Below are positions 1 through 64,000 of a stretch of DNA of 64,000 nucleotides, piece by piece (position 1 is the first letter of the stretch; every line of letters begins with the position of its first letter). Made by a program: the position numbers and the translations under genes. The stretch is taken from positions 4,898,001 to 4,962,000 of the forward strand of contig NZ_CP064703.1 in the NCBI RefSeq assembly GCF_023101085.1. Reading direction: 5' to 3'. This stretch comes from Bradyrhizobium sp. 170 (GTDB lineage Bacteria > Pseudomonadota > Alphaproteobacteria > Rhizobiales > Xanthobacteraceae). Below the pieces are notes generated by a model. The model saw only the letters and a list, made by a program, of their open reading frames with translations, was not told the origin of the DNA and searched no databases.

Positions 1-227
1 ATGGTTTCGGCGAACTGCTGCTTGGACATGCCAAAGCGTTCCGCGACTCGATCGACGATCACGAAGCCCTTGGGATCGAAGAATTGGGAGACGAGAGGCT
101 TGCTCAGCATCACGGGCTTATCTGACTTGCGAGCTGCAGCGGCGCTGCCCTTGTGCAGCGATTTGGCTCGCGCGGCAATCCCGCGTACGGTTTTGCCGCC
201 GCGCGTTGGGTGTTTTGATGCAGTCAT
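1..227 (-). CDS. MbcA/ParS/Xre-type antitoxin N-terminus (partial)
   Basis: Reading leftwards from an ATG at 227, 75 codons are open and run off the window edge. The first 40 residues are basic and Ala/Lys-rich; then comes a segment reading FFDPKGFVIVDRVAERFGMS, which resembles the start of the helix-turn-helix region of DUF2384 (MbcA/ParS/Xre) antitoxins in rhizobia. Such proteins neutralise RES-type toxins and repress their own promoter. A palindrome with a repeated half-site lies just upstream. The C-terminal DUF2384 domain and any toxin partner are outside the window, so the family call is an inference from a short stretch. Confidence 0.55.
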   Translation of the reverse strand, partial: MTASKHPTRGGKTVRGIAARAKSLHKGSAAAARKSDKPVMLSKPLVSQFFDPKGFVIVDRVAERFGMSKQQFAET

Positions 228-241
228 GGCAGCTACCTGAC

Positions 242-270
242 GCCATAAATATATGGCATTCTATATGGCA
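242..270. promoter_or_regulatory. putative autoregulatory operator
   Basis: GCCATA and TATGGC form a palindrome with a 4-nt centre at 242-257, and TATATGGCA occurs twice 12 bp apart (250-258 and 262-270). This AT-rich block sits 15 bp upstream of the leftward antitoxin-like start, in an otherwise GC-rich sequence. Type II antitoxins commonly repress through such sites; binding here is inferred. Confidence 0.4.
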
Positions 271-344
271 CGGATTCCTGGTTTTGTCCACCTTTCGCTG
301 GCCAGGCTACCCGAGCCCGGCCAAGCCCCCGCGCGCCTCGTCAG

Positions 345-935
345 CTACTGCACGACGTCGAGTTTGACCTTGGCGACACCCTTCCCCACCATTCCCAGCG
401 CGTCGGCCGCGGAATAGGAGACGTCGACAACACGCCCCTGAACATAGGGACCGCGGTCATTGACCCGCACCGTCACCGACTGGCCGCTCGCGACGTTTGT
501 CACGCGCAACTTGGTGCCGAAGGGCAACGTTGGATGGGCGGCGGTCATGTCGAGCGTGTTGAACTTTTCGCCGCTCGCGGTCTTGGTTCCCTCGGTGTAG
601 AAGCTGGCAACCCCATGCGAGGCCGTTTTGACGCCGCCTGCATCCCCGCGCGACGCGAACGGGGTGTGCTTTCTCAACGCCACCACGCGCCTCTTCATCA
701 TGGACGATGTCGTTCGATCGTGGTCCACCGACGCCTGCCGGCTGGCGCGAAGTTCGGATTTCTGGGTGACGACCGAGGACTGCGCGCAGGCCGCAAGCGA
801 TGCGGCTGCGAGCGTGACAGCAAGCAGCCGTATGAACTTCCCGGCACACGCGGCCGGGATTAACGGCGCTTCAAGTTGAGTATGGCCTGCCCTGACGTCG
901 ACGCACGAAGTACTGATGCAGCCAATGGAAGACAT
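345..935 (-). CDS. rlpA: RlpA-like double-psi beta-barrel lipoprotein
   Basis: The C-terminal part (about 100 residues) reads as an RlpA domain: GVASFYTEGTKTASGEKFN, then HPTLPFGTKLRVTN and VRVNDRGPYVQGRVVDVSYS, which includes the conserved Asp of the septal lytic transglycosylase fold. A hydrophobic stretch ending LAAC gives a plausible lipobox, so the protein should be anchored in the envelope. The ATG at 935 leaves about 30 residues before the signal segment; a TTG at 875 would give a more normal signal peptide, so the start is unsettled. No SPOR domain is present. Monocistronic as far as can be seen. Confidence 0.8.
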   Translation of the reverse strand: MSSIGCISTSCVDVRAGHTQLEAPLIPAACAGKFIRLLAVTLAAASLAACAQSSVVTQKSELRASRQASVDHDRTTSSMMKRRVVALRKHTPFASRGDAGGVKTASHGVASFYTEGTKTASGEKFNTLDMTAAHPTLPFGTKLRVTNVASGQSVTVRVNDRGPYVQGRVVDVSYSAADALGMVGKGVAKVKLDVVQ

Positions 936-1120
936 GTTGCAATCCCCCGCTCGCGCCCCAGCCCAAGCCGAAAACCAACACGCGGCAATGGCGGGACCGA
1001 ATCCGGGCGGAAGCGTGGCCGGACGCGAACAGCCACGATTTCCACAGCGCAATTCCGTTCGAGTGTGGTGATTGCGTCACAGGATTTGCTGGATCCTGTA
1101 GCCACTACCAGCGAGCTATG

Positions 1121-2527
1121 TCAGGAAATCTCGTAGACCGACACCTTGTCCGCGATGCCGCTCAACGCCACGCGTCTCGTCGCCGGCTTCAGCCCGTTGC
1201 TCTCGAGCAGGGCCCGGGCATGGGCGTTCTCCACCACCTGCTCCGTCACCACGATCGAGCGTGAGGCCGCAAGGCCCTGGACCCGCGACGCGATATTGAC
1301 CGTCTGGCCAAAATAGTCCTGCTGGCCATTGAGCGTGACCGCGAGGCATGAGCCTTCGTGGATGCCCATCTTCAGCCGCAGGCTCTGGTGCTGACGCTCG
1401 GCGCCAAGATCGCTCATCGCCTCGCGCATGCGGATTGCAGCGGCAATGGCGCGGTCGGGCGTCTCGAAGGTCGCCATGATGGCATCGCCGATGGTCTTCA
1501 CCACCGCCCCCCTTTCGGACACGATGATCTCCTGCAGCAGCCTGAAATGCTCGTTGACGAGATCGAAGGCTGTGAGGTCACCGACGCGCTCGTAGAGCTC
1601 GGTGGAATCCTTGAGATCGCTGAACAGGAAAGTCAGGCTCAGGATCTTGAGGCGCTGACCGATGGCGAGCGTGTCGGTCCGGTAGATATCGCGAAAAGTC
1701 TGATTGGTGAGGAGACGCGTTGCCGTGAGAACCGATTTTCGTCGCTTCAGGAGGTCATCCAGCGTCGGGTTCGCCACCCATACCGCCGGCAACACGCGAC
1801 CGTCGGTGCGGTTGTCCAACGCCAGGCGCAGTGGCCCGGGGCGCAGGGTAACGTTGTCGACGGGAACCTGGATCTTGTTGAAGATCACGGACAGGTTCTG
1901 GCGCTCGCTGGTCTCTTCGCCGCTGACCTCCAGGAATTGGGCCGCATGCGTCACGGGATCGAACATGATCAGCGTGCCCTGCGGCACCTGCAGGGAAAGG
2001 ATGGCCCTTTCTCCTGCCGGCAAGTCGACGATTTCGAGCGTGACCTCGTCCAGCAGCTTCTCCAGATCGTCCGGAAGATCGATCGCCGAACTCCAGAAGA
2101 TCTGGCGATAATATTCGGCCGCGGACAGTTGGTCGGGACTATGGGCCGCGATCTTCCGCACGCGCGGGCTTACCGTAAAAGTCACCTCGACCAGATTATC
2201 GAGCGTCGTCTCGTAGCCCGCGGCGCAGAACGCGCAATGATACTGCGCCCGATCCAGGGTCTTCAGGCTTTTGTTGGCGGAAAGAACCCCGGCACAGCTC
2301 GGGCACATCACGTTCCATGTCATCTCGAACATGCCGAGCCCCACCGCATTCAGGAGGGCTGCGATGACCCGATCTTCGTCGATGCCCGCCGTGCCTGCGA
2401 GATCAAGCGCGTTCATCTTGTTCAAGGCATGATCCGGAGCATCCCGCACCATGCGCTCGAGCATATCCACAACGGCTTCGTCGGACGACTGACGCAGAGC
2501 CGCAAACGACGTCCCGGTTTCGCTCAT
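1121..2527 (-). CDS. class III adenylate/guanylate cyclase with N-terminal zinc-ribbon module
   Basis: 468 residues. The C-terminal 170 residues are a class III cyclase catalytic domain: FSDLKDST supplies the first metal Asp and KTIGDAIMATF the second. The N-terminal part carries CPSC near residue 75 and CAFC near residue 98, a likely zinc ribbon, in a region like DUF5939 found before cyclase domains in Bradyrhizobium. No membrane segment is predicted, so it is probably a cytosolic cAMP or cGMP producer whose activity is set by the N-terminal module. The ligand is unknown. The substrate (ATP or GTP) cannot be fixed from what I can see. Confidence 0.85.
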   Translation of the reverse strand: MSETGTSFAALRQSSDEAVVDMLERMVRDAPDHALNKMNALDLAGTAGIDEDRVIAALLNAVGLGMFEMTWNVMCPSCAGVLSANKSLKTLDRAQYHCAFCAAGYETTLDNLVEVTFTVSPRVRKIAAHSPDQLSAAEYYRQIFWSSAIDLPDDLEKLLDEVTLEIVDLPAGERAILSLQVPQGTLIMFDPVTHAAQFLEVSGEETSERQNLSVIFNKIQVPVDNVTLRPGPLRLALDNRTDGRVLPAVWVANPTLDDLLKRRKSVLTATRLLTNQTFRDIYRTDTLAIGQRLKILSLTFLFSDLKDSTELYERVGDLTAFDLVNEHFRLLQEIIVSERGAVVKTIGDAIMATFETPDRAIAAAIRMREAMSDLGAERQHQSLRLKMGIHEGSCLAVTLNGQQDYFGQTVNIASRVQGLAASRSIVVTEQVVENAHARALLESNGLKPATRRVALSGIADKVSVYEIS

Positions 2528-2606
2528 GCGACAATGCTACCTGAAAGAAGGCAGCGCGAACACCCGCTAACCCATCCCGCGCGCGGCCCGGATAAGCCAG
2601 CAAGAC

Positions 2607-2634
2607 AAAAAGCCCGCGACGATGTCGCGGGCTT
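2607..2634 (-). terminator. intrinsic terminator after the 91-aa secreted protein gene
   Basis: AAGCCCGCGAC and GTCGCGGGCTT (2610-2620 and 2624-2634) form a perfect 11-bp stem with a GAT loop. On the minus strand it is followed by TTTTTG, as expected for a Rho-independent terminator of the gene ending at 2662. Confidence 0.75.
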
Positions 2635-2661
2635 CTTGCTCAAGCGGCGTTGGAGATGTCG

Positions 2662-2937
2662 TCAGCGAATGGCGCGACCGGTCGTCGGGGCTGGCGTGGC
2701 CGTCTCGGCCGTCCGTGTCGTCCGCGGCGTCAGGACGCTCAGCTGATGCGCAGTGGCTGCGGAGGTCAGCGCCGGCGACTGCTCCGTGACCTCAGCGGCG
2801 CCCAGCACGCTGACCTGCGCCGCCGATATCGGCAGCCCCTTCGTTTCATAGGCCGGCAGCTCCGCCGCAAAACCGGCAGTGGCGCCCACAATCGAGAGTA
2901 CGGCGGCGGCTGCGATGGATAGGTAAGTCTTCTGCAC
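2662..2937 (-). CDS. small exported protein of unknown function
   Basis: 91 residues from a GTG at 2937; GGAG lies 8 nt upstream and supports this start over the longer frame. The N-terminus (QKTYLSIAAAAVLSIVGATAGFA) is a standard Sec signal peptide with cleavage after FAA. The mature part is short, rich in Ala, Thr and Val, and has no cysteine or known motif. A striking palindrome lies upstream at 2983-3020 and a clear terminator follows. Function unknown. Confidence 0.6.
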   Translation of the reverse strand: MQKTYLSIAAAAVLSIVGATAGFAAELPAYETKGLPISAAQVSVLGAAEVTEQSPALTSAATAHQLSVLTPRTTRTAETATPAPTTGRAIR

Positions 2938-2982
2938 TTCAATTCTCCGGGGTAGGATTCGAAGCAACAGACTACACCCTTT

Positions 2983-3020
2983 TTGTTGCAATGCGATATC
3001 ACGATATTGCATTGCAACAA
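2983..3020. promoter_or_regulatory. 38-bp near-perfect palindrome between divergent genes
   Basis: TTGTTGCAATGC (2983-2994) is the exact reverse complement of GCATTGCAACAA (3009-3020), and the inner 14 bp are also mostly symmetric, giving 34 matches in 38. It lies 45 bp before the leftward secreted-protein gene and 75 bp before rightward panE. The TGC/GCA-rich arms recall PhaR-type operators of alphaproteobacteria, but that link is a guess. Confidence 0.6.
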
Positions 3021-3094
3021 TGCAGTTCCCCGCACTCAATTAATGGTGAGAGCCCAACCGGTTAGCAGCAGGGCCTGCCGAACAGGAGAAAAGC

Positions 3095-4000
3095 ATGCAA
3101 GTCGCGGTCGTCGGTGCTGGAGCGGTCGGATGCTACTATGGAGGACTGCTGCTGCGGGCCGGACATGACGTGACGTTCGTCGGCAGGCAGCCGCATGTCG
3201 ACGCCATCAACGCCCATGGCCTGCTGCTGGACACCAAGACTTTCAACGGCCATCTGCCCGCCAAAGCCGCGACCGACGCAAGCGCCCTCGCCTCGCCCGA
3301 CCTGGTGCTGGTTTGCGTGAAGTCGGCCGATACCGAGCAAGCCGGCCGGTCGCTCGCCGGACGCTTGCTGCCGGAAACATCCGTCCTCAGCCTGCAGAAC
3401 GGCGTCGACAATGCGCCGCGTCTTGCCGCCGTCACCGGCCACGCCGTCATTCCCGTGGTGGTCTATGTCGGCAGCGAGATGGCCGGGCCCGGCCATGTCA
3501 GGCATCACGGCGGCGGCGACCTCGCCATCGGCGCCTCCGCCACGAGCGAGGCGCTGGCGCAAACGCTTCAGGCCGCCGGCATCGGCATCACGATCGCCGA
3601 CGACATCGACAAGACGCTGTGGAGCAAGCTGATCATCAACTGCGCCTTCAACGCGCTTTCCGCCGTGGCCGGCATTTCCTACGGCCCGATGCTGGAAGTC
3701 GAAGGCACCCGGAATGTCGTCACGCGCGCGGTGCAGGAGGCGACAGCGGTCGCCCGCGCCTGCGGCGTATCGATCGGCGACGATCTCCTCGCGCATATCC
3801 TGAACATCCCGGCCATCATGCCGAACCAGATGTCGTCCACCGCGCAGGATCTTGCGCGCGGCAAGCCCAGCGAGATCGACTTTCTCAACGGCTATGTGGT
3901 GCGCAAGGGCGCCGAACTCGGCATTGCCACGCCGACCAATCACGCCCTGCAGGTGATGGTGAAGCTGGCGGAACGGGGCAAGGAGTTGTCACGGCGGTAG
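3095..4000 (+). CDS. panE: 2-dehydropantoate 2-reductase (ketopantoate reductase)
   Basis: 301 residues, normal family length. It should reduce ketopantoate to pantoate with NADPH in pantothenate and CoA synthesis. The N-terminus VAVVGAGAVGCYYGG is the Rossmann nucleotide loop; LQNGVDN holds the conserved Asn; KTLWSKLIINCAFNALSA holds the catalytic Lys region; PSEIDFLNG supplies the conserved Glu near the C-terminus. ATG at 3095 follows a purine-rich AGGAG. PanE/ApbA paralogues with other 2-oxoacid substrates exist, so panE is the best but not the only reading. Confidence 0.85.
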   Translation: MQVAVVGAGAVGCYYGGLLLRAGHDVTFVGRQPHVDAINAHGLLLDTKTFNGHLPAKAATDASALASPDLVLVCVKSADTEQAGRSLAGRLLPETSVLSLQNGVDNAPRLAAVTGHAVIPVVVYVGSEMAGPGHVRHHGGGDLAIGASATSEALAQTLQAAGIGITIADDIDKTLWSKLIINCAFNALSAVAGISYGPMLEVEGTRNVVTRAVQEATAVARACGVSIGDDLLAHILNIPAIMPNQMSSTAQDLARGKPSEIDFLNGYVVRKGAELGIATPTNHALQVMVKLAERGKELSRR

Positions 4001-4073
4001 CCCGGATGAGCGTTAGCGACATCCGGGACCACGCCAACACCGCCCCGGATTTCGCTAACGCTCATCCGGGCTA
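3998..4073. repeat. REP-like inverted repeat, CCCGGATGAGCG family
   Basis: Two 30-bp arms (3998-4027 and 4044-4073) match in 29 of 30 positions when one is inverted. The first arm begins at the stop codon of panE, so it probably doubles as a transcription terminator. Same family as the element at 17601-17686. Confidence 0.85.
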
Positions 4074-4087
4074 CAAGCGAGCGCCGC

Positions 4088-4270
4088 CTACGCGATCACT
4101 CGCTTCTCGAGGATCTTGCGAAAATCCGTTGCCAGGCTGCCGTAGTAGCCGGCCAACACTTCGTAAAAGCTCTGCTCGGCCTTGTCGGTTGCTTCCCGCG
4201 CCTGCTGTTCGCAGCGCGAGGCTTTCGTCTCGTACTTCTCCACCTTGGTCTTGAGCTCTGCCACCACCAT
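4088..4270 (-). CDS. small coiled-coil protein of unknown function
   Basis: 60 residues from ATG 4270, preceded by GGGGAG eight bases upstream; the longer frame adds an unlikely hydrophobic extension. The sequence is dominated by Lys, Glu, Gln and Ala in heptad-like order (ELKTKVEKYETKASRCEQQA), so an alpha-helical coiled coil is likely. One Cys, no signal peptide. I do not recognise a family. Confidence 0.6.
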   Translation of the reverse strand: MVVAELKTKVEKYETKASRCEQQAREATDKAEQSFYEVLAGYYGSLATDFRKILEKRVIA

Positions 4271-4397
4271 CGTCGTTACTCCCCGCCACACACACGCCCA
4301 AGATGCTAGGCCGGCAAAGGTCGAAAAGATGGCCGGGTTGAGGAGATTTCGTAGCGCAGCCGTGAGCAAGTCGTGACTGATCGCGCAGAGCGCGCGC

Positions 4398-4754
4398 CTA
4401 GCGCGCCGGCACCGGCGCCGGCGGCCGCAACAAGCGTGACCGCGACGCGCCGGTCTTGGTCGCAGGCCTCGCCGCGACGCGCTTTCCGCTGTCGATGGAT
4501 TCCAGATAGGACGTCAGCGCCCAGGCCGAGCTCGAGCCGCTGGAATAGTGTTTTTGCAGAAACAGATAGAGCGTGAGGTGAAAGCGGCCCTTGGCGAGGC
4601 CGCGCGGGCTGCGGTGACAGGATGCGCAACTTTCGGCGAACAGTTTTGGCGCCGGTTTGCCCTGATCGAGATTCTGCGCGACAGCCACCGATCCGCCCAG
4701 CGCGGCCATGACGGTAACAACAAGCAGACCGCAGCGCGCTTTCATTGGCGACAT
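4398..4754 (-). CDS. small exported c-type cytochrome-like protein
   Basis: 118 residues. A signal peptide (VVTVMAALGGSVAVAQ) is followed by a single haem c motif, CASCH, at about residue 53, and a Met-poor C-terminal half. Homologues would be periplasmic electron carriers or sensors. ATG 4754 was chosen, though an ATG three codons on (4745) is equally possible; neither has a strong ribosome site. A distal Met ligand is not obvious, and the C-terminus is basic and Pro-rich, so a classical electron-transfer cytochrome is not certain. Confidence 0.6.
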   Translation of the reverse strand: MSPMKARCGLLVVTVMAALGGSVAVAQNLDQGKPAPKLFAESCASCHRSPRGLAKGRFHLTLYLFLQKHYSSGSSSAWALTSYLESIDSGKRVAARPATKTGASRSRLLRPPAPVPAR

Positions 4755-4908
4755 CAATTTTTCCGGTACACGGAGCGGATGAGCTGCCTCAGGCAACTCG
4801 GGGAAGAAGGCGGAAGATGGCAGGCGAAGCGCAATCTGCTGTCGAGGCGTGGCGAAAAGTGGGTGCGCTTCCGCCATCATTGCGCTCTAATCGCGGCATG
4901 GCGCAGTT

Positions 4909-4945
4909 CGTAGGATGGGTGGAGCGCAGCGATATCCATCCTACG
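4909..4945. repeat. short REP-like palindrome, GTAGGATGG family
   Basis: CGTAGGATGG (4909-4918) pairs with CCATCCTACG (4936-4945). It lies downstream of the leftward flavin reductase gene. A larger relative is at 9107-9187. Confidence 0.7.
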
Positions 4946-4956
4946 CAGGCATCACC

Positions 4957-5547
4957 TCAATACGGCGGTTTCTTCTTTTCCCGCTGCGCCCTTGCCGCCT
5001 CCATCCACCACACGAGATCGTCCGCAAAGCGCGGGAACGCGTGTGACAGCGCCTTGCCGCCCTCGCCGGTCGGCTTGCCGTCTTCGGTCAGCGTCTGCGC
5101 GATCGGGCCTACGGCGATCGAGCTCGAAATCACCACCATGCCCATTTCCGAAAGCGTGCCGTGCCATGCGAGCGCGGCGCGCGCGCCGGAGATGCGGCCG
5201 GCCGAATAGCTCGCAATCGCAGCCGGGCGCCAGAACCATTCTTCGAGAAAATGGTCGGTGAGGTTTTTCAGCCCCGGCTGCATGCCCCAATTATATTCGC
5301 CGGTCACGAACACAAAGCCGTCAGCGGTGCGGATCTGCTCGGCCAGTTTTTCGAGCGCGGCCGGCGCGCCGCCTTTCGGATATTCCTTGTACATCCGGTC
5401 CAGCATCGGCAGGCCGATCGCCTTGGCGTCGATCAGTTCGACATCGTCGCCGCGGGCGGCAAGCCCCTCGACGACGAATTGCGCCAGCCGGATGCCCATG
5501 CGATCGGAACGGTAAGAGCCGTAAAAGACGAGAATGCGGTTGCCCAT
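4957..5547 (-). CDS. NADPH-dependent FMN reductase / flavodoxin-fold oxidoreductase
   Basis: 196 residues. The N-terminus ILVFYGSYRSDRMGIRLA is the phosphate-binding loop of the NADPH-dependent FMN reductase family (the GSxRxxS-like motif), and TADGFVFVTGEYNWGMQPGLKN is the flavin-edge loop found in ArsH/ChrR-like enzymes. It should bind FMN and reduce quinones, flavin or metal ions with NAD(P)H in the cytosol. Substrate cannot be read from sequence. It stands alone, flanked by a repeat and a terminator. Confidence 0.85.
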   Translation of the reverse strand: MGNRILVFYGSYRSDRMGIRLAQFVVEGLAARGDDVELIDAKAIGLPMLDRMYKEYPKGGAPAALEKLAEQIRTADGFVFVTGEYNWGMQPGLKNLTDHFLEEWFWRPAAIASYSAGRISGARAALAWHGTLSEMGMVVISSSIAVGPIAQTLTEDGKPTGEGGKALSHAFPRFADDLVWWMEAARAQREKKKPPY

Positions 5548-5664
5548 GACACCTGCACCTTAAGGCATTGGATGATGCACTCGAACCATGCGGGCAATTC
5601 CCATGCAAGGCCCGAGCCTGCCGGCCCGCGCTGAACATCGGGCTACACACTGAAATCGCCGCAA

Positions 5665-5689
5665 CAAAAAAGCGGCCTTGCGGCCGCTT
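5665..5689 (-). terminator. intrinsic terminator of the Tyr/Gly-rich secreted protein gene
   Basis: AGCGGCC (5671-5677) and GGCCGCT (5682-5688) pair around TTGC; on the minus strand the stem is followed by TTTTTT. It sits 23 bp past the stop at 5712. Confidence 0.8.
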
Positions 5690-5711
5690 CGTTACAGTTG
5701 CGCGTCCGGCT

Positions 5712-6053
5712 CTACCAATAGCCGGGCCCGTCATAATAGGCGTAGGAATCAACGTACGGCGCGCCCGCGATCGCAGCCGCCGTTCCGACCGCTACGCCAG
5801 CCGCAAGCCCAACGGGCCCGGGACCGTAATGGACGCGAGGTCCGTAGTACACGCGAGGTCCGTAGTAAGGTCCGTAGTAGCTGTAGTCGTACCGGCTCGG
5901 CAGACGAACGCCATATCCGCCGCGCAGATAGTTGGAGTTCGGATAGTTGAACCCGATCATGCCGGGTTCCTGGGTCGCTTCCTGCGACATCGCAGGCGTC
6001 GCAAGCGCCGTCGCAAGGATCGCGGCCGCGCCAAGCATTGTCAGTTTCATCAT
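5712..6053 (-). CDS. secreted Tyr/Gly/Pro-rich protein, stress promoter
   Basis: 113 residues. Signal peptide MLGAAAILATALATPAMSQ, then a low-complexity mature part with repeated YYGPR / YGPR units (about residues 58-80) and a short hydrophobic Gly/Ala segment near the end. No catalytic motif. GGAGA lies 7 nt before ATG 6053. An exact EcfG promoter (6084-6109) puts it in the general stress response. The Tyr/Gly/Pro composition recalls structural envelope proteins; function unknown. Confidence 0.7.
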   Translation of the reverse strand: MMKLTMLGAAAILATALATPAMSQEATQEPGMIGFNYPNSNYLRGGYGVRLPSRYDYSYYGPYYGPRVYYGPRVHYGPGPVGLAAGVAVGTAAAIAGAPYVDSYAYYDGPGYW

Positions 6054-6083
6054 CGCTCATTCTCCATTTGCATATGAAGAACG

Positions 6084-6109
6084 AACGGGCAAAGCGAGAT
6101 GCTGGTTCC
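6084..6109 (-). promoter_or_regulatory. EcfG (general stress sigma) promoter
   Basis: Read on the minus strand: GGAAC, 17 nt, CGTT. This is an exact match to the alphaproteobacterial EcfG consensus. It leaves a leader of roughly 20-25 nt before the ATG at 6053, with ribosome site inside it. Confidence 0.8.
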
Positions 6110-6159
6110 AGAGGTCGATTCACAGCGCCGTGATTTTCAGAGACGATTGCCTCTTACCG

Positions 6160-6205
6160 GCAAGAGAAAAGGCCGGCGGGCGTTACGCCACCGGCCTTCT
6201 CTTGC
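6160..6205. other. long hairpin in the intergenic region
   Basis: GCAAGAGAA..AGGCCGG (6160-6176) pairs with CCGGCCTTCTCTTGC (6191-6205) with a two-base bulge, and the loop holds a further GGCG/CGCC pair. There is no T-run on either side, so an attenuator or RNA-processing structure is as likely as a terminator. Confidence 0.5.
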
Positions 6206-6378
6206 AACTGCCGGCTCGGGAGGTCCGGTTCCGCTGCGATTCCATGCCTAAAGTTTGACCACTACAGCATTAATAAAATCTTAATGACCGACTGTGAGGT
6301 GCATCACGGATGGGCAAAACCTTCTGGGGCTAGCTTCGTACCAATAAGAGTAGCTTCGCCTAAGCGCAGGAGGCCAAC

Positions 6379-6612
6379 ATGGCCCAGGTTTATTTCCACT
6401 GCTCGAATTCCCGGGAAGTCCGGATCGATCGATCCGGCGAAGCGGTCAGCGACCTCGCCGAGGCGCGCGAGCGCGCGGCCGGCATCGTCCGGTCGCTGAT
6501 CATGGGCCGCGACGCGGAAGACTGGCGCGACTGGGTCGTGCATGTCAGTGACGATTTCGACGAAGAGATCTTCGTTCTGCCGTTCGCCTTCGTCCTCGGC
6601 AAACCGCACTGA
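6379..6612 (+). CDS. DUF6894-type small protein, copy 1
   Basis: 77 residues, acidic, cytosolic. It begins MAQVYFHCSNS and contains EDWRDWVVHVSDD and a LPF motif, as in the DUF6894 family of short rhizobial proteins with no known role. AGGAGG precedes the start. Copy 2 at 8688-8921 shares about 47 of 77 residues. The gene is followed 9 bp later by the 60-residue partner at 6622, an arrangement repeated at copy 2. Confidence 0.7.
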   Translation: MAQVYFHCSNSREVRIDRSGEAVSDLAEARERAAGIVRSLIMGRDAEDWRDWVVHVSDDFDEEIFVLPFAFVLGKPH

Positions 6613-6621
6613 GAGGTTGCC

Positions 6622-6804
6622 ATGCTGCCGGCACGACCGCCCTTCATGCCGCTGCTCCGCCGCCTCGATGCGATCGTGGCGCGCTGCCACCGCCTGATCG
6701 AGCGCGCCCGCGACCCCTATCGTCCCGAGCGCCACTACATGCGCGGCCCCGGCCCGAAATGGCGCGCCAGGCATCGCGCTGACGTCGCAGGCGCAGCCGT
6801 CTAA
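6622..6804 (+). CDS. small basic protein, partner of DUF6894 copy 1
   Basis: 60 residues, rich in Arg and Pro. The centre (ERARDPYRPERHYMRGPGPK) is almost the same as in the partner of copy 2 at 8932-9087, with PYRPE, HYMRGPGPKW kept exactly, which argues for a real, selected gene. Starts 9 bp after the DUF6894 stop with GAGAGG in between, so the two are co-translated. Function unknown. Confidence 0.65.
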   Translation: MLPARPPFMPLLRRLDAIVARCHRLIERARDPYRPERHYMRGPGPKWRARHRADVAGAAV

Positions 6805-7054
6805 GACCGCCGACCGAGCCGCCGACGCGGTCGGCGCCAGATCCGGAAAATCCCTTCCTTCGCGCATTCCTTGCGCTCCGGTTCCAGCACCGGAACCCAC
6901 GGCCCCAACCTCTCCACGAGATCGCCTTGCTTTGGTCAAACCTCGCTGGCCGTGTGGTGGCTTGGACAAGGCTTTCTGGGCAGAGGGTTTTCCACGCCGC
7001 AAGCATGGCTCGCCGCCCGATGCGGGTGACATTGGACTGAGCAAGGGACCGCCA

Positions 7055-8065
7055 ATGCAATCCACGCCAACGCTGAAAGACACCGATCCGCACGACGTCT
7101 TTGCGATCGAATCGCTGCTGCACGCGCATGCCGAAAAAGCGCCACCGCTGGCGCACGATCCGGCCGCCCCTCCGGCGGCGCCGCAAGTCCAAATCGCGGC
7201 GAAGCCGCAAATTCAAGTTACGCCGCCGATTTCGGCCGGCGCGCCGATTCCGCAGGTCGAACCGACGTTTCGGGCCCCGGACGCGCGCGATATCCAGCTT
7301 GAGAGTGTCAGGCCAAGCGAGATCAAGGTGGATGGTCTCAAGCCTCCCGGCGAACGGCCGATGTCCAAATGGGTGAAGCGCGTGGTCATGGCGCTGCTCG
7401 GCCTGTGCGGCGCGATGGCTGCCGCGGCCTGGCAGCATTATGGCGATCAGGCCAAGGCGGTGGCCGCCGAGTGGGCGCCACCCTTCGTGCTGGCGGCATT
7501 GCCTTCGGCAACCAGGCCTGCCGTCGCTGAGGAGCCGAGCGTGGCGCCGGCCACCGAATCCGCCGCGACAGAGCAGGCCGCTGCGCAACCGGCAGCAGCG
7601 ACAACGGCAGCGCCGGCTCAGCCCGAACCAGCTGCCACTGCCGCCGCCGCTCCTTCTGCGGAATCGTCCCAGTTGCAATCGATGGCGCGGGATCTCGCCA
7701 CGATGGGCCAGCAGGTCGAGGAGCTGAAAACCACCATCGCGCAGCTCAGGGCGAGCCAGGCCCAAATGGCGCGTGAACTTGCCAAAGCTTCAGAGGCCAG
7801 AGCGGCCGAAACCAGACCAGCCGAGCAGAACCTGCGGCCGAGGGTGTCGGCGCTGACGCCGCCTGCGCCGCGGCCGGCCGCCCCGCCACCCGCGCGCAAG
7901 CCGAAACCGGCCTATTCCTATTCGCCGTCCTATTCGCCCGCACCGATTGCGGCCGCTCCCGCAACGCCGCTCCGGCCGGCGCAGGCCGCCGCACCGTTAC
8001 CGCCTCAGCAAACGATAGCCGATGACGGCGAGCCGGTGGTACGCCCGCCGATGCCGATGCGGTAG
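7055..8065 (+). CDS. membrane-anchored Ala/Pro-rich coiled-coil protein
   Basis: 336 residues from ATG 7055 (GGGA seven bases upstream); the open frame extends further left but without a better start. Order: Pro/Ala-rich cytosolic N-terminus, one membrane helix near residues 108-128 (VVMALLGLCGAMAAAAW), a disordered Ala/Pro/Glu linker, a coiled coil around 205-255 (ARDLATMGQQVEELKTTIAQ), then a Pro-rich tail with repeated YSPSYSP. This looks like an envelope scaffold; no enzymatic motif is visible. Confidence 0.7.
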   Translation: MQSTPTLKDTDPHDVFAIESLLHAHAEKAPPLAHDPAAPPAAPQVQIAAKPQIQVTPPISAGAPIPQVEPTFRAPDARDIQLESVRPSEIKVDGLKPPGERPMSKWVKRVVMALLGLCGAMAAAAWQHYGDQAKAVAAEWAPPFVLAALPSATRPAVAEEPSVAPATESAATEQAAAQPAAATTAAPAQPEPAATAAAAPSAESSQLQSMARDLATMGQQVEELKTTIAQLRASQAQMARELAKASEARAAETRPAEQNLRPRVSALTPPAPRPAAPPPARKPKPAYSYSPSYSPAPIAAAPATPLRPAQAAAPLPPQQTIADDGEPVVRPPMPMR

Positions 8066-8262
8066 GTAGCTGCGTTCCCCGGATGCTGCGCGGCGCCAAC
8101 AGCGCGTTCACGCGCGTCTTCGCTATGTTTGCGGCATGATGCGCTGCTGATCCGGGGGTCCATGTTAGAGATGGGTCCCGGCTCAGCAGAGCAGCGCTAC
8201 CGGACGATCCTCCGCATCGCCTGGGCCGCACCGCGTCCGGGACAAGTGACCACGCCAATCGG

Positions 8263-8448
8263 CTAGCTCTGGTGCGGTCCCCGCATCATCTTCATGGCGT
8301 CCTCGATATGACGCCACTCCCTGGCTTCCTCGGCATCGCCCTTGCTCTCGCAAGCCAGCGCATTGTGTGCGGCTTGCGCGATCGCGGTGAGGCCGTGCTT
8401 CTCCATCATCTGGCGCGCAATCGTGTGGATCTGCATTTCCGACATCAT
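8263..8448 (-). CDS. small helical protein with stress promoter
   Basis: 61 residues from ATG 8448, with GGGAG six bases upstream; the longer open frame upstream overlaps promoter DNA and is unlikely. Sequence is Met/Ala/Glu-rich and helical (ARQMMEKHGLTAIAQAAHNA). An exact EcfG promoter lies about 60 bp upstream. Cytosolic, function unknown; probably a member of the uncharacterised small stress proteins of this region. Confidence 0.6.
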   Translation of the reverse strand: MMSEMQIHTIARQMMEKHGLTAIAQAAHNALACESKGDAEEAREWRHIEDAMKMMRGPHQS

Positions 8449-8510
8449 GTCGCTCTCCCAGGGTTCCACCAGTCCACGCCGCATTTCGCTTCGTCGCGGC
8501 TTGCTCGTGA

Positions 8511-8536
8511 AACGGCCGAACCGAAAGTCTCGTTCC
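8511..8536 (-). promoter_or_regulatory. EcfG promoter
   Basis: Minus strand: GGAAC, 17 nt, CGTT, exact consensus. The predicted transcript starts near 8503 and reaches the ATG at 8448 after about 55 nt. Confidence 0.75.
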
Positions 8537-8687
8537 TCCCGCTGCGACAGATAATTTTCGGACGAGTTCAGGGATCGTGCGGTTCCACCTGCGGTCCCCG
8601 TAATATCCCGTCCGCAATCTCCCCGAATATCAAGTCGGTCTTTCGACTGGTATTTTTCAGCGTGAATCGCAATCGCGGGAGTCGGAC

Positions 8688-8921
8688 ATGGCAAGAGTCT
8701 ATTTCCACTACTCCAATTCCGAGGGCGTATGCATCGACCGGCGCGGCACCGCCGTCGGAAACCTGGCCGAAGTGCGCGATCACGCCGCCCGCGTCGTGCA
8801 GTCGCTGATTACGGCGCAGGGTCCGGAAGACTGGCGCGACTGGACGCTGCATGTCAGCGACGATCTCAACGACGAAATCTTCGAGCTGCCGTTTTCCTCC
8901 ATGCTCGGCAAGCTGCATTGA
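8688..8921 (+). CDS. DUF6894-type small protein, copy 2
   Basis: 77 residues, same length as copy 1 with about 61% identity; EDWRDW and HVSDD are unchanged while the N-terminal third and the last ten residues differ. GGGAG precedes ATG 8688. The upstream regions of the two copies are unlike each other, so the copies are probably under different control. See copy 1 for family remarks. Confidence 0.7.
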   Translation: MARVYFHYSNSEGVCIDRRGTAVGNLAEVRDHAARVVQSLITAQGPEDWRDWTLHVSDDLNDEIFELPFSSMLGKLH

Positions 8922-8931
8922 GAGGTCCGCC

Positions 8932-9087
8932 ATGTTGGCCACGCAACCGCTTCTCCGACGCCTGGCAGAAATCGCGATCCGTTGGCACAGGCTGATCGAT
9001 CTTGCCCGCAACCCCTACCGCCCCGAGCTGCACTACATGCGCGGCCCCGGCCCGAAATGGCACGCGAAGCATCAGGGCATTCAGTAG
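8932..9087 (+). CDS. small basic protein, partner of DUF6894 copy 2
   Basis: 51 residues from ATG 8932, ten bases after the DUF6894 stop and after GAGAGG. It keeps LLRRL near the N-terminus and PYRPE..HYMRGPGPKW of the copy-1 partner. The open frame continues upstream inside the DUF6894 gene, but conservation with the 60-residue partner starts at this Met. Function unknown. Confidence 0.6.
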   Translation: MLATQPLLRRLAEIAIRWHRLIDLARNPYRPELHYMRGPGPKWHAKHQGIQ

Positions 9088-9106
9088 CCCTGTAGCCCGC
9101 GCTCCC

Positions 9107-9187
9107 GTAGGATGGGTAGAGCGAAGCGAAACCCATCACTCGCGGTCCACAAGCACGATGGGTATCGCTTCGCTCCACCCATCCTAC
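9107..9187. repeat. REP-like inverted repeat, GTAGGATGGGT family
   Basis: Arms 9107-9136 and 9158-9187 are imperfect inverted copies (GTAGGATGGGTAGAGCGAAG against its complement). It separates convergent genes and overlaps the last codons of the SDR gene, so may terminate both transcripts. Confidence 0.8.
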
Positions 9188-9972
9188 AGATCTCCCAACT
9201 CCGGCGGCTCGAACCAGTTCGTCAGCGACAGGCCGCCGTCGATCACGATCGCGGCGCCCGTGACGTAGGCCGATATCCGGTTCGACAGCACCGCCAGCGC
9301 CAGCGGCGCAAGATCGCCGGCCTGCCCGAGCCGGCCGAGCGGAATGTGTCTTGCGAGCGCGGGATCGGCGACGAAGCCGCCGGCTGCGATCGCGCCGGGC
9401 ACCAGTGCATTGACGCGGATGCCGAAGCGGCCAAACGTCTTGGCCAATTCCTTCACCAGCATCGAAAGCCCCGCCTTCGACGTCGAGTAGTGCGGCAGGT
9501 TGCGCGGCGTGCCGGCATGCAGCGAGGTCAGCAGCAGGAACGAGCCGGACTGTTTGTCGGCGATCAGCTTTCGCGCCAGTTCGCGCGAGAGATGGAATCC
9601 GGCTTCAAGATTCACCGCATGCATCTGCGCCCAGGTCTCGGTGCTGACGCCAAGCGCATGATCGGCTTCGCGCCGCGGCGGCGAGGCGCTGTGCACAAAA
9701 TGCGTCACGCGTCCCAGGGCGGCGGCAGCGTCCGCCAGCAGCGCATCGCGCGCCGCGGCATCGGCGAGATCGCCGACCCAGGGCACCGCCAGTTCCGGCC
9801 GGGCCGAGGCCTTGATGGCCGCCGTCACCGTGTCCCGGTTCACGTCGGCAAACACCGTGCGCACACCCTCGCCGATCAGGGCTTGCGCGATCGCGCGGCC
9901 GATCCCGTTGCCCGCGCCGGTGACGAGCGCCGCCTCGCGCGTGGCATCGAATGGCGTACTCAGCAGGCTCAT
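9184..9972 (-). CDS. SDR-family oxidoreductase
   Basis: 262 residues from ATG 9972, which has GGGAG eight bases upstream. Classical short-chain dehydrogenase features: VTGAGNGIGRAIA (cofactor loop), VHSASPP in place of NNAG, a Ser in LLLTSLHAG, and YSTSK with the catalytic Tyr and Lys. The C-terminal VTGAAIVIDGGLSLT is typical of the family. Cytosolic NAD(P)H-dependent alcohol or ketone oxidoreductase; substrate unknown. Monocistronic. Confidence 0.85.
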   Translation of the reverse strand: MSLLSTPFDATREAALVTGAGNGIGRAIAQALIGEGVRTVFADVNRDTVTAAIKASARPELAVPWVGDLADAAARDALLADAAAALGRVTHFVHSASPPRREADHALGVSTETWAQMHAVNLEAGFHLSRELARKLIADKQSGSFLLLTSLHAGTPRNLPHYSTSKAGLSMLVKELAKTFGRFGIRVNALVPGAIAAGGFVADPALARHIPLGRLGQAGDLAPLALAVLSNRISAYVTGAAIVIDGGLSLTNWFEPPELGDL

Positions 9973-10147
9973 GTTCGCGTCTCCCATCGAAACAAATTTC
10001 AATACGCTCGCTCTTGCACCCCTACTCACCGCATGGCTGGCAGCATCTTGCGCTGTATCAATCGGCGCACCATCTGCACCGCTAGGTTGCTTCCACCTTG
10101 CTGGAAACCGTCCTAGTCTCCACTCTGTAACCGGTGGGCTCACCACC

Positions 10148-10570
10148 ATGCAAACCCGCGTTCGAAAAGTCGCCCACGTTCTGGAACGCCTTGGGCTTGC
10201 CATGGCAGGCGCGGCGAGCGGGTTGTTTGTGGCGGCGCTGGTGGGAACGAGCCATTCCGCACTCACCAATCAGGCCTTCCTGCTCCTGATGATGATCGGC
10301 GGCGCCGTCGGCTTTTATCTCGGCATCGACACGCCGCCCCACCCCCTCACCGCATCGAAGGATGGCGCCTGGGTTGGCAAAATCGACACGCCGGAACTGC
10401 TCAGCGCGATCGGCACCTTCCTCGCGGCGTTCTCGGCGTTCGCCTGCGTCGGCGTGATCGTGCTGCGCCACGATCCGCATTTGGTATGGATATCGATGAT
10501 CATGGCCGGATGGGTGGTCGGCGTCTCCATGCAGATCATCGCCGGCACGATCGCCCGCCTGCGCCGCTAG
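10148..10570 (+). CDS. membrane protein of unknown function
   Basis: 140 residues with four likely membrane helices (near residues 13-35, 40-57, 78-100 and 105-128). The N-terminal segment is basic, placing it inside. No conserved polar motif in the helices. The upstream open frame overlaps the divergent SDR gene and is ignored. A repeat element follows directly. Family not recognised. Confidence 0.6.
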   Translation: MQTRVRKVAHVLERLGLAMAGAASGLFVAALVGTSHSALTNQAFLLLMMIGGAVGFYLGIDTPPHPLTASKDGAWVGKIDTPELLSAIGTFLAAFSAFACVGVIVLRHDPHLVWISMIMAGWVVGVSMQIIAGTIARLRR

Positions 10571-10618
10571 AGCATGATCCGGAAAAGTGGGTACCGGTTT
10601 TCCGAAGAGATCATGCTC
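10570..10618. repeat. AGCATGATCCGGAAAAGTGG palindromic element
   Basis: GAGCATGATC pairs with GATCATGCTC and CGGAAAA with TTTTCCG. The same element, with inserts, occurs at 15269-15344 and inverted at 47848-47913. I recall it as a frequent intergenic repeat of Bradyrhizobium. Confidence 0.85.
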
Positions 10619-10695
10619 AAATCAAAGAGATAGAGCGGGATGACGATTCGAAGAAAAGTCATCACGCTCGGCAGCAAGTAGCCCTGCATTCGCCG

Positions 10696-10935
10696 TCAGC
10701 TATCGTCCTCAAGTGTCAGCACCAGACCGGTCAGCGCCGCGCCGATGCCAAACATCAGGCCGTAGGTCGTGACCAGCATCACCGTGGTCTGAACAGGTGC
10801 ACTGCTTTTGGCAACCAGGTCCCTGACGTGAAAAGCATCGATCAGGCCGAGCAACAGCACCAGCGACAGCCCAAGCGTCACGCCCATCAGGAAATGGGTA
10901 AGCACGGCATTGAAGAGTGACTTTTCCGGACGCAT
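10696..10935 (-). CDS. small two-helix membrane protein with stress promoter
   Basis: 79 residues from ATG 10935; a TTG 11 codons earlier extends the frame but lies too close to the promoter. Two membrane helices (about residues 9-30 and 48-72) flank a short loop. The C-terminus is acidic (LEDDS). An exact EcfG promoter starts 32 bp upstream. Unknown function. Confidence 0.6.
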   Translation of the reverse strand: MRPEKSLFNAVLTHFLMGVTLGLSLVLLLGLIDAFHVRDLVAKSSAPVQTTVMLVTTYGLMFGIGAALTGLVLTLEDDS

Positions 10936-10966
10936 GGACGCCCTGCCTTCGGCATGATGCCAAGCC

Positions 10967-10991
10967 AACGCACGGCGAGGGAACTGGTTCC
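10967..10991 (-). promoter_or_regulatory. EcfG promoter
   Basis: Minus strand: GGAAC, 16 nt, CGTT, exact consensus with the shorter allowed spacer; leader of about 25 nt before ATG 10935. Confidence 0.75.
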
Positions 10992-11153
10992 ATCGAGAGA
11001 CAGAATTCGTCCCTGCTGCGGGGCATCAGCGGCCCCGGCCGTTTGCAAAGCGTTAAGCAAACGCTGGCAACACTCCCCGGCATTTCCAAAAATTTTCCAC
11101 AATCCTCTTTAGGAAGAAGAAGGCATTTCGCTTTCGAGAATGGAGAATTTCCC

Positions 11154-11408
11154 ATGCGGTTAGGACAAGCGATCTTCTTCGGTTCGGCGGCCGCCCTCCT
11201 TACGCTGGCAGCGCCGACGCTCGCCAGAAATTCCAGCGCGCATTCGCATACGGCGAAAGCAACCGAGGCGCCTGCGGCCTCCTCCTGCCAGGCCTACCAG
11301 CAGGCGGCCGACGGTTCGTGGGCGCAACTGCCCTGTCGGGAGACGGGCGCCAAGGCGCCGGCCCAGCCCCGCTCCGCCGCAAAGGGCGCGACCGAAGAAA
11401 CGCAGTGA
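11154..11408 (+). CDS. small exported protein
   Basis: 84 residues; GGAGA sits 7 nt before the ATG. Signal peptide GQAIFFGSAAALLTLAAPTLA, then a short mature part with two cysteines (SSCQAYQQ and QLPCRE) that could form one disulfide, ending in a basic Pro/Ala tail. Periplasmic or secreted. Function unknown. Confidence 0.6.
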   Translation: MRLGQAIFFGSAAALLTLAAPTLARNSSAHSHTAKATEAPAASSCQAYQQAADGSWAQLPCRETGAKAPAQPRSAAKGATEETQ

Positions 11409-11410
11409 CA

Positions 11411-11510
11411 CAGTCCGTAGGGCGGGCAAAGGAGCGTTAGCGACGTGCCCACCATCAAGCATTCCGCTCATGATGGTGGGCACGCTTCGCTTTGCCAACC
11501 CTACGGACTG
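11411..11510. repeat. REP-like inverted repeat, GGGCAAAGGAGCG family
   Basis: Outer arms CAGTCCGTAGGG and its complement, inner arms around CGTGCCCACCAT/ATGGTGGGCACG. It begins 3 bp past the stop at 11408. Related to 43598-43689. Confidence 0.85.
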
Positions 11511-11639
11511 CGAACTGATTTGCTTCGCACGCAAGCGCAATCTTGATGCACAACTGCGACAGATCAACACGACGGGCAAATCACCAAAAGTCTGTCGAGT
11601 CCCTTTTGCAAAAATATTCCGCTTCCGCCGCAGGCCAAA

Positions 11640-12257
11640 TCAGCCGCATAACTCCGCCCGTCTCACCCGATTGAGGGGCGTTGGCCATCGTCACGAACGT
11701 GCGGTGAGATGCGATGGACGCGAGAGCTGCGACTGACGTGTGTGGCTCGAGCGTACGGCGAAGTCGTGTGGTCCTGACGCCGCGGTGCTGGCGTCAAGTT
11801 CTTTGAGAAGCAAGCTTCTTGAGGAGCGACGGTGGCAAAAGAGCCGTTCACCGGGGAGAGCTCGCTATAAGCCGTAAAGCCATTGCGCAGGGAAGGCCGG
11901 AGTGTTCCCGCTGCCCTGTATGCTCGTGTGCAGTTTTGTTTGCGCAAATCGCACGCGAGACCGCGGGTGCAGCAAGCACCCGGTCTTCCCTGCGCCCTCT
12001 AAACTCTGGAGGGACACAAGAAGATGCAAACCTCGGGCACAACGTGCCGCGAGATAGCGGACGCACGTTCGGTGTCATCGTCCGCCTTGTGCGCAATTGC
12101 GCACTGGGGCGGACGATCCAGTATTCAGAGACAGCAGTGATTGAATCGAGAAGCCGCAGCGTACTGGATGCCCCGCCTTCGCGGGGCATGACGGTCGTGT
12201 GGCGCTTCAATAATTCATCGTCATTGCGAGCCAACGGGTTGGCTCGCAATGACGATG
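11640..12257. repeat. non-coding dispersed repeat region
   Basis: About 600 bp without a credible gene. It contains stretches I recognise from many Bradyrhizobium intergenic regions (around GTGCAGCAAGCACCCGG at 11968 and GCGCAATTGCGCACTGG at 12090). It ends with two strong hairpins: TGCCCCGC/GCGGGGCA (12169-12188), and a perfect 19-bp stem at 12216-12234 / 12239-12257. The open frames here are most likely accidental. Recognition is from memory, not a search. Confidence 0.55.
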
Positions 12258-12271
12258 AGGATCGCCTCTGC

Positions 12272-13021
12272 CTACGCGGCGGTCCTGCCCAGCCAATCAT
12301 CAAAACGCGTCGGCATGATCCGCGCGCCGTCGTCCGGCACCAGCGTGCGCAACGCGAGCGGCGCGCCGAAATACGGCACGTCGGCCCCCGCCACGATCCG
12401 GCTGGTGTCGCCCTGCTTGCGGAGCCAGCGGCCGACGAAGTCCGCAAGCGGCGCCGCTTCGGGACCTGCGACCTCGCGTATGCCATTGGCGGGCTCGCCG
12501 AGGGTCACGTCGGCGAGAGCAGCGGCGACATCGTCGGAAAGCAACGGCTGCATCAACTGGCTGGAAACATGAACCGCGCCATCCCTCCGCCCGGAATCCG
12601 CGATCCCGCCAACGAATTCGAAGAACTGGGTGGCGCGCAGGATCGTATAAGCCAGGCCGGAATTCGCGATCAGCCGCTCCTGTGCCAGCTTGGCACGGAA
12701 ATAGCCGCTGCTCTCGAGCCGGTCGGTGCCGACGATCGACAGCGCGACGCAATGCCGTACACCGGCCTGCTTCGCAGCCGCGATCAGGTTGCGCGTCCCC
12801 GTCTCGAAGAAGTTCAGCACCGCCTTGTCCTCGAACGAGGGCGAATTCGACACGTCGACGACGATGTCGGCGCCCGCAAGCGCTCCTTGCAGGCCCTCCC
12901 CGGTCACGGCGTTGACGCCCCTGCTCGGCGACGCCTGCAGCACCTCATGGCCGCGCGACCGGAGCAACGGGGCCAATTTCGAGCCGATAAGGCCCGTGCC
13001 GCCGATGATAACGATCTTCAT
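12272..13021 (-). CDS. NAD(P)H-binding atypical SDR (NmrA/YwnB-like)
   Basis: 249 residues from ATG 13021 with AGGAG seven bases upstream. KIVIIGGTGLIGSKLAPLLR is the GxxGxxG nucleotide loop of atypical short-chain dehydrogenases, and the following ADIVVDVSNSPSFEDKA and YFRAKLAQERLI segments fit NmrA-like NAD(P)H-binding proteins, where YxxxK is retained as part of YFRAKLAQE. Such proteins act as redox sensors or epimerase-like enzymes. Substrate unknown. A strong hairpin lies 15 bp past the stop. Confidence 0.8.
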   Translation of the reverse strand: MKIVIIGGTGLIGSKLAPLLRSRGHEVLQASPSRGVNAVTGEGLQGALAGADIVVDVSNSPSFEDKAVLNFFETGTRNLIAAAKQAGVRHCVALSIVGTDRLESSGYFRAKLAQERLIANSGLAYTILRATQFFEFVGGIADSGRRDGAVHVSSQLMQPLLSDDVAAALADVTLGEPANGIREVAGPEAAPLADFVGRWLRKQGDTSRIVAGADVPYFGAPLALRTLVPDDGARIMPTRFDDWLGRTAA

Positions 13022-13182
13022 TACCTCGCTCCTCTCCCTGAAGCCGCGGCAACCCCGCGCTGCATCCAAGACGCACGGCAAGGCGCCGGTGTGACAAGCC
13101 CCACTGTAAACCCCGGATTAAGTTGCACCACCTATACTGGTGGCCCGAACGCCCCGCACCAGCGCAAATGGCCTAAAATCCC

Positions 13183-15267
13183 ATGAAAATCGGCACCCTC
13201 CTCACCGCTGCCATTGTCTCGCTTTCCGCCGTCGGTGGCGGCCTCGCCGTCTATGTGGCAGTTTCAAAATATCAGACCATGGAAAAGGTCTCGGTCGCGC
13301 AGAGCCGGCTGGAGGTGGTGCGCGCAGTCGGCGACATCCCGCGCTATATGAATTCCGAGCGCGGTTTTGCCACCAACATCCTCTATGGGCCGCCTGCAGT
13401 CGATCCGGCGGTGCGGAAGGAACTCAACGAAAAACTCCGCAAGAACACCGACGGCGCGCGCGACAAGATGAATGCGATCCGCAAGAACCTGTCCGGCGGG
13501 CTCGACGATGCCGCGGCGATCGGCCCCGGCATGGACGATCTGAATCTGAAATTCAACGCATTGCGCGAGGCCATGGACAAGGCGATCGACGGCCCGGCCG
13601 AAGCGCGCAAGGACGCCGCCAGAAAAATCGTCGCCGACAATGCCGTGTTCAACGCCGCGGTCACCAAGCTGCTCGACGAGCAGGTGCGCCGCATGGCGCA
13701 GCTTGACGGCGATGCCTACCGGCAGGCTGTCTATGCCAACATCACCTGGAACCTGCGCGACGTCGGCGGTTACAACGCCAGCATCCATAAAAACCTCGTC
13801 GGCGCCAAGCGCGCCGCCACCGAAGCCGAAAAGATGGAGTTCAGCCGCTCGCAGGGCCGCGCCGATCAGATCCTGATGTCGTTGCAGGAACTGCGCGGCA
13901 ACCCGGCGACGCCGGCCAATGTGGCGGCCGCGCTGGAAAAGATGAACGAAGCCTATGTCGGCCGTTTCGGTAACGAGTTGAAGCTCGTCAAGGACGGCGC
14001 CGCTTCAGGCAAATACGAGCACGATGTCGACTTCTTCTACGCAGAATCCCAGAAGGGCCTCGGCGCCGTGGTCGATCTGCGCAACGCCTTCTACGACAAC
14101 GCCGAGCACATCCTCGGCACCAACTATTCCTCCGCGCGCTTCAGCTTCCTGCTTGCGCTCGCGGGTCTGATTACGGTTGTCACCGCCAGCGCTGCGCTGG
14201 TGGTGATGGTGCGCCGCCGCGTCTGCGGGCCGATCGTCGACCTCACCGCCACCATGTCGCGGCTGGCCAGCGGCGACGTCTCAGGTGAAATCGCCGGCGC
14301 CGAGCGCGGCGACGAGATCGGCGCGATGGCATCGGCGGTACGCGTCTTCAAGGACAGCATGGTCGAGGCGGAACGGCTCGCCGCCGAGAAGGCCGCCGAG
14401 AGCGACGGCAAGATGCGCCGCGCCCAGGTGCTCGACCAACTCACCCGCGTGTTCGAAGCCAAGGTCACCGAGCTCGTCGGCGGACTGTCGTCGGCATCGT
14501 CCATCATGGAAGACACTGCACAGTCGATGTCATCGACCGCAACCCTCACCAATCGTCAGGCGGCGATCGTCGCCGCCGCTTCCGAACAGACCTCCGCCAA
14601 CGTGCAGACGGTGGCAAGCGCCACCGAGGAACTGGCCTCTTCGATCTCGGAAATCGGCCGCCAGGTCGCGCAATCGACCGAAATCGCCGCCCGCGCGGTC
14701 GACAATGCGCGGCGCACCGGCGACAGCGCCCGCTCGCTCGCCGAGGGCGCGCAGAAGATCGGCGACGTCGTGACGCTGATCCAGAGCATTGCCGCGCAGA
14801 CCAACCTCCTGGCGCTGAACGCGACCATCGAAGCCGCGCGCGCCGGCGATGCCGGCCGCGGTTTTGCCGTCGTCGCCTCCGAAGTCAAATCGCTGGCCGG
14901 CCAGACCGCAAAGGCCACCACCGAAATCTCCGAGCAGATCGCCTCGATTCAGGCGGCGAGCGACCAGACCGTCACGGCGATTCAGAACGTCGCCAACGTG
15001 ATCGCCGAGATCGACCAGATCGGCACCGCGATTGCGGCCGCGATCGAGGAACAGGGCTCCGCGACCAAGGAAATCTCGCGCAGCGTGCAGGAAGCTGCGC
15101 GCGGCACCCAGGAGGTCAATTCCAACATCACGGGCGTGCAGAAGGCCGCCGACGATACCGGCTCGGCCGCCAATCAGGTGCTCGGCGCGGCCGAGCAATT
15201 GTCCTCGCAGTCCAAGGATCTCGCCGGACAGGTCAACCGCTTCCTCTCGGAGGTGCGTGCGGCGTAA
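13183..15267 (+). CDS. methyl-accepting chemotaxis protein
   Basis: 694 residues. Membrane helix at 5-27, a long periplasmic sensor region to about 320, second helix about 322-345, HAMP domain ([18 protein letters not shown] on) to about 400, then the signalling domain with its hairpin tip [20 protein letters not shown] and [11 protein letters not shown]. Glu/Gln-rich helices provide methylation sites. No C-terminal CheR-binding pentapeptide. It should report an unknown ligand to CheA/CheW. No chemotaxis genes nearby, so it is an orphan receptor. Confidence 0.9.
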
Positions 15268-15268
15268 A

Positions 15269-15344
15269 GAGCATGATCCGGAAAAGTGGGCACCGGTTTT
15301 CCCTCGCGACAAACGCGGAACGCGTTTGCGCGGAGATCATGCTC
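15269..15344. repeat. AGCATGATCCGGAAAAGTGG element with insert
   Basis: Same ends as the element at 10570, but the loop holds an additional CGCGACAAACGCGGAACGCG/CGCGTTTG block. It starts at the chemoreceptor stop and probably ends its transcript. Confidence 0.85.
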
Positions 15345-15361
15345 AAATCAAAATCATCCCG

Positions 15362-15585
15362 TCAGTCGGCAAACCCGACATAACGCACGAAATCACCATT
15401 CGGCTCACGGTCCGATCGCACCGCATTGGCGGGAAAGCTGTCGTCGGGATAACCCAGGGCGACGCAGGTCATGATGACCTCGTCCTCGGGGATATTGGCG
15501 ACCTCGCGCACGATGTGCTCTTGCGGGTCTGAACCAGCGTCTCGAAATCCATCCGTTGCATTCCGTCCGTCCGTTGCATTCCCAT
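15362..15585 (-). pseudogene. internally deleted nitroreductase remnant
   Basis: From ATG 15585 the frame reads MDFETLVQTRKST, the usual start of rhizobial nitroreductases. A few bases later the neighbouring frame gives EHIVREVANIPEDEVIMTCV and continues to FVRYVGFAD and a stop at 15362, the usual C-terminus. The roughly 150 residues between, which bind FMN, are missing and the ends are out of frame. The start lies 2 bp after the MBL gene stop, so the two were once an operon. The family is inferred from the two end segments. Confidence 0.7.
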
Positions 15586-15587
15586 GG

Positions 15588-16463
15588 TCAATCCCTTTTG
15601 AAACAATAATCGAAGCGGTCGCCGTCCGCCGTAATCAGCCCGACGGTGGGCGCCGGGAAATGGACAGGCAGGATCAGCGTGTCGGTGCCGGCGACGGAAG
15701 CCAAGAACTTCCGCCGCGAGATCGACGACTGTTTCGGATCCCAGTCCGGCTTCGCCGACCATTCCGGCTCACGGCACTGGATGACGTGATGCATGAGATC
15801 GCCGGCCACCACCGCGCGCTTGCCCTTTGAGAAGATGTTGACGCAGCAGTGACAGGGCGAATGCCCCGGCGTCGGTGTCAGCGTAACGGTATCGTCGAGC
15901 GCGTAATCGTCGTCAACCAGAACGGCCTGTCCGGCCTCGACGATCGGCAGGCAATTGTCGCGAAAGACCGTCCCGGGCGGGTTGGCTCCCTCAGCATTCT
16001 CCGCCTCCCACGCCGCATATTCCCGCTTATGGAATATGTACTTGGCATTGGGAAACGTCGGCACCCAGCTCCCGTCGCGCAGCGTGGTGTTCCAGCCGGT
16101 ATGGTCGATGTGCAGATGGGTGCAGAAGACGTAGTCGACCTCCTCGTAGGCGATGCCGAGCGCAAACAGCTCGTTGCGCCAGCGCTCCTTGCCGGGAAAA
16201 TCGAACGGCGGCGGGTGCCCCTTGTCCTCGCCGGTGCAGGTATCGACCAGGATGGTGTAGCGCGGCGTGCGGACCACAAACGTCTGATAGGTGATCACCA
16301 TCAGCCCCAGCGCCGTATCGAACACCTCGGGCTCCATGTCGGCCAGGTGATGCTTGAAGACGGCATCGTCATAAGCCGGGAAGAAATCCTGCGGCCGCCG
16401 CCACGGCCCCTCGCGCTCAATCACCGCGTCGATGGTGATGTCGCCGATCCTGAGCTGCTTCAT
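15588..16463 (-). CDS. MBL-fold metallo-hydrolase
   Basis: 291 residues. The zinc signature is complete: THLHIDHTG (HxHxDH), GHSPCHCC with the third His, and GDLMHH with the bridging Asp; the terminal VHFPAPTVG gives the last His. Cytosolic; the family hydrolyses lactones, thioesters or phosphodiesters, and the sequence resembles the quorum-quenching lactonase-like branch, though without proof of substrate. It is followed at once by a wrecked nitroreductase gene. Confidence 0.85.
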   Translation of the reverse strand: MKQLRIGDITIDAVIEREGPWRRPQDFFPAYDDAVFKHHLADMEPEVFDTALGLMVITYQTFVVRTPRYTILVDTCTGEDKGHPPPFDFPGKERWRNELFALGIAYEEVDYVFCTHLHIDHTGWNTTLRDGSWVPTFPNAKYIFHKREYAAWEAENAEGANPPGTVFRDNCLPIVEAGQAVLVDDDYALDDTVTLTPTPGHSPCHCCVNIFSKGKRAVVAGDLMHHVIQCREPEWSAKPDWDPKQSSISRRKFLASVAGTDTLILPVHFPAPTVGLITADGDRFDYCFKRD

Positions 16464-16584
16464 CGTCGTTCGCTCCCCGTTTTTGCGCCAGCGTAACGGG
16501 CGAGTTCAGCACCGACAAGCCGCGCGCAAGTTGTAGCGCCATGCGTTTCGGCTTTTCCTGCCCTCCGCCGCAAATCGAACAGAA

Positions 16585-17598
16585 ATGCCGCCTAGCGAAT
16601 GCGTCGTCTGCGCGGGGCAAGCCTTGAACAAGAAACTCAAATATTCCGCGGCGGCGATCGTCGTCTTCGCCGCAGCCGTCTACATCAACAACACCAATCA
16701 TCTCGCCACCCATCGGGAGGGCAACCCAGTCCTGCTCGCGCATCGCGGCATTGCCCAGCGCTTCGACGAACGCGAGCTGAAGAACGACACCTGCACCGCG
16801 GCGCGAATGCTGCCGTCCAGCCACCAGTATCTGGAGAACACGATCGAATCGATGCGGGCCGGTTTTGTGGCCGGGGCCGATATCGTCGAGCTCGACGTTC
16901 ATCCCACCACCGATGGCGAATTCGCGGTGTTTCACGACTGGACGCTGGATTGCCGCACCGACGGGCGCGGCGTCGCGCGCGAACACTCCATGGTCTATTT
17001 GAAAAAGCTCGACATCGGCCATGGCTATACCGCCGATGGTGGCAAGACCTTTCCCTTTCGCGGCAAGGGCATCGGCCAGATGCCGACGCTCGCCGAGGTG
17101 CTGGCGGCCTTTCCGCAAGCGCGGCTGCTGATCAATGTGAAGAGCCGCGACCCGTCCGAGGGAGAGAAGCTCGCAGCCGTGCTGAACAAGCTGCCCGCCG
17201 AACGCCGGGCCCAGATCATGGTCTATGGCGGCGACGAGCCGATCGAGATCGTGCGCCAGCGCGCGAGCGACATCAGGACGATCTCGCGTGGCGCGATCAA
17301 GCGCTGCCTGCTCGGTTACATCGGCTACGGCTGGAGCGGCATCGTGCCGGGAGCCTGCCACAACGCGATGGTACTGGTTCCAGTCAATGCGGCGCCCTGG
17401 CTATGGGGCTGGCCCGACCGTTTCCTGAACCGCATGAAATCCGCCAACAGCGAGGTATTCGTGCTCGGCCCATACCGCGGCGGCGAGTTCTCGACCGGCA
17501 TCGATACGCCTGAGCAGCTTGCACGTCTGCCGCAAAACTATTCCGGCGGCATCTGGACCAACGAGATCGAGGCGATCGCTCCGCTGACACGCAAGTAG
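16585..17598 (+). CDS. membrane-anchored glycerophosphodiester phosphodiesterase family protein
   Basis: 337 residues. A single N-terminal hydrophobic segment (YSAAAIVVFAAAVYI) is followed by a GDPD barrel: LAHRG, ENT and ELDVHPTTDGEFAVFHD supply the conserved His, Glu and Asp of the metal site. It would cleave glycerophosphodiesters to glycerol-3-phosphate in the periplasm. The start is uncertain: ATG 16585 lacks a ribosome site, and a TTG at 16624 would place the anchor closer to the N-terminus. Confidence 0.85.
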   Translation: MPPSECVVCAGQALNKKLKYSAAAIVVFAAAVYINNTNHLATHREGNPVLLAHRGIAQRFDERELKNDTCTAARMLPSSHQYLENTIESMRAGFVAGADIVELDVHPTTDGEFAVFHDWTLDCRTDGRGVAREHSMVYLKKLDIGHGYTADGGKTFPFRGKGIGQMPTLAEVLAAFPQARLLINVKSRDPSEGEKLAAVLNKLPAERRAQIMVYGGDEPIEIVRQRASDIRTISRGAIKRCLLGYIGYGWSGIVPGACHNAMVLVPVNAAPWLWGWPDRFLNRMKSANSEVFVLGPYRGGEFSTGIDTPEQLARLPQNYSGGIWTNEIEAIAPLTRK

Positions 17599-17600
17599 TT

Positions 17601-17686
17601 CGTAGCCCGGATGAAGCGAAGCGCAATCCGGGAACAGTTCAACGGAGAGAGTGTCCCGGATTGCGCTTCGCTTCATCCGGGCTACG
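17601..17686. repeat. REP-like perfect inverted repeat, CCCGGATGAAGCG family
   Basis: Two perfect 33-bp arms (17601-17633 and 17654-17686) with a 20-bp loop, placed exactly between convergent genes. Likely bidirectional terminator. Confidence 0.9.
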
Positions 17687-17689
17687 ACT

Positions 17690-19312
17690 TCAGCTCCGTA
17701 ACCCCGGCGCTTCCTGCCCGGTGCGCGCGACATATTGGGTGTAGCCGCCGCCAAACTGGTGGATGCCCTCCGGCGTCAACTCGAGCAAGCGATTGGAGAG
17801 CGCGGCCAGAAAATGCCGGTCATGGGAGACGAACAACATGGTGCCCTCGAATTCGGAAAGCGCGTTGATCAGCATTTCCTTGGTCGCGAGGTCCAGATGG
17901 TTGGTCGGCTCGTCCAGCACCAGAAAATTCGGCGGATCATAGAGCATTTTTGCCATCACCAGCCGCGCCTTCTCGCCGCCTGAGAGCACGCGGCATTTTT
18001 TCTCGACATCATCGCCGGAGAAGCCGAAGCAGCCCGCCAGTGCGCGCAGCGAGCCTTGCCCTGCCTGCGGGAAGGAATCTTCCAGCGACTGGAACACCGT
18101 GCGCTCACCGTCGAGCAGATCCATGGCATGTTGGGCGAAGTAGCCCATCTTGACGCTGCCGCCGATCGCCACCGTGCCGTCGTCGGGCTCGGTCGAGCCG
18201 GCCACCAGCTTCAACAGCGTTGACTTGCCGGCGCCATTGACGCCCATCACGCACCACCGCTCCCTGCGGCGGATCATGAAGTCGAGCCCCTGATAGATGC
18301 TACGGCTGCCATAGCCCTTGTGGACGTTCTTCAGGCTGACGACATCCTCGCCCGAGCGCGGCGCCGGCATGAATTCGAACGCCACCGTCTGGCGGCGCTT
18401 CGGCGGCTCGACGCGCTCGATCTTGTCGAGCTTCTTAACCCGGCTCTGCACCTGCGCCGCGTGCGAGGCGCGCGCCTTGAAGCGCTCGATGAATTTGATT
18501 TCCTTGGCCAGCATCGCCTGCTGGCGCTCGAACTGGGCTTGTTGTTGCTTTTCGTTCAGCGCGCGCTGCTGTTCATAGAATTCGTAGTTGCCGGAATAGG
18601 TCGAAAGCGTGCCGCCGTCGATCTCGACCACCTTGTTGATGATGCGGTTGATGAACTCGCGGTCATGCGATGTCATCAACAGTGCACCCTCGTATCCCTT
18701 CAAAAACTGTTCCAGCCAGATCAGGCTTTCCAGGTCGAGATGGTTGCTCGGCTCGTCCAGCAGCATCACGTCGGGCCGCATCAGAAGAATGCGCGCCAGC
18801 GCCACCCGCATCTTCCAGCCGCCTGACAGCGCGCCGACGTCGCCTTCCATCATTTCCTGGCTGAAGCCGAGGCCCGCCAGCGCCTCGCGCGCGCGGCCAT
18901 CGAGGGCATAGCCGTCGAGCTCCTCAAAACGGTGCTGCACCTCGCCATAGCGCGCGATGATGTCTTCCATCTCGTCGGCACGATCAGGATCGGCCATCGC
19001 GGCCTCGAGTTCCCGGAGCTCGCCCGCCACGACGCTCACGGGCCCCGCTCCGTCCATGACCTCGGCCACGGCGCTGCGGCCCGACATCTCGCCGACGTCC
19101 TGGCTGAAATAGCCAATAGTAATGCCACGATCGAGCGAGACCTGGCCCTCGTCGGGCGGTTCCTGACCCGAAATCATCCGGAAAAGCGTGGTTTTGCCGG
19201 CCCCGTTCGGCCCGACAAGGCCGATCTTCTCGCCCTTCTGGAGGGCCGCGGAAGCTTCGATGAAGAGGATCTGGTGGCCGACTTGCTTGCTGACGTTATC
19301 GAGACGGATCAT
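17690..19312 (-). CDS. ABC-F family ATPase
   Basis: 540 residues with two ABC domains and no membrane part. First domain: GPNGAGKTT, LSGGW, LLDEPSNHLDLE. A linker rich in Gln, Glu and Arg (about 245-310) is the P-site tip typical of ABC-F proteins. Second domain: GVNGAGKST, LSGGE, LDEPTNHLDLA. These proteins act on the ribosome, for translation control or antibiotic protection. The sequence is nearest to the YbiT-type housekeeping group by impression; no resistance context is seen. Confidence 0.9.
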   Translation of the reverse strand: MIRLDNVSKQVGHQILFIEASAALQKGEKIGLVGPNGAGKTTLFRMISGQEPPDEGQVSLDRGITIGYFSQDVGEMSGRSAVAEVMDGAGPVSVVAGELRELEAAMADPDRADEMEDIIARYGEVQHRFEELDGYALDGRAREALAGLGFSQEMMEGDVGALSGGWKMRVALARILLMRPDVMLLDEPSNHLDLESLIWLEQFLKGYEGALLMTSHDREFINRIINKVVEIDGGTLSTYSGNYEFYEQQRALNEKQQQAQFERQQAMLAKEIKFIERFKARASHAAQVQSRVKKLDKIERVEPPKRRQTVAFEFMPAPRSGEDVVSLKNVHKGYGSRSIYQGLDFMIRRRERWCVMGVNGAGKSTLLKLVAGSTEPDDGTVAIGGSVKMGYFAQHAMDLLDGERTVFQSLEDSFPQAGQGSLRALAGCFGFSGDDVEKKCRVLSGGEKARLVMAKMLYDPPNFLVLDEPTNHLDLATKEMLINALSEFEGTMLFVSHDRHFLAALSNRLLELTPEGIHQFGGGYTQYVARTGQEAPGLRS

Positions 19313-19488
19313 TGGGGCCTGAAGTGAGGAAATCGCTGCGGCCCGCTGCTTAGGACATCTGGCGCGCTGGTGGAAGCGGTTCCGAACAGCACCATTCGGA
19401 CCGATCGTTCTACCGGTAGGCGTGGGCTACCATACCCGCAACTTCAGCTCACGATGCAGAAGCGATCGCGGCAAACCTTTTGGCGTCG

Positions 19489-19513
19489 CGAACCGATCAG
19501 AGGAAACCTCGTT
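19489..19513 (+). promoter_or_regulatory. near-match EcfG promoter
   Basis: CGAAC, 16 nt, CGTT; one mismatch to GGAAC. It ends 36 bp before the DUF2267 start and fits the position expected of a promoter for this cluster. A second, poorer candidate (CGAAC, 18 nt, CGTT) lies at 19383-19409. Confidence 0.35.
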
Positions 19514-19549
19514 ACTCCGTCATCTCCACTTGAAGGACGGAGTAGTTCC

Positions 19550-19999
19550 ATGAGCGCAACAGGTCTCGAAGTATTCGACAGGACGCTCCAGATCACCAAC
19601 ACGTGGTTGGACGAAATGATGGCAACGCTGCCGCGCGATCGGAAGCTGGCATGGCATGTATTGGGCACTGTGCTGCGAACTATTCGCGACCGGGTTCCGG
19701 TTAATCTCGCCGCACATCTTGGCGCGCAGCTCCCGCTGTTGGTGCGCGGCACCTACTATGACCAATGGCGGCCGAGTGAAACGCCGAAGGCATGGCGATC
19801 GGCAGATGAATTTCTCTCGATCGTCGCTGCAGAACTGAGTTCCGTGAAACCGGTCGGGGCCGATGATGCGGCGCGAGCGGTGTTTCGGGTTCTGAACCAC
19901 CATGTAGATCCTCATCAGGTCGAGAAGGTCCGACACGCGCTTCCCGAAGAGGTCCAAAAGTTGTGGCCCGCCGATAATCAGGTTTCCTCGGCCGCCTGA
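19550..19999 (+). CDS. DUF2267 domain protein
   Basis: 149 residues from ATG 19550, with GGAG seven bases upstream; the longer frame overlaps promoter DNA. It fits DUF2267: an N-terminal LQITNTWLDEMM, central WHVLGTVLRTIRDRVPVNLAAHLGAQLPLLVRGTYYDQW, and a C-terminal helix pair. The family is soluble, helical and common in stress-induced gene sets, but its role is unknown. It heads a run of four hydrophilic small proteins in the same direction. Confidence 0.8.
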   Translation: MSATGLEVFDRTLQITNTWLDEMMATLPRDRKLAWHVLGTVLRTIRDRVPVNLAAHLGAQLPLLVRGTYYDQWRPSETPKAWRSADEFLSIVAAELSSVKPVGADDAARAVFRVLNHHVDPHQVEKVRHALPEEVQKLWPADNQVSSAA

Positions 20000-20087
20000 T
20001 GCGGCATGTGACCGCGGTTCCGCAAATCGAGAAGAACCCTCGTGTTCACCGCGCGTTGTCTTGCTGCAAGCAACAACGGAGCTGACC

Positions 20088-20261
20088 ATGACCAAGCCTC
20101 CGCCTGTGCCGCCGGACAACCAAAGCCACAAGGGCCCCGGTGATCGCAAGTCCGGTAATGCCCACGAGGTCCAAAAGCGCCGCGGCCAGGTTGAAAATCC
20201 CGAGCAGCAGGGCAATACCGCGCAGAACACCACCCATCAGGGCTATCAGCAGGATCGCTAG
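20088..20261 (+). CDS. small hydrophilic disordered protein 1
   Basis: 57 residues; CGGAG precedes the ATG. Composed almost wholly of Pro, Gln, Asn, Gly, Lys and Arg with hardly any hydrophobic residue (VPPDNQSHKGPGDRKSGNAH), so it should be disordered and heat-soluble like hydrophilins. Second gene of the DUF2267 cluster. Function inferred only from composition. Confidence 0.55.
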   Translation: MTKPPPVPPDNQSHKGPGDRKSGNAHEVQKRRGQVENPEQQGNTAQNTTHQGYQQDR

Positions 20262-20276
20262 TCAGGAGCGAGCACG

Positions 20277-20501
20277 ATGTCGACTTCGAAAAAGACGCCG
20301 GCCAGCATCCGCCAAGGCGGCCCCGGCGCATCGCATGAGAATGCCAAGGCGCCGCTTCGCGTCAACAAGCCACCGGCCGATGATCCACAACGCCGGCACA
20401 GCAAAGTGTCTGGCGGCGGCGGCGAACACGACAGCCATCATACTCATCATCCCGAAAGGAAGGGCGGAGGGACCCATCCAGCTTCGAGGGACGCATCATG
20501 A
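20277..20501 (+). CDS. small His/Gly/Lys-rich disordered protein 2
   Basis: 74 residues from ATG 20277 with AGGAG eight bases upstream. A GGGGEHDSHHTHHPERK stretch could bind metal. No hydrophobic core. Its stop overlaps the next start (ATGA at 20498-20501), proving translational coupling and supporting both frames. Confidence 0.6.
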   Translation: MSTSKKTPASIRQGGPGASHENAKAPLRVNKPPADDPQRRHSKVSGGGGEHDSHHTHHPERKGGGTHPASRDAS

Positions 20502-20998
20502 CCACTAAGCATGTGAAACTGAACAGGCCGACCAACGTCGATCTCGCCCGCAACCCGCTGATTGGCGGATCGAAGGGCGTGACGATGGCGGGAGTCTCGC
20601 CGGACGAGTTGGAGGAGTTCGAAGGCGCCAACACCTTCGAAGGCGACATCGAGAACGATACCAATCCACAGGGCGGCATCGATAAGGCAGAGGTTCGTGA
20701 CAGGCGCCGCGGCCCGCCGCAAGACGATCGGGATAGCGGCCCCCGAAAAATGGCGCTGCAGGGAAAGAAGACGCACGAGCAGCAACTGCGCATTCTCGAA
20801 AGGAAGCCTGATGTTCCCGATGCGAGGCAGATCGAGGAGGAAATCGCACGCAGGCAGCACGACGGCGGCGCAAAGACTGCGAAGCGTGGTGGACGCCAAT
20901 CGGAATTTCCGGTGAGCCGCGGCGGTCTCAACCAGGAAAGCCAGCACAACAAGCACAACCATCCAGGGCAGTCAGGCCATAAGCCTCAAAAGCCATAG
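20498..20998 (+). CDS. hydrophilic disordered protein 3
   Basis: 166 residues, coupled by ATGA to the gene before. Acidic centre (GVSPDELEEFEGANTFEGD) and a basic Gln/His-rich tail (NQESQHNKHNHPGQSGHK). No signal peptide, cysteine or membrane segment. Likely flexible in solution; possibly a stress protectant. No family recognised. Confidence 0.6.
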   Translation: MTTKHVKLNRPTNVDLARNPLIGGSKGVTMAGVSPDELEEFEGANTFEGDIENDTNPQGGIDKAEVRDRRRGPPQDDRDSGPRKMALQGKKTHEQQLRILERKPDVPDARQIEEEIARRQHDGGAKTAKRGGRQSEFPVSRGGLNQESQHNKHNHPGQSGHKPQKP

Positions 20999-21010
20999 GG
21001 ATTAGAAATC

Positions 21011-21235
21011 ATGACACGTGGAGCACATGGAGACGGCAAGCATCTCGGGCCTGGAGCGAAAGGCAAAGGCGCGGGAACCGGCGGCATGACTGACGTTCAG
21101 AACGACCTGATCGGCGACAACATGGTGCTTTCCAACCGCGACAAAACCGAGCATTCCCGCGATCGAGGTCAAGACAGCAAGTGGACCCAAACCGAACAGT
21201 TGAAAGATCACGCCGCCAACAAGGGCCGCGGATAA
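21011..21235 (+). CDS. small hydrophilic disordered protein 4
   Basis: 74 residues, 12 bp after the previous stop, without a strong ribosome site. Gly/Lys/Asp-rich (HGDGKHLGPGAKGKGAGTGG then DKTEHSRDRGQDSKW). It closes the cluster; a convergent LuxR-type gene ends 10 bp further on. Same composition as its neighbours; function unknown. Confidence 0.55.
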   Translation: MTRGAHGDGKHLGPGAKGKGAGTGGMTDVQNDLIGDNMVLSNRDKTEHSRDRGQDSKWTQTEQLKDHAANKGRG

Positions 21236-21245
21236 AAGGACGCCG

Positions 21246-21623
21246 TTACAAATGGATCACGCCGCGTCGCGCGGCATGTGCCACGGCGTCGGTGCGGCCG
21301 GTGGCGTCGAGCTTGTCGAGCAACGATCCGACGTGGAATTTGGCCGTGTGAACGGATATTCCAAGCTGTCTCGCAATGGCCTTGTTCGATGCGCCTTCGG
21401 CCATCAGCACCAGCACGTCGCGTTCGCGCGGCGTTAGCTCGATGTCAGCCGGCTCAGGAGCAGATTGAGCCTCACGCGACACGAGCGCGACCGCGGCTGC
21501 CTCCCCCGCTGTCGCCAGGCGGATGCCGCTAACGCCGCCGAGCAGCGACGCTAGCCGGTCCGCCAGCGCAGGATCGGAAATCTCGATGGCGACGACAACG
21601 ACCGGTGCAACCTCCTCGCTCAC
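21246..21623 (-). CDS. LuxR-type DNA-binding regulator
   Basis: 125 residues. The C-terminal 65 residues are a complete LuxR/GerE helix-turn-helix: LTPRERDVLVLMAEGASNKAIA, LGISVHTAKFHV, LLDKL. The N-terminal 55 residues are too short for a receiver and lack a phosphorylatable Asp pocket, so it is not a normal response regulator. Its start overlaps the stop of the HtrA-like gene by ATGA, so the two form a pair. Target genes unknown. Confidence 0.85.
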   Translation of the reverse strand: MSEEVAPVVVVAIEISDPALADRLASLLGGVSGIRLATAGEAAAVALVSREAQSAPEPADIELTPRERDVLVLMAEGASNKAIARQLGISVHTAKFHVGSLLDKLDATGRTDAVAHAARRGVIHL

Positions 21624-22495
21624 GCGTCCGCCCTTTCGCCGATCGTGAGCTTGATCCGCACCGGTTCGCCGCCGCGCCGAATCTCGACGTCAACGACCGA
21701 GCCGACGCTGTCCGGCCCGAGCGCTCTTAACAACGAACGCACGCCGGAGAGCTTCTCGTCGTTCCAGCCGACGATAATATCGCCTTGCCGGATGCCGGCG
21801 GCGGCCGAGGGGCCCGATCTATCGACACTCATCACCATCGCGCCAACGCCATCGTCGAGCTTGACGGGCTGCAACCCAACCCCGAGATAGCCCCGCGCGA
21901 TCCGGCCATGGGTTTCTAGTCTTCCTGCGACCCGGCCGATCGTCGCGCTCGGAATGACAAGAACACGTCGCACCCCCTGGACAGCCATGCCAATCGCTTC
22001 GCCCGAGGCGGTGAGCGCGAGGCCCCCCTCGTGGCTGGGTCGCAGCCGCAGGCCGAGTTCGATCCGGGAGTCGATCTCGCCGCCGCGAAGGCTGCGCCAG
22101 CGGTCGCCAATCAGCGATACCGCACCCAGCGCCGCGGTGGGAACGCCGTGCTCGGCGGCGACCACGACCGACAGCGAGCCGAGATCCGGAACGACAGGTG
22201 AAAGCACGACCGGCGCAATATTCTGCGTATCAAATCGCAACAGCGCGATGTCGGTCGTGTGATCGCGTCCCGCGATACTGGCCGGCCGCGTCGTTCCGTC
22301 GGCAAGCTTGACCGAGACTTCGCCCTCGTCGGCCAATGCCTCGTCGGCCGTCACGATCAGGCCGGGCTTCCAGACGAAGCCCGAGGCCCGCAAGCGGTGC
22401 GAATGCACCGAGACGATCGCGGGCTTTGTTCGGGCGACGAGCCCGGCAAGGGCGGACGAGAACAAGGAAAGGATGGCTGCGCTCGGGTCGGTCAT
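21620..22495 (-). CDS. HtrA/DegP-like protein with inactive protease site plus PDZ domain
   Basis: 291 residues from ATG 22495 with AGGAG eight bases upstream. Trypsin-like fold signatures are recognisable but altered: VTADEAL replaces the usual TNxHVV (catalytic His lost), TTDIALLRF keeps the Asp, and PSHEGGLAL replaces GNSGGPL (catalytic Ser lost). A PDZ domain follows (GYLGVGLQPV to the end). There is no signal peptide, so it is cytosolic. Probably a PDZ-based sensing or scaffold protein that works with the translationally coupled LuxR-type regulator; this role is inference. Confidence 0.75.
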   Translation of the reverse strand: MTDPSAAILSLFSSALAGLVARTKPAIVSVHSHRLRASGFVWKPGLIVTADEALADEGEVSVKLADGTTRPASIAGRDHTTDIALLRFDTQNIAPVVLSPVVPDLGSLSVVVAAEHGVPTAALGAVSLIGDRWRSLRGGEIDSRIELGLRLRPSHEGGLALTASGEAIGMAVQGVRRVLVIPSATIGRVAGRLETHGRIARGYLGVGLQPVKLDDGVGAMVMSVDRSGPSAAAGIRQGDIIVGWNDEKLSGVRSLLRALGPDSVGSVVDVEIRRGGEPVRIKLTIGERADA

Positions 22496-22680
22496 GGCGG
22501 GAACTCCTGGATTGTTTGATCCAATCTGGGAGTTCTGATTGCGTTCGGGAACTAGCCTGATGGGGAGGCGCAATGCTTTTGACGTCGAGCGCATCACCAC
22601 GGAACCAACATCGCGGTGACGTTCCGACTTCTCAGCTAACGCGTGTGATTGCGACGCCGAGCAATTTTCCGCACTAGTTA

Positions 22681-22695
22681 TTAGAAGTTTTCTAA
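22681..22695. promoter_or_regulatory. Irr-type iron control element (ICE)
   Basis: TTAGAAGTTTTCTAA is a perfect palindrome with a 3-nt centre and matches the rhizobial ICE core TTAGAA-N3-TTCTAA bound by Irr. It lies about 120 bp before the TonB receptor. A second inverted pair, CTCTAA (22702-22707) and TTAGAG (22719-22724), follows at once. Confidence 0.75.
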
Positions 22696-22803
22696 GAGCG
22701 ACTCTAAGAACCTTTCCATTAGAGGAATCAACTTCGCTCGCGTTATGCGTCCCACTGGAGTTGCGCTGCCAAATTTCCTGAGAGCGCGACAAGTGCTCGC
22801 AGG

Positions 22804-25107
22804 TTGGGTGACGCTTTGAAGTCTCGTGATTTGTTAGGGGTCGCCGCGTCGGCGACCGCGTCCGTATTGGTGTTGTGGCCACAGGTGATGTTGGCGCAGT
22901 CGAGCTCCGGCTCCGCGTCGCAATCACTCCCGTCAGTCGTCGTCACCTCACCTGAGAAACGCACCGCGGCCACGACAACCCGGCGCAGCGCGCGCCCGGC
23001 GGCGCAAAGCGCGGCCGCTTCCCGAAAACCCCAACCGAAACGCGAGGCTGCCACCGTCGTCGAGAATCCGCGCGGCGCGGTCCAGGGTTACGTCGCCGGC
23101 CGCTCGATGGCGGGCACCAAGACCAACACGCCGATCATGGAGACGCCGCAGGCGATCTCGGTGGTCGGCAGCGAGCAAATTCGCGACCAGAAGCCCGGCA
23201 AATTCGACGAGATCCTGCGCTACTCGCCGGGCGTCGTTGCCGGAACGTTCGGCGCCGACACGCGCAACGACTGGTTCCTGATCCGCGGCTTCAAGTCCGA
23301 CGACATTGGTCTGTTCCTCGATGGCCTCCAGCTCTTCTACACCTCCTATGCGAGCTGGAAGCTGCAGCCGTTCAATATGGAGCGCGTCGAGGTGTTGCGC
23401 GGCCCCTCCGCCGTGCTGTATGGCGGCTCCAGCCCGAGCGGCATCGTCAACGCGGTCAGCAAGCTGCCTCCGGCGGAGCCGATCCGCTATCTGGAGACCG
23501 GCGTCAACAATTTCGGCAATGCCTATCTGTCGTTCGATTTCGGTGGTCCGGTCGCGACCTCGCCGGAAAACGGTAAGCTGTTCTACCGCGTGGTCGGACA
23601 GGTTCAGAACGGCGGCACCCAAGTCGACTTCACGCCGGACAACAACTACTTCATCGCGCCGTCGGTAACCTACAAACCGGATGCTGATACGACGTTCACT
23701 GTGCTGGCATCGGCATCTAAGCAGGATACCCGCGGCATCAATTTCCTGCCCTATGTTGGCACCGTGACGAATGCTCCGTTCGGCCGTATCCCAACCAAAC
23801 TTTTCGTCGGCGACCCCAGCGTCGATACGTTCAAGCGCGAACAGGAGATGATCGGCTATCAGTTCGAGCGCAACGTCTCCGACAGCGTCACATTCCGGCA
23901 GAATGCCCGCTACGCGCACGTCGACATCACCTATCGCGGCTTTGTGGGCAACGGCTATGCCAACCTCGGCGCCGGTCTCGCCACCGGCGACCTCGGCCGC
24001 TACAATTGGTACGCGAAGAACACTGCCAACCAAGGCGATCTGGACAATCAGTTGGAGTATCGTTTCGATACCGGCCCGGTGCAGCACACGATGCTGTTCG
24101 GGCTTGACCTGAAGAGCTACCGGATCGACGATTATCAGAACTTTCAAGATGATGGGATGGTCCCACCGATCAACGCCTTGAATCCCGTTTACGGCTTGGG
24201 CGACATTCCGTTCTCGCGCGCGCCGTTCCGCAATTTCCTCCTGACTCAGAATCAACTCGGCACCTATGTTCAGGACCAGATGAAGTTCGGCCGATTCACG
24301 TTGGTCTTGAGCGGCCGCAACGATTGGGTATCGACGAGCCAAGGCGACCGACCGACCGGCGCCACGCTGGTCAACCGGGAAGACAGCAAGTTCTCCGGAC
24401 GCGCCGGCCTGATCTACAATTTCGACAACGGCTTGGCGCCCTATATCGCCTATGCGACGAGCTATAACCCGGTCATCGGCCTCAACTCTTCGAACCAGCT
24501 GCTTTTGCCGGAAACCGGTAAGCAGGCCGAGGTGGGACTGAAGTTTCAGCCCAATGGATTCAACGGCCATTTCGGCATCGCTGTGTTCGATCTGAAGCGG
24601 CAAAACGTGCTCACCACCGATCCCAACAGTGTGCCGCCGAACCTGCAAAGCCAGACTGGTGAGGTTACCTCTCGTGGTCTCGAACTGGAAGCCGTGGCCA
24701 ATGTTGCGCCTGGCCTGAAGGTGGTTGGCGCGTTCACCACCTACGATCTGTTTACCAGCAAGGACGCAAATCCCGCGCTGCTCGGCTTCACACCCACCAA
24801 CACGCCGCAGCAGGTAGGCTCGGCCTGGGTGGACCACACCTTCCAGGACGGGCCGCTGAGGGGCTTTGGCTTTGGGGGCGGCGTGCGCTACGTTGGAAAG
24901 TCCTTTGCCGATATAGCGAATACGCACCTGGTTCCTTCGGTCGTACTCGGCGATGCGACGATCCATTACGAATGGCAAAACTGGCGTGCGGCGTTGAACG
25001 TTATCAACATCGCCGACAAGATCTATGTCGCAAGCTGTGCATCGGACACCTCCTGCTTCTACGGCGATCGCCGCCGCGTGACGGCGAGCCTCGCCTACAA
25101 GTGGTAG
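22804..25107 (+). CDS. TonB-dependent siderophore receptor
   Basis: About 767 residues. Signal-like N-terminus, then a plug domain (TPQAISVVGSEQIRDQKP, RGFKSDDIGLFLDGLQ, VEVLRGPSAVLYGGSSPSGI) and a beta-barrel ending in the classical aromatic C-terminus VTASLAYKW. The FhuA/FpvA-like plug sequence indicates ferric siderophore uptake across the outer membrane. No ATG start is available near the signal peptide; a TTG at 22804 or 22816 must be used. It is controlled by the ICE box upstream and followed by a PepSY protein. Siderophore identity cannot be told. Confidence 0.9.
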   Translation: MGDALKSRDLLGVAASATASVLVLWPQVMLAQSSSGSASQSLPSVVVTSPEKRTAATTTRRSARPAAQSAAASRKPQPKREAATVVENPRGAVQGYVAGRSMAGTKTNTPIMETPQAISVVGSEQIRDQKPGKFDEILRYSPGVVAGTFGADTRNDWFLIRGFKSDDIGLFLDGLQLFYTSYASWKLQPFNMERVEVLRGPSAVLYGGSSPSGIVNAVSKLPPAEPIRYLETGVNNFGNAYLSFDFGGPVATSPENGKLFYRVVGQVQNGGTQVDFTPDNNYFIAPSVTYKPDADTTFTVLASASKQDTRGINFLPYVGTVTNAPFGRIPTKLFVGDPSVDTFKREQEMIGYQFERNVSDSVTFRQNARYAHVDITYRGFVGNGYANLGAGLATGDLGRYNWYAKNTANQGDLDNQLEYRFDTGPVQHTMLFGLDLKSYRIDDYQNFQDDGMVPPINALNPVYGLGDIPFSRAPFRNFLLTQNQLGTYVQDQMKFGRFTLVLSGRNDWVSTSQGDRPTGATLVNREDSKFSGRAGLIYNFDNGLAPYIAYATSYNPVIGLNSSNQLLLPETGKQAEVGLKFQPNGFNGHFGIAVFDLKRQNVLTTDPNSVPPNLQSQTGEVTSRGLELEAVANVAPGLKVVGAFTTYDLFTSKDANPALLGFTPTNTPQQVGSAWVDHTFQDGPLRGFGFGGGVRYVGKSFADIANTHLVPSVVLGDATIHYEWQNWRAALNVINIADKIYVASCASDTSCFYGDRRRVTASLAYKW

Positions 25108-25132
25108 TGCATGCGATCGTAAGGAGGCAGCA

Positions 25133-26266
25133 CTGAAAGCCAGAACCGTTCGCATCTGGTCGGTGGTCCACACCTGGAGCAGCCTGATATCGACGCTGTT
25201 CATGCTGTTGTTGTGCGTCACCGGCCTGCCGCTGATCTTCCATCACGAGATCGATGAGCTGCTCGGCTATGATCCGAAGCCCGAGATCGCCCAGCCGGGC
25301 GCGGTGAAACGAAGCATCGACGAGATCGCCCGCACGGCGCTCGCGCACGATCCCGGCCGCGTCCTGCAGTACATCTTGTGGGACAAGGACGAACCTAACA
25401 CGGTGATCGCCTTTACCAACAACAAGGTCGATGGCGATCCGGATGCGGCGACGCTCAGGGCGTACGACGCACACTCCGCCAAGCCGCTCGGCTCGGTCGG
25501 TGGCGGCCCAATGCTGATATTCTTGAAACTCCACGTCGATATGTTTGCGGGCCAGCTCGGTAAGCTGTTCCTCGGCGCGATGGGATTCCTGTTCCTGGTC
25601 GCGATCATCTCCGGCGTGGTGCTGTACTGGCCGTTCACGCGCCGCATGAGCTTTGGCACGCTGAGAGACAAGTCGCGCCGTATTGCCTGGTTCGACTGGC
25701 ATAATCTGCTCGGCGCCATAACCATCGCCTGGGCGCTGGTGGTCGGCGCCACCGGCGTCATCAATACGCTCGCCGAGGTGATGCTGAGCCAGTGGAAGGC
25801 CACCGAACTCGCTGACATGGTCAAGCCCTATGCTGGCAAGCCGCCGCCGGTGCACCTCGCCTCGCTCGACGCGACGCTCGAGAAAGCGCGCAAGACCGCG
25901 CCCGACATGAATGTCTCGTTCGTCGCCTTCCCGGGCACGCCGTTCACGAGCTCGCACCATTTCGCGGTCTTCATGCGCGGCGACACGCCGCTGACGTCGC
26001 GGCTGCTCAAGCCGGTGCTGCTGGATGGCGAAACCGGAGAAGTGTCCGATGCGCGCGACCTTCCCGTCTATCTCAAGGCGCTCCTGGTCTCGCAGCCGCT
26101 GCATTTCGGCGACTATGGCGGCATGCCGCTGAAGATCATCTGGGCGTTGCTCGACGTCATGACCATCGTCGTGATCGGCAGCGGGCTCTATCTATGGATC
26201 GTCAAACGCCGCAAGCACCGCAGCCACGCCATCGCGGGCCAGCCCTTGTTGCAGCCGTCCGAATGA
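25133..26266 (+). CDS. PepSY-associated inner-membrane protein, probable CTG start
   Basis: 377 residues when read from CTG 25133, which has AGGAGG five bases upstream; it gives the N-terminus KARTVRIWSVVHTWSSL that I expect for the family. The first ATG/GTG alternative (GTG 25163) removes this conserved segment and has no ribosome site. Four membrane helices (near residues 18-38, 148-168, 193-215, 345-365) surround a periplasmic part. Such proteins accompany TonB receptors and are thought to reduce or release iron from siderophores. Confidence 0.8.
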   Translation: MKARTVRIWSVVHTWSSLISTLFMLLLCVTGLPLIFHHEIDELLGYDPKPEIAQPGAVKRSIDEIARTALAHDPGRVLQYILWDKDEPNTVIAFTNNKVDGDPDAATLRAYDAHSAKPLGSVGGGPMLIFLKLHVDMFAGQLGKLFLGAMGFLFLVAIISGVVLYWPFTRRMSFGTLRDKSRRIAWFDWHNLLGAITIAWALVVGATGVINTLAEVMLSQWKATELADMVKPYAGKPPPVHLASLDATLEKARKTAPDMNVSFVAFPGTPFTSSHHFAVFMRGDTPLTSRLLKPVLLDGETGEVSDARDLPVYLKALLVSQPLHFGDYGGMPLKIIWALLDVMTIVVIGSGLYLWIVKRRKHRSHAIAGQPLLQPSE

Positions 26267-26463
26267 CCGCTGCACGCAAATCCCGATCGAGTGGCAACTG
26301 GTGGACCGTGTATGGTGGCCCGCTCGTGCTCGGCGTGCTCTCGATTGCGGGGCTATTGAGTGCGCTGTTGTCCGAAGGTCCCGGGCGCTATTTTTCCTGG
26401 CTCGCCCTTGGCGCGCCCGTCGCCCTCACCGCATGGTTTTTCGCGCGGCGAAAGCGCACCTGA
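26263..26463 (+). CDS. small membrane protein of the iron operon
   Basis: 66 residues; the start overlaps the PepSY stop in ATGA, so translation is coupled. Two membrane helices (about 18-35 and 43-60) between basic ends. Similar small proteins often trail PepSY genes in siderophore operons. Function unknown. Confidence 0.65.
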   Translation: MTAARKSRSSGNWWTVYGGPLVLGVLSIAGLLSALLSEGPGRYFSWLALGAPVALTAWFFARRKRT

Positions 26464-26504
26464 AATCTGCGCGCGCCGTGTCAACTTTGCGTCCCCTTCG
26501 ATCG

Positions 26505-26530
26505 GGAACATCTCCGGGCGTGCAGCCGTT
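26505..26530 (+). promoter_or_regulatory. EcfG promoter
   Basis: GGAAC, 17 nt, CGTT, exact. The start point would be near 26537, leaving a leader with GAGGGAG before ATG 26560. Confidence 0.8.
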
Positions 26531-26559
26531 AGCCGCGACAAGCTCTGAGGGAGTTCCCA

Positions 26560-26930
26560 ATGAACTGGAAAGGCAAGTGGCGCAATCAATACGGTTCAAC
26601 CGTCGATATTACCGACGATGCCAACAACCGGATTGCCGGGACGTTCAAGACGGCGCTCGGGGACAGCGGCTTCTACGGGCAGGAAATCCCGGTCGTCGGA
26701 ATTCACCAGGGCGATTGCATCAGCTTCGTCGCGGGCGGCAAGACGGCTGCGGGCGATGCCGCGGTCTCCTATACCGGACTCGCGCGTGACGGAAAATGGA
26801 GACGATGTGGTTCGTGGTCGCGGATGCCGCGATCAAGGCGGCGGAGGAAGGCGCGCCCGGCAAAATCGAAAAGCTGAGCTGGTGGCGCTCGATCATCACC
26901 AGTGCCGATACGTTTGAGCGCGTGGTATGA
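26560..26930 (+). pseudogene. avidin-family protein, split by a frameshift
   Basis: The first frame gives GKWRNQYGSTVDITDDA and RIAGTFKTALGD, like the first strands of streptavidin (Asn and Ser of the biotin site kept). At 26793-26797 (GGAAAATGG) it leaves the family and runs on basic. The -1 frame picks up exactly there: METMWFVVADA, then LSWWRSIITSADTFERVV, matching the avidin strands with two biotin-contact Trp and the Asp. One missing A would restore about 123 residues. There is no signal peptide. A single-base error, a recent loss, or real slippage are all possible. EcfG promoter upstream. Confidence 0.7.
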
Positions 26931-26997
26931 TGACTTGTTTTCGTTTTCGGATCGTCGATCGGCGCCACTTCTCTGGCAGCCCATCCCGGAAAATGCG

Positions 26998-27702
26998 CTA
27001 AGCCGGCCGCATCAGCTTCAGCGTGGCGGCCAGCCGCAGGCTGCGCTTGCCCGCCAGCGCAATGGCTTCGAGTTCTGCGCCGGCCTCGTCGCAGGTTCCG
27101 GTAAAGCCGATGCCCACCTCATGGCCGCCGAACACGGGGTTTTCGCCTTTCGCCGGCGTGTGCTCCTGATTGAGGATCTCGCCCTTCCAGCGGCCGTCGG
27201 CCGAGGAATAGGCGCCGAGGTAATAGAAGAAAGCGTCGCCGCCGAGGATGCGGCCGTCCAGCAGCAGCATGACGCCCGACAAGCCGGCCTTGACGCCGTC
27301 GAGTGCGCGAAGCTGGAGGGAATAGAGCCCGTTGATAATCCCGCCCTGCCCGACGGTGCCGACCGGCGGCAACCCCTCGTCGTCGAGCCGCGTCAGCTCG
27401 GCCCAGAACAGAGCGCCGGGCCGCGGCGCGGCGCTGCCTTCAAAACGAATCCTGTTGCCTTGCAGCCTGCCCCGCACGCTGATCGCAGCAACGTCGGTGT
27501 CCATCAGCGGCTTGTAGTAGGGATCGTCATTGTGACGCTGGGTGATGACTTCGCCGACAATCTCCCCGCCGCTCTCCTGATAGGTGCCGAGATGGGCAAA
27601 AGCTGAATTGCCGCCCAGCAGCTTGCCATTGTGCATGCACATGATGCTGCGGCCGAACGCGTCGTTCACGCCATACTCAGCCTTGTAGAGCCCGTTCAGC
27701 AA
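26998..27702 (-). CDS. GrlR-like protein, paralogue 1
   Basis: 234 residues from a TTG at 27702; it starts in register with paralogue 2 (LNGLYKAEYG against FEGFYKVRFQ), so this non-ATG start is credible. The protein is an internal duplication: NGLYK..GKLLGGNSAFAHLGTY in the first half and NGLYS..GRILGGDAFFYYLGAY in the second. This fits the GrlR family, beta-barrel proteins known as regulators of type III secretion in enteric bacteria. No secretion genes are near. A conserved block NQEHTPAKGENPVFGGHEVG is shared by all three paralogues. Confidence 0.75.
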   Translation of the reverse strand: MLNGLYKAEYGVNDAFGRSIMCMHNGKLLGGNSAFAHLGTYQESGGEIVGEVITQRHNDDPYYKPLMDTDVAAISVRGRLQGNRIRFEGSAAPRPGALFWAELTRLDDEGLPPVGTVGQGGIINGLYSLQLRALDGVKAGLSGVMLLLDGRILGGDAFFYYLGAYSSADGRWKGEILNQEHTPAKGENPVFGGHEVGIGFTGTCDEAGAELEAIALAGKRSLRLAATLKLMRPA

Positions 27703-27784
27703 CGAAGATGTCCCGCGTTATGGAATTGTCTCGCGGGGCATAGCACCGCCGGAAGCCCGGAACCAGCCGCGTTTTCACACAGAT

Positions 27785-27934
27785 TCAATGCCGTTTGAAA
27801 TACTGCACGGCGCGCTCGTGCTTTTCCGCCGCCGCGCGGGATTTGAAGGTTCCAAGGTTACGGCGTTTTCCCGTTTTCGGGTTGATTTTGCGGGAATAGA
27901 GCCGGTATTCGCCCGATTGCAGTTTTCGGATCAT
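27785..27934 (-). CDS. 49-residue basic protein
   Basis: ATG 27934 to TGA 27785. Sequence begins MIRKLQSGEYRLYSRKINPK and continues through TGKRRNLGTFKSRAAAEKHE to YFKRH. Lys/Arg-rich, with the look of a small conserved nucleic-acid-associated protein of rhizobia. I recall close relatives of about this length, but cannot check. Lies upstream of the GrlR paralogue 1 gene in the same direction. Confidence 0.6.
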   Translation of the reverse strand: MIRKLQSGEYRLYSRKINPKTGKRRNLGTFKSRAAAEKHERAVQYFKRH

Positions 27935-28060
27935 CGAAAGCACCGCTTGTTAGCGAGCCCCCGTCCGCAATAATTGCGCCGCGGGGCCTCTTGTTCCGGG
28001 CCGGCTATTGGCGTTGTCTCAGGTCTTGCAATGCCGGATCGCTCTGCCGGCGCGGAATGA

Positions 28061-28516
28061 ATGGGGGCCTCGGTGCAACATTTCTTCCTCTACCTCCTCG
28101 CGCTCGGCGCCGGCGTCAGCGTCGTGACGCAACAGGTTCTCAATGGCAGCCTGCGCACGGCGCTGGGCTCGCCGGCCTGGGCGGGGTTGGTCAGTTATGC
28201 CGGCGGCCTCATCACCATGATCGTCGCGGTGATCGCGCTTCGCGAACGGGTGCCGTCGTGGAAGACTGTCGTCGATGTGCCGTGGTACGCGTGGTCGGGC
28301 GGCGTATTCGGCGGCGCTTTCATCCTGCTGGCAATCCTGCTGTTGCCCTCGCTCGGCGCGGCGACACTGTTTGCGCTGGTCGTCGCCGGCCAGGTGCTCG
28401 CTGCGGTGACGCTGGATCATTTCGGCGCGTTCGGCTTGACGCCTCATCCGATCGGCGCCGCGCGGCTCGCAGGCGCGGCTCTCCTGATTGCCGGCGTCGT
28501 CTTGATCAGGGAGTGA
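28061..28516 (+). CDS. DMT-type membrane transporter (DUF606/YdcZ-like)
   Basis: 151 residues with five hydrophobic helices. NGSLRTALGSPAWAGLVSYAGG and the paired GAARLAGAALLIAGVVLIRE are typical of DUF606 members, which work as short four- or five-helix transporters, often as pairs. Substrate unknown. The gene converges on the binding-protein-like gene with 3 bp between stops. Confidence 0.75.
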   Translation: MGASVQHFFLYLLALGAGVSVVTQQVLNGSLRTALGSPAWAGLVSYAGGLITMIVAVIALRERVPSWKTVVDVPWYAWSGGVFGGAFILLAILLLPSLGAATLFALVVAGQVLAAVTLDHFGAFGLTPHPIGAARLAGAALLIAGVVLIRE

Positions 28517-28519
28517 AAA

Positions 28520-29206
28520 TCAAGGCTCCAGGCCACTCTCGCGCAACGCCGGTGCGACCTCGAGCGACGCAAGAAACCGCAGCAACCGGTCTGCTTCGGC
28601 CGGCTTGTTCGCCGCCGCCATACGTCCCGCCGAAAACACCGCGGGCGTTTGCAACGCGTGTGGAATGGGACCGACGACCTCGATCCCTCCCACCTGCTTC
28701 AACTCACTGATCTGCTGGACCGCGAGATCGGCCTCGCCGGTTAGGAGCTTCTCGGCGGTAAAACCCTGCTGGATGATCTGCGCCTTTGCATCGATCTCAA
28801 CGGCAATGCCGAGCCGCTCGATCAGCTTTGCAAACAGAATGCCGCTGGCGCCGAGCCGCGAATAGGCCACCGAGCGCGCGCCGAGCAACGCCGCGCGCAG
28901 TGCAGCCTCGGTCGAGAGATCGGGATGGGCCGCGCCGGCTTTCACAGCGATGCCGACAAACGATCGCGCGAGATCCACGCAGCTTTCCGCCGCCACGCGC
29001 CCCTCGCGTGCGACCTCGTCGAGCCCCTCGCGGGTCAGGATGACGACGTCGGCGGCCTCACCGGCGCGCAACCGCTCCAACAGCGCCAATGTCGGAGCGA
29101 AATCGGCGTCGATGCGTGCGCCGCCGGCCGCCTGATACTGGCCGGCCAGACCGTGGATGGCGCCCTTCAACGCCAGCGTCGAGAGCACGCGCACGGTATC
29201 GTTCAT
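28520..29206 (-). CDS. ModA-like substrate-binding protein without signal peptide
   Basis: 228 residues. It resembles periplasmic molybdate-binding proteins: VRVLSTLALKGAIHGLAGQY, ADVVILTREGLDEV and the C-terminal pattern TAEKLLTGEADLAVQQISEL are family features. There is no export signal, so it would stay in the cytosol unless the start is wrong; no transporter subunits are nearby. It starts 5 bp after GrlR paralogue 2 ends, so the two are co-transcribed. A ligand-sensing role is possible. Confidence 0.75.
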   Translation of the reverse strand: MNDTVRVLSTLALKGAIHGLAGQYQAAGGARIDADFAPTLALLERLRAGEAADVVILTREGLDEVAREGRVAAESCVDLARSFVGIAVKAGAAHPDLSTEAALRAALLGARSVAYSRLGASGILFAKLIERLGIAVEIDAKAQIIQQGFTAEKLLTGEADLAVQQISELKQVGGIEVVGPIPHALQTPAVFSAGRMAAANKPAEADRLLRFLASLEVAPALRESGLEP

Positions 29207-29211
29207 CGTCG

Positions 29212-29916
29212 CTACACCCGGTGCATCAGCTTGAGCACCGCGGTCATGCGGAGGCTGCGCTTGCCGGCGAGCGCGGTCGCCTCGAGTAGCGCGCCCCCCT
29301 TGTCGCAGGTACCGGAAAAGCCGATGCCGACTTCATGGCCGCCGAAGACGGGGTTCTCACCCATCGCGGGCGTATGCTCCTGATTGAGGATCTGGCCTTT
29401 CCAGCGGCCATTCTCCGAGGTGTACGTGCCGACGTAGTAGAAGGATGCGTCGCCGCCGAGGATGCGCCCCTCATTGAGCAGCATCACACCGGTCAGGCCG
29501 CCTTCGACGCCGTCGAGCAGGCGAACGTGGATGGAATAGAGGCCATTGACGACGCCCCCCTCGCCGACGCCACCGGCGATCGGTATGGCGTCCTGCTCGA
29601 TCGGCGTCATCACCGAGTGGAACCCCACGCCGGGCAGTTCCTTCAAGCCCCCTTCAAAACGATAGAGGTCTCCGTCAGCCCTGCCCTTCGCCAGCAGGGT
29701 GGCATCGTCGGTGCCGGCCATCGCGCGATAAGCCGGGTCCGGGTTATGGCGGACGGTCTGGATCACGATGTCGACGCCGTCGTCCCGCTTTTCGTACGTG
29801 CCGATATGGGCAAAGGCCGAATTGCCGCCGAGCATCCTGCCGTCGCGCGCATACATCACGCTGCGGCCGACCGCAGCGCCAAGCTGAAACCTGACTTTGT
29901 AAAATCCCTCAAACAA
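29212..29916 (-). CDS. GrlR-like protein, paralogue 2
   Basis: 234 residues from TTG 29916, with GGGGA eight bases upstream. Same two-fold layout as paralogue 1 and nearly the same C-terminal half (NQEHTPAMGENPVFGGHEVG). The N-terminal halves are less alike, suggesting that this half carries specificity. Co-transcribed with the ModA-like gene that follows. Confidence 0.75.
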   Translation of the reverse strand: MFEGFYKVRFQLGAAVGRSVMYARDGRMLGGNSAFAHIGTYEKRDDGVDIVIQTVRHNPDPAYRAMAGTDDATLLAKGRADGDLYRFEGGLKELPGVGFHSVMTPIEQDAIPIAGGVGEGGVVNGLYSIHVRLLDGVEGGLTGVMLLNEGRILGGDASFYYVGTYTSENGRWKGQILNQEHTPAMGENPVFGGHEVGIGFSGTCDKGGALLEATALAGKRSLRMTAVLKLMHRV

Positions 29917-30034
29917 TGCCGTGTCCCCGGCAAGCCCACCGCCGTTGTCTAGCGCGCTTCACAACGCAGGGAAACGGCCTTGAACCGGCGTATTTGAATC
30001 AATCTCATCAAGACGCTGTGTCATCAAAACGCAA

Positions 30035-30068
30035 TGATCCGCCAAGGCGGTTTCGCCTTGGCGGATCA
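30035..30068 (-). terminator. probable glnII terminator
   Basis: A perfect 15-bp stem (30035-30049 with 30054-30068) around GTTT, 58 bp past the glnII stop; on the minus strand it is followed by TTGCGTTTTG. Confidence 0.65.
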
Positions 30069-30125
30069 GCTTTGCAGCCCGGGCACCCCCGGGTCATATC
30101 GTCGGTCCTTAGGTCGTAGGTCCCC

Positions 30126-31163
30126 TTAGGCCGCAGCCGCCTTGGCGCCGGTCGGGACTTCAGCGATGGTCTTCAGGATCTGGGAAGCGATCTGGTATGG
30201 GTCGCCCTGCGAGTTCGGACGGCGGTCTTCCAGATAGCCCTTGTATCCGTTATTGGCGAAGGAGTGCGGAACGCGGATCGAGGCGCCGCGATCGGCAATG
30301 CCGTAGCTGAACTTGTTCCAGGGGGCGGTCTCGTGCTTGCCCGTCAGGCGCTTGTCGTTGTCCGGCCCATAGACGGCAATGTGGTCCATGAGATTCTTGT
30401 CAAAGGCCGCCATCAGCTTCTCGAAGTATTCCTTGCCGCCGACTTCGCGCATGAACTTGGTCGAGAAGTTGGCGTGCATGCCCGAGCCGTTCCAGTCGGT
30501 GTCGCCGAGCGGCTTGCAGTGGAACTCGATGTCGATGCCGTAAGATTCGGTGAGACGCAGCATCAGGTAGCGCGCCATCCACATTTCGTCAGCGGCCTTC
30601 TTGGAGCCCTTGCCGAAGATCTGGAATTCCCACTGGCCTTTCGCCACTTCGGCGTTGATGCCTTCGTGGTTGATGCCGGCGGCGAGGCAGAGGTTGAGGT
30701 GCTCTTCGACGATCTTGCGCGCGACGCTACCGACGTTCGAGTAACCGACGCCGGTGTAGTACGGGCCCTGCGGTGCCGGATAGCCATCGGACGGAAAGCC
30801 GAGCGGACGGCCGTCCTTGTAGAAGAAGTATTCCTGCTCGAAGCCGAACCAGGCGCCTTCATCGTCGAGAATCGTTGCGCGCTTGTTCGAGGCGTGCGGG
30901 GTCTTGCCATCGGGCATCATGACTTCGCACATCACGAGCGCGCCGTTTTCCCGCGCGGCGTCCGGATAGACGGCGACCGGCTTCAGCACGCAATCGGAGC
31001 TGTGGCCTTCGGCCTGCATGGTCGACGAGCCGTCAAAGCCCCACAGCGGAAGCTGTTCCAGCGTCGGAAACTTGTCGAATTCCTTGATCTGCGTTTTGCC
31101 GCGCAGATTCGGCGTCGGCGTATAGCCGTCGAGCCAAATATACTCGAGCTTGTACTTGGTCAT
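30126..31163 (-). CDS. glnII: type II glutamine synthetase
   Basis: 345 residues, the length of eukaryote-like GSII and not of the 470-residue GSI. WGFDGSST, FGFEQEYFFY, AGINHEGINAEVAKGQWEFQ and NGSGMHANFS are the metal and glutamate-binding signatures; there is no adenylylation Tyr motif of GSI. It joins glutamate and ammonia with ATP in the cytosol. Rhizobia carry it beside GSI and express it under nitrogen limitation; the -24/-12 promoter at 31289-31303 and the NtrC-like site further up agree with that. Confidence 0.95.
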   Translation of the reverse strand: MTKYKLEYIWLDGYTPTPNLRGKTQIKEFDKFPTLEQLPLWGFDGSSTMQAEGHSSDCVLKPVAVYPDAARENGALVMCEVMMPDGKTPHASNKRATILDDEGAWFGFEQEYFFYKDGRPLGFPSDGYPAPQGPYYTGVGYSNVGSVARKIVEEHLNLCLAAGINHEGINAEVAKGQWEFQIFGKGSKKAADEMWMARYLMLRLTESYGIDIEFHCKPLGDTDWNGSGMHANFSTKFMREVGGKEYFEKLMAAFDKNLMDHIAVYGPDNDKRLTGKHETAPWNKFSYGIADRGASIRVPHSFANNGYKGYLEDRRPNSQGDPYQIASQILKTIAEVPTGAKAAAA

Positions 31164-31288
31164 TGAGCCTCTCTTGAGTTGCTAGTGGAATGCGGAAGAC
31201 CGAAGCCTTGAAATCTGGATTTTGACGCCCAGCCCCCTGGAAGTCTCCGCATACGTGTACCCGGCCACGTCAGGCCACGCCTTACTAA

Positions 31289-31303
31289 GCATTTTGCGTG
31301 CCA
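31289..31303 (-). promoter_or_regulatory. sigma-54 promoter of glnII
   Basis: On the minus strand TGGCACGCAAAATGC keeps the invariant GG and GC with exactly 10 nt between them. The transcript would begin near 31277, giving a leader of about 115 nt. Confidence 0.8.
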
Positions 31304-31633
31304 ATCGCTGCACTGCGGGAGAGGCTATCCACAGGGCGACTTGGCTGCAGGCCAAAATAAAAGCTGCGACATAGGAGCGCGGCAGGCCCGCAAATCGGGC
31401 GGCGCAGCGGCGGGTTTGCAGTCCGAATCCAGCCTATTTCTCCGGCATTTTCGCTTCCGAACCGCTCCGCGATTAAAGCTGCGGCACCCCTTCGAGGGAT
31501 CCACGGAGGACGCCGACCCATCCGGGCAACCACGTCGCCGGCTCACACGTTGGTCATCCGCCCGTTGCCTTGCAGGAAGCAACGCCAGAAATGCCTACGA
31601 ATTAGACAGAAAGTGGCGTTCTCTTGATCACCT
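31304..31633. other. glnII-DUF2735 intergenic region without a supported gene
   Basis: About 330 bp. The overlapping open frames on both strands lack ribosome sites and family likeness. It is the natural place for activator sites of the sigma-54 promoter. One small hairpin (GTTGC...GCAAC near 31563-31583) is visible. Confidence 0.5.
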
Positions 31634-31650
31634 TGCACCCACTCGGGGCA
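31634..31650. promoter_or_regulatory. NtrC-like binding site
   Basis: TGCACCCACTCGGGGCA matches TGCACC-N5-GGTGCA in 11 of 12 conserved positions. It is 84 bp upstream of DUF2735 and about 330 bp upstream of the glnII promoter, within range of an enhancer. Confidence 0.6.
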
Positions 31651-31733
31651 CCGACAATATCGACTTATGTAACCAGTAGAGAACGAGTCGGGCGCACCAT
31701 GGAGGCTGTCGCGTCGACAAAGGAGAGACCGAA

Positions 31734-31931
31734 ATGATGAATCCAGGTTTGAATCAGGGATCCGCAAGGATCTATCAATTCCCAACCGGGGGCCGTGCAG
31801 CTCTCGGCGGGCGTCGCTATGGCGAGGCCAAGACCGAGTTTGCCGCCCCGCCGGCCAACCTCGCGGCTTGCAGCGACAGCTGGTACCACGCCGCCGCCAT
31901 CGAGGACGAAAAGAGCGGGCGCGACCATTGA
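31734..31931 (+). CDS. DUF2735 small protein
   Basis: 65 residues. It contains SARIYQFPTGGRAALGGRRY and a C-terminal DSWYHAAAIEDEK, which I recognise as the DUF2735 family, found next to glnII in rhizobia. AGGAGAG precedes the start. Soluble, function unknown; the genomic link and NtrC-like site suggest a nitrogen-stress role. A convergent terminator follows. Confidence 0.75.
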   Translation: MMNPGLNQGSARIYQFPTGGRAALGGRRYGEAKTEFAAPPANLAACSDSWYHAAAIEDEKSGRDH

Positions 31932-31988
31932 TGTCCGGGAGGTGTTTGGCAGGGACGCGCCCGATCAGTGAGGCGCGATCGGTGAACT

Positions 31989-32024
31989 AAAAAGGGTCGG
32001 AACAACGCCGTTTCGGCCCTTTTT
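31989..32024. terminator. bidirectional intrinsic terminator
   Basis: AAAAAGGG (31989-31996) pairs with CCCTTTTT (32017-32024), with further pairing inside. The A and T runs make it work in both directions for DUF2735 and the convergent MliC-like gene. Confidence 0.75.
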
Positions 32025-32344
32025 CATGTCTGCTGCTCGCATGTGGTGACCGGCCGCTTGGCATGCTTGAGCGTTGTGACCCCGGCCTTGGTGATCCTCA
32101 GGGTCACGCCCTTCGCCTGGTAGCGCGATCCCGACAGCGCCACGCGCTTGGGCAGAGTCAGCGCCTTGCCGTCGAGCTGCAGATGGGCGCGGGAATCGTA
32201 CTGGAAAAAACCGACAATGAATTGCGCCCCGTCGGCGCAGCGATAGTTCCGAAACGTCGACTGTGCGAACGCGGCCGTCGGTGCGGTCGCCAGCGCCGCG
32301 ACGCATAGCGCAGCGCCAAAAATCGTATTCCTGCGACAATTCAT
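32024..32344 (-). CDS. MliC-type lysozyme inhibitor-like exported protein
   Basis: 106 residues from ATG 32344, with GGGGG upstream. Signal peptide FGAALCVAALATAPTAAFA, then a mature domain with YRCADGAQFIVGFF, ALTLPKRVALSGSRYQAKGV and a final CEQQ: two cysteines and the strand pattern of MliC/PliC proteins that block c-type lysozyme in the periplasm. No lipobox. The family call is good by pattern; activity is inferred. Confidence 0.75.
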   Translation of the reverse strand: MNCRRNTIFGAALCVAALATAPTAAFAQSTFRNYRCADGAQFIVGFFQYDSRAHLQLDGKALTLPKRVALSGSRYQAKGVTLRITKAGVTTLKHAKRPVTTCEQQT

Positions 32345-32436
32345 GTTTGGCCCCCTGCATGGTTCAGTATAGACGAGACGGGAGCGGACGACATGCCCTT
32401 CCCCCCTCCGCCACTCAAGATCATTCGAACCAGCCA

Positions 32437-33183
32437 ATGTCAGCCTCCCCCGCCCGCCATCTCAATCTCTCCGGCGCCAGCAATTTCCGTGATCTCGGTG
32501 GCTATCCCACGCGCGACGGCCGGACCGTGCGCTGGCGGCAGATCTTCCGCTCCAACCATCTCGGCCATCTCACCGACGATGATGTCTCCGTCCTGCGGGA
32601 GCTGGGCGTCCGCAGCGCGTTCGACTTTCGCGGCACCGAGGAACGCGCCGCCGCCCTGTGCGGCATGCCTGAAATCACCGTCCATTCGCTGCCGGTCGAA
32701 CCCACTGTCGTCGCGGCGCTGCGCGCCATCGCGGCCAGCGGCACGCCGCTGTCGACGGACCACGCCGTCGAGGTGATGCGCGATTCCTACAGCGGCTACG
32801 TACAGAACAACACGCAGCATTTCCGCACGCTGTTTGCCCATCTGCTGGAAGATCGCGCGCCGCTGGTGATCCATTGCACCGCCGGCAAGGACCGCACCGG
32901 TTTTGCGTGCGCGCTGATCCTGCATACGCTTGGCGTTGCCGACGACATCATCTCGGAAGACTATCTCCTGACCAACCGCTTCTACCGCAGGGATCCCAAT
33001 CACAGCACCGATCTGCCCGACGATATCAGGCAGGTGCTCGGCTCGGTGCAGGCATCGTTCCTCGCCGCCGCGTTCGAGGCCATCGACGCCGACTATGGCG
33101 ATCTCGAAAGCTATCTCCGCGATGGCCTCGGTCTCGGCAAAGCCGAACGTGCCCATCTCGAAGCGCGCTATCTGCAAGACTGA
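32437..33183 (+). CDS. tyrosine-protein phosphatase (LpxE-unrelated, DSP/PTP fold)
   Basis: 248 residues from ATG 32437. NFRDLGG near the N-terminus and HCTAGKDRTG (Cys-X5-Arg) near residue 147 are the marks of the bacterial Tyr/Ser phosphatase family that includes MptpB. Asp general acid likely in FDFRGTEER. Cytosolic, no signal peptide. Substrate may be phosphotyrosine proteins or phosphoinositide-like lipids. Monocistronic. Confidence 0.85.
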   Translation: MSASPARHLNLSGASNFRDLGGYPTRDGRTVRWRQIFRSNHLGHLTDDDVSVLRELGVRSAFDFRGTEERAAALCGMPEITVHSLPVEPTVVAALRAIAASGTPLSTDHAVEVMRDSYSGYVQNNTQHFRTLFAHLLEDRAPLVIHCTAGKDRTGFACALILHTLGVADDIISEDYLLTNRFYRRDPNHSTDLPDDIRQVLGSVQASFLAAAFEAIDADYGDLESYLRDGLGLGKAERAHLEARYLQD

Positions 33184-33203
33184 GACTGATCTGCAGCGCT
33201 GAC

Positions 33204-33892
33204 CTAATCCGCCTTCACCCGCCGCAACGATACGACCTGCGCGGACGGCTTGCCACCTGTCGTCCTGACGTTGACCTGCACCTTGTAGTCGTTGCTGGTT
33301 TCGCCCTTGGGCACATAGAGCATCGCGGTAAAGCGCACGCGGCCGCGCGCATCGAGCATCACCGGCAGATCCTCGCGCGGAAGGAATTACCCTGGCGATT
33401 TCGCGGCGGCAACCTGGCCGTCATGACAGGCTCGACCAGCGCACGTAGATCGAGCCTGGTCGCCGTCGCACCATCAATCCGGTAATAGGCAAAGGAATCG
33501 CTGTCCCAGCGGCTGTTCGCGACCTCGATCACCGCCCGGCTGTCCGGAGACCAGGCCGCGAGCAGATCGTAGCGGTTCGCCCGCGTCCCGCCGGTCTCCC
33601 AATAGGTGCCGCCAAGCGTGGCAAGCACCGCGCCATCGGTGACACGGACCAGGACATTTTCGACGTCGTTGGGAACATCGTCGCCGGACGGCAGGCCCTG
33701 CGCGGTCCGCCAGGCGAACGCATAATTTTTGGATGGCGAGGTGGTGTTGGCGAACACCCGCAACGCGCCCTTGCCTGCACCGCAGACGAGGCTGCCACGT
33801 TGATCGGCGATGCAGGCCTCACCCCGCACCGCGGCCGTTTGCGACGCGTACAATGCGAGGAGGACGACCGCAAATCTCAAAGCGTTGCGCAC
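33204..33892 (-). pseudogene. exported protein gene split by a one-base frameshift
   Basis: From ATG 33892 a signal peptide (VVLLALYASQTAAVRG) is followed by about 150 residues with SPSKNYAFAWRTAQG and LLAAWSPDSRAVIEV, then an unrelated tail and stop. The other frame carries on from the same point with REDLPVMLDARGRVRFTAML to RRVKAD and a TAG at 33204. One extra T near 33387 would join both into about 229 residues. Either a recent mutation or a sequencing error. No known family. Confidence 0.65.
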
Positions 33893-33968
33893 GGTTCGAT
33901 CCTAAGCTCCGGCCGCCTGCTCCGTAAAGCGGCGGACGGATTTGGCGGCCGTGCGGCTCGCTACGGCT

Positions 33969-34169
33969 TTAGGCCGCTGCTTCCATTTCCATTTCGGCAT
34001 CGAGGTCGGCGATGACGTCCTCGAACGCCGAGATCGCCTGCTGGATCGCTGCGATCTGCATCAATTCCCAGCTCGAAACCGGACCGCTGCGATTTTGCAG
34101 CGCTACGACCAGGTCGCGCCGCTGCTCCTTAAGCTGAACAAGCGGTAAACCGTGATCCGGCAAACCCAT
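33969..34169 (-). CDS. small helical protein
   Basis: 66 residues from ATG 34169 with GGGGG about seven bases upstream. Helical and acidic at the C-terminus (FEDVIADLDAEMEMEAAA); LVQLKEQRRDLVVALQNRSG suggests a helical hairpin. Cytosolic. Function unknown. Confidence 0.6.
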   Translation of the reverse strand: MGLPDHGLPLVQLKEQRRDLVVALQNRSGPVSSWELMQIAAIQQAISAFEDVIADLDAEMEMEAAA

Positions 34170-34418
34170 GACAAATCCCCCTGCCTTTTGTTGGTATCCG
34201 GTTGTACCGAACGGATTCTGAAAACGGCTTACAGAACTCCGGCAAATTTTATCGATTCCGCCCCATTCCGTAGTCTTACGCAATTCGCTTCCTCCGGATG
34301 GGCGCGGCTCGCGGCAATTTGGGCGCGTGAGACAGATCGTTCCATGCAGAATTCGCCGCATGCCAGTGAAAAACTCCTGATATGGTGCGCTCCCGTTTCC
34401 CGGCAGGCGGAGGCCCTC

Positions 34419-35099
34419 ATGGACGGAAAAGTCATTGTCGTGACGGGCGCGCTGGGTGCGCTCGGCCGGGTGGTCGTGGACGAAGCGCTGGCGCGGGGCG
34501 CCCGGATTGCAAGCGTCGATCATGCGCCGACGCAAGCCCCGGCCACGGCCGATCTGTTCGAGCTCGGCGGCGTCGACCTCACCGATACAGCCCAGGCCGG
34601 CAAGGCGATCGCGGCCGCCGCGGCGCATTTCGGCAAGCTCGACGCGCTGATCAATATCGCCGGCGGCTTCGCATTCGAGACAGTGACCGACGGCGATCCC
34701 AAAACGTGGCAGCGGATGTACGCGCTCAACGTCATGACCGCGCTCAACGCATCGCGCGCGGCGATTCCGCATCTCATCTCGTCGGGCACTGGACGCATCG
34801 TCAATATCGGCGCGATGGGCGCGCTGCAGGCGGGCAGTGGCATGGGCGCCTACGCCGCCTCCAAGGCCGGCGTGCATCGCCTCACCGAGGCGCTCGCCGC
34901 CGAACTCAAAGGCAAGATCACGGTCAACGCCGTGCTGCCGTCGATCATCGACACCGCGGCCAACCGCGCCAGCATGCCGAAAGCCGATTTCACCAAATGG
35001 GTGACGCCGAAAGAGTTGGCCGACGTGATCCTGTTCCTCGCCAGCGACGCGGCCAGCGCCGTCACCGGCGCGCTGCTGCCGGTGAGCGGTAGGGTTTAG
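34419..35099 (+). CDS. SDR-family oxidoreductase
   Basis: 226 residues from ATG 34419 (GGAGG five bases upstream). KVIVVTGALGALGRVV is a modified cofactor loop; INIAGG stands for NNAG; IVNIGAMGAL holds the catalytic Ser region and YAASKAG the Tyr and Lys. C-terminus VTGALLPVSGRV. A short, FabG-like SDR of unknown substrate, alone in its transcription unit. Confidence 0.8.
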   Translation: MDGKVIVVTGALGALGRVVVDEALARGARIASVDHAPTQAPATADLFELGGVDLTDTAQAGKAIAAAAAHFGKLDALINIAGGFAFETVTDGDPKTWQRMYALNVMTALNASRAAIPHLISSGTGRIVNIGAMGALQAGSGMGAYAASKAGVHRLTEALAAELKGKITVNAVLPSIIDTAANRASMPKADFTKWVTPKELADVILFLASDAASAVTGALLPVSGRV

Positions 35100-35147
35100 A
35101 GGGCTTACACACCTTTTCGCTTCGCCTATCGGTGTTATATTTTAGCA

Positions 35148-35357
35148 ATGACAACCGTTGAGAACATTCAAGAAGCCATTACGCAATTGCCTGCCTGGGA
35201 ACTGGCACGGTTCCGCGAATGGTTTGAGGCGTTCGACGCCGAAAACTTCGATGCGGCCATTGGGCGGGATGCCCAAAGCGGCCAACTCGACGCCGTTGCA
35301 GAGGAAGCTATTGCAGCCTATCGCGCAAGAACGTTCCTCAAGGCGGGATCAACATGA
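35148..35357 (+). CDS. orphan RelE-type antitoxin-like protein
   Basis: 69 residues. MTTVENIQEAITQLPAWELA followed by RFREWFEAFDAENFDAAI and AVAEEAIAAYRA has the pattern of the short acidic antitoxins that usually precede a RelE/ParE toxin in alphaproteobacteria. Here the next gene is a membrane protein overlapped by ATGA, and no toxin is visible. Either a solo antitoxin, or the pair has been rebuilt. Confidence 0.6.
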   Translation: MTTVENIQEAITQLPAWELARFREWFEAFDAENFDAAIGRDAQSGQLDAVAEEAIAAYRARTFLKAGST

Positions 35358-35662
35358 CAACATACCAAAGGGCCTTCTATCGGATCGGGCAAGCGTCCGG
35401 CATCGTGCTGGTCATCGGTTTTTTCTGGTGGGCTGAACTACAGATGAACTATGTGGGATGGCCCAACTTCCCGCAGTTCGAAATAGGGCTCACAGTGAAC
35501 GGCATCGTTGTCTACACTTCACCAAAGGACGCGGAATTTAGCCGACATTTGATACGGACGATGATCGTCTCGGGCGCGTTGATGATTATCTGTCTCGTTT
35601 TTTCGGGCGAGCTGAACAGGATGTTGAACCGACCAAAGCCGCCGCTTCCACCCGAGTACTAG
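35354..35662 (+). CDS. two-helix membrane protein coupled to the antitoxin-like gene
   Basis: 102 residues; start overlaps the previous stop (ATGA). Helices near 10-27 and 73-90, with a 45-residue loop between them containing NGIVVYTSPKDAEF. Pro-rich C-terminus. No family recognised; not a toxin of known type. Confidence 0.6.
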   Translation: MTTYQRAFYRIGQASGIVLVIGFFWWAELQMNYVGWPNFPQFEIGLTVNGIVVYTSPKDAEFSRHLIRTMIVSGALMIICLVFSGELNRMLNRPKPPLPPEY

Positions 35663-35701
35663 TCCCAATTCCGAGAAGCCCGATTACGATCGCTTGATCG
35701 G

Positions 35702-36415
35702 CTAACCCTCTACATCCACCAGCTTTCGTAGCACCGCCTTGAAGCGGATGCTGCGCTTGCCGGCGAGCGCGGTGGCTTCGCCTTCCGCGCCATTGCCGTC
35801 ATACGTGCCGGAAAAGCCGATACCGACTTCATGGCCGCCGAACACCGGCCGCTCGCTTCTGGAGGGCGTATGCTCGCGATTGACGAGTTCGCCTTTCCAT
35901 CTGCCGTTCGCCGCCGTGTACGCCCCGACATAGTCGAAGAACGCGTCGCCGCCTCGGATGCGGCCGTCGTGCAGCATCATGACACCGGTGTTACCGGCGT
36001 CGATGCCGTCGAGCATGCGGATGTGGATGGAGTAGAGCCCGTTACCGATCCCGTCGGGGCCGACCGCACCGGGCGGCGGTGCGTCGGAATCGTTGATCGG
36101 GGTCAGGACAGTCGTGAACCGGACTCCCGGCAAGGCTGCGCTGCCGCCCTCGAAGTGAACTTCCTCCCCGCGACGCTCGCCTGTGAAATTCATCGCGATA
36201 TTGTCGGCGTCGAACATCGGGACATATCCGGGATCGTGGTAATGGCGCGACATCACGCATTCGGCGGAGATGACGCCGTCGGCCTCGGTGAAATGGCCGA
36301 CGAATGAAGAGCCGGAATCGCCGCCATAGAGCCTGCCGCCCGCCGTGGCGAACATCACGCCGGAACCTTCCCCGCGCTCCGTCGTGAAACGGAATTTGTA
36401 CAATCCTTGCAGCAC
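35702..36415 (-). CDS. GrlR-like protein, paralogue 3
   Basis: 237 residues from GTG 36415, where LQGLYKFRF lines up with the starts of paralogues 1 and 2; the open frame upstream is not conserved. Two-fold layout again; HTPSRSERPVFGGHEVGIGF varies a block that is nearly constant in the other two. The most diverged of the three and not linked to a transporter-like gene. Confidence 0.75.
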   Translation of the reverse strand: MLQGLYKFRFTTERGEGSGVMFATAGGRLYGGDSGSSFVGHFTEADGVISAECVMSRHYHDPGYVPMFDADNIAMNFTGERRGEEVHFEGGSAALPGVRFTTVLTPINDSDAPPPGAVGPDGIGNGLYSIHIRMLDGIDAGNTGVMMLHDGRIRGGDAFFDYVGAYTAANGRWKGELVNREHTPSRSERPVFGGHEVGIGFSGTYDGNGAEGEATALAGKRSIRFKAVLRKLVDVEG

Positions 36416-36605
36416 GCCCTGCTCACTCCGGAATCGACAAAAGCCAGTGACCCGCGAACGATCGATCGCAGGTTCCCTCAATTGCCGTTGGTCTTGTCCC
36501 GCGCCGACAATAGCCGCTGCCGTGGTATCCGATCAAACGCTTTGCCGGAATTCGGCTAGAGTCCGCGGGATTGAGTCGCGGCTGCCTGCGCCGCCGGAGC
36601 GAAAT

Positions 36606-37283
36606 TTGGAAACCGCGCTGTATCTGCCCGTCAAACGCTTCCTCGAAAAGCTCGGCTTCACCGTCAAGGGCGAGGTCGGGGGCTGCGATCTGGTGGCGCT
36701 GAGCGGTGACGATCCGCCGATCGTGGTGATCGGCGAACTGAAGCTTTCCTTCAACCTGGAACTGATCCTGCAGGCGGTCGATCGCGCCGGCGCTGCCGAC
36801 GAGGTCTGGCTTGCGGCCAAATTATCTGCCCGCGGCAAGGGCCGCGAGAGCGACGCGCGTTATCGCAATCTCTGCCGCCGGCTCGGTTTCGGCATGCTGG
36901 CGGTCACCAATACCGGCGATGTCGAGGTGATCGTCCAGCCCGCGACGACAGCCCCTCGCCGCAATCCCAAAAAGCGGTCGCGGCTGGTCGCCGAGCATCA
37001 GAAGCGCAAGGGCGATCCTGTCCTGGGCGGCTCGACGCGCGCGCCGATCATGACGGCCTACCGGCAGCAGGCGCTGGCCTGCGCCTCGGCCCTGTCTGGC
37101 GGGCCGCGACGCGTCAGGGATCTGCGGAGCGAGATTCCCGACGCCGGAAAGATCCTCCTGCACAACGTCTATGGCTGGTTCGACCGCGCCGAGCGCGGCA
37201 TCTATGTGCTGACCGATGCCGGACATGCCGCCCTGAAACGCTGGCCGCAGCAGCCGCTTGAACTGACCGCCGCCGCGCCATGA
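36606..37283 (+). CDS. DUF2161 putative PD-(D/E)XK-type protein
   Basis: 225 residues from TTG 36606 with GGAG six bases upstream; it starts ETALYLPVKRFLEKLGF as expected for DUF2161, whereas the longer open frame overlaps GrlR paralogue 3 in antisense. GCDLVAL and VVIGELKLS carry the D and ExK of a nuclease-like fold. C-terminal half looks like a winged helix (LLHNVYGWFDRAERGIYVLT). Nuclease or DNA-binding function inferred only. Confidence 0.75.
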   Translation: METALYLPVKRFLEKLGFTVKGEVGGCDLVALSGDDPPIVVIGELKLSFNLELILQAVDRAGAADEVWLAAKLSARGKGRESDARYRNLCRRLGFGMLAVTNTGDVEVIVQPATTAPRRNPKKRSRLVAEHQKRKGDPVLGGSTRAPIMTAYRQQALACASALSGGPRRVRDLRSEIPDAGKILLHNVYGWFDRAERGIYVLTDAGHAALKRWPQQPLELTAAAP

Positions 37284-37304
37284 CGGCGAGAACAGGAGGG
37301 TATC

Positions 37305-37604
37305 ATGATCGTGGTGACCGGCAGCGTAACCGCGCGTGCGGACAGTTTTGACGAAGTCCGCCGATTGAGCCTCGAGCACGTCCACCGCTCGCGCACCGAG
37401 CCCGGCTGCATTTCCCACGCCGTGAGTGTCGATTGCGAAAATCCGTTGCGGCTGGTGTTTTTCGAGCAATGGGCCGATCGCGCCGCCCTATTGACCCATT
37501 TTGCGGTCCCCGCCTCGCGCGATTTCGTCCGCGCGCTGCAATCGCTCGCGGATCAGGCCACCACCATCGAACTGTATGACGCTACCAGACTTGAGAGATT
37601 GTAG
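37305..37604 (+). CDS. antibiotic biosynthesis monooxygenase (ABM) domain protein
   Basis: 99 residues, the usual single-domain length, dimeric ferredoxin-like fold. IVVTGSVTARADSFDEVRRL, RTEPGCISHAV and FFEQWADRAALLTHF are typical ABM features (as in YgiN quinol monooxygenase). AGGAGG precedes the ATG. It lies 21 bp after DUF2161, probably in one operon. Substrate unknown. Confidence 0.8.
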   Translation: MIVVTGSVTARADSFDEVRRLSLEHVHRSRTEPGCISHAVSVDCENPLRLVFFEQWADRAALLTHFAVPASRDFVRALQSLADQATTIELYDATRLERL

Positions 37605-37634
37605 ATGCATGGCTGTATTGCCATGCGAAATTCA

Positions 37635-37655
37635 TATTGCAATGCAGCATGCGGG
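37635..37655. promoter_or_regulatory. TGC/GCA-rich motif upstream of the 100-residue gene
   Basis: ATATTGCAATGCAGCATGC shares ATATTG and GCAGCATG with the motif at 38837 and TTGCAATGC with the palindrome at 2983. Also note the hairpin GCATGGC/GCCATGC at 37607-37626, possibly ending the previous transcript. Confidence 0.4.
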
Positions 37656-37692
37656 CACCTAGGTATCTCCGCAATCAGATTGCGAGGCCCCG

Positions 37693-37995
37693 ATGAGCGA
37701 AGACTGGAACACGAAATACGGCACACGGCGCGTGCGGCGGGATCCGCCGACGCTGGAGGAGGCAATCTTCGCCGCGGTCGGGATCACCGACGATCAGCAG
37801 CAGCAGGCGGAAATCGCCGCCGCGCTGATGGGCCTGCCCTTTGAGGAAGTGCTGGCTGAAGTGAAGAAGACCGGCCGCGCGGTAGCGCGATCGGCCACCC
37901 GCATCATCGCGGGCGAGCAAGGTGCCCAGCGCGCCGTCGTGGTCGAGCGCCGCGTTGTCAGACGATTCGGCAACGACAAGCGCACCGGCACCTGA
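37693..37995 (+). CDS. small conserved protein of unknown function
   Basis: 100 residues, soluble, basic at both ends with an acidic centre (DPPTLEEAIFAAVGITDDQQ). The C-terminal half (RAVVVERRVVRRFG) suggests beta strands. No domain recognised. Preceded by the TGC-rich motif. Confidence 0.6.
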   Translation: MSEDWNTKYGTRRVRRDPPTLEEAIFAAVGITDDQQQQAEIAAALMGLPFEEVLAEVKKTGRAVARSATRIIAGEQGAQRAVVVERRVVRRFGNDKRTGT

Positions 37996-38061
37996 AGCCC
38001 GGAGCGTTTTTGAGCGAACTAGATACCGGTTCGCGTAAAGAAACGCGTCAAGACGAAAAAA

Positions 38062-38098
38062 TTGAGCCCGGTTCTGATTCAATCAGAACCGGGCTCAA
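38062..38098. repeat. perfect 37-bp palindrome, GAGCCCGGTTCTGATT family
   Basis: TTGAGCCCGGTTCTGATT, one C, and the exact inverse. Flanked by A-runs. Same family at 56124-56160 and a partial copy at 60885-60905. It lies between convergent genes and may terminate both. Confidence 0.85.
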
Positions 38099-38158
38099 AA
38101 AGTTTTGGGCAATTTGCGGGACTAAACTTCAGCGAATTGCCCTGATTGAACGCCCCGC

Positions 38159-38779
38159 TCAGGCGGCGCGACCCCAGCCATACATCCGAAGCAGCATCCG
38201 CCAATAGGCACGGTTCATATTCGCGACCGTGCGCGCGGCATTCAGCGTGCTGTCCGTCCAGGTGGTCGCAAGCTCCGTGTGATCCTGTTTCGTCAGGTCG
38301 ATGGTGCCGGTGGATTCGCCGTGGCGGAACACCAGCTGCGCGCCGAACTTGTTGGCGAGCGCCCGCATCGGCTCGTTCTGCGCGCCGGTCGTGATCCGCA
38401 GGCTCTTGTAGCCCTTGGCGCGCGCCACCGTGATCAGCTTGCGAAACAGGATGCTGCCGACGCCCCGCCGACGCACTGACGCTTCGACGCTGAACGCGAT
38501 CTCGGGAAGCGAATCAGGTGACTGGTCCGGCGGATGCAGTTCCGCCGCGCCCCGAACCACGCCGTTTTCAAAGAAGGCGATGATGGTCGTGCCGTCATTG
38601 GCGCATTTCTCGGCGTAGCGCTCGATGAAGCCGTCGTCCATGAAGCCATGGAAACGGTCGCGGCGGCTGGTGCGGTCGAGCCGCAGCAGGTGATCGCGCA
38701 ACAGCGGCAATTCTTCCTGCTGGCTCAGCGTACGCACGCTAGAGTTGGCGAGCGCGGCCGCGATATGGGTGAGGTACAT
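38159..38779 (-). CDS. GNAT family acetyltransferase
   Basis: 206 residues. The acetyl-CoA loop is SVEASVRRRGVGSILFRKLI (motif A, RxxGxG), preceded by PEIAFS and followed by LRITTGAQNEPMRALANKFG. Acetyl transfer to a small molecule or protein amine, cytosolic. The C-terminal 40 residues (VANMNRAYWRMLLRMYGWG) form an additional aromatic helix. A TGC-rich motif lies about 60 bp upstream. Confidence 0.85.
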   Translation of the reverse strand: MYLTHIAAALANSSVRTLSQQEELPLLRDHLLRLDRTSRRDRFHGFMDDGFIERYAEKCANDGTTIIAFFENGVVRGAAELHPPDQSPDSLPEIAFSVEASVRRRGVGSILFRKLITVARAKGYKSLRITTGAQNEPMRALANKFGAQLVFRHGESTGTIDLTKQDHTELATTWTDSTLNAARTVANMNRAYWRMLLRMYGWGRAA

Positions 38780-38836
38780 ATCCTAAACTCCTCTGAGAGA
38801 AGCCCTCGAGGAGGCGTCGAATCCCTAGACCATCTA

Positions 38837-38856
38837 TATTGTGCATCGCAGCATGA
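38837..38856. promoter_or_regulatory. TGC/GCA-rich motif upstream of the GNAT gene
   Basis: TATTGTGCATCGCAGCATGA; like the site at 37635. The motif resembles TGC-rich sites I associate with phasin promoters; that is from memory and unproven. Confidence 0.35.
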
Positions 38857-39038
38857 AATTCAAGCCCGGATTGTCCGTGTACTGCCTTAAATAATGGCAA
38901 TCATTCCAGCGGCTTAGTGACATCTCTATTAACCAATTGTGAAGGCTGGGCACCCGGCGCAGACTGGGCACGGGGATTGCTTATTTCTGAACAGGCTTGG
39001 CTTACACAACGCACTCGGATGGTTCGCGGAGGTCCGTC

Positions 39039-39992
39039 GTGGCTGTCGTGCTCGACACCAGTTCTTGCCTTCCGGAACGCCGGCTGGCGGTGTGGCAAGA
39101 CATCGTCTGCGACACGTTCGTCGGCCTCGACTGCAAATCGGACATGCGCGGCGGGTTCTGGGGGGCGGTGTCGCAATGCAGAATCGGACCGGTGGCGCTT
39201 ACGCAGGTCGATTCCACCGCCCAGCGGGTCTTCCGCACGCCGTCGCGAATAGCCCGCTCCAGCGAAGATTACGTGCTGATGGCGCTGGGCAACCACGGCG
39301 TGAACGGCGTCTTCCAGGACGGCCGCGAGGCTGTCGTCTCCGCCGGGCAATTCGTCCTTTACGACACCACCCGCCCCTACGAATTGCGCTTTGACGACAG
39401 TTTTTCGCAGACGATCTTCCAGATGCCGCGCAAGCTGCTGCAACAGCGCGTCGGTTCGTTCAATGGTTTGACGGCGACCACGTTTGCGGGCGATCGTCCG
39501 CTCGAACGGCTGACCTATGATTTCGCGCGCAATGTGAGCCGGACGATCGAGCAGGTCGATGCCGCGGCGGCAAGCCGCCTGCTCGACCAGACACTCGACC
39601 TGCTCGCGATGACGCTTGCCGACAGGCTGCACGCGCGCCTGCCGGACCAGTCGGTCCACCGGTCGGCGCTGCTCTATCGCCTCAAGAATCATATCCTGAC
39701 GCATCTCGCCGATCCCGAATTATCGCTGCCGCGCGCTGCGGCGGCGACAGGAATCTCGCCGCGTTACGCCAGCGATTTGATGGCCGCCGAACAGACCTCG
39801 TTCCGCACCTACGTCCAGACGCAACGGCTGGAGCGCTGCAAGCGCGATCTTGCCGACCCCGCCTACCTTGCCCGGCACATCGGCGAGATCGCGTTCGCAT
39901 GGGGCTTTAACGACCTCGCGCATTTCAGCCGCATCTTCAAGCAGCGGTTCGGCGTCTCGCCGCGCGAATGGCGCGAGCAGCCGCGCCAGTAA
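39039..39992 (+). CDS. AraC-family transcriptional regulator
   Basis: 317 residues from GTG 39039, with GGAGG six bases upstream, preferred over a TTG at 38997. N-terminal sensor part (AraC_binding_2-like) with SAGQFVLYDTTRPYELRF; C-terminal pair of helix-turn-helix motifs (LPRAAAATGISPRYASDLM and IGEIAFAWGFNDLAHFSRIF) ending GVSPREWR. Placed before nitrilase and aldoxime dehydratase in the same direction, so it probably activates them in response to an aldoxime or nitrile. Confidence 0.85.
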   Translation: MAVVLDTSSCLPERRLAVWQDIVCDTFVGLDCKSDMRGGFWGAVSQCRIGPVALTQVDSTAQRVFRTPSRIARSSEDYVLMALGNHGVNGVFQDGREAVVSAGQFVLYDTTRPYELRFDDSFSQTIFQMPRKLLQQRVGSFNGLTATTFAGDRPLERLTYDFARNVSRTIEQVDAAAASRLLDQTLDLLAMTLADRLHARLPDQSVHRSALLYRLKNHILTHLADPELSLPRAAAATGISPRYASDLMAAEQTSFRTYVQTQRLERCKRDLADPAYLARHIGEIAFAWGFNDLAHFSRIFKQRFGVSPREWREQPRQ

Positions 39993-40156
39993 CGCCTTCC
40001 ACTCGGCCCGCCCTTCCTGCCACGCCACAGGCATTCGGCATCCATCTGCGCGTTAAGACAAGTTTTCGTTCCGCTGCAGACAAGCGGCGCGCGTTGCCAT
40101 GGCTGTAGGCTTTGGACCGAGCGATTGTTGGTCGCCAACGCGAAAAGGATGGTGCG

Positions 40157-41170
40157 ATGGGTCTGGTTCATCAGAAATACAAGGTGGCGGTGGTTCAGGC
40201 GGCGCCGGTCTTTCTCGATCTCGATGCCACCGTGGACAAGACCATCGCGCTGATCGAGGAAGCTTCCGCGCAAGGCGCCAAGCTGATCGCATTTCCCGAG
40301 ACCTTCATTCCCGGATATCCGTGGCAGATATGGCTTGGCGCCCCCGCCTGGGCGATCGGCCGCGGCTTTGTGCAGCGCTATTTTGACAATTCGCTCGCCT
40401 TCGACGGCCCGCAGGCAGAAAAGATCCGCAACGCCGTAAAGCGCGCCAAGCTAACCGCCGTGCTCGGACTATCCGAGCGCGACGGAGGCAGTCTCTATAT
40501 CGCGCAATGGCTGATCGGGCCCGACGGCGAAACCATCGCCAAGCGCCGGAAACTGCGTCCGACCCATGCCGAGCGCACCGTGTTCGGCGAAGGCGACGGC
40601 AGCGACCTCGCGGTGCATGATCGCGCCGACGTCGGACGGCTCGGCGCGCTGTGCTGCTGGGAGCATCTGCAGCCGCTGTCGAAATACGCGATGTATGCCC
40701 AGAACGAACAGGTGCATGTCGGCGCCTGGCCGAGTTTTTCGCTGTACGATCCGTTCGCGCACGCGCTCGGCCATGAGGTCAACAACGCCGCCAGCAAGGT
40801 CTATGCAGTCGAAGGCTCCTGCTTCTTCTTAGGCCCCTGCGCGGTCGTCTCGCAGGCGATGATCGAAGAGCTCTGCGACTCCCCCGAAAAGCACGCCTTC
40901 CTGCATACCGGCGGCGGCCACGCGGTGATCTACGGACCCGACGGCAGTTCGCTTGCTGAAAAACTCCCGCCCGACCAGGAGGGCATTCTATATGCCGATA
41001 TCGATCTCGGCATGATTGGGGTAGCGAAGAACGCCGCCGATCCGGCCGGGCATTACTCGCGGCCCGACGTCACGCGGCTGTTGCTCAACACCACACGCGC
41101 CAACCGCGTCGAACATTTCTCGCTTCCCGTCGATGCCGAGGTCATGAGCGAAATCAGGCTGCAGGCCTGA
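40157..41170 (+). CDS. nitrilase
   Basis: 337 residues from ATG 40157 (AAGGA upstream). The catalytic triad is complete: Glu in FPETFIPGYP, Lys in KRRKLRPTHAER, Cys in GALCCWEHLQP. The CCWEH pattern is that of true aliphatic or arylaceto-nitrilases. It converts a nitrile to the acid plus ammonia in the cytosol. The aldoxime dehydratase 26 bp downstream makes the nitrile, so the pair is a pathway. Confidence 0.9.
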   Translation: MGLVHQKYKVAVVQAAPVFLDLDATVDKTIALIEEASAQGAKLIAFPETFIPGYPWQIWLGAPAWAIGRGFVQRYFDNSLAFDGPQAEKIRNAVKRAKLTAVLGLSERDGGSLYIAQWLIGPDGETIAKRRKLRPTHAERTVFGEGDGSDLAVHDRADVGRLGALCCWEHLQPLSKYAMYAQNEQVHVGAWPSFSLYDPFAHALGHEVNNAASKVYAVEGSCFFLGPCAVVSQAMIEELCDSPEKHAFLHTGGGHAVIYGPDGSSLAEKLPPDQEGILYADIDLGMIGVAKNAADPAGHYSRPDVTRLLLNTTRANRVEHFSLPVDAEVMSEIRLQA

Positions 41171-41196
41171 CAGTTCATTTCGAGAGGAGCAGGCCG

Positions 41197-42246
41197 ATGG
41201 AATCCGCGATCCCCGACCATCTGCAAACCGCGCGAACGCGTCACCGCCGCGTCGGCGACGATTATGCGCCGCCCTACCCGTCCTTCGTGGCGCGGCACAA
41301 GCCAAGCGTGACGCGGGTAGTGATGGCCTATTTCGGCCTCCAATCCCGCGGCGCACCCCCGGCCGCCGCGGAGCAGGCGTTGGCGCGGCTCGCTTCGGAT
41401 TTCGCAACCGTCGACGGCCCGACGCATTGGGACCGCGCGAGCTATGTCGACGAGGCTGGTTTCACCAACCTTGTCTCGGTGGCCTACTGGGATGACCGGC
41501 AAAAATTCGATCGCTGGTTTCCGGCCGCACGCGAGCGCTGGACCGGCGATCAGCGGACCAACAACGGGTTCGGGACCTTCATCGAGGCGCTTTACCCCTC
41601 CGTGCAAGGCTATGAGACGCTGTTCTCATCCCTCGGAAGGCCCGAAGGCGTCGCCGTTCTCGCCGATGGCATGAGCGGCGAGGTTTTGGAGCACGCCTAT
41701 TGGGGCGGCATGCGCGACCGCATCCCGTTGTCCCAAACCAGCGAGATGGCGCCTTCAGGCACGCCCCGCGCGATTCGCGACGGCGCGCGCATCCGGATCA
41801 TCCCGCATGACAACCTCTGCCTGATCCGGTCGGGCCAGGATTGGGGCGATACCGAAGCCGCCGAACGCAAGATGTACCTCCGCGATGTCGAGCCGGTGTT
41901 GCGGGAAGGCATGGATTTCCTCCGCGACCAGGGTCGTTCGATCGGCTGCTATGCCAACCGTTACATGACGGTCGTCGGCGCCGATGGCGCGGCGGCCGAA
42001 AAGTCCTACGGCATGAGCTGGTGGAAAAGCCTTTCAGCGCTCGAACGCTGGGCTGAATCGCACCCGACCCATGTCAGGATATTCGGCGCCGCCATGAAAT
42101 ATCTGTCGACGCTCGGGCCGGCCGCAAAGCTGCGGCTCTACCACGAGGTCACCGTCGCCCGCACCGATGAGCAGCTTTTCGAATATGTGGATTGTCATCC
42201 GCAAACCGGAATGCTGAACGCCGTGCAGACGGTGGAGGCGGCCTGA
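41197..42246 (+). CDS. oxd: haem-containing aldoxime dehydratase
   Basis: 349 residues, family length. THWDRASYVDEAGFTNLVSV, the haem-ligand His in LRLYHEVTVA and the second His in DCHPQTGM fit phenylacetaldoxime dehydratase-type enzymes, which dehydrate aldoximes (R-CH=N-OH) to nitriles. AGGAG precedes the start. With nitrilase and AraC regulator it forms the aldoxime-nitrile route, known in plant-associated bacteria for phenylacetaldoxime or indoleacetaldoxime use. Substrate unproven. Confidence 0.9.
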   Translation: MESAIPDHLQTARTRHRRVGDDYAPPYPSFVARHKPSVTRVVMAYFGLQSRGAPPAAAEQALARLASDFATVDGPTHWDRASYVDEAGFTNLVSVAYWDDRQKFDRWFPAARERWTGDQRTNNGFGTFIEALYPSVQGYETLFSSLGRPEGVAVLADGMSGEVLEHAYWGGMRDRIPLSQTSEMAPSGTPRAIRDGARIRIIPHDNLCLIRSGQDWGDTEAAERKMYLRDVEPVLREGMDFLRDQGRSIGCYANRYMTVVGADGAAAEKSYGMSWWKSLSALERWAESHPTHVRIFGAAMKYLSTLGPAAKLRLYHEVTVARTDEQLFEYVDCHPQTGMLNAVQTVEAA

Positions 42247-42645
42247 CTACAACACCATCTGGGTCTGGGTAACAATCGCCACGAGTTTGCCGTCCTCGGT
42301 CTCCAGCCGGGTCTGCCAGACCTGGGTGCGGCGTCCCCGGTGCACCGGCGTGGCGGTGGCGATCACCGTCGACCCTTCCTTGGCGCCGCCGATGAAATTG
42401 GTCTTGCTCTCGATCGTCGTGGTGCCCTTGGCGTCCTCAGGCAGGTTGATGACGGTCGCCGCAGCCCCAACCGAATCCGCGAACGCCATCACCGCGCCGC
42501 CGTGAATCGTATTCCGCAGCGTGCAAAGGTCCGGCCGCACCAGCATACGCGCGACCACGCGATCCTTTTCGACTTCAGTGAATTTCACGCCCTTCAGCTC
42601 CGCGAACGGCATCTTCATCGCATTGACTTTGTCGAGCAGCGACAT
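42247..42645 (-). CDS. PaaI-type hotdog thioesterase
   Basis: 132 residues from ATG 42645; a GTG 11 codons earlier is less likely. TIHGGAVMAFADSVGAAA is the hotdog catalytic helix region, with IESKTNFIGGAKEGSTV and HRGRRTQVWQTRL following. It cleaves acyl-CoA thioesters; HGGAVMAFAD is close to PaaI. Its stop abuts that of the aldoxime dehydratase with no gap. Confidence 0.85.
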   Translation of the reverse strand: MSLLDKVNAMKMPFAELKGVKFTEVEKDRVVARMLVRPDLCTLRNTIHGGAVMAFADSVGAAATVINLPEDAKGTTTIESKTNFIGGAKEGSTVIATATPVHRGRRTQVWQTRLETEDGKLVAIVTQTQMVL

Positions 42646-42810
42646 GGTCCGGCAGTCCTCCCGTTTCTTGCAAGGCACTTCTGATACACAGGATCGAGCG
42701 GCCGATCCATCGATCCCGATCGAAGCATGGACGGTGCACGTAAGCCAGGCAATGACTTCCGAGGTAATGGCTGCCGTGACAATGCCCTGTTAATTCGGCA
42801 TATCGTCGCC

Positions 42811-43602
42811 ATGCGCCAGTTCCCACCCCGCCGGATCGTCTGCCTGACCGAAGAGACCGTGGAGACACTGTATCTGCTCGGCGAGCAGGACCGCATCGTC
42901 GGCGTCTCCGGCTATGCGGTGCGGCCGCCGCAGGTCCGCCGCGAGAAGCCGCGGGTTTCCGCCTTCATCTCCGCGGACATTCCGAAGATTCTGGCGCTTG
43001 AGCCCGATCTCGTGCTGGCCTTCTCCGACCTGCAGGCGAATATCGTCGCCGACCTGGTGCGGGCGGGCGTCGCCGTCCATGTCTTCAATCAACGCGACAT
43101 CGCCGGCATTTTCGCGATGATCCGCACACTTGGCGCCATGGTCGGCGCGGCGGAACGTGCTGATCAACTCGCGACGAACTTCGAAGAGCGCCTCGCGCGT
43201 ATCGCGGCAATGCCCCGCCCCTCGCCCAAGCCAAAAGTCTATTTCGAGGAATGGGATGATCCGCTGATTTCCGGCATCGGCTGGGTATCCGAACTGATCG
43301 AGATCGCCGGCGGCGAGGACGCGTTGCCGAAGCTGCGCTTTCAGCAGGCGGCCAAGGATCGGATCATTGCACCCGACGTGGTGCGCGAAGCCGCCCCGGA
43401 TGTGATCCTCGCCTCCTGGTGCGGCAAGAAGGTCGTGCCGGATCGCATAAAGCAGCGTCCGGGCTGGAGCCAGATCCCTGCGGTGCGCAACAACCGCATT
43501 GTGGAGATCAAGTCGACGATCATTCTGCAGCCGGGACCGGCCGCGCTGACGGACGGGCTGGATGCGATCGTGAAGGCGTTGTGGCCGGAGACGAATTCGT
43601 AG
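42811..43602 (+). CDS. BtuF-like periplasmic-binding-fold protein without signal peptide
   Basis: 263 residues from ATG 42811; an earlier ATG (42727) adds an unconvincing 28 residues. RRIVCLTEETVETLYLLGEQ, RIVGVSGYA, KILALEPDLVLAFSDLQ and VVREAAPDVILASW are typical of the cobalamin/siderophore binding fold (Peripla_BP_2). No export signal, no permease or ATPase nearby; related solo proteins are described as cobalamin-binding. Cytosolic or mis-annotated start; ligand uncertain. Confidence 0.75.
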   Translation: MRQFPPRRIVCLTEETVETLYLLGEQDRIVGVSGYAVRPPQVRREKPRVSAFISADIPKILALEPDLVLAFSDLQANIVADLVRAGVAVHVFNQRDIAGIFAMIRTLGAMVGAAERADQLATNFEERLARIAAMPRPSPKPKVYFEEWDDPLISGIGWVSELIEIAGGEDALPKLRFQQAAKDRIIAPDVVREAAPDVILASWCGKKVVPDRIKQRPGWSQIPAVRNNRIVEIKSTIILQPGPAALTDGLDAIVKALWPETNS

Positions 43603-43689
43603 GGTGGGCAAAGGCGCAAAGCGCCGTGCCCACCATTCTGGCGTCCGCAGCAAGCAATGGTGGGCACGCTTCGCTTTGCCCACCCTACG
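43598..43689. repeat. REP-like inverted repeat, GTAGGGTGGGCAAAG family
   Basis: Arms CGTAGGGTGGGCAAAG and CTTTGCCCACCCTACG, with the inner pair GTGCCCACCATT/AATGGTGGGCAC. Between convergent genes; overlaps the last codon of the first. Confidence 0.9.
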
Positions 43690-43699
43690 GCAGCGGCTG

Positions 43700-44977
43700 C
43701 TACACCTTCTCCACCCCGCACCATTCCGCGATGAACAGCGCGGTCGCCTTGGTCGACTTCCGCAGCGACTCCAGATCGACATATTCGTTGAAGCCGTGCA
43801 TCGCCGCCCCCGTCGCGCCGAAGCAAAGGCTCGGGATGTTGTAGTTCAGGCCGTAGAACCGCGTATCGGTCAGCGCGGTGAACGCGCGGTCCGGCACCGT
43901 GCCGCCATAGACCGCGCCAAATGCCTTTGCAAACGCGGCTTCCGGCTCGGCGGAATTCGTCAGCTCATAACCCTCGGACAGAAAGCCCGACCACTCGACC
44001 TGCGGCGGGTTGTTGGAGAGAAAACGATGATCGCGTGCAGCCACCGACACGCAGGCCAAAATCTCCTTCTGGCATTCGGCGATCGACCAGCCCGGCAGTA
44101 CCGCGATCCGGCAATCGACGTCGCACCAGGCCGGCACGCTGGAGGCCCAGTCGCCACCCTTGATGATGCCGGGGTTGAAGTTCAATGGATGGGCGACCGC
44201 GTTGAAATGGCGATCCGCCTTGGCGCGCTCGTTCCAGTCGGCCTCGAGCTTCTGCAGCGAATGAATCAGATGATAGGCCGCCATGATGGCGTTGGCACCG
44301 GCGCCGGCCTCGAAGACATGCACGGGGAAACCGCGCACCTTCAGCCGAAACCAGATCACGCCGACCTGCGAGCGCACCATCGTCTCGCCGGTCGGCTCCG
44401 GGATGAAGCAGGCGTCCGCGCGGTAGCCGCGCTGCAAGGTCGAGAGCGCGCCGACGCCGGTGGACTCTTCCTCGATCACCGACTGGAAGTGGATGCGCGC
44501 CGTCGGCTTCAGCCCTGCGGCCTTGATCGCATCCAGCGCATAGAGCGCGCCGATAGTGCCGGATTTCATGTCGCAGGCGCCACGGCCGTACATTTTGCCG
44601 TCCTTGATGACCGGCGAGAACGGCGGCGTCTCCCACATATCGAGGGGTCCTGCCGGAACGACGTCGCAGTGGCCCTGCAGGATCAGCGATTTGCCGGCAT
44701 TGTTCGCGGGACGGTAAGTGCCGACCACGGTGCGCGCTTTGGAGAAATCATGCTCGATCGGCCCAAAACCGCGCAGATCCTTCAAATCCTCGACGTCGAT
44801 ATGCCAGTCGTCGACCTCATAGCCGCGCTGACGCAGGAGGTCGCCGATCATGTCCTGGCACGGCCCTTCGGCGCCGCGGGTCGAGGGGATAGCAACGAAA
44901 TCCCTTGTCGTCGCCAGTTGCGCATCAAAGCCGGCGTCAACGGCGTCGAGGATTTTTTGTTGCGTATCGGTCGTCAT
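43700..44977 (-). CDS. M20-family ArgE/DapE-type deacylase
   Basis: 425 residues. Dizinc site residues: LQGHCDVVP (His, Asp), GRGACDMKSG (Asp), EEES (Glu pair), IPEPTGE (Glu), and AMHGFNEYV (His). The 120-residue dimerisation insert lies between. ArgE/DapE-like enzymes remove acyl groups from N-acyl amino acids in the cytosol. It is too long for DapE; the family member and substrate are unknown. Alone in its unit. Confidence 0.85.
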   Translation of the reverse strand: MTTDTQQKILDAVDAGFDAQLATTRDFVAIPSTRGAEGPCQDMIGDLLRQRGYEVDDWHIDVEDLKDLRGFGPIEHDFSKARTVVGTYRPANNAGKSLILQGHCDVVPAGPLDMWETPPFSPVIKDGKMYGRGACDMKSGTIGALYALDAIKAAGLKPTARIHFQSVIEEESTGVGALSTLQRGYRADACFIPEPTGETMVRSQVGVIWFRLKVRGFPVHVFEAGAGANAIMAAYHLIHSLQKLEADWNERAKADRHFNAVAHPLNFNPGIIKGGDWASSVPAWCDVDCRIAVLPGWSIAECQKEILACVSVAARDHRFLSNNPPQVEWSGFLSEGYELTNSAEPEAAFAKAFGAVYGGTVPDRAFTALTDTRFYGLNYNIPSLCFGATGAAMHGFNEYVDLESLRKSTKATALFIAEWCGVEKV

Positions 44978-45033
44978 GCGGCGGCTCCAGTCGGGAATTC
45001 GAAGAGGTCGGGAGCGCGCACCCTACCCCGATC

Positions 45034-45762
45034 TCAGCCGCCGGCGTAATGCGCAAAATGCGCATCCCGCAATGCATCTTCGAGCAGGCGGCCTTCTGAA
45101 TAGCCACGCAGCGACGCTGGGCGCTCGACGCCGTCGAGCAGCCGCGGACAAGGTTCCGGCGCGCCCAGCACCGTGCGCACCGGAATGCGCTCGGCATAGA
45201 TCGGCAGTTCGTAGTCCTCGTCGTCGTCGGCGACGCCCTTCGACCTGATCTTGGCGGACGCCTGCTCGATTTCCATCGCAATCACTGACGTCGCCTTGAT
45301 CTCCTGCGCCGTGCTTTGCCTTAAGGTCGCGGTCCGATCGGGAAAGAAGCGGTCGACCATAGCGACCAGCGCGCGCTCCTTCTCGGCCGGATCGGTGACG
45401 AGGTAGGCGGTACCGAAGGCCATCACGGCGCGATAATCCGCCGAATGATTGAAGCCGCAGCGCGCCAGCACGAGACTGTCGAGTTGCGCAACCGTGAGGC
45501 AGACCTGCTGACCGTCGGACTGGTTCCGCAACATGCGGCTGGCGCTGCTGCCATGCCAGTACAGCCTACTTCCCTCCCGCCAGAAGAAGGTCGGCGTGCA
45601 ATAGGGCTGGCCGTCGATCACGTAGGAAACGTGGCAGAGCATCGAGGCATCGAGCAGGCTGTGAATCGTCGTTCGGTCGTAAGAGCCGCGCTCATGCAGG
45701 CGCTTGACCCGGTTGCGTGGTGACAACGGGTAGGAAGTGGTGGTCTCGCCTTCGGTTATCAC
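45034..45762 (-). CDS. pyridoxamine 5'-phosphate oxidase-like FMN-binding protein
   Basis: 242 residues from GTG 45762 with GGAG upstream; longer in-frame extensions overlap the divergent regulator. LLDASMLCHVSYVIDGQPYC, then FFWREGSRLYWHGSSASRML, is the flavin-binding split barrel of the PNPOx-like family (closest to the Nim/pyridoxamine oxidase-related group). It may act in vitamin B6 salvage or in detoxification. It sits divergently beside a MocR regulator, which supports a PLP link. Confidence 0.8.
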   Translation of the reverse strand: MITEGETTTSYPLSPRNRVKRLHERGSYDRTTIHSLLDASMLCHVSYVIDGQPYCTPTFFWREGSRLYWHGSSASRMLRNQSDGQQVCLTVAQLDSLVLARCGFNHSADYRAVMAFGTAYLVTDPAEKERALVAMVDRFFPDRTATLRQSTAQEIKATSVIAMEIEQASAKIRSKGVADDDEDYELPIYAERIPVRTVLGAPEPCPRLLDGVERPASLRGYSEGRLLEDALRDAHFAHYAGG

Positions 45763-45808
45763 GGTAGCTCCTGTCGGGATTGGCCCAGTCGAAGAAAGTT
45801 GTACCGGC

Positions 45809-45835
45809 GAATTTGGTCTGCGATAGTGCCAATTC
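45809..45835. promoter_or_regulatory. putative MocR operator
   Basis: GAATTTGG (45809-45816) and CCAATTC (45829-45835) make an imperfect inverted repeat directly before the MocR start and in the shared divergent promoter region. Autoregulation at such sites is common for MocR/PdxR proteins. Confidence 0.4.
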
Positions 45836-45836
45836 G

Positions 45837-47342
45837 ATGCGAAAAATTCCGACCAATTCTCAGGCTGTGCGGCGCAAGGCCGAGCTTCCGCTCGACCTTG
45901 CCGGGCCCCACGTGACGCCGGATGCCTCCTCGCAGCACCGGCTCTATCAGGCACTCTGCCACGCCATCACAGGCGGGATCGCCAAACCCGGCGAGCCGCT
46001 GCCGCCGCAGCGAACGCTGGCCAAACAGACCGGCTTTCGCCGCAATGCCGTCACCTCGGCCTATGAGCGGCTGATCGCGGACGGGTTTGCGGTCGCCACC
46101 ACAGGCTCCGGCACGTTCGTCGCCGCACGCATCCCGACCCGCGCCAGCGACGCGCGCAAGACCAGAATCGCGATCGAGGCGCCGCAACAAGGCCCGCTGG
46201 CGCTAGGCTGCACGCATATCGATGAAAGGGCGCTGCAGCGCTTCAGGTCGTTTGCCGGCCGGCGCATGCGCGCTTTCGGCACCGAGCATCTGCATTACGG
46301 CGACCCCAGGGGCAGCCGCGAGTTGCGCGCCGCGATTGCCGATCATTTGTTGTCGGCGCGCGGGCTGCGCTGCGATCCGGACCAGATCATGCTGGCGTCG
46401 GGAACGCAGCACGCATTGCGGATCGTGCTGGGCGCGATCCTCAAGCCCGGCGATCACATATGGTGCGAAGATCCCGGCTATCCCGCCGCGCGAAGAGCGA
46501 TCGGGCATTGCGGCCTGCGCCCCGTCTCTGTCCCAGTCGATGCATCAGGCATGATCGTCGCCAAAGGCCGGACGCTGGCGCCGTCGGCAGGCGCGGCCTA
46601 TGTGACGCCGTCGCACCAGTTTCCGCTCGGCGTGCAGATGTCGATGACGCGGCGGCTGGAATTGCTCGACTGGGCAAGGGATGCCGGCGCCTTCGTGATC
46701 GAGGACGATTACGACAGCGAGTTTCGATACGACGGTGCGCCATTGCTGTCGCTCGCCGGTATCGATCACCTCTCGCGCGTCATCTACATGGGCACGTTTG
46801 CAAAGACACTGTTTCCCGGATTGCGCATCGGCTACTGCGCGCTGCCCGAGCGGCTGGTCGGACCGGTGACGACGGCCCGCGCCGCGCTCGACCGCTTCCC
46901 CGGCACGCTGCTGGAAGGCGCGGTGGCGGACATGCTCAATTCCGGAGCGTTCGCAGCAAACCTGCGCAAGGTGCGCGGGATCTATCGCGAAGCGCGCGAC
47001 GTCCTGGCTTCGACCTTGTCGACGGCATCGGACGGGCTTCTCACGGTGCCGGTGCCCTCGCAGGGCCTGCATCTGGTCGCGCGGTTCGATCCATCGACCG
47101 ATCCGCTGATTGCCGCCAAGGCAAAGACGGAGGCCGGCGTCGCGGGCTGGCTACTGGCGGAAACCTATTTTCGCGCGCGCCCCCTTCCCGGTTTCGTCCT
47201 CGGCTTTGCCGGCCACCCGCTGCCGCAACTGATCGCGTCCGCCGAACGGCTGGCGAAGTCATCGCTGGCGGCATTGCGGGCGAATCGCACGTCGAACGCC
47301 GGCGGAACCGGCAGGATCAAGCGGTTGAAGTCGTCGACCTAG
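45837..47342 (+). CDS. MocR/PdxR-type regulator (GntR helix-turn-helix fused to aminotransferase fold)
   Basis: 501 residues from ATG 45837. N-terminal GntR winged helix (HRLYQALCHAITGGIAKPGE, LPPQRTLAKQTGFRRNAVT), linker, then an aminotransferase-like domain with PLP Lys in GTFAKTLFPGLRIGY and EDDYDSEFRYDG. The domain senses PLP or an amine. It faces the PNPOx-like gene across about 75 bp, so it probably controls that gene. Confidence 0.9.
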   Translation: MRKIPTNSQAVRRKAELPLDLAGPHVTPDASSQHRLYQALCHAITGGIAKPGEPLPPQRTLAKQTGFRRNAVTSAYERLIADGFAVATTGSGTFVAARIPTRASDARKTRIAIEAPQQGPLALGCTHIDERALQRFRSFAGRRMRAFGTEHLHYGDPRGSRELRAAIADHLLSARGLRCDPDQIMLASGTQHALRIVLGAILKPGDHIWCEDPGYPAARRAIGHCGLRPVSVPVDASGMIVAKGRTLAPSAGAAYVTPSHQFPLGVQMSMTRRLELLDWARDAGAFVIEDDYDSEFRYDGAPLLSLAGIDHLSRVIYMGTFAKTLFPGLRIGYCALPERLVGPVTTARAALDRFPGTLLEGAVADMLNSGAFAANLRKVRGIYREARDVLASTLSTASDGLLTVPVPSQGLHLVARFDPSTDPLIAAKAKTEAGVAGWLLAETYFRARPLPGFVLGFAGHPLPQLIASAERLAKSSLAALRANRTSNAGGTGRIKRLKSST

Positions 47343-47424
47343 CCGTCGGGCCGGCCGCCCTATCAGAATCGCCGCCGCGTCACTAAGCTCAATGCCTGAT
47401 TCAATATCACGGCGGAAACACCGG

Positions 47425-47577
47425 ATGCCCGGCAATCGCAACGTTCTGTATCTCGTCATCGGCGTGTTGATCGTCGCGGTCGGTCTGCTCGGCTACAATC
47501 TCTACAAAGCCAAGCAAGAACCCGAGGGCCTGCAGATCAATGTCGGGCCCGATGGGCTGAAGATCAAGACCAAGTGA
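47425..47577 (+). CDS. small membrane protein
   Basis: 50 residues from ATG 47425; a longer start at 47392 is less probable because MPGNRNVLYL is the usual beginning in relatives I recall. One membrane helix (LYLVIGVLIVAVGLLGYNLY), then a short tail GLQINVGPDGLKIKTK outside or inside. Its last bases overlap the following gene region, so both may be co-transcribed. Confidence 0.65.
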   Translation: MPGNRNVLYLVIGVLIVAVGLLGYNLYKAKQEPEGLQINVGPDGLKIKTK

Positions 47578-47588
47578 GGGAGGCCGCT

Positions 47589-47843
47589 TTGACGCTCACA
47601 AAGGCCGAATCCCGATGCCTGCCCGCCGCCCTCGCCCTGTGGCTGATCGCAACGCCCGCCATCGCGCAGACGTTCTCGCGCGAGCAAGACATCGTCGATC
47701 TCCGGCTCGGCCAGCGGGCCCTGGTCGACGATGGATCCTGCCCGGCCGGACAGATCAAGGAAGTCATGGGCTCGCAAATGACTGCGAGCGGCGTGCTGCG
47801 CACCCGGAAATGCATTCCGCGGCTGGGGACTAAGAAGCGCTAG
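47589..47843 (+). CDS. small exported protein (DUF6719-like)
   Basis: 84 residues from TTG 47589, with GGAGG five bases upstream. Signal peptide LPAALALWLIATPAIA, then a 50-residue mature part with two cysteines (GSCPAGQIKEV and TRKCIPRL) that could form a disulfide. RLGQRALVDDGSCPAGQ fits the DUF6719 family by memory. Periplasmic; function unknown. Confidence 0.6.
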   Translation: MTLTKAESRCLPAALALWLIATPAIAQTFSREQDIVDLRLGQRALVDDGSCPAGQIKEVMGSQMTASGVLRTRKCIPRLGTKKR

Positions 47844-47847
47844 CGGC

Positions 47848-47913
47848 GATCTCCGCGCAAACGCGTTCCGCGTTTGTCGCGAGGGAAAACAGGGACCCAC
47901 TTTCCGGATTATG
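47848..47913. repeat. inverted copy of the AGCATGATCCGG element
   Basis: GATCTCCGCGCAAACGCG...TTTGTCGCGAGGGAAAAC.. CACTTTCCGGATTATGCC is the inverse of the element at 15269, somewhat diverged. Between convergent genes. Confidence 0.8.
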
Positions 47914-47915
47914 CC

Positions 47916-48365
47916 CTAGAACATGCCGTTGGTGTTCGCGGCCTTCTCCGGAATCTCCTGCACGACGTCCCAGTGTTCGACAATCTTGCCGTTTTCCAGT
48001 CTGAAAATGTCGACGATGGCGCGGCCGCGCGTGCCCTTCTCGCGTACGCTGTGGACGTGGACAATCACGTAATCGCCGTCCGCAAAGGCGCGCTTGATCT
48101 CGCTGCGGGAGTCCGGAAATTTTTCCCGCAGGAATCCGAGGAACGCCTTGAAGCCTTCGATACCGTCCGGCGCCGTCGGGTTGTGCTGGATGTAGTGCGG
48201 CCCGAAAAACTTCGCGGCGGCGTCAAAGTCCTTCCGGTTGAGCGCCGCATCGTAGAATTCGAGCACGGCCTTCTTGTTAGCTTCCTGCGTCGCCGCATCG
48301 GCGGCGAGAACCGGGGAAGCAACGAACGGCAATATGCCGATGAGGCCGATGATGATGAAGCGCAT
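47916..48365 (-). CDS. exported SnoaL/NTF2-like protein
   Basis: 149 residues from ATG 48365 (GGGGA upstream). Signal peptide IIIGLIGILPFVASPVLA. Mature domain with VLEFYDAALNRKDFDAAAKF, GPHYIQHNPTAPDGIEGF and HWDVVQEIP, the pattern of SnoaL-like cone-fold proteins (often annotated as polyketide cyclase-like or nuclear transport factor 2 family). Periplasmic. Ligand unknown. Its start lies 38 bp past the stop of the serine hydrolase, so they may be one operon. Confidence 0.8.
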   Translation of the reverse strand: MRFIIIGLIGILPFVASPVLAADAATQEANKKAVLEFYDAALNRKDFDAAAKFFGPHYIQHNPTAPDGIEGFKAFLGFLREKFPDSRSEIKRAFADGDYVIVHVHSVREKGTRGRAIVDIFRLENGKIVEHWDVVQEIPEKAANTNGMF

Positions 48366-48402
48366 GGTTGTCCCCTGTGCAATCTGTTTCGTTGAGCCCA
48401 TC

Positions 48403-49641
48403 CTACCAGCTTCCGTATTTGCCGACGACCCCGCGCCACAGCGCATCGCGTTCGCGCGCGAGCGGCTCCTTGCCGACGCTGGCGTTCTTCGCCGCGGCGG
48501 TAATGACCATCACCAGCTTGAGCTCGGGGTCGACGAAGATCGACTGTCCGTAGACGCCGAGCAGCGCGAACCGCCGCTTCTCGCCCGGAAACAGCCAGAA
48601 CTGGTAGCCATAGCCGAAATAGGGCGTCGCCTTGCGCGGCGCGAACGCCTCGGGCTGGCGGCGCCAGTCGGTGGCGTCGAGCAGATAGTCCTTCGGCACG
48701 ATCTGCCTGCCGTCGAGGACCCCGTCGTTCGCCAGCAGGATTCCAAGCCGGCCATAGTCGCGCACGACCGCATTGAAATTCCCCGACCCGCTTTCGGTGC
48801 CGTCCTTTGTCCTGATCCAGGTCGCATCGGCCTCCGCACCCATCGGCTGCCACAGCCGCGTCGTCAGATAGTCGCTCAGTGAAGTGCCGGTCACCGCGCG
48901 CAGTAACAGCGTCAAAGCCACGGTCTGGTTGGACGCATAGTGAAAACGCGTCCCCTGACCGGCCTCGCGCGTCGTGAAGGCGCGCAGCGCCGTGACCGAG
49001 TCCTGCGAGAAGCGGATCTTGTTGAATTTCGCCAGATCGTCCTTGCCGTCGTAGACTTCCTGAAACGGCACGCCGGACGCCATCCGCAGCATGTTGCGGA
49101 TCGTCGTCTCGCCATAGGGATTGCCGGCAAGGCCAGGCACGTATCTGGCGATGGTATCGTCGAGCGAAGCGATCTTCTTTTCGGCCAGCGCCATCCCGAC
49201 GGCGATGCTGACGATGGATTTTGCCATCGAATGCGAAACGAAACGATGTTCGGCATTGCGATCGTACTGATAGTGTTCGGCCAGCACCTCGCCGTTCCTG
49301 ATGAGAAGGAAGCCGGTCACGCGTTGATGGTCGAGAAAGTCGCCAAGCGTGCGGGTCTGCTGTTCGAACCGATACTCGATCTTGGGCGCGGTGGAAATTT
49401 TCGGCAATGGCCGCGGAGAGGCCGCCTTCTTCAGCGTGTAGTGCTGCAGGATGCTGTCGAGGTGGCTGAACGATCCGACCCGAACGTGCTCGTCATAAAA
49501 CCAGTTGGTGCGCGAGCCGATCGGGTAGCCGGCCGCCTTCCCCAACAGGTCCTCGTCGGGCGCAGCGCGGGCTGGCAAGCCCAGCGCGACAAGCACCGCG
49601 CAGGAGAGCAGGAGTAGTCCCGGCTGCATTGGCTGGCTCAC
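48403..49641 (-). CDS. exported serine hydrolase of the beta-lactamase/PBP superfamily
   Basis: 412 residues. Signal peptide LLLLSCAVLVALGLPARA. Catalytic SxxK is SMAK within HSMAKSIVSIAVG, the YxN motif is YASNQT, and near the C-terminus FGYGYQFWLFP stands in the KTG-region. This is the 6-aminohexanoate-dimer hydrolase/esterase type, not a canonical beta-lactamase. Periplasmic. Substrate unknown. Confidence 0.85.
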   Translation of the reverse strand: MSQPMQPGLLLLSCAVLVALGLPARAAPDEDLLGKAAGYPIGSRTNWFYDEHVRVGSFSHLDSILQHYTLKKAASPRPLPKISTAPKIEYRFEQQTRTLGDFLDHQRVTGFLLIRNGEVLAEHYQYDRNAEHRFVSHSMAKSIVSIAVGMALAEKKIASLDDTIARYVPGLAGNPYGETTIRNMLRMASGVPFQEVYDGKDDLAKFNKIRFSQDSVTALRAFTTREAGQGTRFHYASNQTVALTLLLRAVTGTSLSDYLTTRLWQPMGAEADATWIRTKDGTESGSGNFNAVVRDYGRLGILLANDGVLDGRQIVPKDYLLDATDWRRQPEAFAPRKATPYFGYGYQFWLFPGEKRRFALLGVYGQSIFVDPELKLVMVITAAAKNASVGKEPLARERDALWRGVVGKYGSW

Positions 49642-49726
49642 AGAGATCGTCGACCGGCCATTGCTTACAATGGCCGTTACCGGCGTGTCGAGCCTGCGGG
49701 GAATGTGGAGCTAAGCCGCGCCGAAT

Positions 49727-50122
49727 TTACTGGTTCGGCGCCGGCTCGAACATGCATTGCAGCGTAGGCTTTGCGATCTTGGTGAAGGTCGGGCCGATCT
49801 CGGACTGCTTCGACGGCGGCACCCACGCGGTCTCGATCGTCGGCACCCCGGTCTCGCTGATGCCGCGCAGCAGCGCTTCGCGCAGGTCGACATCTTCCAC
49901 GGTCGCGGCGGCGTAGTCGTGCAGACAGCCGCAAACCCTTTCAGGGTGCGCCCAGCGTCCGACCATATGGGGCATGCAGAGGCGAACGAACTCGCCGCGC
50001 GGATCAGGCATCTTGAACAGGGAACGGAACGAGGTCTGCGGCGGCTGAAACTGGACCTGAGCCTGCGCCGCGCCGCTGAGAAGGACGGATGCGAGGATAG
50101 CAGAACAGATACGTACGAACAT
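49727..50122 (-). CDS. exported protein with cysteine pattern
   Basis: 131 residues. Signal peptide CSAILASVLLSGAAQA, then a helical domain with Cys in RLCMPH, VCGCLHDYA and LQCMFE. The C-G-C pair is not a haem motif (CxCH absent). Likely periplasmic and disulfide-bonded. Function unknown. Confidence 0.65.
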   Translation of the reverse strand: MFVRICSAILASVLLSGAAQAQVQFQPPQTSFRSLFKMPDPRGEFVRLCMPHMVGRWAHPERVCGCLHDYAAATVEDVDLREALLRGISETGVPTIETAWVPPSKQSEIGPTFTKIAKPTLQCMFEPAPNQ

Positions 50123-50166
50123 GCAGGGCCTTTATCGGCGAACTTCTTGCAAAGGATCCGCCACGC

Positions 50167-50322
50167 TCAGTTGACGGCCACGACCATCGGCTGGGTCGTC
50201 GCAACCGGCGAGCCATTATAGGCGAAGGTACCGACGCCCGGCAGACCCTGGTCAGAGGAACCAGCCATCGAGGGACCAGCCAGGACGAAGGCAAAGGCGA
50301 GGATGAAGCTGAGGGTCCGCAT
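50167..50322 (-). CDS. 51-residue exported peptide
   Basis: From ATG 50322, with GGAG seven bases upstream. Signal peptide LSFILAFAFVLAGPSMA and a mature part of about 30 residues (SSDQGLPGVGTFAYNGSP..). Typical of many small exported rhizobial proteins; function unknown. A 32-bp inverted repeat lies 120 bp upstream. Confidence 0.55.
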   Translation of the reverse strand: MRTLSFILAFAFVLAGPSMAGSSDQGLPGVGTFAYNGSPVATTQPMVVAVN

Positions 50323-50707
50323 CTGACTGTCTCCGGTTGTCCGTGGCCGGCAGCGCCCGGCGTCTCGTTGGCCATCTGATAACCATCGGCTGTTTCCGGA
50401 CATCTGCGCCAAAAACGGAAAATGGTTTCATCGCGCAGGAGAATTGTTTCGTCGGTTCGAGCGGACGAAACAATAGCCGGAAAAATCCAATGAATTCAGG
50501 TGCGACACCCCCACTTCAGACGATCAGGCTGAACGCTGGAAAGCAGCTATTCGTGCCGCTTTTGCCCTCCTCTCATCGACACGGACGGCCTCGTTCACTG
50601 GCTGATCGGATGAACCGAAACCTCGGTCCGGCCGATTCAACGAACACCGTGCAACTTTGCGTGTGCTTGTGCGTTGGTCACCCCTTCTTCAACAAAGGAT
50701 AGCCGTC
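50323..50707. other. intergenic stretch with no supported gene
   Basis: 385 bp. Short open frames on the plus strand lack ribosome sites. The one clear structure is the inverted repeat at 50443-50474. A small RNA cannot be excluded but there is no terminator. Confidence 0.5.
50443..50474. promoter_or_regulatory. inverted repeat, possible operator
   Basis: ATTGTTTCGTC and GACGAAACAAT are perfect 11-bp arms around 10 nt. Shape and spacing fit a dimeric repressor such as TetR-type, but no regulator gene is adjacent. Confidence 0.5.
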
Positions 50708-50956
50708 GTGGGCAGTGGCAACATCGATGTTGGCAATGACACCCCGACCCGCAAACCCGGCCGGCCGGCGGTTGAAAATGTGTCTGGCAGTTCAGAGCAT
50801 CCTGTGAGCCCTTGTGGCGCGATGTCTCAGCAAGGCAGCGAATTTCGCGGCAATGTGTCGGCGCCGCAAAAATTCGTCCATCTGGTCGGCTGCCGTGACC
50901 GCAAGGCCGGGCCCGGCCTGGAGGCCCGCCAATATTCCAATCCGGTCAAACGGTAA
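50708..50956 (+). CDS. small hydrophilic protein of unknown function
   Basis: 82 residues from GTG 50708, with AAAGGA eight bases upstream. Soluble and Gly/Ser/Pro-rich (GSGNIDVGNDTPTRKPGRPA), two cysteines. No family recognised. The frame ends 16 bp before the tandem 19-bp repeats. Moderate doubt that it is a gene. Confidence 0.4.
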   Translation: MGSGNIDVGNDTPTRKPGRPAVENVSGSSEHPVSPCGAMSQQGSEFRGNVSAPQKFVHLVGCRDRKAGPGLEARQYSNPVKR

Positions 50957-50971
50957 GCCCAAAACCCTCAT

Positions 50972-51028
50972 CCCGGATCCGATCTCGGATCCCGGATCCG
51001 ACCTCGGATCCCGGATCCGATCTCGGAT
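50972..51028. repeat. three tandem 19-bp repeats
   Basis: Units at 50972-50990, 50991-51009 and 51010-51028, of sequence CCCGGATCCGATCTCGGAT; the middle one has one change (T to C). Each unit contains the palindromes GGATCC and ATCCGA-TC-TCGGAT. Between convergent genes; may act as terminator or protein-binding array. Confidence 0.9.
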
Positions 51029-51045
51029 GCTGGATGGCATCGGAT

Positions 51046-51594
51046 TTACTGGATGAATTCACCGCATTTCTGAACCGCGGCGTCGGCGGCCCCCCAGGGC
51101 ATGATCGGCACCGAGGACGTCGAGTTTTTGGGTGAGCCTTCGATCAGCCTGTCCGAATAGACCATGTAGACCAGCACGTTGCGTTTGGTGTCGCAGCCGC
51201 GAACGATCTGCATCTTCTTGAAGAACAGCGAGCGGCGCTGCCGGAACATGTCGTCGCCCTGCTCGAACTTGTGCTTGAACTTGATGGGGCCGATCTGGCG
51301 GCACGCCAGCGAGATATCCGAGACCTCCTCGGCGAGGCCGAGCCAGCCTTTGAAGCCGCCCTTTTCCGGCACCGTGAAGTGACAGGCCACCCCCTCGACC
51401 TCGGGGTCATCGACGGCGTAGGTGGCGAGCTTGTCGTTGGGACTTAGCCACTTGAAGACCGTCGAGCGGCGAAAAATCAGGTCGGGCTCGTCGGCGGCCA
51501 ACGCCGGGCCAGCCTGCCAAAGCATCAGCGCCAGCACCCCCAAAGCCAGGGTTCTCCAGTTCTTGTCGTACTTAACGATGGCCTTGGATGTCAT
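51046..51594 (-). CDS. creA: CreA family periplasmic protein
   Basis: 182 residues. Signal peptide LALGVLALMLWQAGPALA; mature domain with VDDPEVEGVACHFTVPEKGG, SLACRQIGPI and VLVYMVYSDRLIEGSPKNS, which are diagnostic of CreA. Four cysteines. The family is widespread in proteobacteria with no proven function. No creBCD genes nearby. Confidence 0.85.
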   Translation of the reverse strand: MTSKAIVKYDKNWRTLALGVLALMLWQAGPALAADEPDLIFRRSTVFKWLSPNDKLATYAVDDPEVEGVACHFTVPEKGGFKGWLGLAEEVSDISLACRQIGPIKFKHKFEQGDDMFRQRRSLFFKKMQIVRGCDTKRNVLVYMVYSDRLIEGSPKNSTSSVPIMPWGAADAAVQKCGEFIQ

Positions 51595-51858
51595 TGATAT
51601 CTCCGCTGAAGGGCTCGCCGCCTATGTAGTGGCAGAAAGCCGCACAGGAAGGCTCAGGAGGAATTGGAGGGCCGTAGTACCGCCTTATGGATGGGGTCAG
51701 ATTGAGCTGGCGCCGTTTAACGGAATGTGAGGCTTTTTTGCTACGATTGGGGCGAAAAGCGCTGGAATTAGAAGGCCTACGCTGGTGAACGCTTTTCGTG
51801 TCTGCGACAACAAACGGATTAGCAGGACGGTAGATTCGAGTATCTGGATTTGAGGATT

Positions 51859-53697
51859 ATGCGCGTGAGCGGGCATCGGTTTTTCAATGCGAGTGTTGCG
51901 GGCGCGACCATTTCGAAGCAGCGATTTTGGCAGATGGCGATGTTGACGGCGACCGGCACCCTGATTGCCGCCCCCCAGGCAGACGCTGCCGCCCTGTTCT
52001 ACTGGCAGGACTCCGATCCCGGCTATTACCGGCCGGCACCGATGGCGCAGCCGCGCAAGCCGAAGGTCCGCCGTCCGTCCGCCAAGACCGAAGCCGCCGT
52101 CAAGGAAACCAACGCCAAGCCGCAGGGACCGCTGATCATCACGGTCTCGATCGAGCAGCAGAAGGTGCGCGTCTACGACGCCAACGGCTTGTTCGCCGAA
52201 AGCCCGGTGTCGACGGGCATGAAGGGTCATTCGACCCCGATGGGCGTGTTCAGCGTCATCCAGAAGCACAAGATGCACCGCTCCAACATCTACAGCGGCG
52301 CGCCGATGCCTTACATGCAGCGCATCACCTGGTCGGGCGTCGCGATGCATGCCGGGGTATTGCCCGGCTATCCGGCATCGCACGGCTGCATCCGCATGCC
52401 GACGGCATTCGCCATGAAGATGTGGAACTGGACCAGGATGGGCGCGCGCGTCATCATCACGCCAGGCCAGATCACGCCTGCCAGTTTCTCGCACCCATTG
52501 CTGGTGGCGCAGAAGGTCGTGCCGCAACCCCTCATCGCCAACGATCCGGCGACCGACGCGCCCGCGGTGAAGAGCGACAAGGGCGCGGACGCAGGCCATG
52601 CGACCAAGCCTGCGAATTCCAGTCTTGCGAATTCGGGTATAGCGAATTCGGAGGCGAGCCTGGATCTCCGATCGACTGTTGGTCACCCGGCGCCGTTGCG
52701 CGAACAGACCCACACGGCGGATGCCCGCGGCGCGCTGCCGGCGATCAATGCCGTCGTATCGGATGCAACGTCGTCTGCAGCAAGGATCCAGCCTGTCAGC
52801 GACACGTCGAACGCGGAAGTCAAAGCGGATGCACCGAACTCCGAGCCGGGCGCTAACTCGGCTGACAGCAGCGAACCCACAAAGACCGATATCGCTGCAA
52901 GCGAGGGCGCGAAGACCGAGGACAAGCCCGGCGAGGCGAAAATCGACGTCAGCTCGGAAATGAAATCGGAAGAGGTGAACGCCGAGGCTCCCACCGCTGC
53001 GATTGCCAATGCGGGGCCTGCCAGGGCGGAAGCGCCGAAGGCCGAGGAAGCCAAGACTGACGAAGCCAAGACGAACGAATCCAAGACTAACGAATCCAAG
53101 GCCGCCGAAAAGCCCGCCGAGCCCGTCAAGGCGGTCGCCGATACTCCGGCAGCGCCGGCCGTTGCGCCTGACGCGAAGAAAGATACGGCGCGTCTGCCCG
53201 GCGCCGAAAAGGCTGTTAAGGCCGAACCGCCCAGGCGCCCCGGCCAGATCGCGGTGCTCGTGAGCCGCAAGGATTCCAAGCTGTACGTCCGCGAGAACTT
53301 CAAGCCGCAGTTCGACGTTCCGATAACCATCGCGCCGAGCGATCGGGCGCTGGGTACGCACGTCTTCACCGCCGAAGCCGACAAGAAAGATCCCAACCTG
53401 TTGCGCTGGTCGGTGGTCTCGCTGCCGGTCACGGCCCGCAACGCGGCCCGGACCGACGAGGACGATCACTCTGCCCGGCGGCGCAAGATGGCCGGCGGAG
53501 CCGCTGCCGCGACGAAGCCGTTGCCGGCGCCGAACAGCCCCGCCGAGGCGCTGGACCGCATCACCGTCGCTCCCGAAGCGCTGGCGCGGATCGCCGAGGT
53601 GCTGACCACCGGCAGCTCGATCGTGGTGTCCGATCACGGCATCAACCATGGCGGCGAAACCGGCGAAGGCACCGACTTCATCGTCCCGCTGCGGTAA
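51859..53697 (+). CDS. large L,D-transpeptidase with degenerate second domain
   Basis: 612 residues from ATG 51859. Signal region to about residue 40; YkuD catalytic domain about 85-215 with IEQQKVRVYDANG, STGMKGHSTPMGVFSV and the active-site block PASHGCIRM. A 230-residue Ala/Glu/Lys/Ser linker follows with near repeats (DEAKTNESKTNESK). The C-terminal 140 residues again look like YkuD strands (IAVLVSRKDSKLYVRENFKP) but lack the His and Cys. The enzyme makes 3-3 peptidoglycan cross-links or protein anchors in the periplasm. Confidence 0.85.
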   Translation: MRVSGHRFFNASVAGATISKQRFWQMAMLTATGTLIAAPQADAAALFYWQDSDPGYYRPAPMAQPRKPKVRRPSAKTEAAVKETNAKPQGPLIITVSIEQQKVRVYDANGLFAESPVSTGMKGHSTPMGVFSVIQKHKMHRSNIYSGAPMPYMQRITWSGVAMHAGVLPGYPASHGCIRMPTAFAMKMWNWTRMGARVIITPGQITPASFSHPLLVAQKVVPQPLIANDPATDAPAVKSDKGADAGHATKPANSSLANSGIANSEASLDLRSTVGHPAPLREQTHTADARGALPAINAVVSDATSSAARIQPVSDTSNAEVKADAPNSEPGANSADSSEPTKTDIAASEGAKTEDKPGEAKIDVSSEMKSEEVNAEAPTAAIANAGPARAEAPKAEEAKTDEAKTNESKTNESKAAEKPAEPVKAVADTPAAPAVAPDAKKDTARLPGAEKAVKAEPPRRPGQIAVLVSRKDSKLYVRENFKPQFDVPITIAPSDRALGTHVFTAEADKKDPNLLRWSVVSLPVTARNAARTDEDDHSARRRKMAGGAAAATKPLPAPNSPAEALDRITVAPEALARIAEVLTTGSSIVVSDHGINHGGETGEGTDFIVPLR

Positions 53698-53706
53698 TCT
53701 CTTCTT

Positions 53707-53782
53707 CTGACGCGTTTCGTTACGCGAACCGGTACCCGCCCCCGGATCAAGTCCGAGGGCATGCTTCGCTTCGAAAGCGCTC
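53707..53782. repeat. GACGCGTTT...GGATCAAGTCCGAGGGCATGC element
   Basis: Contains ACCGGTACCCGCCCCCGGATC and GAGGGCATGCTTCGC. A second copy forms the right part of 56160-56248. Dispersed intergenic repeat by comparison of these two copies. Confidence 0.75.
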
Positions 53783-53881
53783 TGGTTTCCCATAACGGCT
53801 TGTTGAGGCGCAGCGGGCCGCGGGTTGCGCTATGCTTTGCGCTGCCGAACCGCAGTCCGAATCTTTTCATCGAGGCTCTTC

Positions 53882-54454
53882 ATGATCGACCGCAGGAGCG
53901 TGATATCAGCGGCGCTGGCCGCGATCGCAGCCGTCACCTCGACCAGGCAATCCCTGGCGCAGGCCGGCATGAGCCGGATCACGGCTTACGCGTTTTCGTT
54001 TCCGGGATTGGCCGGCGGCGATATCAGGCTCGCCGAATTTGCCGGCCGGCCGGTCCTGATCGTCAACACCGCTTCGCTCTGCGGCTTCACCCCGCAATAT
54101 GGCGGACTGCAGGAATTGTGGACCGAGTTCAGCGATCGCGGCCTGATGATCGTCGGCATCCCCTCCAACGATTTCGGCAGCCAGGAACCGGGCGGCGCGG
54201 CCGAAATCACCGCGACCGCGCAGAGCCACCACGTCACCTTTCCGATCGCCGCGAAGGCCGTCGTCAAGGGATCGAACGCGCATCCGTTCTACAAGTGGGC
54301 GGCGGAAGCGCGACCGAAGGATGTTCCACGCTGGAACTTCCACAAATACCTGATCGGCCGTGACGGCTATATCGCCGACGTGTTCCCGGAATCCGTCGCC
54401 CCCGTGGATACACGGGTGAAAACCGCCATCGCGCGGGCACTCGCCGCTTCCTGA
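53882..54454 (+). CDS. exported glutathione peroxidase-like protein
   Basis: 190 residues from ATG 53882. N-terminus IDRRSVISAALAAIAAVTS has a twin-arginine look (RRSVIS), so Tat or Sec export. The thioredoxin-like domain has NTASLCGFTPQYGGL with the peroxidatic Cys, IPSNDFGSQEPG (usual Gln replaced by Asp), and WNFHKYLI with the Trp and Asn. Reduces peroxides, probably with thioredoxin. The Gln-to-Asp change in the catalytic tetrad deserves notice. Confidence 0.85.
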   Translation: MIDRRSVISAALAAIAAVTSTRQSLAQAGMSRITAYAFSFPGLAGGDIRLAEFAGRPVLIVNTASLCGFTPQYGGLQELWTEFSDRGLMIVGIPSNDFGSQEPGGAAEITATAQSHHVTFPIAAKAVVKGSNAHPFYKWAAEARPKDVPRWNFHKYLIGRDGYIADVFPESVAPVDTRVKTAIARALAAS

Positions 54455-54610
54455 ATTAACCTGCCCGGTGACAAATCGCTGGGCGTAACCGCAGCGGTTG
54501 CGTTGGCGCGCCTGCTCCAACTAGGCTACTATGTGCTTCGGGGAATGGAGGCAGACCGGACGACGGCGGCGCCGTGACCGGGTGCGGGATTCAAATTTAG
54601 GGAAAACAAG

Positions 54611-55555
54611 ATGCGTATTGCGGCAGGGCTGATCTTTGCAGGCGCGGTTTCGCTGTTGGCATCAAGCGCGGCGTGGTCGCAGGTACCACCCGCCAGGGGC
54701 GCGGCGGCCGCTCCTCAGGCTGCTCCGGCGCCAGCCCCGCCGCCGGCGCCTGTCTCGACCCGCCCCCCTTGCAACAATCCCAACGCGCTCGGTATTGGCC
54801 GCACTGTCGAGATCGACACCACGGGCGGTCCCGGTTTCGGCTTCGAACATTTCAAGGATCTCGACTTCCTTCGCGACAAGGAAGTGGTGTTGACCTTTGA
54901 CGACGGCCCATGGCCGGTGAATACGCCTGCGGTCTTGAAGGCGCTGGCGGAGGAATGCACCACCGGCATCTTCTTCCCGATCGGAAAGCACGCCACTTAT
55001 TATCCCGAAATCCTCAAGCAGGTGATGGCGGCCGGCCATTCCATCGGATCGCACACCTGGTCGCATGCAGCCCTCGTCAACAAGAAGCTGAACGAGCAGC
55101 AGCGCAAGGATGAAATCGAAAAGGGATTCAGCGCCGTGAAATGGGCGCTCGGCGGCAAGGCGCCAGCGCCGTTCTTCCGCTTCCCCGCGCTGCAACACCC
55201 GCCGGAGATGGTGACCTATCTCGGCGCCCGCAACATCGGCATCTTCTCCTGCGACCTCGATTCCTTCGACTTCAAGGCGAGCAAGGCGCAGACCATCATC
55301 GACAACGTGATGCGCAAGGTCGAGAAGAACGGCAAGGGCATCATCCTGATGCATGACTTCCAGAAGCATACCGCCGAAGCCCTGCCCGAGCTCCTGAAGA
55401 AGCTGAAGGCCGGCGGCTACAAGGTGGTTGCGATGCGCGCCAAGACGCCGGTGCAGACCATCGCCCAGTATGACGAAGACATCGTCAAGGATCTGAAACT
55501 GCCGACCGTGAGCTCGCGCCCGGTTTCCAGCGTCGTGCAGACGATCTCGGAATAA
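54611..55555 (+). CDS. exported polysaccharide deacetylase
   Basis: 314 residues. Signal peptide GLIFAGAVSLLASSAAWS, Pro/Ala-rich linker to about 52, then a NodB-homology domain: LTFDDGPWPVNTP (catalytic Asp and metal Asp), SHTWSHAAL (metal His pair), FFRFPALQHPPEM, and LMHDFQKHTAEALPELL. It removes acetyl groups from an envelope or secreted polysaccharide. Acts in the periplasm. Not part of a nod cluster. Confidence 0.85.
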   Translation: MRIAAGLIFAGAVSLLASSAAWSQVPPARGAAAAPQAAPAPAPPPAPVSTRPPCNNPNALGIGRTVEIDTTGGPGFGFEHFKDLDFLRDKEVVLTFDDGPWPVNTPAVLKALAEECTTGIFFPIGKHATYYPEILKQVMAAGHSIGSHTWSHAALVNKKLNEQQRKDEIEKGFSAVKWALGGKAPAPFFRFPALQHPPEMVTYLGARNIGIFSCDLDSFDFKASKAQTIIDNVMRKVEKNGKGIILMHDFQKHTAEALPELLKKLKAGGYKVVAMRAKTPVQTIAQYDEDIVKDLKLPTVSSRPVSSVVQTISE

Positions 55556-55568
55556 CGCGACACGTCCC

Positions 55569-56126
55569 GTGCCGGCGCTGCGTATCGAAGGTTATGTCAT
55601 CGTCTCCGCGGACGGCATGCTGGCCGACGCGCGCAATGTCATGCCGGACGAATTGAAGTTCGAGGGCGACAAGGCGTTTTTCACCGCCGCCCTCGACAGC
55701 TCCGATCTGATCCTGCACGGCCGCAATTCCTACGAGGACCAGCCGAACTCGCCGCGGCGCAGGCGCGTCATCCTGACGCGGACGGTCGACGCGATCGCGC
55801 CCGATCCGTCCAATCCGAACGCTACGTTGTGGAATCCCGCGGGCGCGACCTTCGAAGCTGCCTGCGCACATGCAGGCGTGCGCGATGGCACTGTTGCGAT
55901 CATTGGCGGCCCCGGCGTGTTCGGCATGTTCATGGACCGCTACGACGCGTTCTGGCTCTCGGTCGCGCCGCATGTTCGCCTGCCCGGTGGCGAGCCTTGC
56001 TTTCCCGGTGTCCCTGCCCGCACGCCGCAGGAAATCCTCGCCGCGCACGGGCTGCATGCCGGCGACGTGCAGACGCTTGATGCGGTGCATGATGTCACCG
56101 TCACACCGTGGCGGCGCAGCGCCTAG
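55569..56126 (+). CDS. RibD C-terminal (dihydrofolate reductase-like) domain protein
   Basis: 185 residues from GTG 55569, 13 bp after the deacetylase stop. EGYVIVSADGMLADARNVMP, DLILHGRNSYED and IIGGPGVFGMFMDRYDAFWL match the RibD_C/DHFR-like fold that binds NADPH. Stand-alone members have unknown substrates. Could be co-transcribed with the deacetylase though unrelated in role. Confidence 0.8.
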   Translation: MPALRIEGYVIVSADGMLADARNVMPDELKFEGDKAFFTAALDSSDLILHGRNSYEDQPNSPRRRRVILTRTVDAIAPDPSNPNATLWNPAGATFEAACAHAGVRDGTVAIIGGPGVFGMFMDRYDAFWLSVAPHVRLPGGEPCFPGVPARTPQEILAAHGLHAGDVQTLDAVHDVTVTPWRRSA

Positions 56127-56248
56127 AGCCCGGTCCTGATTGAATCAGAGCCGGGCTCTAGATTCTGGTTTTGACGCGTTTTCTTGACCCGAACCGGGCG
56201 TCCACCCACGGATCAAGTCCGAGGGCATGCTTCGCTCGAAAACGCTAT
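56124..56248. repeat. composite intergenic repeat
   Basis: Left part AGAGCCCGG.CTGATTGAATCAG.CCGGGCTCT belongs to the family at 38062; right part TTTTGACGCG..GGATCAAGTCCGAGGGCATGC to that at 53707. It starts at the stop of the RibD-like gene. Confidence 0.8.
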
Positions 56249-56381
56249 TACGGCGTCATCCTTTCGTACAATCAGCCTCGCCGTAAGCCAGCCACGGCCA
56301 GAGATCGCTTGACAGCACGCGGACGCAGTTCCACCCTGAAAAGAAAAAAAAGACACATGTCATCATCGGGAGGACCACAAC

Positions 56382-57503
56382 ATGTTGAGGTACGCTTCAA
56401 CTATCGTTGCAGCGGTGACTCTTGCAATGGTCACCGTCTTTGCTCAGCCGGTTAATGCTCAGACGACAGAAAAACCGCTAGTTCTAAAGGGTCAGTCGAC
56501 CCACCCAGCATCCTCGAATTTCCACCTGATCTTCAAATTATGGGCCGAGACCGTCGAAAAAATGACGGCCGGACGTCTCAAGATCGAAACGCTTCCGGCG
56601 GGAGCGATCGTGCCTGCGTTCGAGGTTTTCGACGCGACTTCCAAGAACGTTCTCGACGTCGGCATGGGACCGTTCGGCTACATCCTCGGCCGCAACACCG
56701 CGACGATACCGATGTCGCACGGTCCGCTGTACGGCATGGACGGCTCGGACTATTGGGCCTGGTACTATGACGGCGGCGGCATGAAGCTGCTCGAAGAGTT
56801 CTATCGCGACGTTCTCAAGCTCAACGTCGTCGGCTTCCCGATCCCGACCGACTACCCGCAGGGAATGGGCTGGTTCAAGAAGGAGATCAACAGCCTCGCC
56901 GACCTCAAGGGCATGAAGTACCGGATCTACGGAATCGGTGCGGAAACCTATGGCCGGCTCGGCGTGTCGGTCGTCACCATTCCCGGCGGCGAGATCGTGC
57001 CGGCGATGGAGCGCGGCGTGATCGAGGGCGCCGAGTGGATCAACTGCGAGGAAGACAAGAAGCTCGGTCTGCATCAGGTCGCCAAGCACTATTACACGCC
57101 AGGCATGCACGAGCCCGTCACTGGCGGCCAGTTGATGATCAACGGCGACGTCTGGAAGAAGCTCACGCCGGACTTGCAGGAGATCATCAAGGTGGCGAGC
57201 GTCTACGCCACGACCACGCGCAACTTCGCCTTCAATCGCGAGACGGCGCAAGCTTGCCAGGACCTGATCAAGATGGGCGTGCAGATGCATCGCACACCCG
57301 ACGAGATCCTGAAGAACTTCCTCGACGAGTGGGAGAAGATCCAGGCCGAGCACGCGGCAAAGAACCCCTTCTACAGGAAAGTCATCGACAGTCAGAAGGC
57401 CTATGCCGAACAGATCGTGCCTTTCAAGCTCTCATGGTTCCCGCCGTACAACTTTGCCGGCGAGTACTACTGGAAGAGCAAGATCTACCTGACCAAGAAG
57501 TGA
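56382..57503 (+). CDS. dctP: TRAP transporter solute-binding protein
   Basis: 373 residues; GGGAGG upstream. Signal peptide YASTIVAAVTLAMVTVFAQP, then DctP/TakP-like domain with STHPASSNFHLIFKLWAETV, the ligand Arg in LKGMKYRIYGIGAETYGRLG and the conserved EWINCEEDKKLG region. It binds an organic acid in the periplasm and passes it to the DctQM permease encoded next. The PMSHGPLYGMDGSDYWAWYY region resembles the group for 2-oxo or aromatic acids; ligand unproven. Confidence 0.9.
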   Translation: MLRYASTIVAAVTLAMVTVFAQPVNAQTTEKPLVLKGQSTHPASSNFHLIFKLWAETVEKMTAGRLKIETLPAGAIVPAFEVFDATSKNVLDVGMGPFGYILGRNTATIPMSHGPLYGMDGSDYWAWYYDGGGMKLLEEFYRDVLKLNVVGFPIPTDYPQGMGWFKKEINSLADLKGMKYRIYGIGAETYGRLGVSVVTIPGGEIVPAMERGVIEGAEWINCEEDKKLGLHQVAKHYYTPGMHEPVTGGQLMINGDVWKKLTPDLQEIIKVASVYATTTRNFAFNRETAQACQDLIKMGVQMHRTPDEILKNFLDEWEKIQAEHAAKNPFYRKVIDSQKAYAEQIVPFKLSWFPPYNFAGEYYWKSKIYLTKK

Positions 57504-57569
57504 TCTCTCCGTAGCGGAGCTGCTGGCGTCCGAACCGCCGGACGCCAGCACTGTCTGAAGGGAGCGATC

Positions 57570-58163
57570 ATGTCCGCGGACACCAGTAGTGCTTCTGTCG
57601 CCAGCAATCCGGGCGGAGAATTCCCGCGCGCTTTTTACCCGATCATACGTGCGATCGACCGCTTCACCGACGTGACCGGCAAACTCATCGCACTGTCGAT
57701 GTTGTTCCTGGTGGTGACGATCTCCTACGAGGTCGTCATGCGCTATGGCTTCGGCGCGCCGACCGTTTGGGTCTACGAATCGAGCTTCATGGTTAATGGC
57801 GCGGCCTTCATGCTCGGATCCGGATATGCGCTGTTGAAGGGCGCGCATGTCCGCACCGACATCTATTGGGAGAATTACTCGGAGCGGAAGAAGGGCGTCG
57901 TCGACCTGATCTCCTATCTGCTGTTTTTCTATCCGGCGATGATCACGTTCATGCTGATCAGCATTGACGACACCTTGCACTCCTATGACACCGGCGAACG
58001 GTCGCAGGAAAGCGTGTGGCGCGCGATCATGTGGCCGTTCCGGGCAACGATCCCGCTGGCGGCCCTCCTTCTCATGATTCAGGGCGTGTCCGAGGTCCTG
58101 AAGTGCTGGTACCAGGTCCAGTTCGGGCGCGAGTTCGAGCACAAGGAAAAGATCGAGATATGA
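57570..58163 (+). CDS. dctQ: TRAP transporter small permease
   Basis: 197 residues, four membrane helices (about 30-50, 70-90, 108-130, 150-172) with WVYESSFMVNGAAFMLGSGY and GAHVRTDIYWENY, typical of DctQ. GGGAG before ATG 57570. Stop overlaps the next start in ATGA. Confidence 0.9.
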   Translation: MSADTSSASVASNPGGEFPRAFYPIIRAIDRFTDVTGKLIALSMLFLVVTISYEVVMRYGFGAPTVWVYESSFMVNGAAFMLGSGYALLKGAHVRTDIYWENYSERKKGVVDLISYLLFFYPAMITFMLISIDDTLHSYDTGERSQESVWRAIMWPFRATIPLAALLLMIQGVSEVLKCWYQVQFGREFEHKEKIEI

Positions 58164-59578
58164 CGGGACTCGAGCTGCTCGGACTTGTCATGCTCCTCGT
58201 GATGCTGGGAGCGATCTTCATCGGCCTGCCGATCAGCTTCACGCTGCTGTTTCTGGCGCTGATGTTCGGTTACGTCGGCATGGGAGAGCGCGTATTCAAC
58301 CTCGCCTACCTGCAGACCATCGGCCTGATGAAGCAGGACGAGCTCGTCGCGGTGCCGATGTTCATTCTGATGGGATTCGTCTGCGATCAGGCCGGACTCA
58401 TGGAGCGGCTGTTCAGGGCGTTCCGCGACCTGTTTGCGCCGCTCAAGGGCGCGCTCTACGTGGTGGTCATCCTCACGGCGACGCTGTTCGGCATCGCCGC
58501 CGGAACCGTCGGCGCGACGGTCGCACTGCTGGGCATCATGGCCGGGCCGATGATGATCCGCTCGGGCTACGATGTCCGCATGTCGGCCGGCGCAATCGCC
58601 GCCGGCGGCACGCTCGGCATCCTGATCCCGCCGTCGGTGATGCTGGTCGTGATGGCGCCCGTGCTCGATATCTCGATTATCGATCTCTATGCGGCCGCCT
58701 TCGGCCCGGGCTTCCTGCTGTCCGCGATGTTCATCGCCTACACGCTGGTCCGCTGTCACTTCAATCCCAAGCTCGGCCCGCCGGTGCCGATCGAGGAACG
58801 TCCCGAGTCGATGCGGATCGTGCTGTGGGAATGCCTGGTCGGCCTCGTGCCGGTTACCGTGCTGACGATCGTTACCCTCGGCGCCATCCTCGCCGGAATC
58901 ACGACGGCCGCGGAGGCGGCGGCGTTCGGCGCCTTGGGGGCGATCTTCCTTGTCATTGCCTACGGCCGGTTCACATGGAAAGGCCTGCTGGACGCCTGCT
59001 ACTCCACACTGGCAACGACCAGCATGGTGCTGCTGCTGGCGGTAGCCTCCAACGTGTTCGGCGCTGTCTTCGCGTGGCTCGGCACGGCAACCTGGATGAC
59101 CAATGCCCTGCTGGCCTCGCCGTTGCCCGCCTGGGGCACGATGTCCCTGCTGCTGGGCCTGATATTCCTGCTCGGCTGGCCATTCGAATGGCCGGCCATC
59201 GTCTTCATATTCCTGCCGATGCTCGCGCCGGTGGCCAAGGGCCTCGGCTACGACATGGTCTGGTTCGGCTGCATCGTCGCGGTCGTCCTGCAAACCGCCT
59301 TCCTGTCGCCGCCGGTGGCCATGTCGGCCTATTATCTCAAGCAGGTCGTCAAGGAATGGAACCTGAGATTGATCTACCGCGGCATGGCCGACTTCATGGT
59401 CCTCCAGTGCGTCTGCGTGGTCCTGGTGCTGGTCTTCCCCGCCATCGCCATGTGGTTCCCGCAATGGCTGCAGGCGCGCAGGATGGCGGCACGTACCGCG
59501 CAAATCGAATACGTCGCGCCGCCGCAGAGCGCCGCCGCGGTGCTTGACGGTCCACGCGTGGCGATCCGGAATTTCTGA
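58160..59578 (+). CDS. dctM: TRAP transporter large permease
   Basis: 472 residues from ATG 58160, coupled to dctQ by ATGA; the longer frame inside dctQ is a shadow. About twelve helices; GIAAGTVGATVALLGIMAGP, ILIPPSVMLVVMAPV and SPPVAMSAYYLKQVV are DctM features. Forms the sodium-driven importer with DctQ. The C-terminal 30 residues are hydrophilic. No regulator gene is adjacent. Confidence 0.9.
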   Translation: MTGLELLGLVMLLVMLGAIFIGLPISFTLLFLALMFGYVGMGERVFNLAYLQTIGLMKQDELVAVPMFILMGFVCDQAGLMERLFRAFRDLFAPLKGALYVVVILTATLFGIAAGTVGATVALLGIMAGPMMIRSGYDVRMSAGAIAAGGTLGILIPPSVMLVVMAPVLDISIIDLYAAAFGPGFLLSAMFIAYTLVRCHFNPKLGPPVPIEERPESMRIVLWECLVGLVPVTVLTIVTLGAILAGITTAAEAAAFGALGAIFLVIAYGRFTWKGLLDACYSTLATTSMVLLLAVASNVFGAVFAWLGTATWMTNALLASPLPAWGTMSLLLGLIFLLGWPFEWPAIVFIFLPMLAPVAKGLGYDMVWFGCIVAVVLQTAFLSPPVAMSAYYLKQVVKEWNLRLIYRGMADFMVLQCVCVVLVLVFPAIAMWFPQWLQARRMAARTAQIEYVAPPQSAAAVLDGPRVAIRNF

Positions 59579-59708
59579 CGTCTTCAGACTTCCCAGTATG
59601 CTAATTCGGAGATGGGCGGCCCGGACTGTGGCCGTCGTTCCTACAGCGGCCCGCCCCTCGCAGCGTGGGCTGCCGTGATAGCGCAGCGTCGATCCGGAAG
59701 GGCTTGCC

Positions 59709-60152
59709 ATGGACCGCACGAAGACCTTCTCATCGGCGGCGGCGGCCGTTGCGGTGTCGCTGGCAATGGTAACGTCGACCAGCGCACTCGGCGCATGCAA
59801 GACCACGCTGCGCGGAGAGCTTGTGCAAGCGCCAGTTCCCGGCCGAGCTTTTCCTAAGAAGTTCCTGTTTTTCGATCTCGCCGAAATGACGCCGGCTAGC
59901 GCAACGGGTTCAGAGCAGCGCTTTCAGTCCTTCGTGGTCCCGAATACGAGCACCACGCTTCCTATTCCGTTCGCATTGGACATCGATTCGCCCAAAGACT
60001 GTCCGAGCGAACTCGAACTGCGCATAAGCAGTGAGGACACGGACCAGCCGACCTTTTTTAGATTTGCCAGTTATGCCCCACCGCTGAGGGGCCAGAAGAT
60101 GATCCGCCTCGACAAGTTTGAAAGCATACCTGTTTGGGGGCCGCACTTCTGA
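59709..60152 (+). CDS. exported beta-rich protein of unknown function
   Basis: 147 residues. Signal peptide AAVAVSLAMVTSTSALG; the mature part has two cysteines (GACKTTL and DCPSEL) and alternating strand pattern (PIPFALDIDSP, ELRISSEDTDQP). Similar in outline to small exported proteins with a META/YbaY-like fold, but I cannot name a family. Periplasmic, monocistronic. Confidence 0.6.
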   Translation: MDRTKTFSSAAAAVAVSLAMVTSTSALGACKTTLRGELVQAPVPGRAFPKKFLFFDLAEMTPASATGSEQRFQSFVVPNTSTTLPIPFALDIDSPKDCPSELELRISSEDTDQPTFFRFASYAPPLRGQKMIRLDKFESIPVWGPHF

Positions 60153-60221
60153 ACTTGGTGCGGTCACGCGTGGACGCACCTGGCTACGTGCCGATGAGTC
60201 CACGCCTTGAATGCCTCTGGA

Positions 60222-60674
60222 CTACACGTCCCCGTAAGCCGGCTCATTCGGCCGCGGCCCGCGGCCATAACCGGCGATCATGAACAGTGCGCCGATGAGC
60301 GACAGGTTCTTCAAGGCGTCGATCAGCATCTTTTCATTTTGAGGCGCCGGCTGGTTCCAGAAATCGTGAAAGTAGAAGGTCGTCGCGATGACGAAGAAGA
60401 TCAGCAGGATCGCGAAGAAGCGCGCGCCGAAATTGACCGCGATCATCAGGCCGGCGAGGATCTCGAAGCCGCCGACGCTCCACGCCAGTAGTTGCGGCAT
60501 CGGCATGCCCGTCATGGTTTCGAGCTGCGAGGTATAGGGCGCAAGCATCGCCGGGATGGTCACCTTGGTCGCGATGAAGTCTGCCGTCGTCTGTATAGCG
60601 AAGAGCTTGGTCGCTCCCGTGTACATGAAGAGTACGGCGAACAGGACTCGCCCGAAGGTAACTAACGCTGGCAT
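60222..60674 (-). CDS. DoxX family membrane protein
   Basis: 150 residues from ATG 60674 (GAGG eight bases upstream; an ATG eight codons before is possible). Four helices with GRVLFAVLFMYTGATKLFA, WSVGGFEILAGLMIA and NLSLIGALFMIAGYGRGPR: the DoxX pattern. These inner-membrane proteins are linked to sulfur and redox stress, with unclear activity. Confidence 0.85.
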   Translation of the reverse strand: MPALVTFGRVLFAVLFMYTGATKLFAIQTTADFIATKVTIPAMLAPYTSQLETMTGMPMPQLLAWSVGGFEILAGLMIAVNFGARFFAILLIFFVIATTFYFHDFWNQPAPQNEKMLIDALKNLSLIGALFMIAGYGRGPRPNEPAYGDV

Positions 60675-60844
60675 GGGATCGGCCTCACTGAATGGCATGC
60701 AAAGATAGCAGGCGGCGCGAAACGATTATGGGCGTTTCGCCTCCGCTTTTCAAACGCTCAAATCGAAACCGTCCGCGCAGGAGCCTGCGCTGGACCTAAC
60801 CAGACCTACTGATAGAAGCAGAACCAAGGCCCTTTTTTGGCCAT

Positions 60845-60912
60845 GGCGCTTTCGAGCGCGGATACATTCCGCGCAGGGAAAACGCGTTCCGATTCAATCA
60901 GAACCCCGCGCT
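60845..60912. repeat. composite repeat remnant
   Basis: GGCGCTTTCGAGCGCGGA, then GGGAAAACGCGTTCCGATTCAATCAGAACC, is a decayed mix of the families at 38062 and 15269. It ends at the malic enzyme stop. Confidence 0.6.
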
Positions 60913-63220
60913 ATCCAAACAACGTCGGCTGCTGGCGGCCGGCACGCTCCTGGGCTTCGACGGCGGCAACCGCAGTCATGTTGAGGACGCCGCGCGCCGT
61001 CACCCCCGGGGTGAGGATATGCGCCGGACGCGCCGGCCCGATCAGGATCGGCCCGACCGGCAGCGCATCCGCCAGCGTCTTGATCATCTGGTAGGCGACG
61101 TTGGCGGTGTCGAGGTTCGGCATGATCAGGATGTTGGCATCGCCTTCCAGGTTGGAATGCGGCAGCACGAGCTTGCGCGCCGCGGCCGAGAGCGCGGTAT
61201 CGCCCTGCATCTCGCCGTCGGCCTCGATCTCCGGATGCTTTTCCTTCAGCAGCGCGGTGGCGCGGCGCATCTTGCGCGAGGAATCCGTATCATAACTGCC
61301 GAAGTCGGAATGTGACACGAAGGCGACGCGCGGCTTCATGTTGAACCGCTGCACATGGATTGCCGCCAGCGACGCCACCTCCGCGAGTTCCTCGGCGCTC
61401 GGATTGGGCCGCACCTGCGTATCGGCGATGAAATAGGAACCCTTGCTGGTGATCATCATCGCCAGCGCCGCGAAATCGCTGACGCCGGGCAGGAAGCCGA
61501 TGATCTCGCGGACATGGCGCAGATGGCTCATATAGCGGCCTTCGACGCCGCAGATCATGGCATCGGCTTCGCCGCGCACCACCGCAAGCGCTGCGATCAC
61601 GGTGTTGTTGGTGCGAACCACGGTGCGCGCGGCCTCAGGCGTGACGCCGCGCCTTCCGGCCATGTCGATATAGGTCTGCACATAGGAACGATAGCGCGGA
61701 TCGTCCTCGGGATTGACGAGATCAAAATCCTGCCCGGCCTTGATCGAGAGGCCGAACCGCTTGATCCGCGCCTCGACGACGGAGGGACGCCCGACCAGGA
61801 TCGGCCGCGCCAGTTTCTCTTCCAGAACGACCTGCGTGGCGCGCAGCACACGCTGGTCCTCGCCCTCGGCGTAGATCACGCGAACCGGCTGGGTCTTGGC
61901 CTTGGCAAACACCGGCTTCATCACGAGGCCGGAGCGGAAGGCAAAGCGTTCCAGGAGCGCTTTATATTCCTCGAAATTCTTGATCGGGCGCGTGGCCACG
62001 CCGGAGTCCATCGCGGCCTTCGCCACCGCCGGCGCGATGCGCAGGATCAGCCGCGGATCGAACGGGCTCGGGATCAGCGAGCCCGGGCCGAATCCTTGCG
62101 TCTCGCCGCTGTCAAAACCCTGGGCCACTGCATCCGACGGCGGATCGCGCGCGAGCTGCGCAATCGCGTCGACCGCGGCGTGCTTCATTTCCTCGTTGAT
62201 CCCGGTGGCGCCGACGTCGAGCGCGCCGCGGAAGATGAACGGGAAACACAGGACGTTGTTGACCTGGTTCGGGAAGTCGGAGCGCCCGGTGCAGATCATA
62301 GCGTCGGGGCGCGCCTTGCGCGCCTCGTCCGGCATGATTTCCGGGTTCGGATTGGCCAGCGCCATCACCAGCGGCTGGTCCGCCATCGACTTGACCATGT
62401 CAGGCGTCAATACGTTGGGCGCGGACAAGCCTAAGAAAATATCCGCGCCGCCGATCACATCCGCCAGCACGCGGGCATTGGTCTTCTGCGCATAGACCGC
62501 CTTCCAGCGGTCCATCAGCGTATTGCGGCCCTCATGCACCACGCCGTCGATGTCGCAGACCCAGATGTTCTTGCGCTGCGCGCCCAGCGAGACCAGGAGA
62601 TTCAGGCACGCGATCGCCGCTGCACCGGCGCCCGAACAGACGATCTTCACATCCGGCAGCTTCTTGCCGTTCAGCAGCAGCGCATTGACGATGGCGGCTC
62701 CGACGATGATGGCGGTGCCATGCTGGTCGTCGTGGAACACCGGGATCTTCATGCGCGCCTTGAGCTGGGCCTCGATCTCGAAGCATTCCGGTCCCTTGAT
62801 GTCCTCGAGATTGATGCCACCGAAGGTCGGTTCCAGCGCCGCCACCGTCTCGACCACGCGCTCGATGGTGTCGGCAGCGATTTCGATGTCGAAGACGTCG
62901 ATCCCGGCGAATTTCTTGAACAGGACCGCCTTGCCTTCCATGACGGGCTTGGAGGCCAGCGGGCCGATATTGCCAAGCCCCAACACCGCGGTACCGTTGG
63001 AGACCACGGCGACCAGATTGGCCCGGGAAGTCAGCGACGCCGCTTCGGCGGGATTGTTGGCGATTTCGGTGCAGGCCGCAGCGACACCCGGCGAATAGGC
63101 CAGCGCGAGGTCGCGCTGGTTGGCGAGCGGTTTGGTGGCCTGGATCTCGAGTTTACCCGGGCGCGGCAGCCGGTGATACGCAAGCGCCGCGGAGCGGAGA
63201 TCTTCAGAATAGGACGACAT
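60911..63220 (-). CDS. maeB: NADP-dependent malic enzyme fused to phosphotransacetylase-like domain
   Basis: 769 residues from ATG 63220 (a GTG four codons earlier is possible). The malic enzyme part (1-430) has [17 protein letters not shown], the nucleotide loop [14 protein letters not shown], and ALANPNPEI. The rest (about 440-769) is a phosphotransacetylase-like domain lacking transferase activity in known members, used for acetyl-CoA regulation and oligomer formation. Oxidative decarboxylation of malate to pyruvate; in rhizobia it supports growth on dicarboxylates. Monocistronic. Confidence 0.95.
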
Positions 63221-63479
63221 GCACTCCCCCACGGGCTTTCTCGACCCCGAATTACTTCCGGCGGCCGGTCTTCATTCGAACCGTTAGTTTTGCGGCAGAT
63301 TGAGCCGGATGTGAAGCACGGGCAACCGCTTGGATGCAACATCCGAAAGCGTCCCCATCAACAGGGGGCATCGACGGAAAGCGCCAAAGCCGGTAGCATA
63401 TTTTCCTCCCTACCCCATCCCCTTGACCGACATATGGCAATTTTGCCTCCCGCGAATGTCGGCGTCCGGAGCACAACTA

Positions 63480-64000
63480 ATGGTAAAGACACTGATGGGC
63501 TTGGCCGCCGTGGTCGTGATCGCGGTGGGCGGCTTCTTCGGCTTCGAGTTTTATACGCAGCACCGGATTGCCGGCGAAGTCGAGGCCGCGTTCGAGCAGA
63601 TCAGAGCCGGCGGCGGCAAGGCAAGCCACGGCAAGGTGTCGTTCGACCTGCGCAGCCGTACCGTCCGGATTGCCGACATCGCGACTGAATCGGCCACGCA
63701 GCCTCCCGTGAGCGTCAAGATTGCCGGTGTGACGGCGGCAGGTGTCAGCCAGCCCGATACCGCGCGTTTTTCGGCTGACAGCATTGAGGCCACCGGCACG
63801 GAGGTCAGCGTCGACATCGCTGGTCCGACTGGCGGGCGCGTCACCTACAAGACGCCGCAGATCGTCGTGAAAGACTATTCCGGCCCCGCCAGCCTGCCGG
63901 TACGGCCTGCTTCGGCCTCCCTCGTCGAGGCGTATCGGTCCGCGCTGGAGCAGTTTGCCACCGTCTCCGCATCTTCAATTACGGCGCCCACCATGGTGGG
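63480..64000 (+). CDS. membrane-anchored protein of unknown function (partial)
   Basis: Open from ATG 63480 (GGAG eight bases upstream) to the window edge, 173 codons. One N-terminal membrane helix (LMGLAAVVVIAVGGFFGFEF), then an extracytoplasmic part with repeated beta segments (SFDLRSRTVRIADI, SVKIAGVTAAGV, RFSADSIEATG) like AsmA/DUF945-type lipid-related proteins. The remainder lies outside the window. Divergent from maeB. Confidence 0.65.
   Translation, partial: MVKTLMGLAAVVVIAVGGFFGFEFYTQHRIAGEVEAAFEQIRAGGGKASHGKVSFDLRSRTVRIADIATESATQPPVSVKIAGVTAAGVSQPDTARFSADSIEATGTEVSVDIAGPTGGRVTYKTPQIVVKDYSGPASLPVRPASASLVEAYRSALEQFATVSASSITAPTMV

Follow-up and report, generated by a model that had tools for sequence, protein, structure and literature searches.

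The systems closest to the locus considered here are the EcfG regulons of Rhizobium etli (EcfG1) and Bradyrhizobium diazoefficiens (EcfG). The switch formed by PhyR, NepR and EcfG is established for the family (PMC4814048, in excerpt), a GGAAC-N16-CGTT motif has been reported for R. etli EcfG1 (PMC3892343, in excerpt), and in B. diazoefficiens the EcfG regulon comprises more than 100 genes and the general stress response is needed for efficient host infection (PMC8092242, in excerpt). The promoter type, the sigma factor and the logic of the system are already known, and what we add is the conserved assignment of a few small genes and one avidin-like gene to putative promoters of this type. The window, by which we mean the whole stretch of 64,000 nucleotides analysed (G000:C1:4898001-4962000, from a soil Bradyrhizobium whose genome is one contig of 9.2 Mb), shares the motif with these regulons, and its genome shares an EcfG-like factor, NepR and PhyR, as well as CsbD and DUF892 genes that lie behind such sites elsewhere. 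It differs in its candidate targets, which are small orphan genes plus one gene for an avidin-like protein, and in the NGAAC box of two of its sites. The published tables of the B. japonicum EcfG regulon may already list homologues of the small genes.

A motif scan confirmed the positions and strands of the four exact GGAAC-N16/17-CGTT sites that a first-pass annotation had listed (Table 1). Judged by the gene calls of the window (79 genes, called from codon usage), all four are intergenic and lie on the strand of the next gene, so that the exact motif precedes, in the right orientation, the genes of the Tyr/Gly-rich, 61-aa, membrane and avidin-like proteins. Counted from the final T of CGTT, the start codon is 29-62 bp away, a small correction to the 25-60 bp given before. 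With one mismatch allowed, the scan returned 30 matches in the window, 17 of them within called genes. Six matches lay no more than 100 bp from a called start and in the correct orientation, and all six were intergenic; they are the five sites of the first-pass annotation and one that it had missed, at 20033-20057. No exact motif was found upstream of the DUF2267 and hydrophilic-protein genes, which have the NGAAC form and are therefore treated as possible targets only. A GGAAC-N15-CGTT string at 21074-21097 was ruled out, having the wrong spacing and lying inside a reading frame. A GGAAC-N17-CGTC string is also present at 8561-8586.

Table 1. Putative promoter sites and associated genes in the window
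Feature	Position	Strand	Remarks
Secreted-looking Tyr/Gly-rich protein, 113 aa	5712..6053	-	signal-peptide-like N-terminus by eye
Putative EcfG-type promoter GGAAC-N17-CGTT	6084..6109	-	30 bp 5' of Tyr/Gly-rich gene
61-aa protein of unknown function	8263..8448	-	match in 53/60 genomes of the genus
Putative EcfG-type promoter GGAAC-N17-CGTT	8511..8536	-	62 bp 5' of 61-aa gene
79-aa hydrophobic protein, two predicted membrane segments by eye	10696..10935	-	GRAVY 0.92
Putative EcfG-type promoter GGAAC-N16-CGTT	10967..10991	-	31 bp 5' of 79-aa membrane protein gene
Variant site CGAAC-N16-CGTT	19489..19513	+	36 bp 5' of DUF2267 gene
DUF2267 protein, 149 aa	19550..19999	+	Pfam PF10025, 106.3 bits, cut-off 29.8
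Variant site AGAAC-N16-CGTT	20033..20057	+	30 bp 5' of hydrophilic-protein genes
Four very hydrophilic Gly-rich frames	20088..21235 (20088-20261, 20277-20501, 20498-20998, 21011-21235)	+	hydrophilin-like by composition
Putative EcfG-type promoter GGAAC-N17-CGTT	26505..26530	+	29 bp 5' of avidin-like gene
Avidin-like gene, frameshifted	26560..26930	+	first frame 26560-26877, C-terminal part in frame of 26796-26930

The scan of the full genome that the first-pass annotation had proposed gave 188 exact sites, fewer than the 228 of the reversed pattern, so that by count the motif as a string is not enriched genome-wide, and shuffled versions of the window contained 1.46 exact sites on average and at least four in 9 of 100 shuffles. 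A background of 53 stretches (1.06 Mb, with the upstream windows of 875 genes) held 13 exact sites, below the mean of 21.3 over 360 arrangements of the motif letters. Only four of these 13 were start-proximal (within 120 bp of a start) versus all four in the window, which corresponds to four start-proximal sites for 875 background genes versus four for the 79 called genes of the window. In the 875 upstream windows the exact site occurred four times in sense and once in antisense orientation, the sense mean for the letter arrangements being 0.97, and 10 of 359 scrambled motifs also reached four sense sites. For 35, 50 or 80 start-proximal sites placed randomly in the genome, the expected frequency of four within 20.5 kb is 0.002, 0.008 or 0.055 respectively, figures that rest on an extrapolated, in effect guessed, genome-wide number of sites and apply to a window picked for looking clustered. 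With no genome-wide excess and a weak one in the background upstream windows, we rejected motif density as proof, and because the count alone is weak and the string is not enriched, our case rests on position and on conservation in relatives.

Orthologues were drawn from 60 Bradyrhizobium genomes, including the source genome, and a locus was kept only if its tblastn match started by query residue 14; close sets were defined by at least 75% identity, and every set includes the locus of the window itself. This gave 29 of 30 loci for the Tyr/Gly-rich protein (L042, 78% identical over residues 19-110, was dropped; it has no exact site), all 30 for the 61-aa protein out of 73 places listed, 23 of 24 for the membrane protein (L107 had no usable match), all 14 for the avidin-like protein (L130, the second piece of the place of L118, being excluded) and 21 of 22 for DUF2267. 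The exact site was present in all close loci of the Tyr/Gly-rich (11/11), membrane protein (12/12) and avidin-like (7/7) genes. For the 61-aa gene it was present in 14 of 25 close loci, and the form ending in NGTT in 24 of 25; here the first base of CGTT varies freely (0.39) and the remaining GTT is conserved (0.92-1.00). Not one of the 359 scrambled motifs reached the counts of the real motif in any of the four close sets.

Among distant loci, conservation held for the 61-aa gene (5/5 for both the exact and the NGTT form, so that GGAAC-N16/17-NGTT lies upstream in 29 of the 30 loci examined) and for the membrane protein gene (9/11). It mostly failed for the Tyr/Gly-rich gene (3/18, with one scrambled motif reaching 4) and failed for the avidin-like gene (0/7, with the NGTT form in 2/7). 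The -35 and -10 columns were identical in all sequence pairs of the Tyr/Gly, membrane and avidin sets, versus spacer column identities of 0.63, 0.83 and 0.71 respectively: the relatives keep the switches while much of the surrounding DNA has changed. G051 (C24, 296-313 kb; about 17 kb) and G049 (C30, 345-358 kb; about 13 kb) each carry the five genes together on a single contig. In G030 the membrane protein gene is elsewhere in the genome, and the homologue search did not find the avidin-like and DUF2267 genes there.

The one-mismatch site before the DUF2267 gene, also listed by the first-pass annotation, is present and is conserved as NGAAC-N16-CGTT in all eight orthologues (L131-L138), the first G being replaced by C or T; the remoter DUF2267 homologues had the exact motif in 2 of 13 cases and neither form in 11. 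The additional site at 20033-20057 is likewise kept as NGAAC-N16-CGTT in 8 of 8 orthologous stretches. The earlier suggestion that the DUF2267 and hydrophilic genes form a possible target was understated, the hydrophilic genes having a conserved site of their own. We infer that the NGAAC variants function as promoters. The hydrophilic frames have GRAVY values of -2.01 to -1.32 versus a window mean of -0.12, contain 10.5-18.9% Gly and no Cys, and in these respects are like hydrophilins and LEA-like proteins, a likeness by composition only, no family having been found for the three frames scanned. A literature search joining DUF2267 with stress found no papers.

The protein encoded behind the first site contains 15% Tyr and 15% Gly and matched no Pfam family at E<=0.1; a terminator-like stem lies directly 3' of its gene (5690-5669). 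The 61-aa protein had no match above cut-off in Pfam or NCBIfam, and NCBIfam gave no family at E<=0.01 for eight proteins. We do not claim that the membrane protein is related to Romo1 (20.2 bits, cut-off 27.6). Its family does have a weak likeness to this mitochondrial protein, with 9 of 18 homologues matching at E<=0.1, the best at 3.3e-4. In the same part of the window there are two DUF6894 genes (6379-6804 and 8688-9087, plus strand). Behind each lies a small frame that ends in an RxPYRPExHYMRGPGPKW stretch; these two frames resemble each other, and the arrangement suggests a local duplication.

The genome encodes an EcfG-like sigma factor (L158:8389-8937), NepR (8937-9134) and PhyR (9439-10245) in one adjoining cassette, with GGAAC-N16-CATT between nepR and phyR on the nepR-ecfG strand. 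Of the 36 exact sites in the 1.26 Mb analysed, 19 were start-proximal. The window cluster is not unique, two other clusters being at least as dense: 13 exact sites at G000:C1:2686400-2742726 (56 kb), with six start-proximal ones within 17 kb, and five at G000:C1:896381-902238 (6 kb), four of them start-proximal. A gene for a second EcfG-like sigma factor, 39% identical to EcfG, is found at G000:C1:2626841-2627287 (minus strand), about 60 kb from the 13-site group. A Pfam scan of 10 of the 11 start-proximal genes in these two clusters assigned CsbD twice and DUF892, DUF883, YkuD, DUF1236, DUF3072 and FAD/Rieske once each, leaving two without a family; the one background gene scanned, of four, had no family. 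CsbD and DUF892 genes are typical general-stress genes.

The sites, their position and selective conservation, and the genes for the sigma factor, NepR and PhyR are seen directly, and they point to the sites as core promoters of the alphaproteobacterial general stress response and to the genes as direct EcfG targets, a reading to which we give a probability of roughly 0.85. The first-pass annotation had proposed EcfG-type promoters, and this is the best interpretation given the motif match, the ecfG-nepR-phyR cassette, the sites of the CsbD, DUF892 and DUF883 genes and the conservation. EcfG is presumably the factor used at these sites. Following the PhyR~P-NepR-EcfG switch, phosphorylated PhyR would bind NepR under stress and draw this anti-sigma factor off EcfG. 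RNA polymerase with EcfG would then bind GGAAC (-35) and CGTT (-10), transcription would begin a few bases downstream, and the Tyr/Gly-rich, 61-aa, 79-aa membrane protein and avidin-like genes would be turned on, as would the DUF2267 and hydrophilin-like genes via their variant sites. The products would be expected to aid survival of drying, salt or heat, and the roles suggested for them (envelope, membrane, disordered protectants, ligand binding) are guessed from how they are composed and folded. Counting against the EcfG reading are the lack of genome-wide enrichment, the scrambled motifs that equal the real one in the background upstream windows, the absence of the site from most distant Tyr/Gly-rich and all distant avidin-like loci, the missing first G at the DUF2267 and hydrophilic sites, and the second EcfG-like protein as a candidate factor.

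It is unlikely, though worth weighing, that the sites serve as promoters for a different sigma factor whose -35 box is similar, be it the second EcfG-like protein or another ECF factor, or are shared between such a factor and EcfG. Proteins matching EcfG at E<=0.001 are encoded at 15 places in the genome, and a second factor is conceivable because the second best of them (79 bits) is 39% identical to EcfG; in addition, two of the six sites deviate in the -35 box. Against this, the four exact sites match the R. etli EcfG1 motif, which they have in common with the CsbD, DUF892 and DUF883 genes of this genome. We consider it very improbable that the boxes are instead the sites of an unrelated regulator or a leader element, with transcription from a housekeeping promoter. 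Spacers and leaders are indeed partly conserved (up to 0.83-0.84 in the membrane set), but the two boxes are non-palindromic, keep a fixed spacing of 16/17 and equal a known sigma motif, and a scan of 5500-11500 and 26300-27100 gave a single sigma-70-like match in the former stretch, at 11498-11470 and away from the targets, and none in the latter. Least probable of all, and close to negligible, is the idea that a nine-base pattern merely happened to match in front of starts in GC-rich DNA. The genome-wide count, the window shuffles and the choice of a clustered-looking window would allow for this. The first-pass annotation was right to call chance unlikely, although the reason is not density, which is unremarkable: conservation exceeds that of every scrambled motif in the same upstream stretches of all four close sets, and the motif columns are kept better than the spacers.

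The first-pass annotation had named the avidin-like gene together with the three small genes; all four have a conserved site, but the avidin-like gene is frameshifted in this assembly and not intact. Its first frame matches Pfam Avidin above cut-off (30.1 versus 24 bits, residues 3-57), a match shared with the bacterial avidins (wilavidin, rhizavidin, agroavidin, bradavidin), and a one-base frameshift, which may be a sequencing error, precedes the C-terminal part, so that this genome has no complete reading frame. The frame is intact in 12 of the 14 loci compared and broken in the locus of the window and in L117 (G049). The shift in L117 also involves one base but differs from that of the window, and in the named loci L229 and L230 the frame ends prematurely, after 105 and 102 residues; these breaks reflect either repeated loss or sequencing error. 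The predicted structure of an intact relative is an avidin beta-barrel (pLDDT 86.0) with wilavidin and streptavidin as best matches (TM about 0.7), yet identity to wilavidin, the nearest, is only about 22%. Residues N9, S13, T82, W84, W108 and D117 are kept in nearly all of 16 relatives and by alignment appear to match biotin-pocket positions, suggesting that the pocket is partly kept; Tyr31 of bradavidin aligns with Phe. Unlike the bacterial avidins, the window protein shows no signal peptide by eye.

All named genomes with avidin-like relatives are Bradyrhizobium, including B. valentinum, B. algeriense, B. retamae and B. lablabi; in B. retamae (L213) the gene is intact. The exact site lies within 200 bp upstream of the gene in 10 of 18 named loci, and the NGTT form in five more; L218, L222 and L228 have neither. 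In L222, L228 and L126-L129 a frame of 255-269 aa ends 15-26 bp 5' of the avidin-like gene, with no GGAAC-N16/17-NGTT within 900 bp, and both upstream frames tested (L228:2194-2985 and L127:1768-2559, with the avidin-like gene 15 bp on) matched the CHAD domain, which binds polyphosphate. The avidin-like gene there is therefore probably an operon member without an EcfG-type promoter close by.

According to PMC8033661 (in excerpt), what bacterial avidins do has not been the subject of systematic study, and a literature search for avidin and EcfG together found no paper. We offer only tentatively, as a doubtful proposal, that in a group of Bradyrhizobium species a cytoplasmic avidin-like protein is a dedicated general-stress effector, one that binds biotin, or a ligand related to it, when cells are stressed. 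The conserved putative stress promoter before its gene makes one hypothesis on the role of avidins directly testable. If the effector proposal is true, it would tie a bacterial avidin to a physiological pathway at the level of the promoter, and the sites together would mark a stress gene island whose small proteins are otherwise orphans. The orphan genes gain a testable expression condition, and the 61-aa protein, because it is matched in 53 of 60 genomes and has a site in 29 of 30 loci, may belong to the core of the Bradyrhizobium general stress response.
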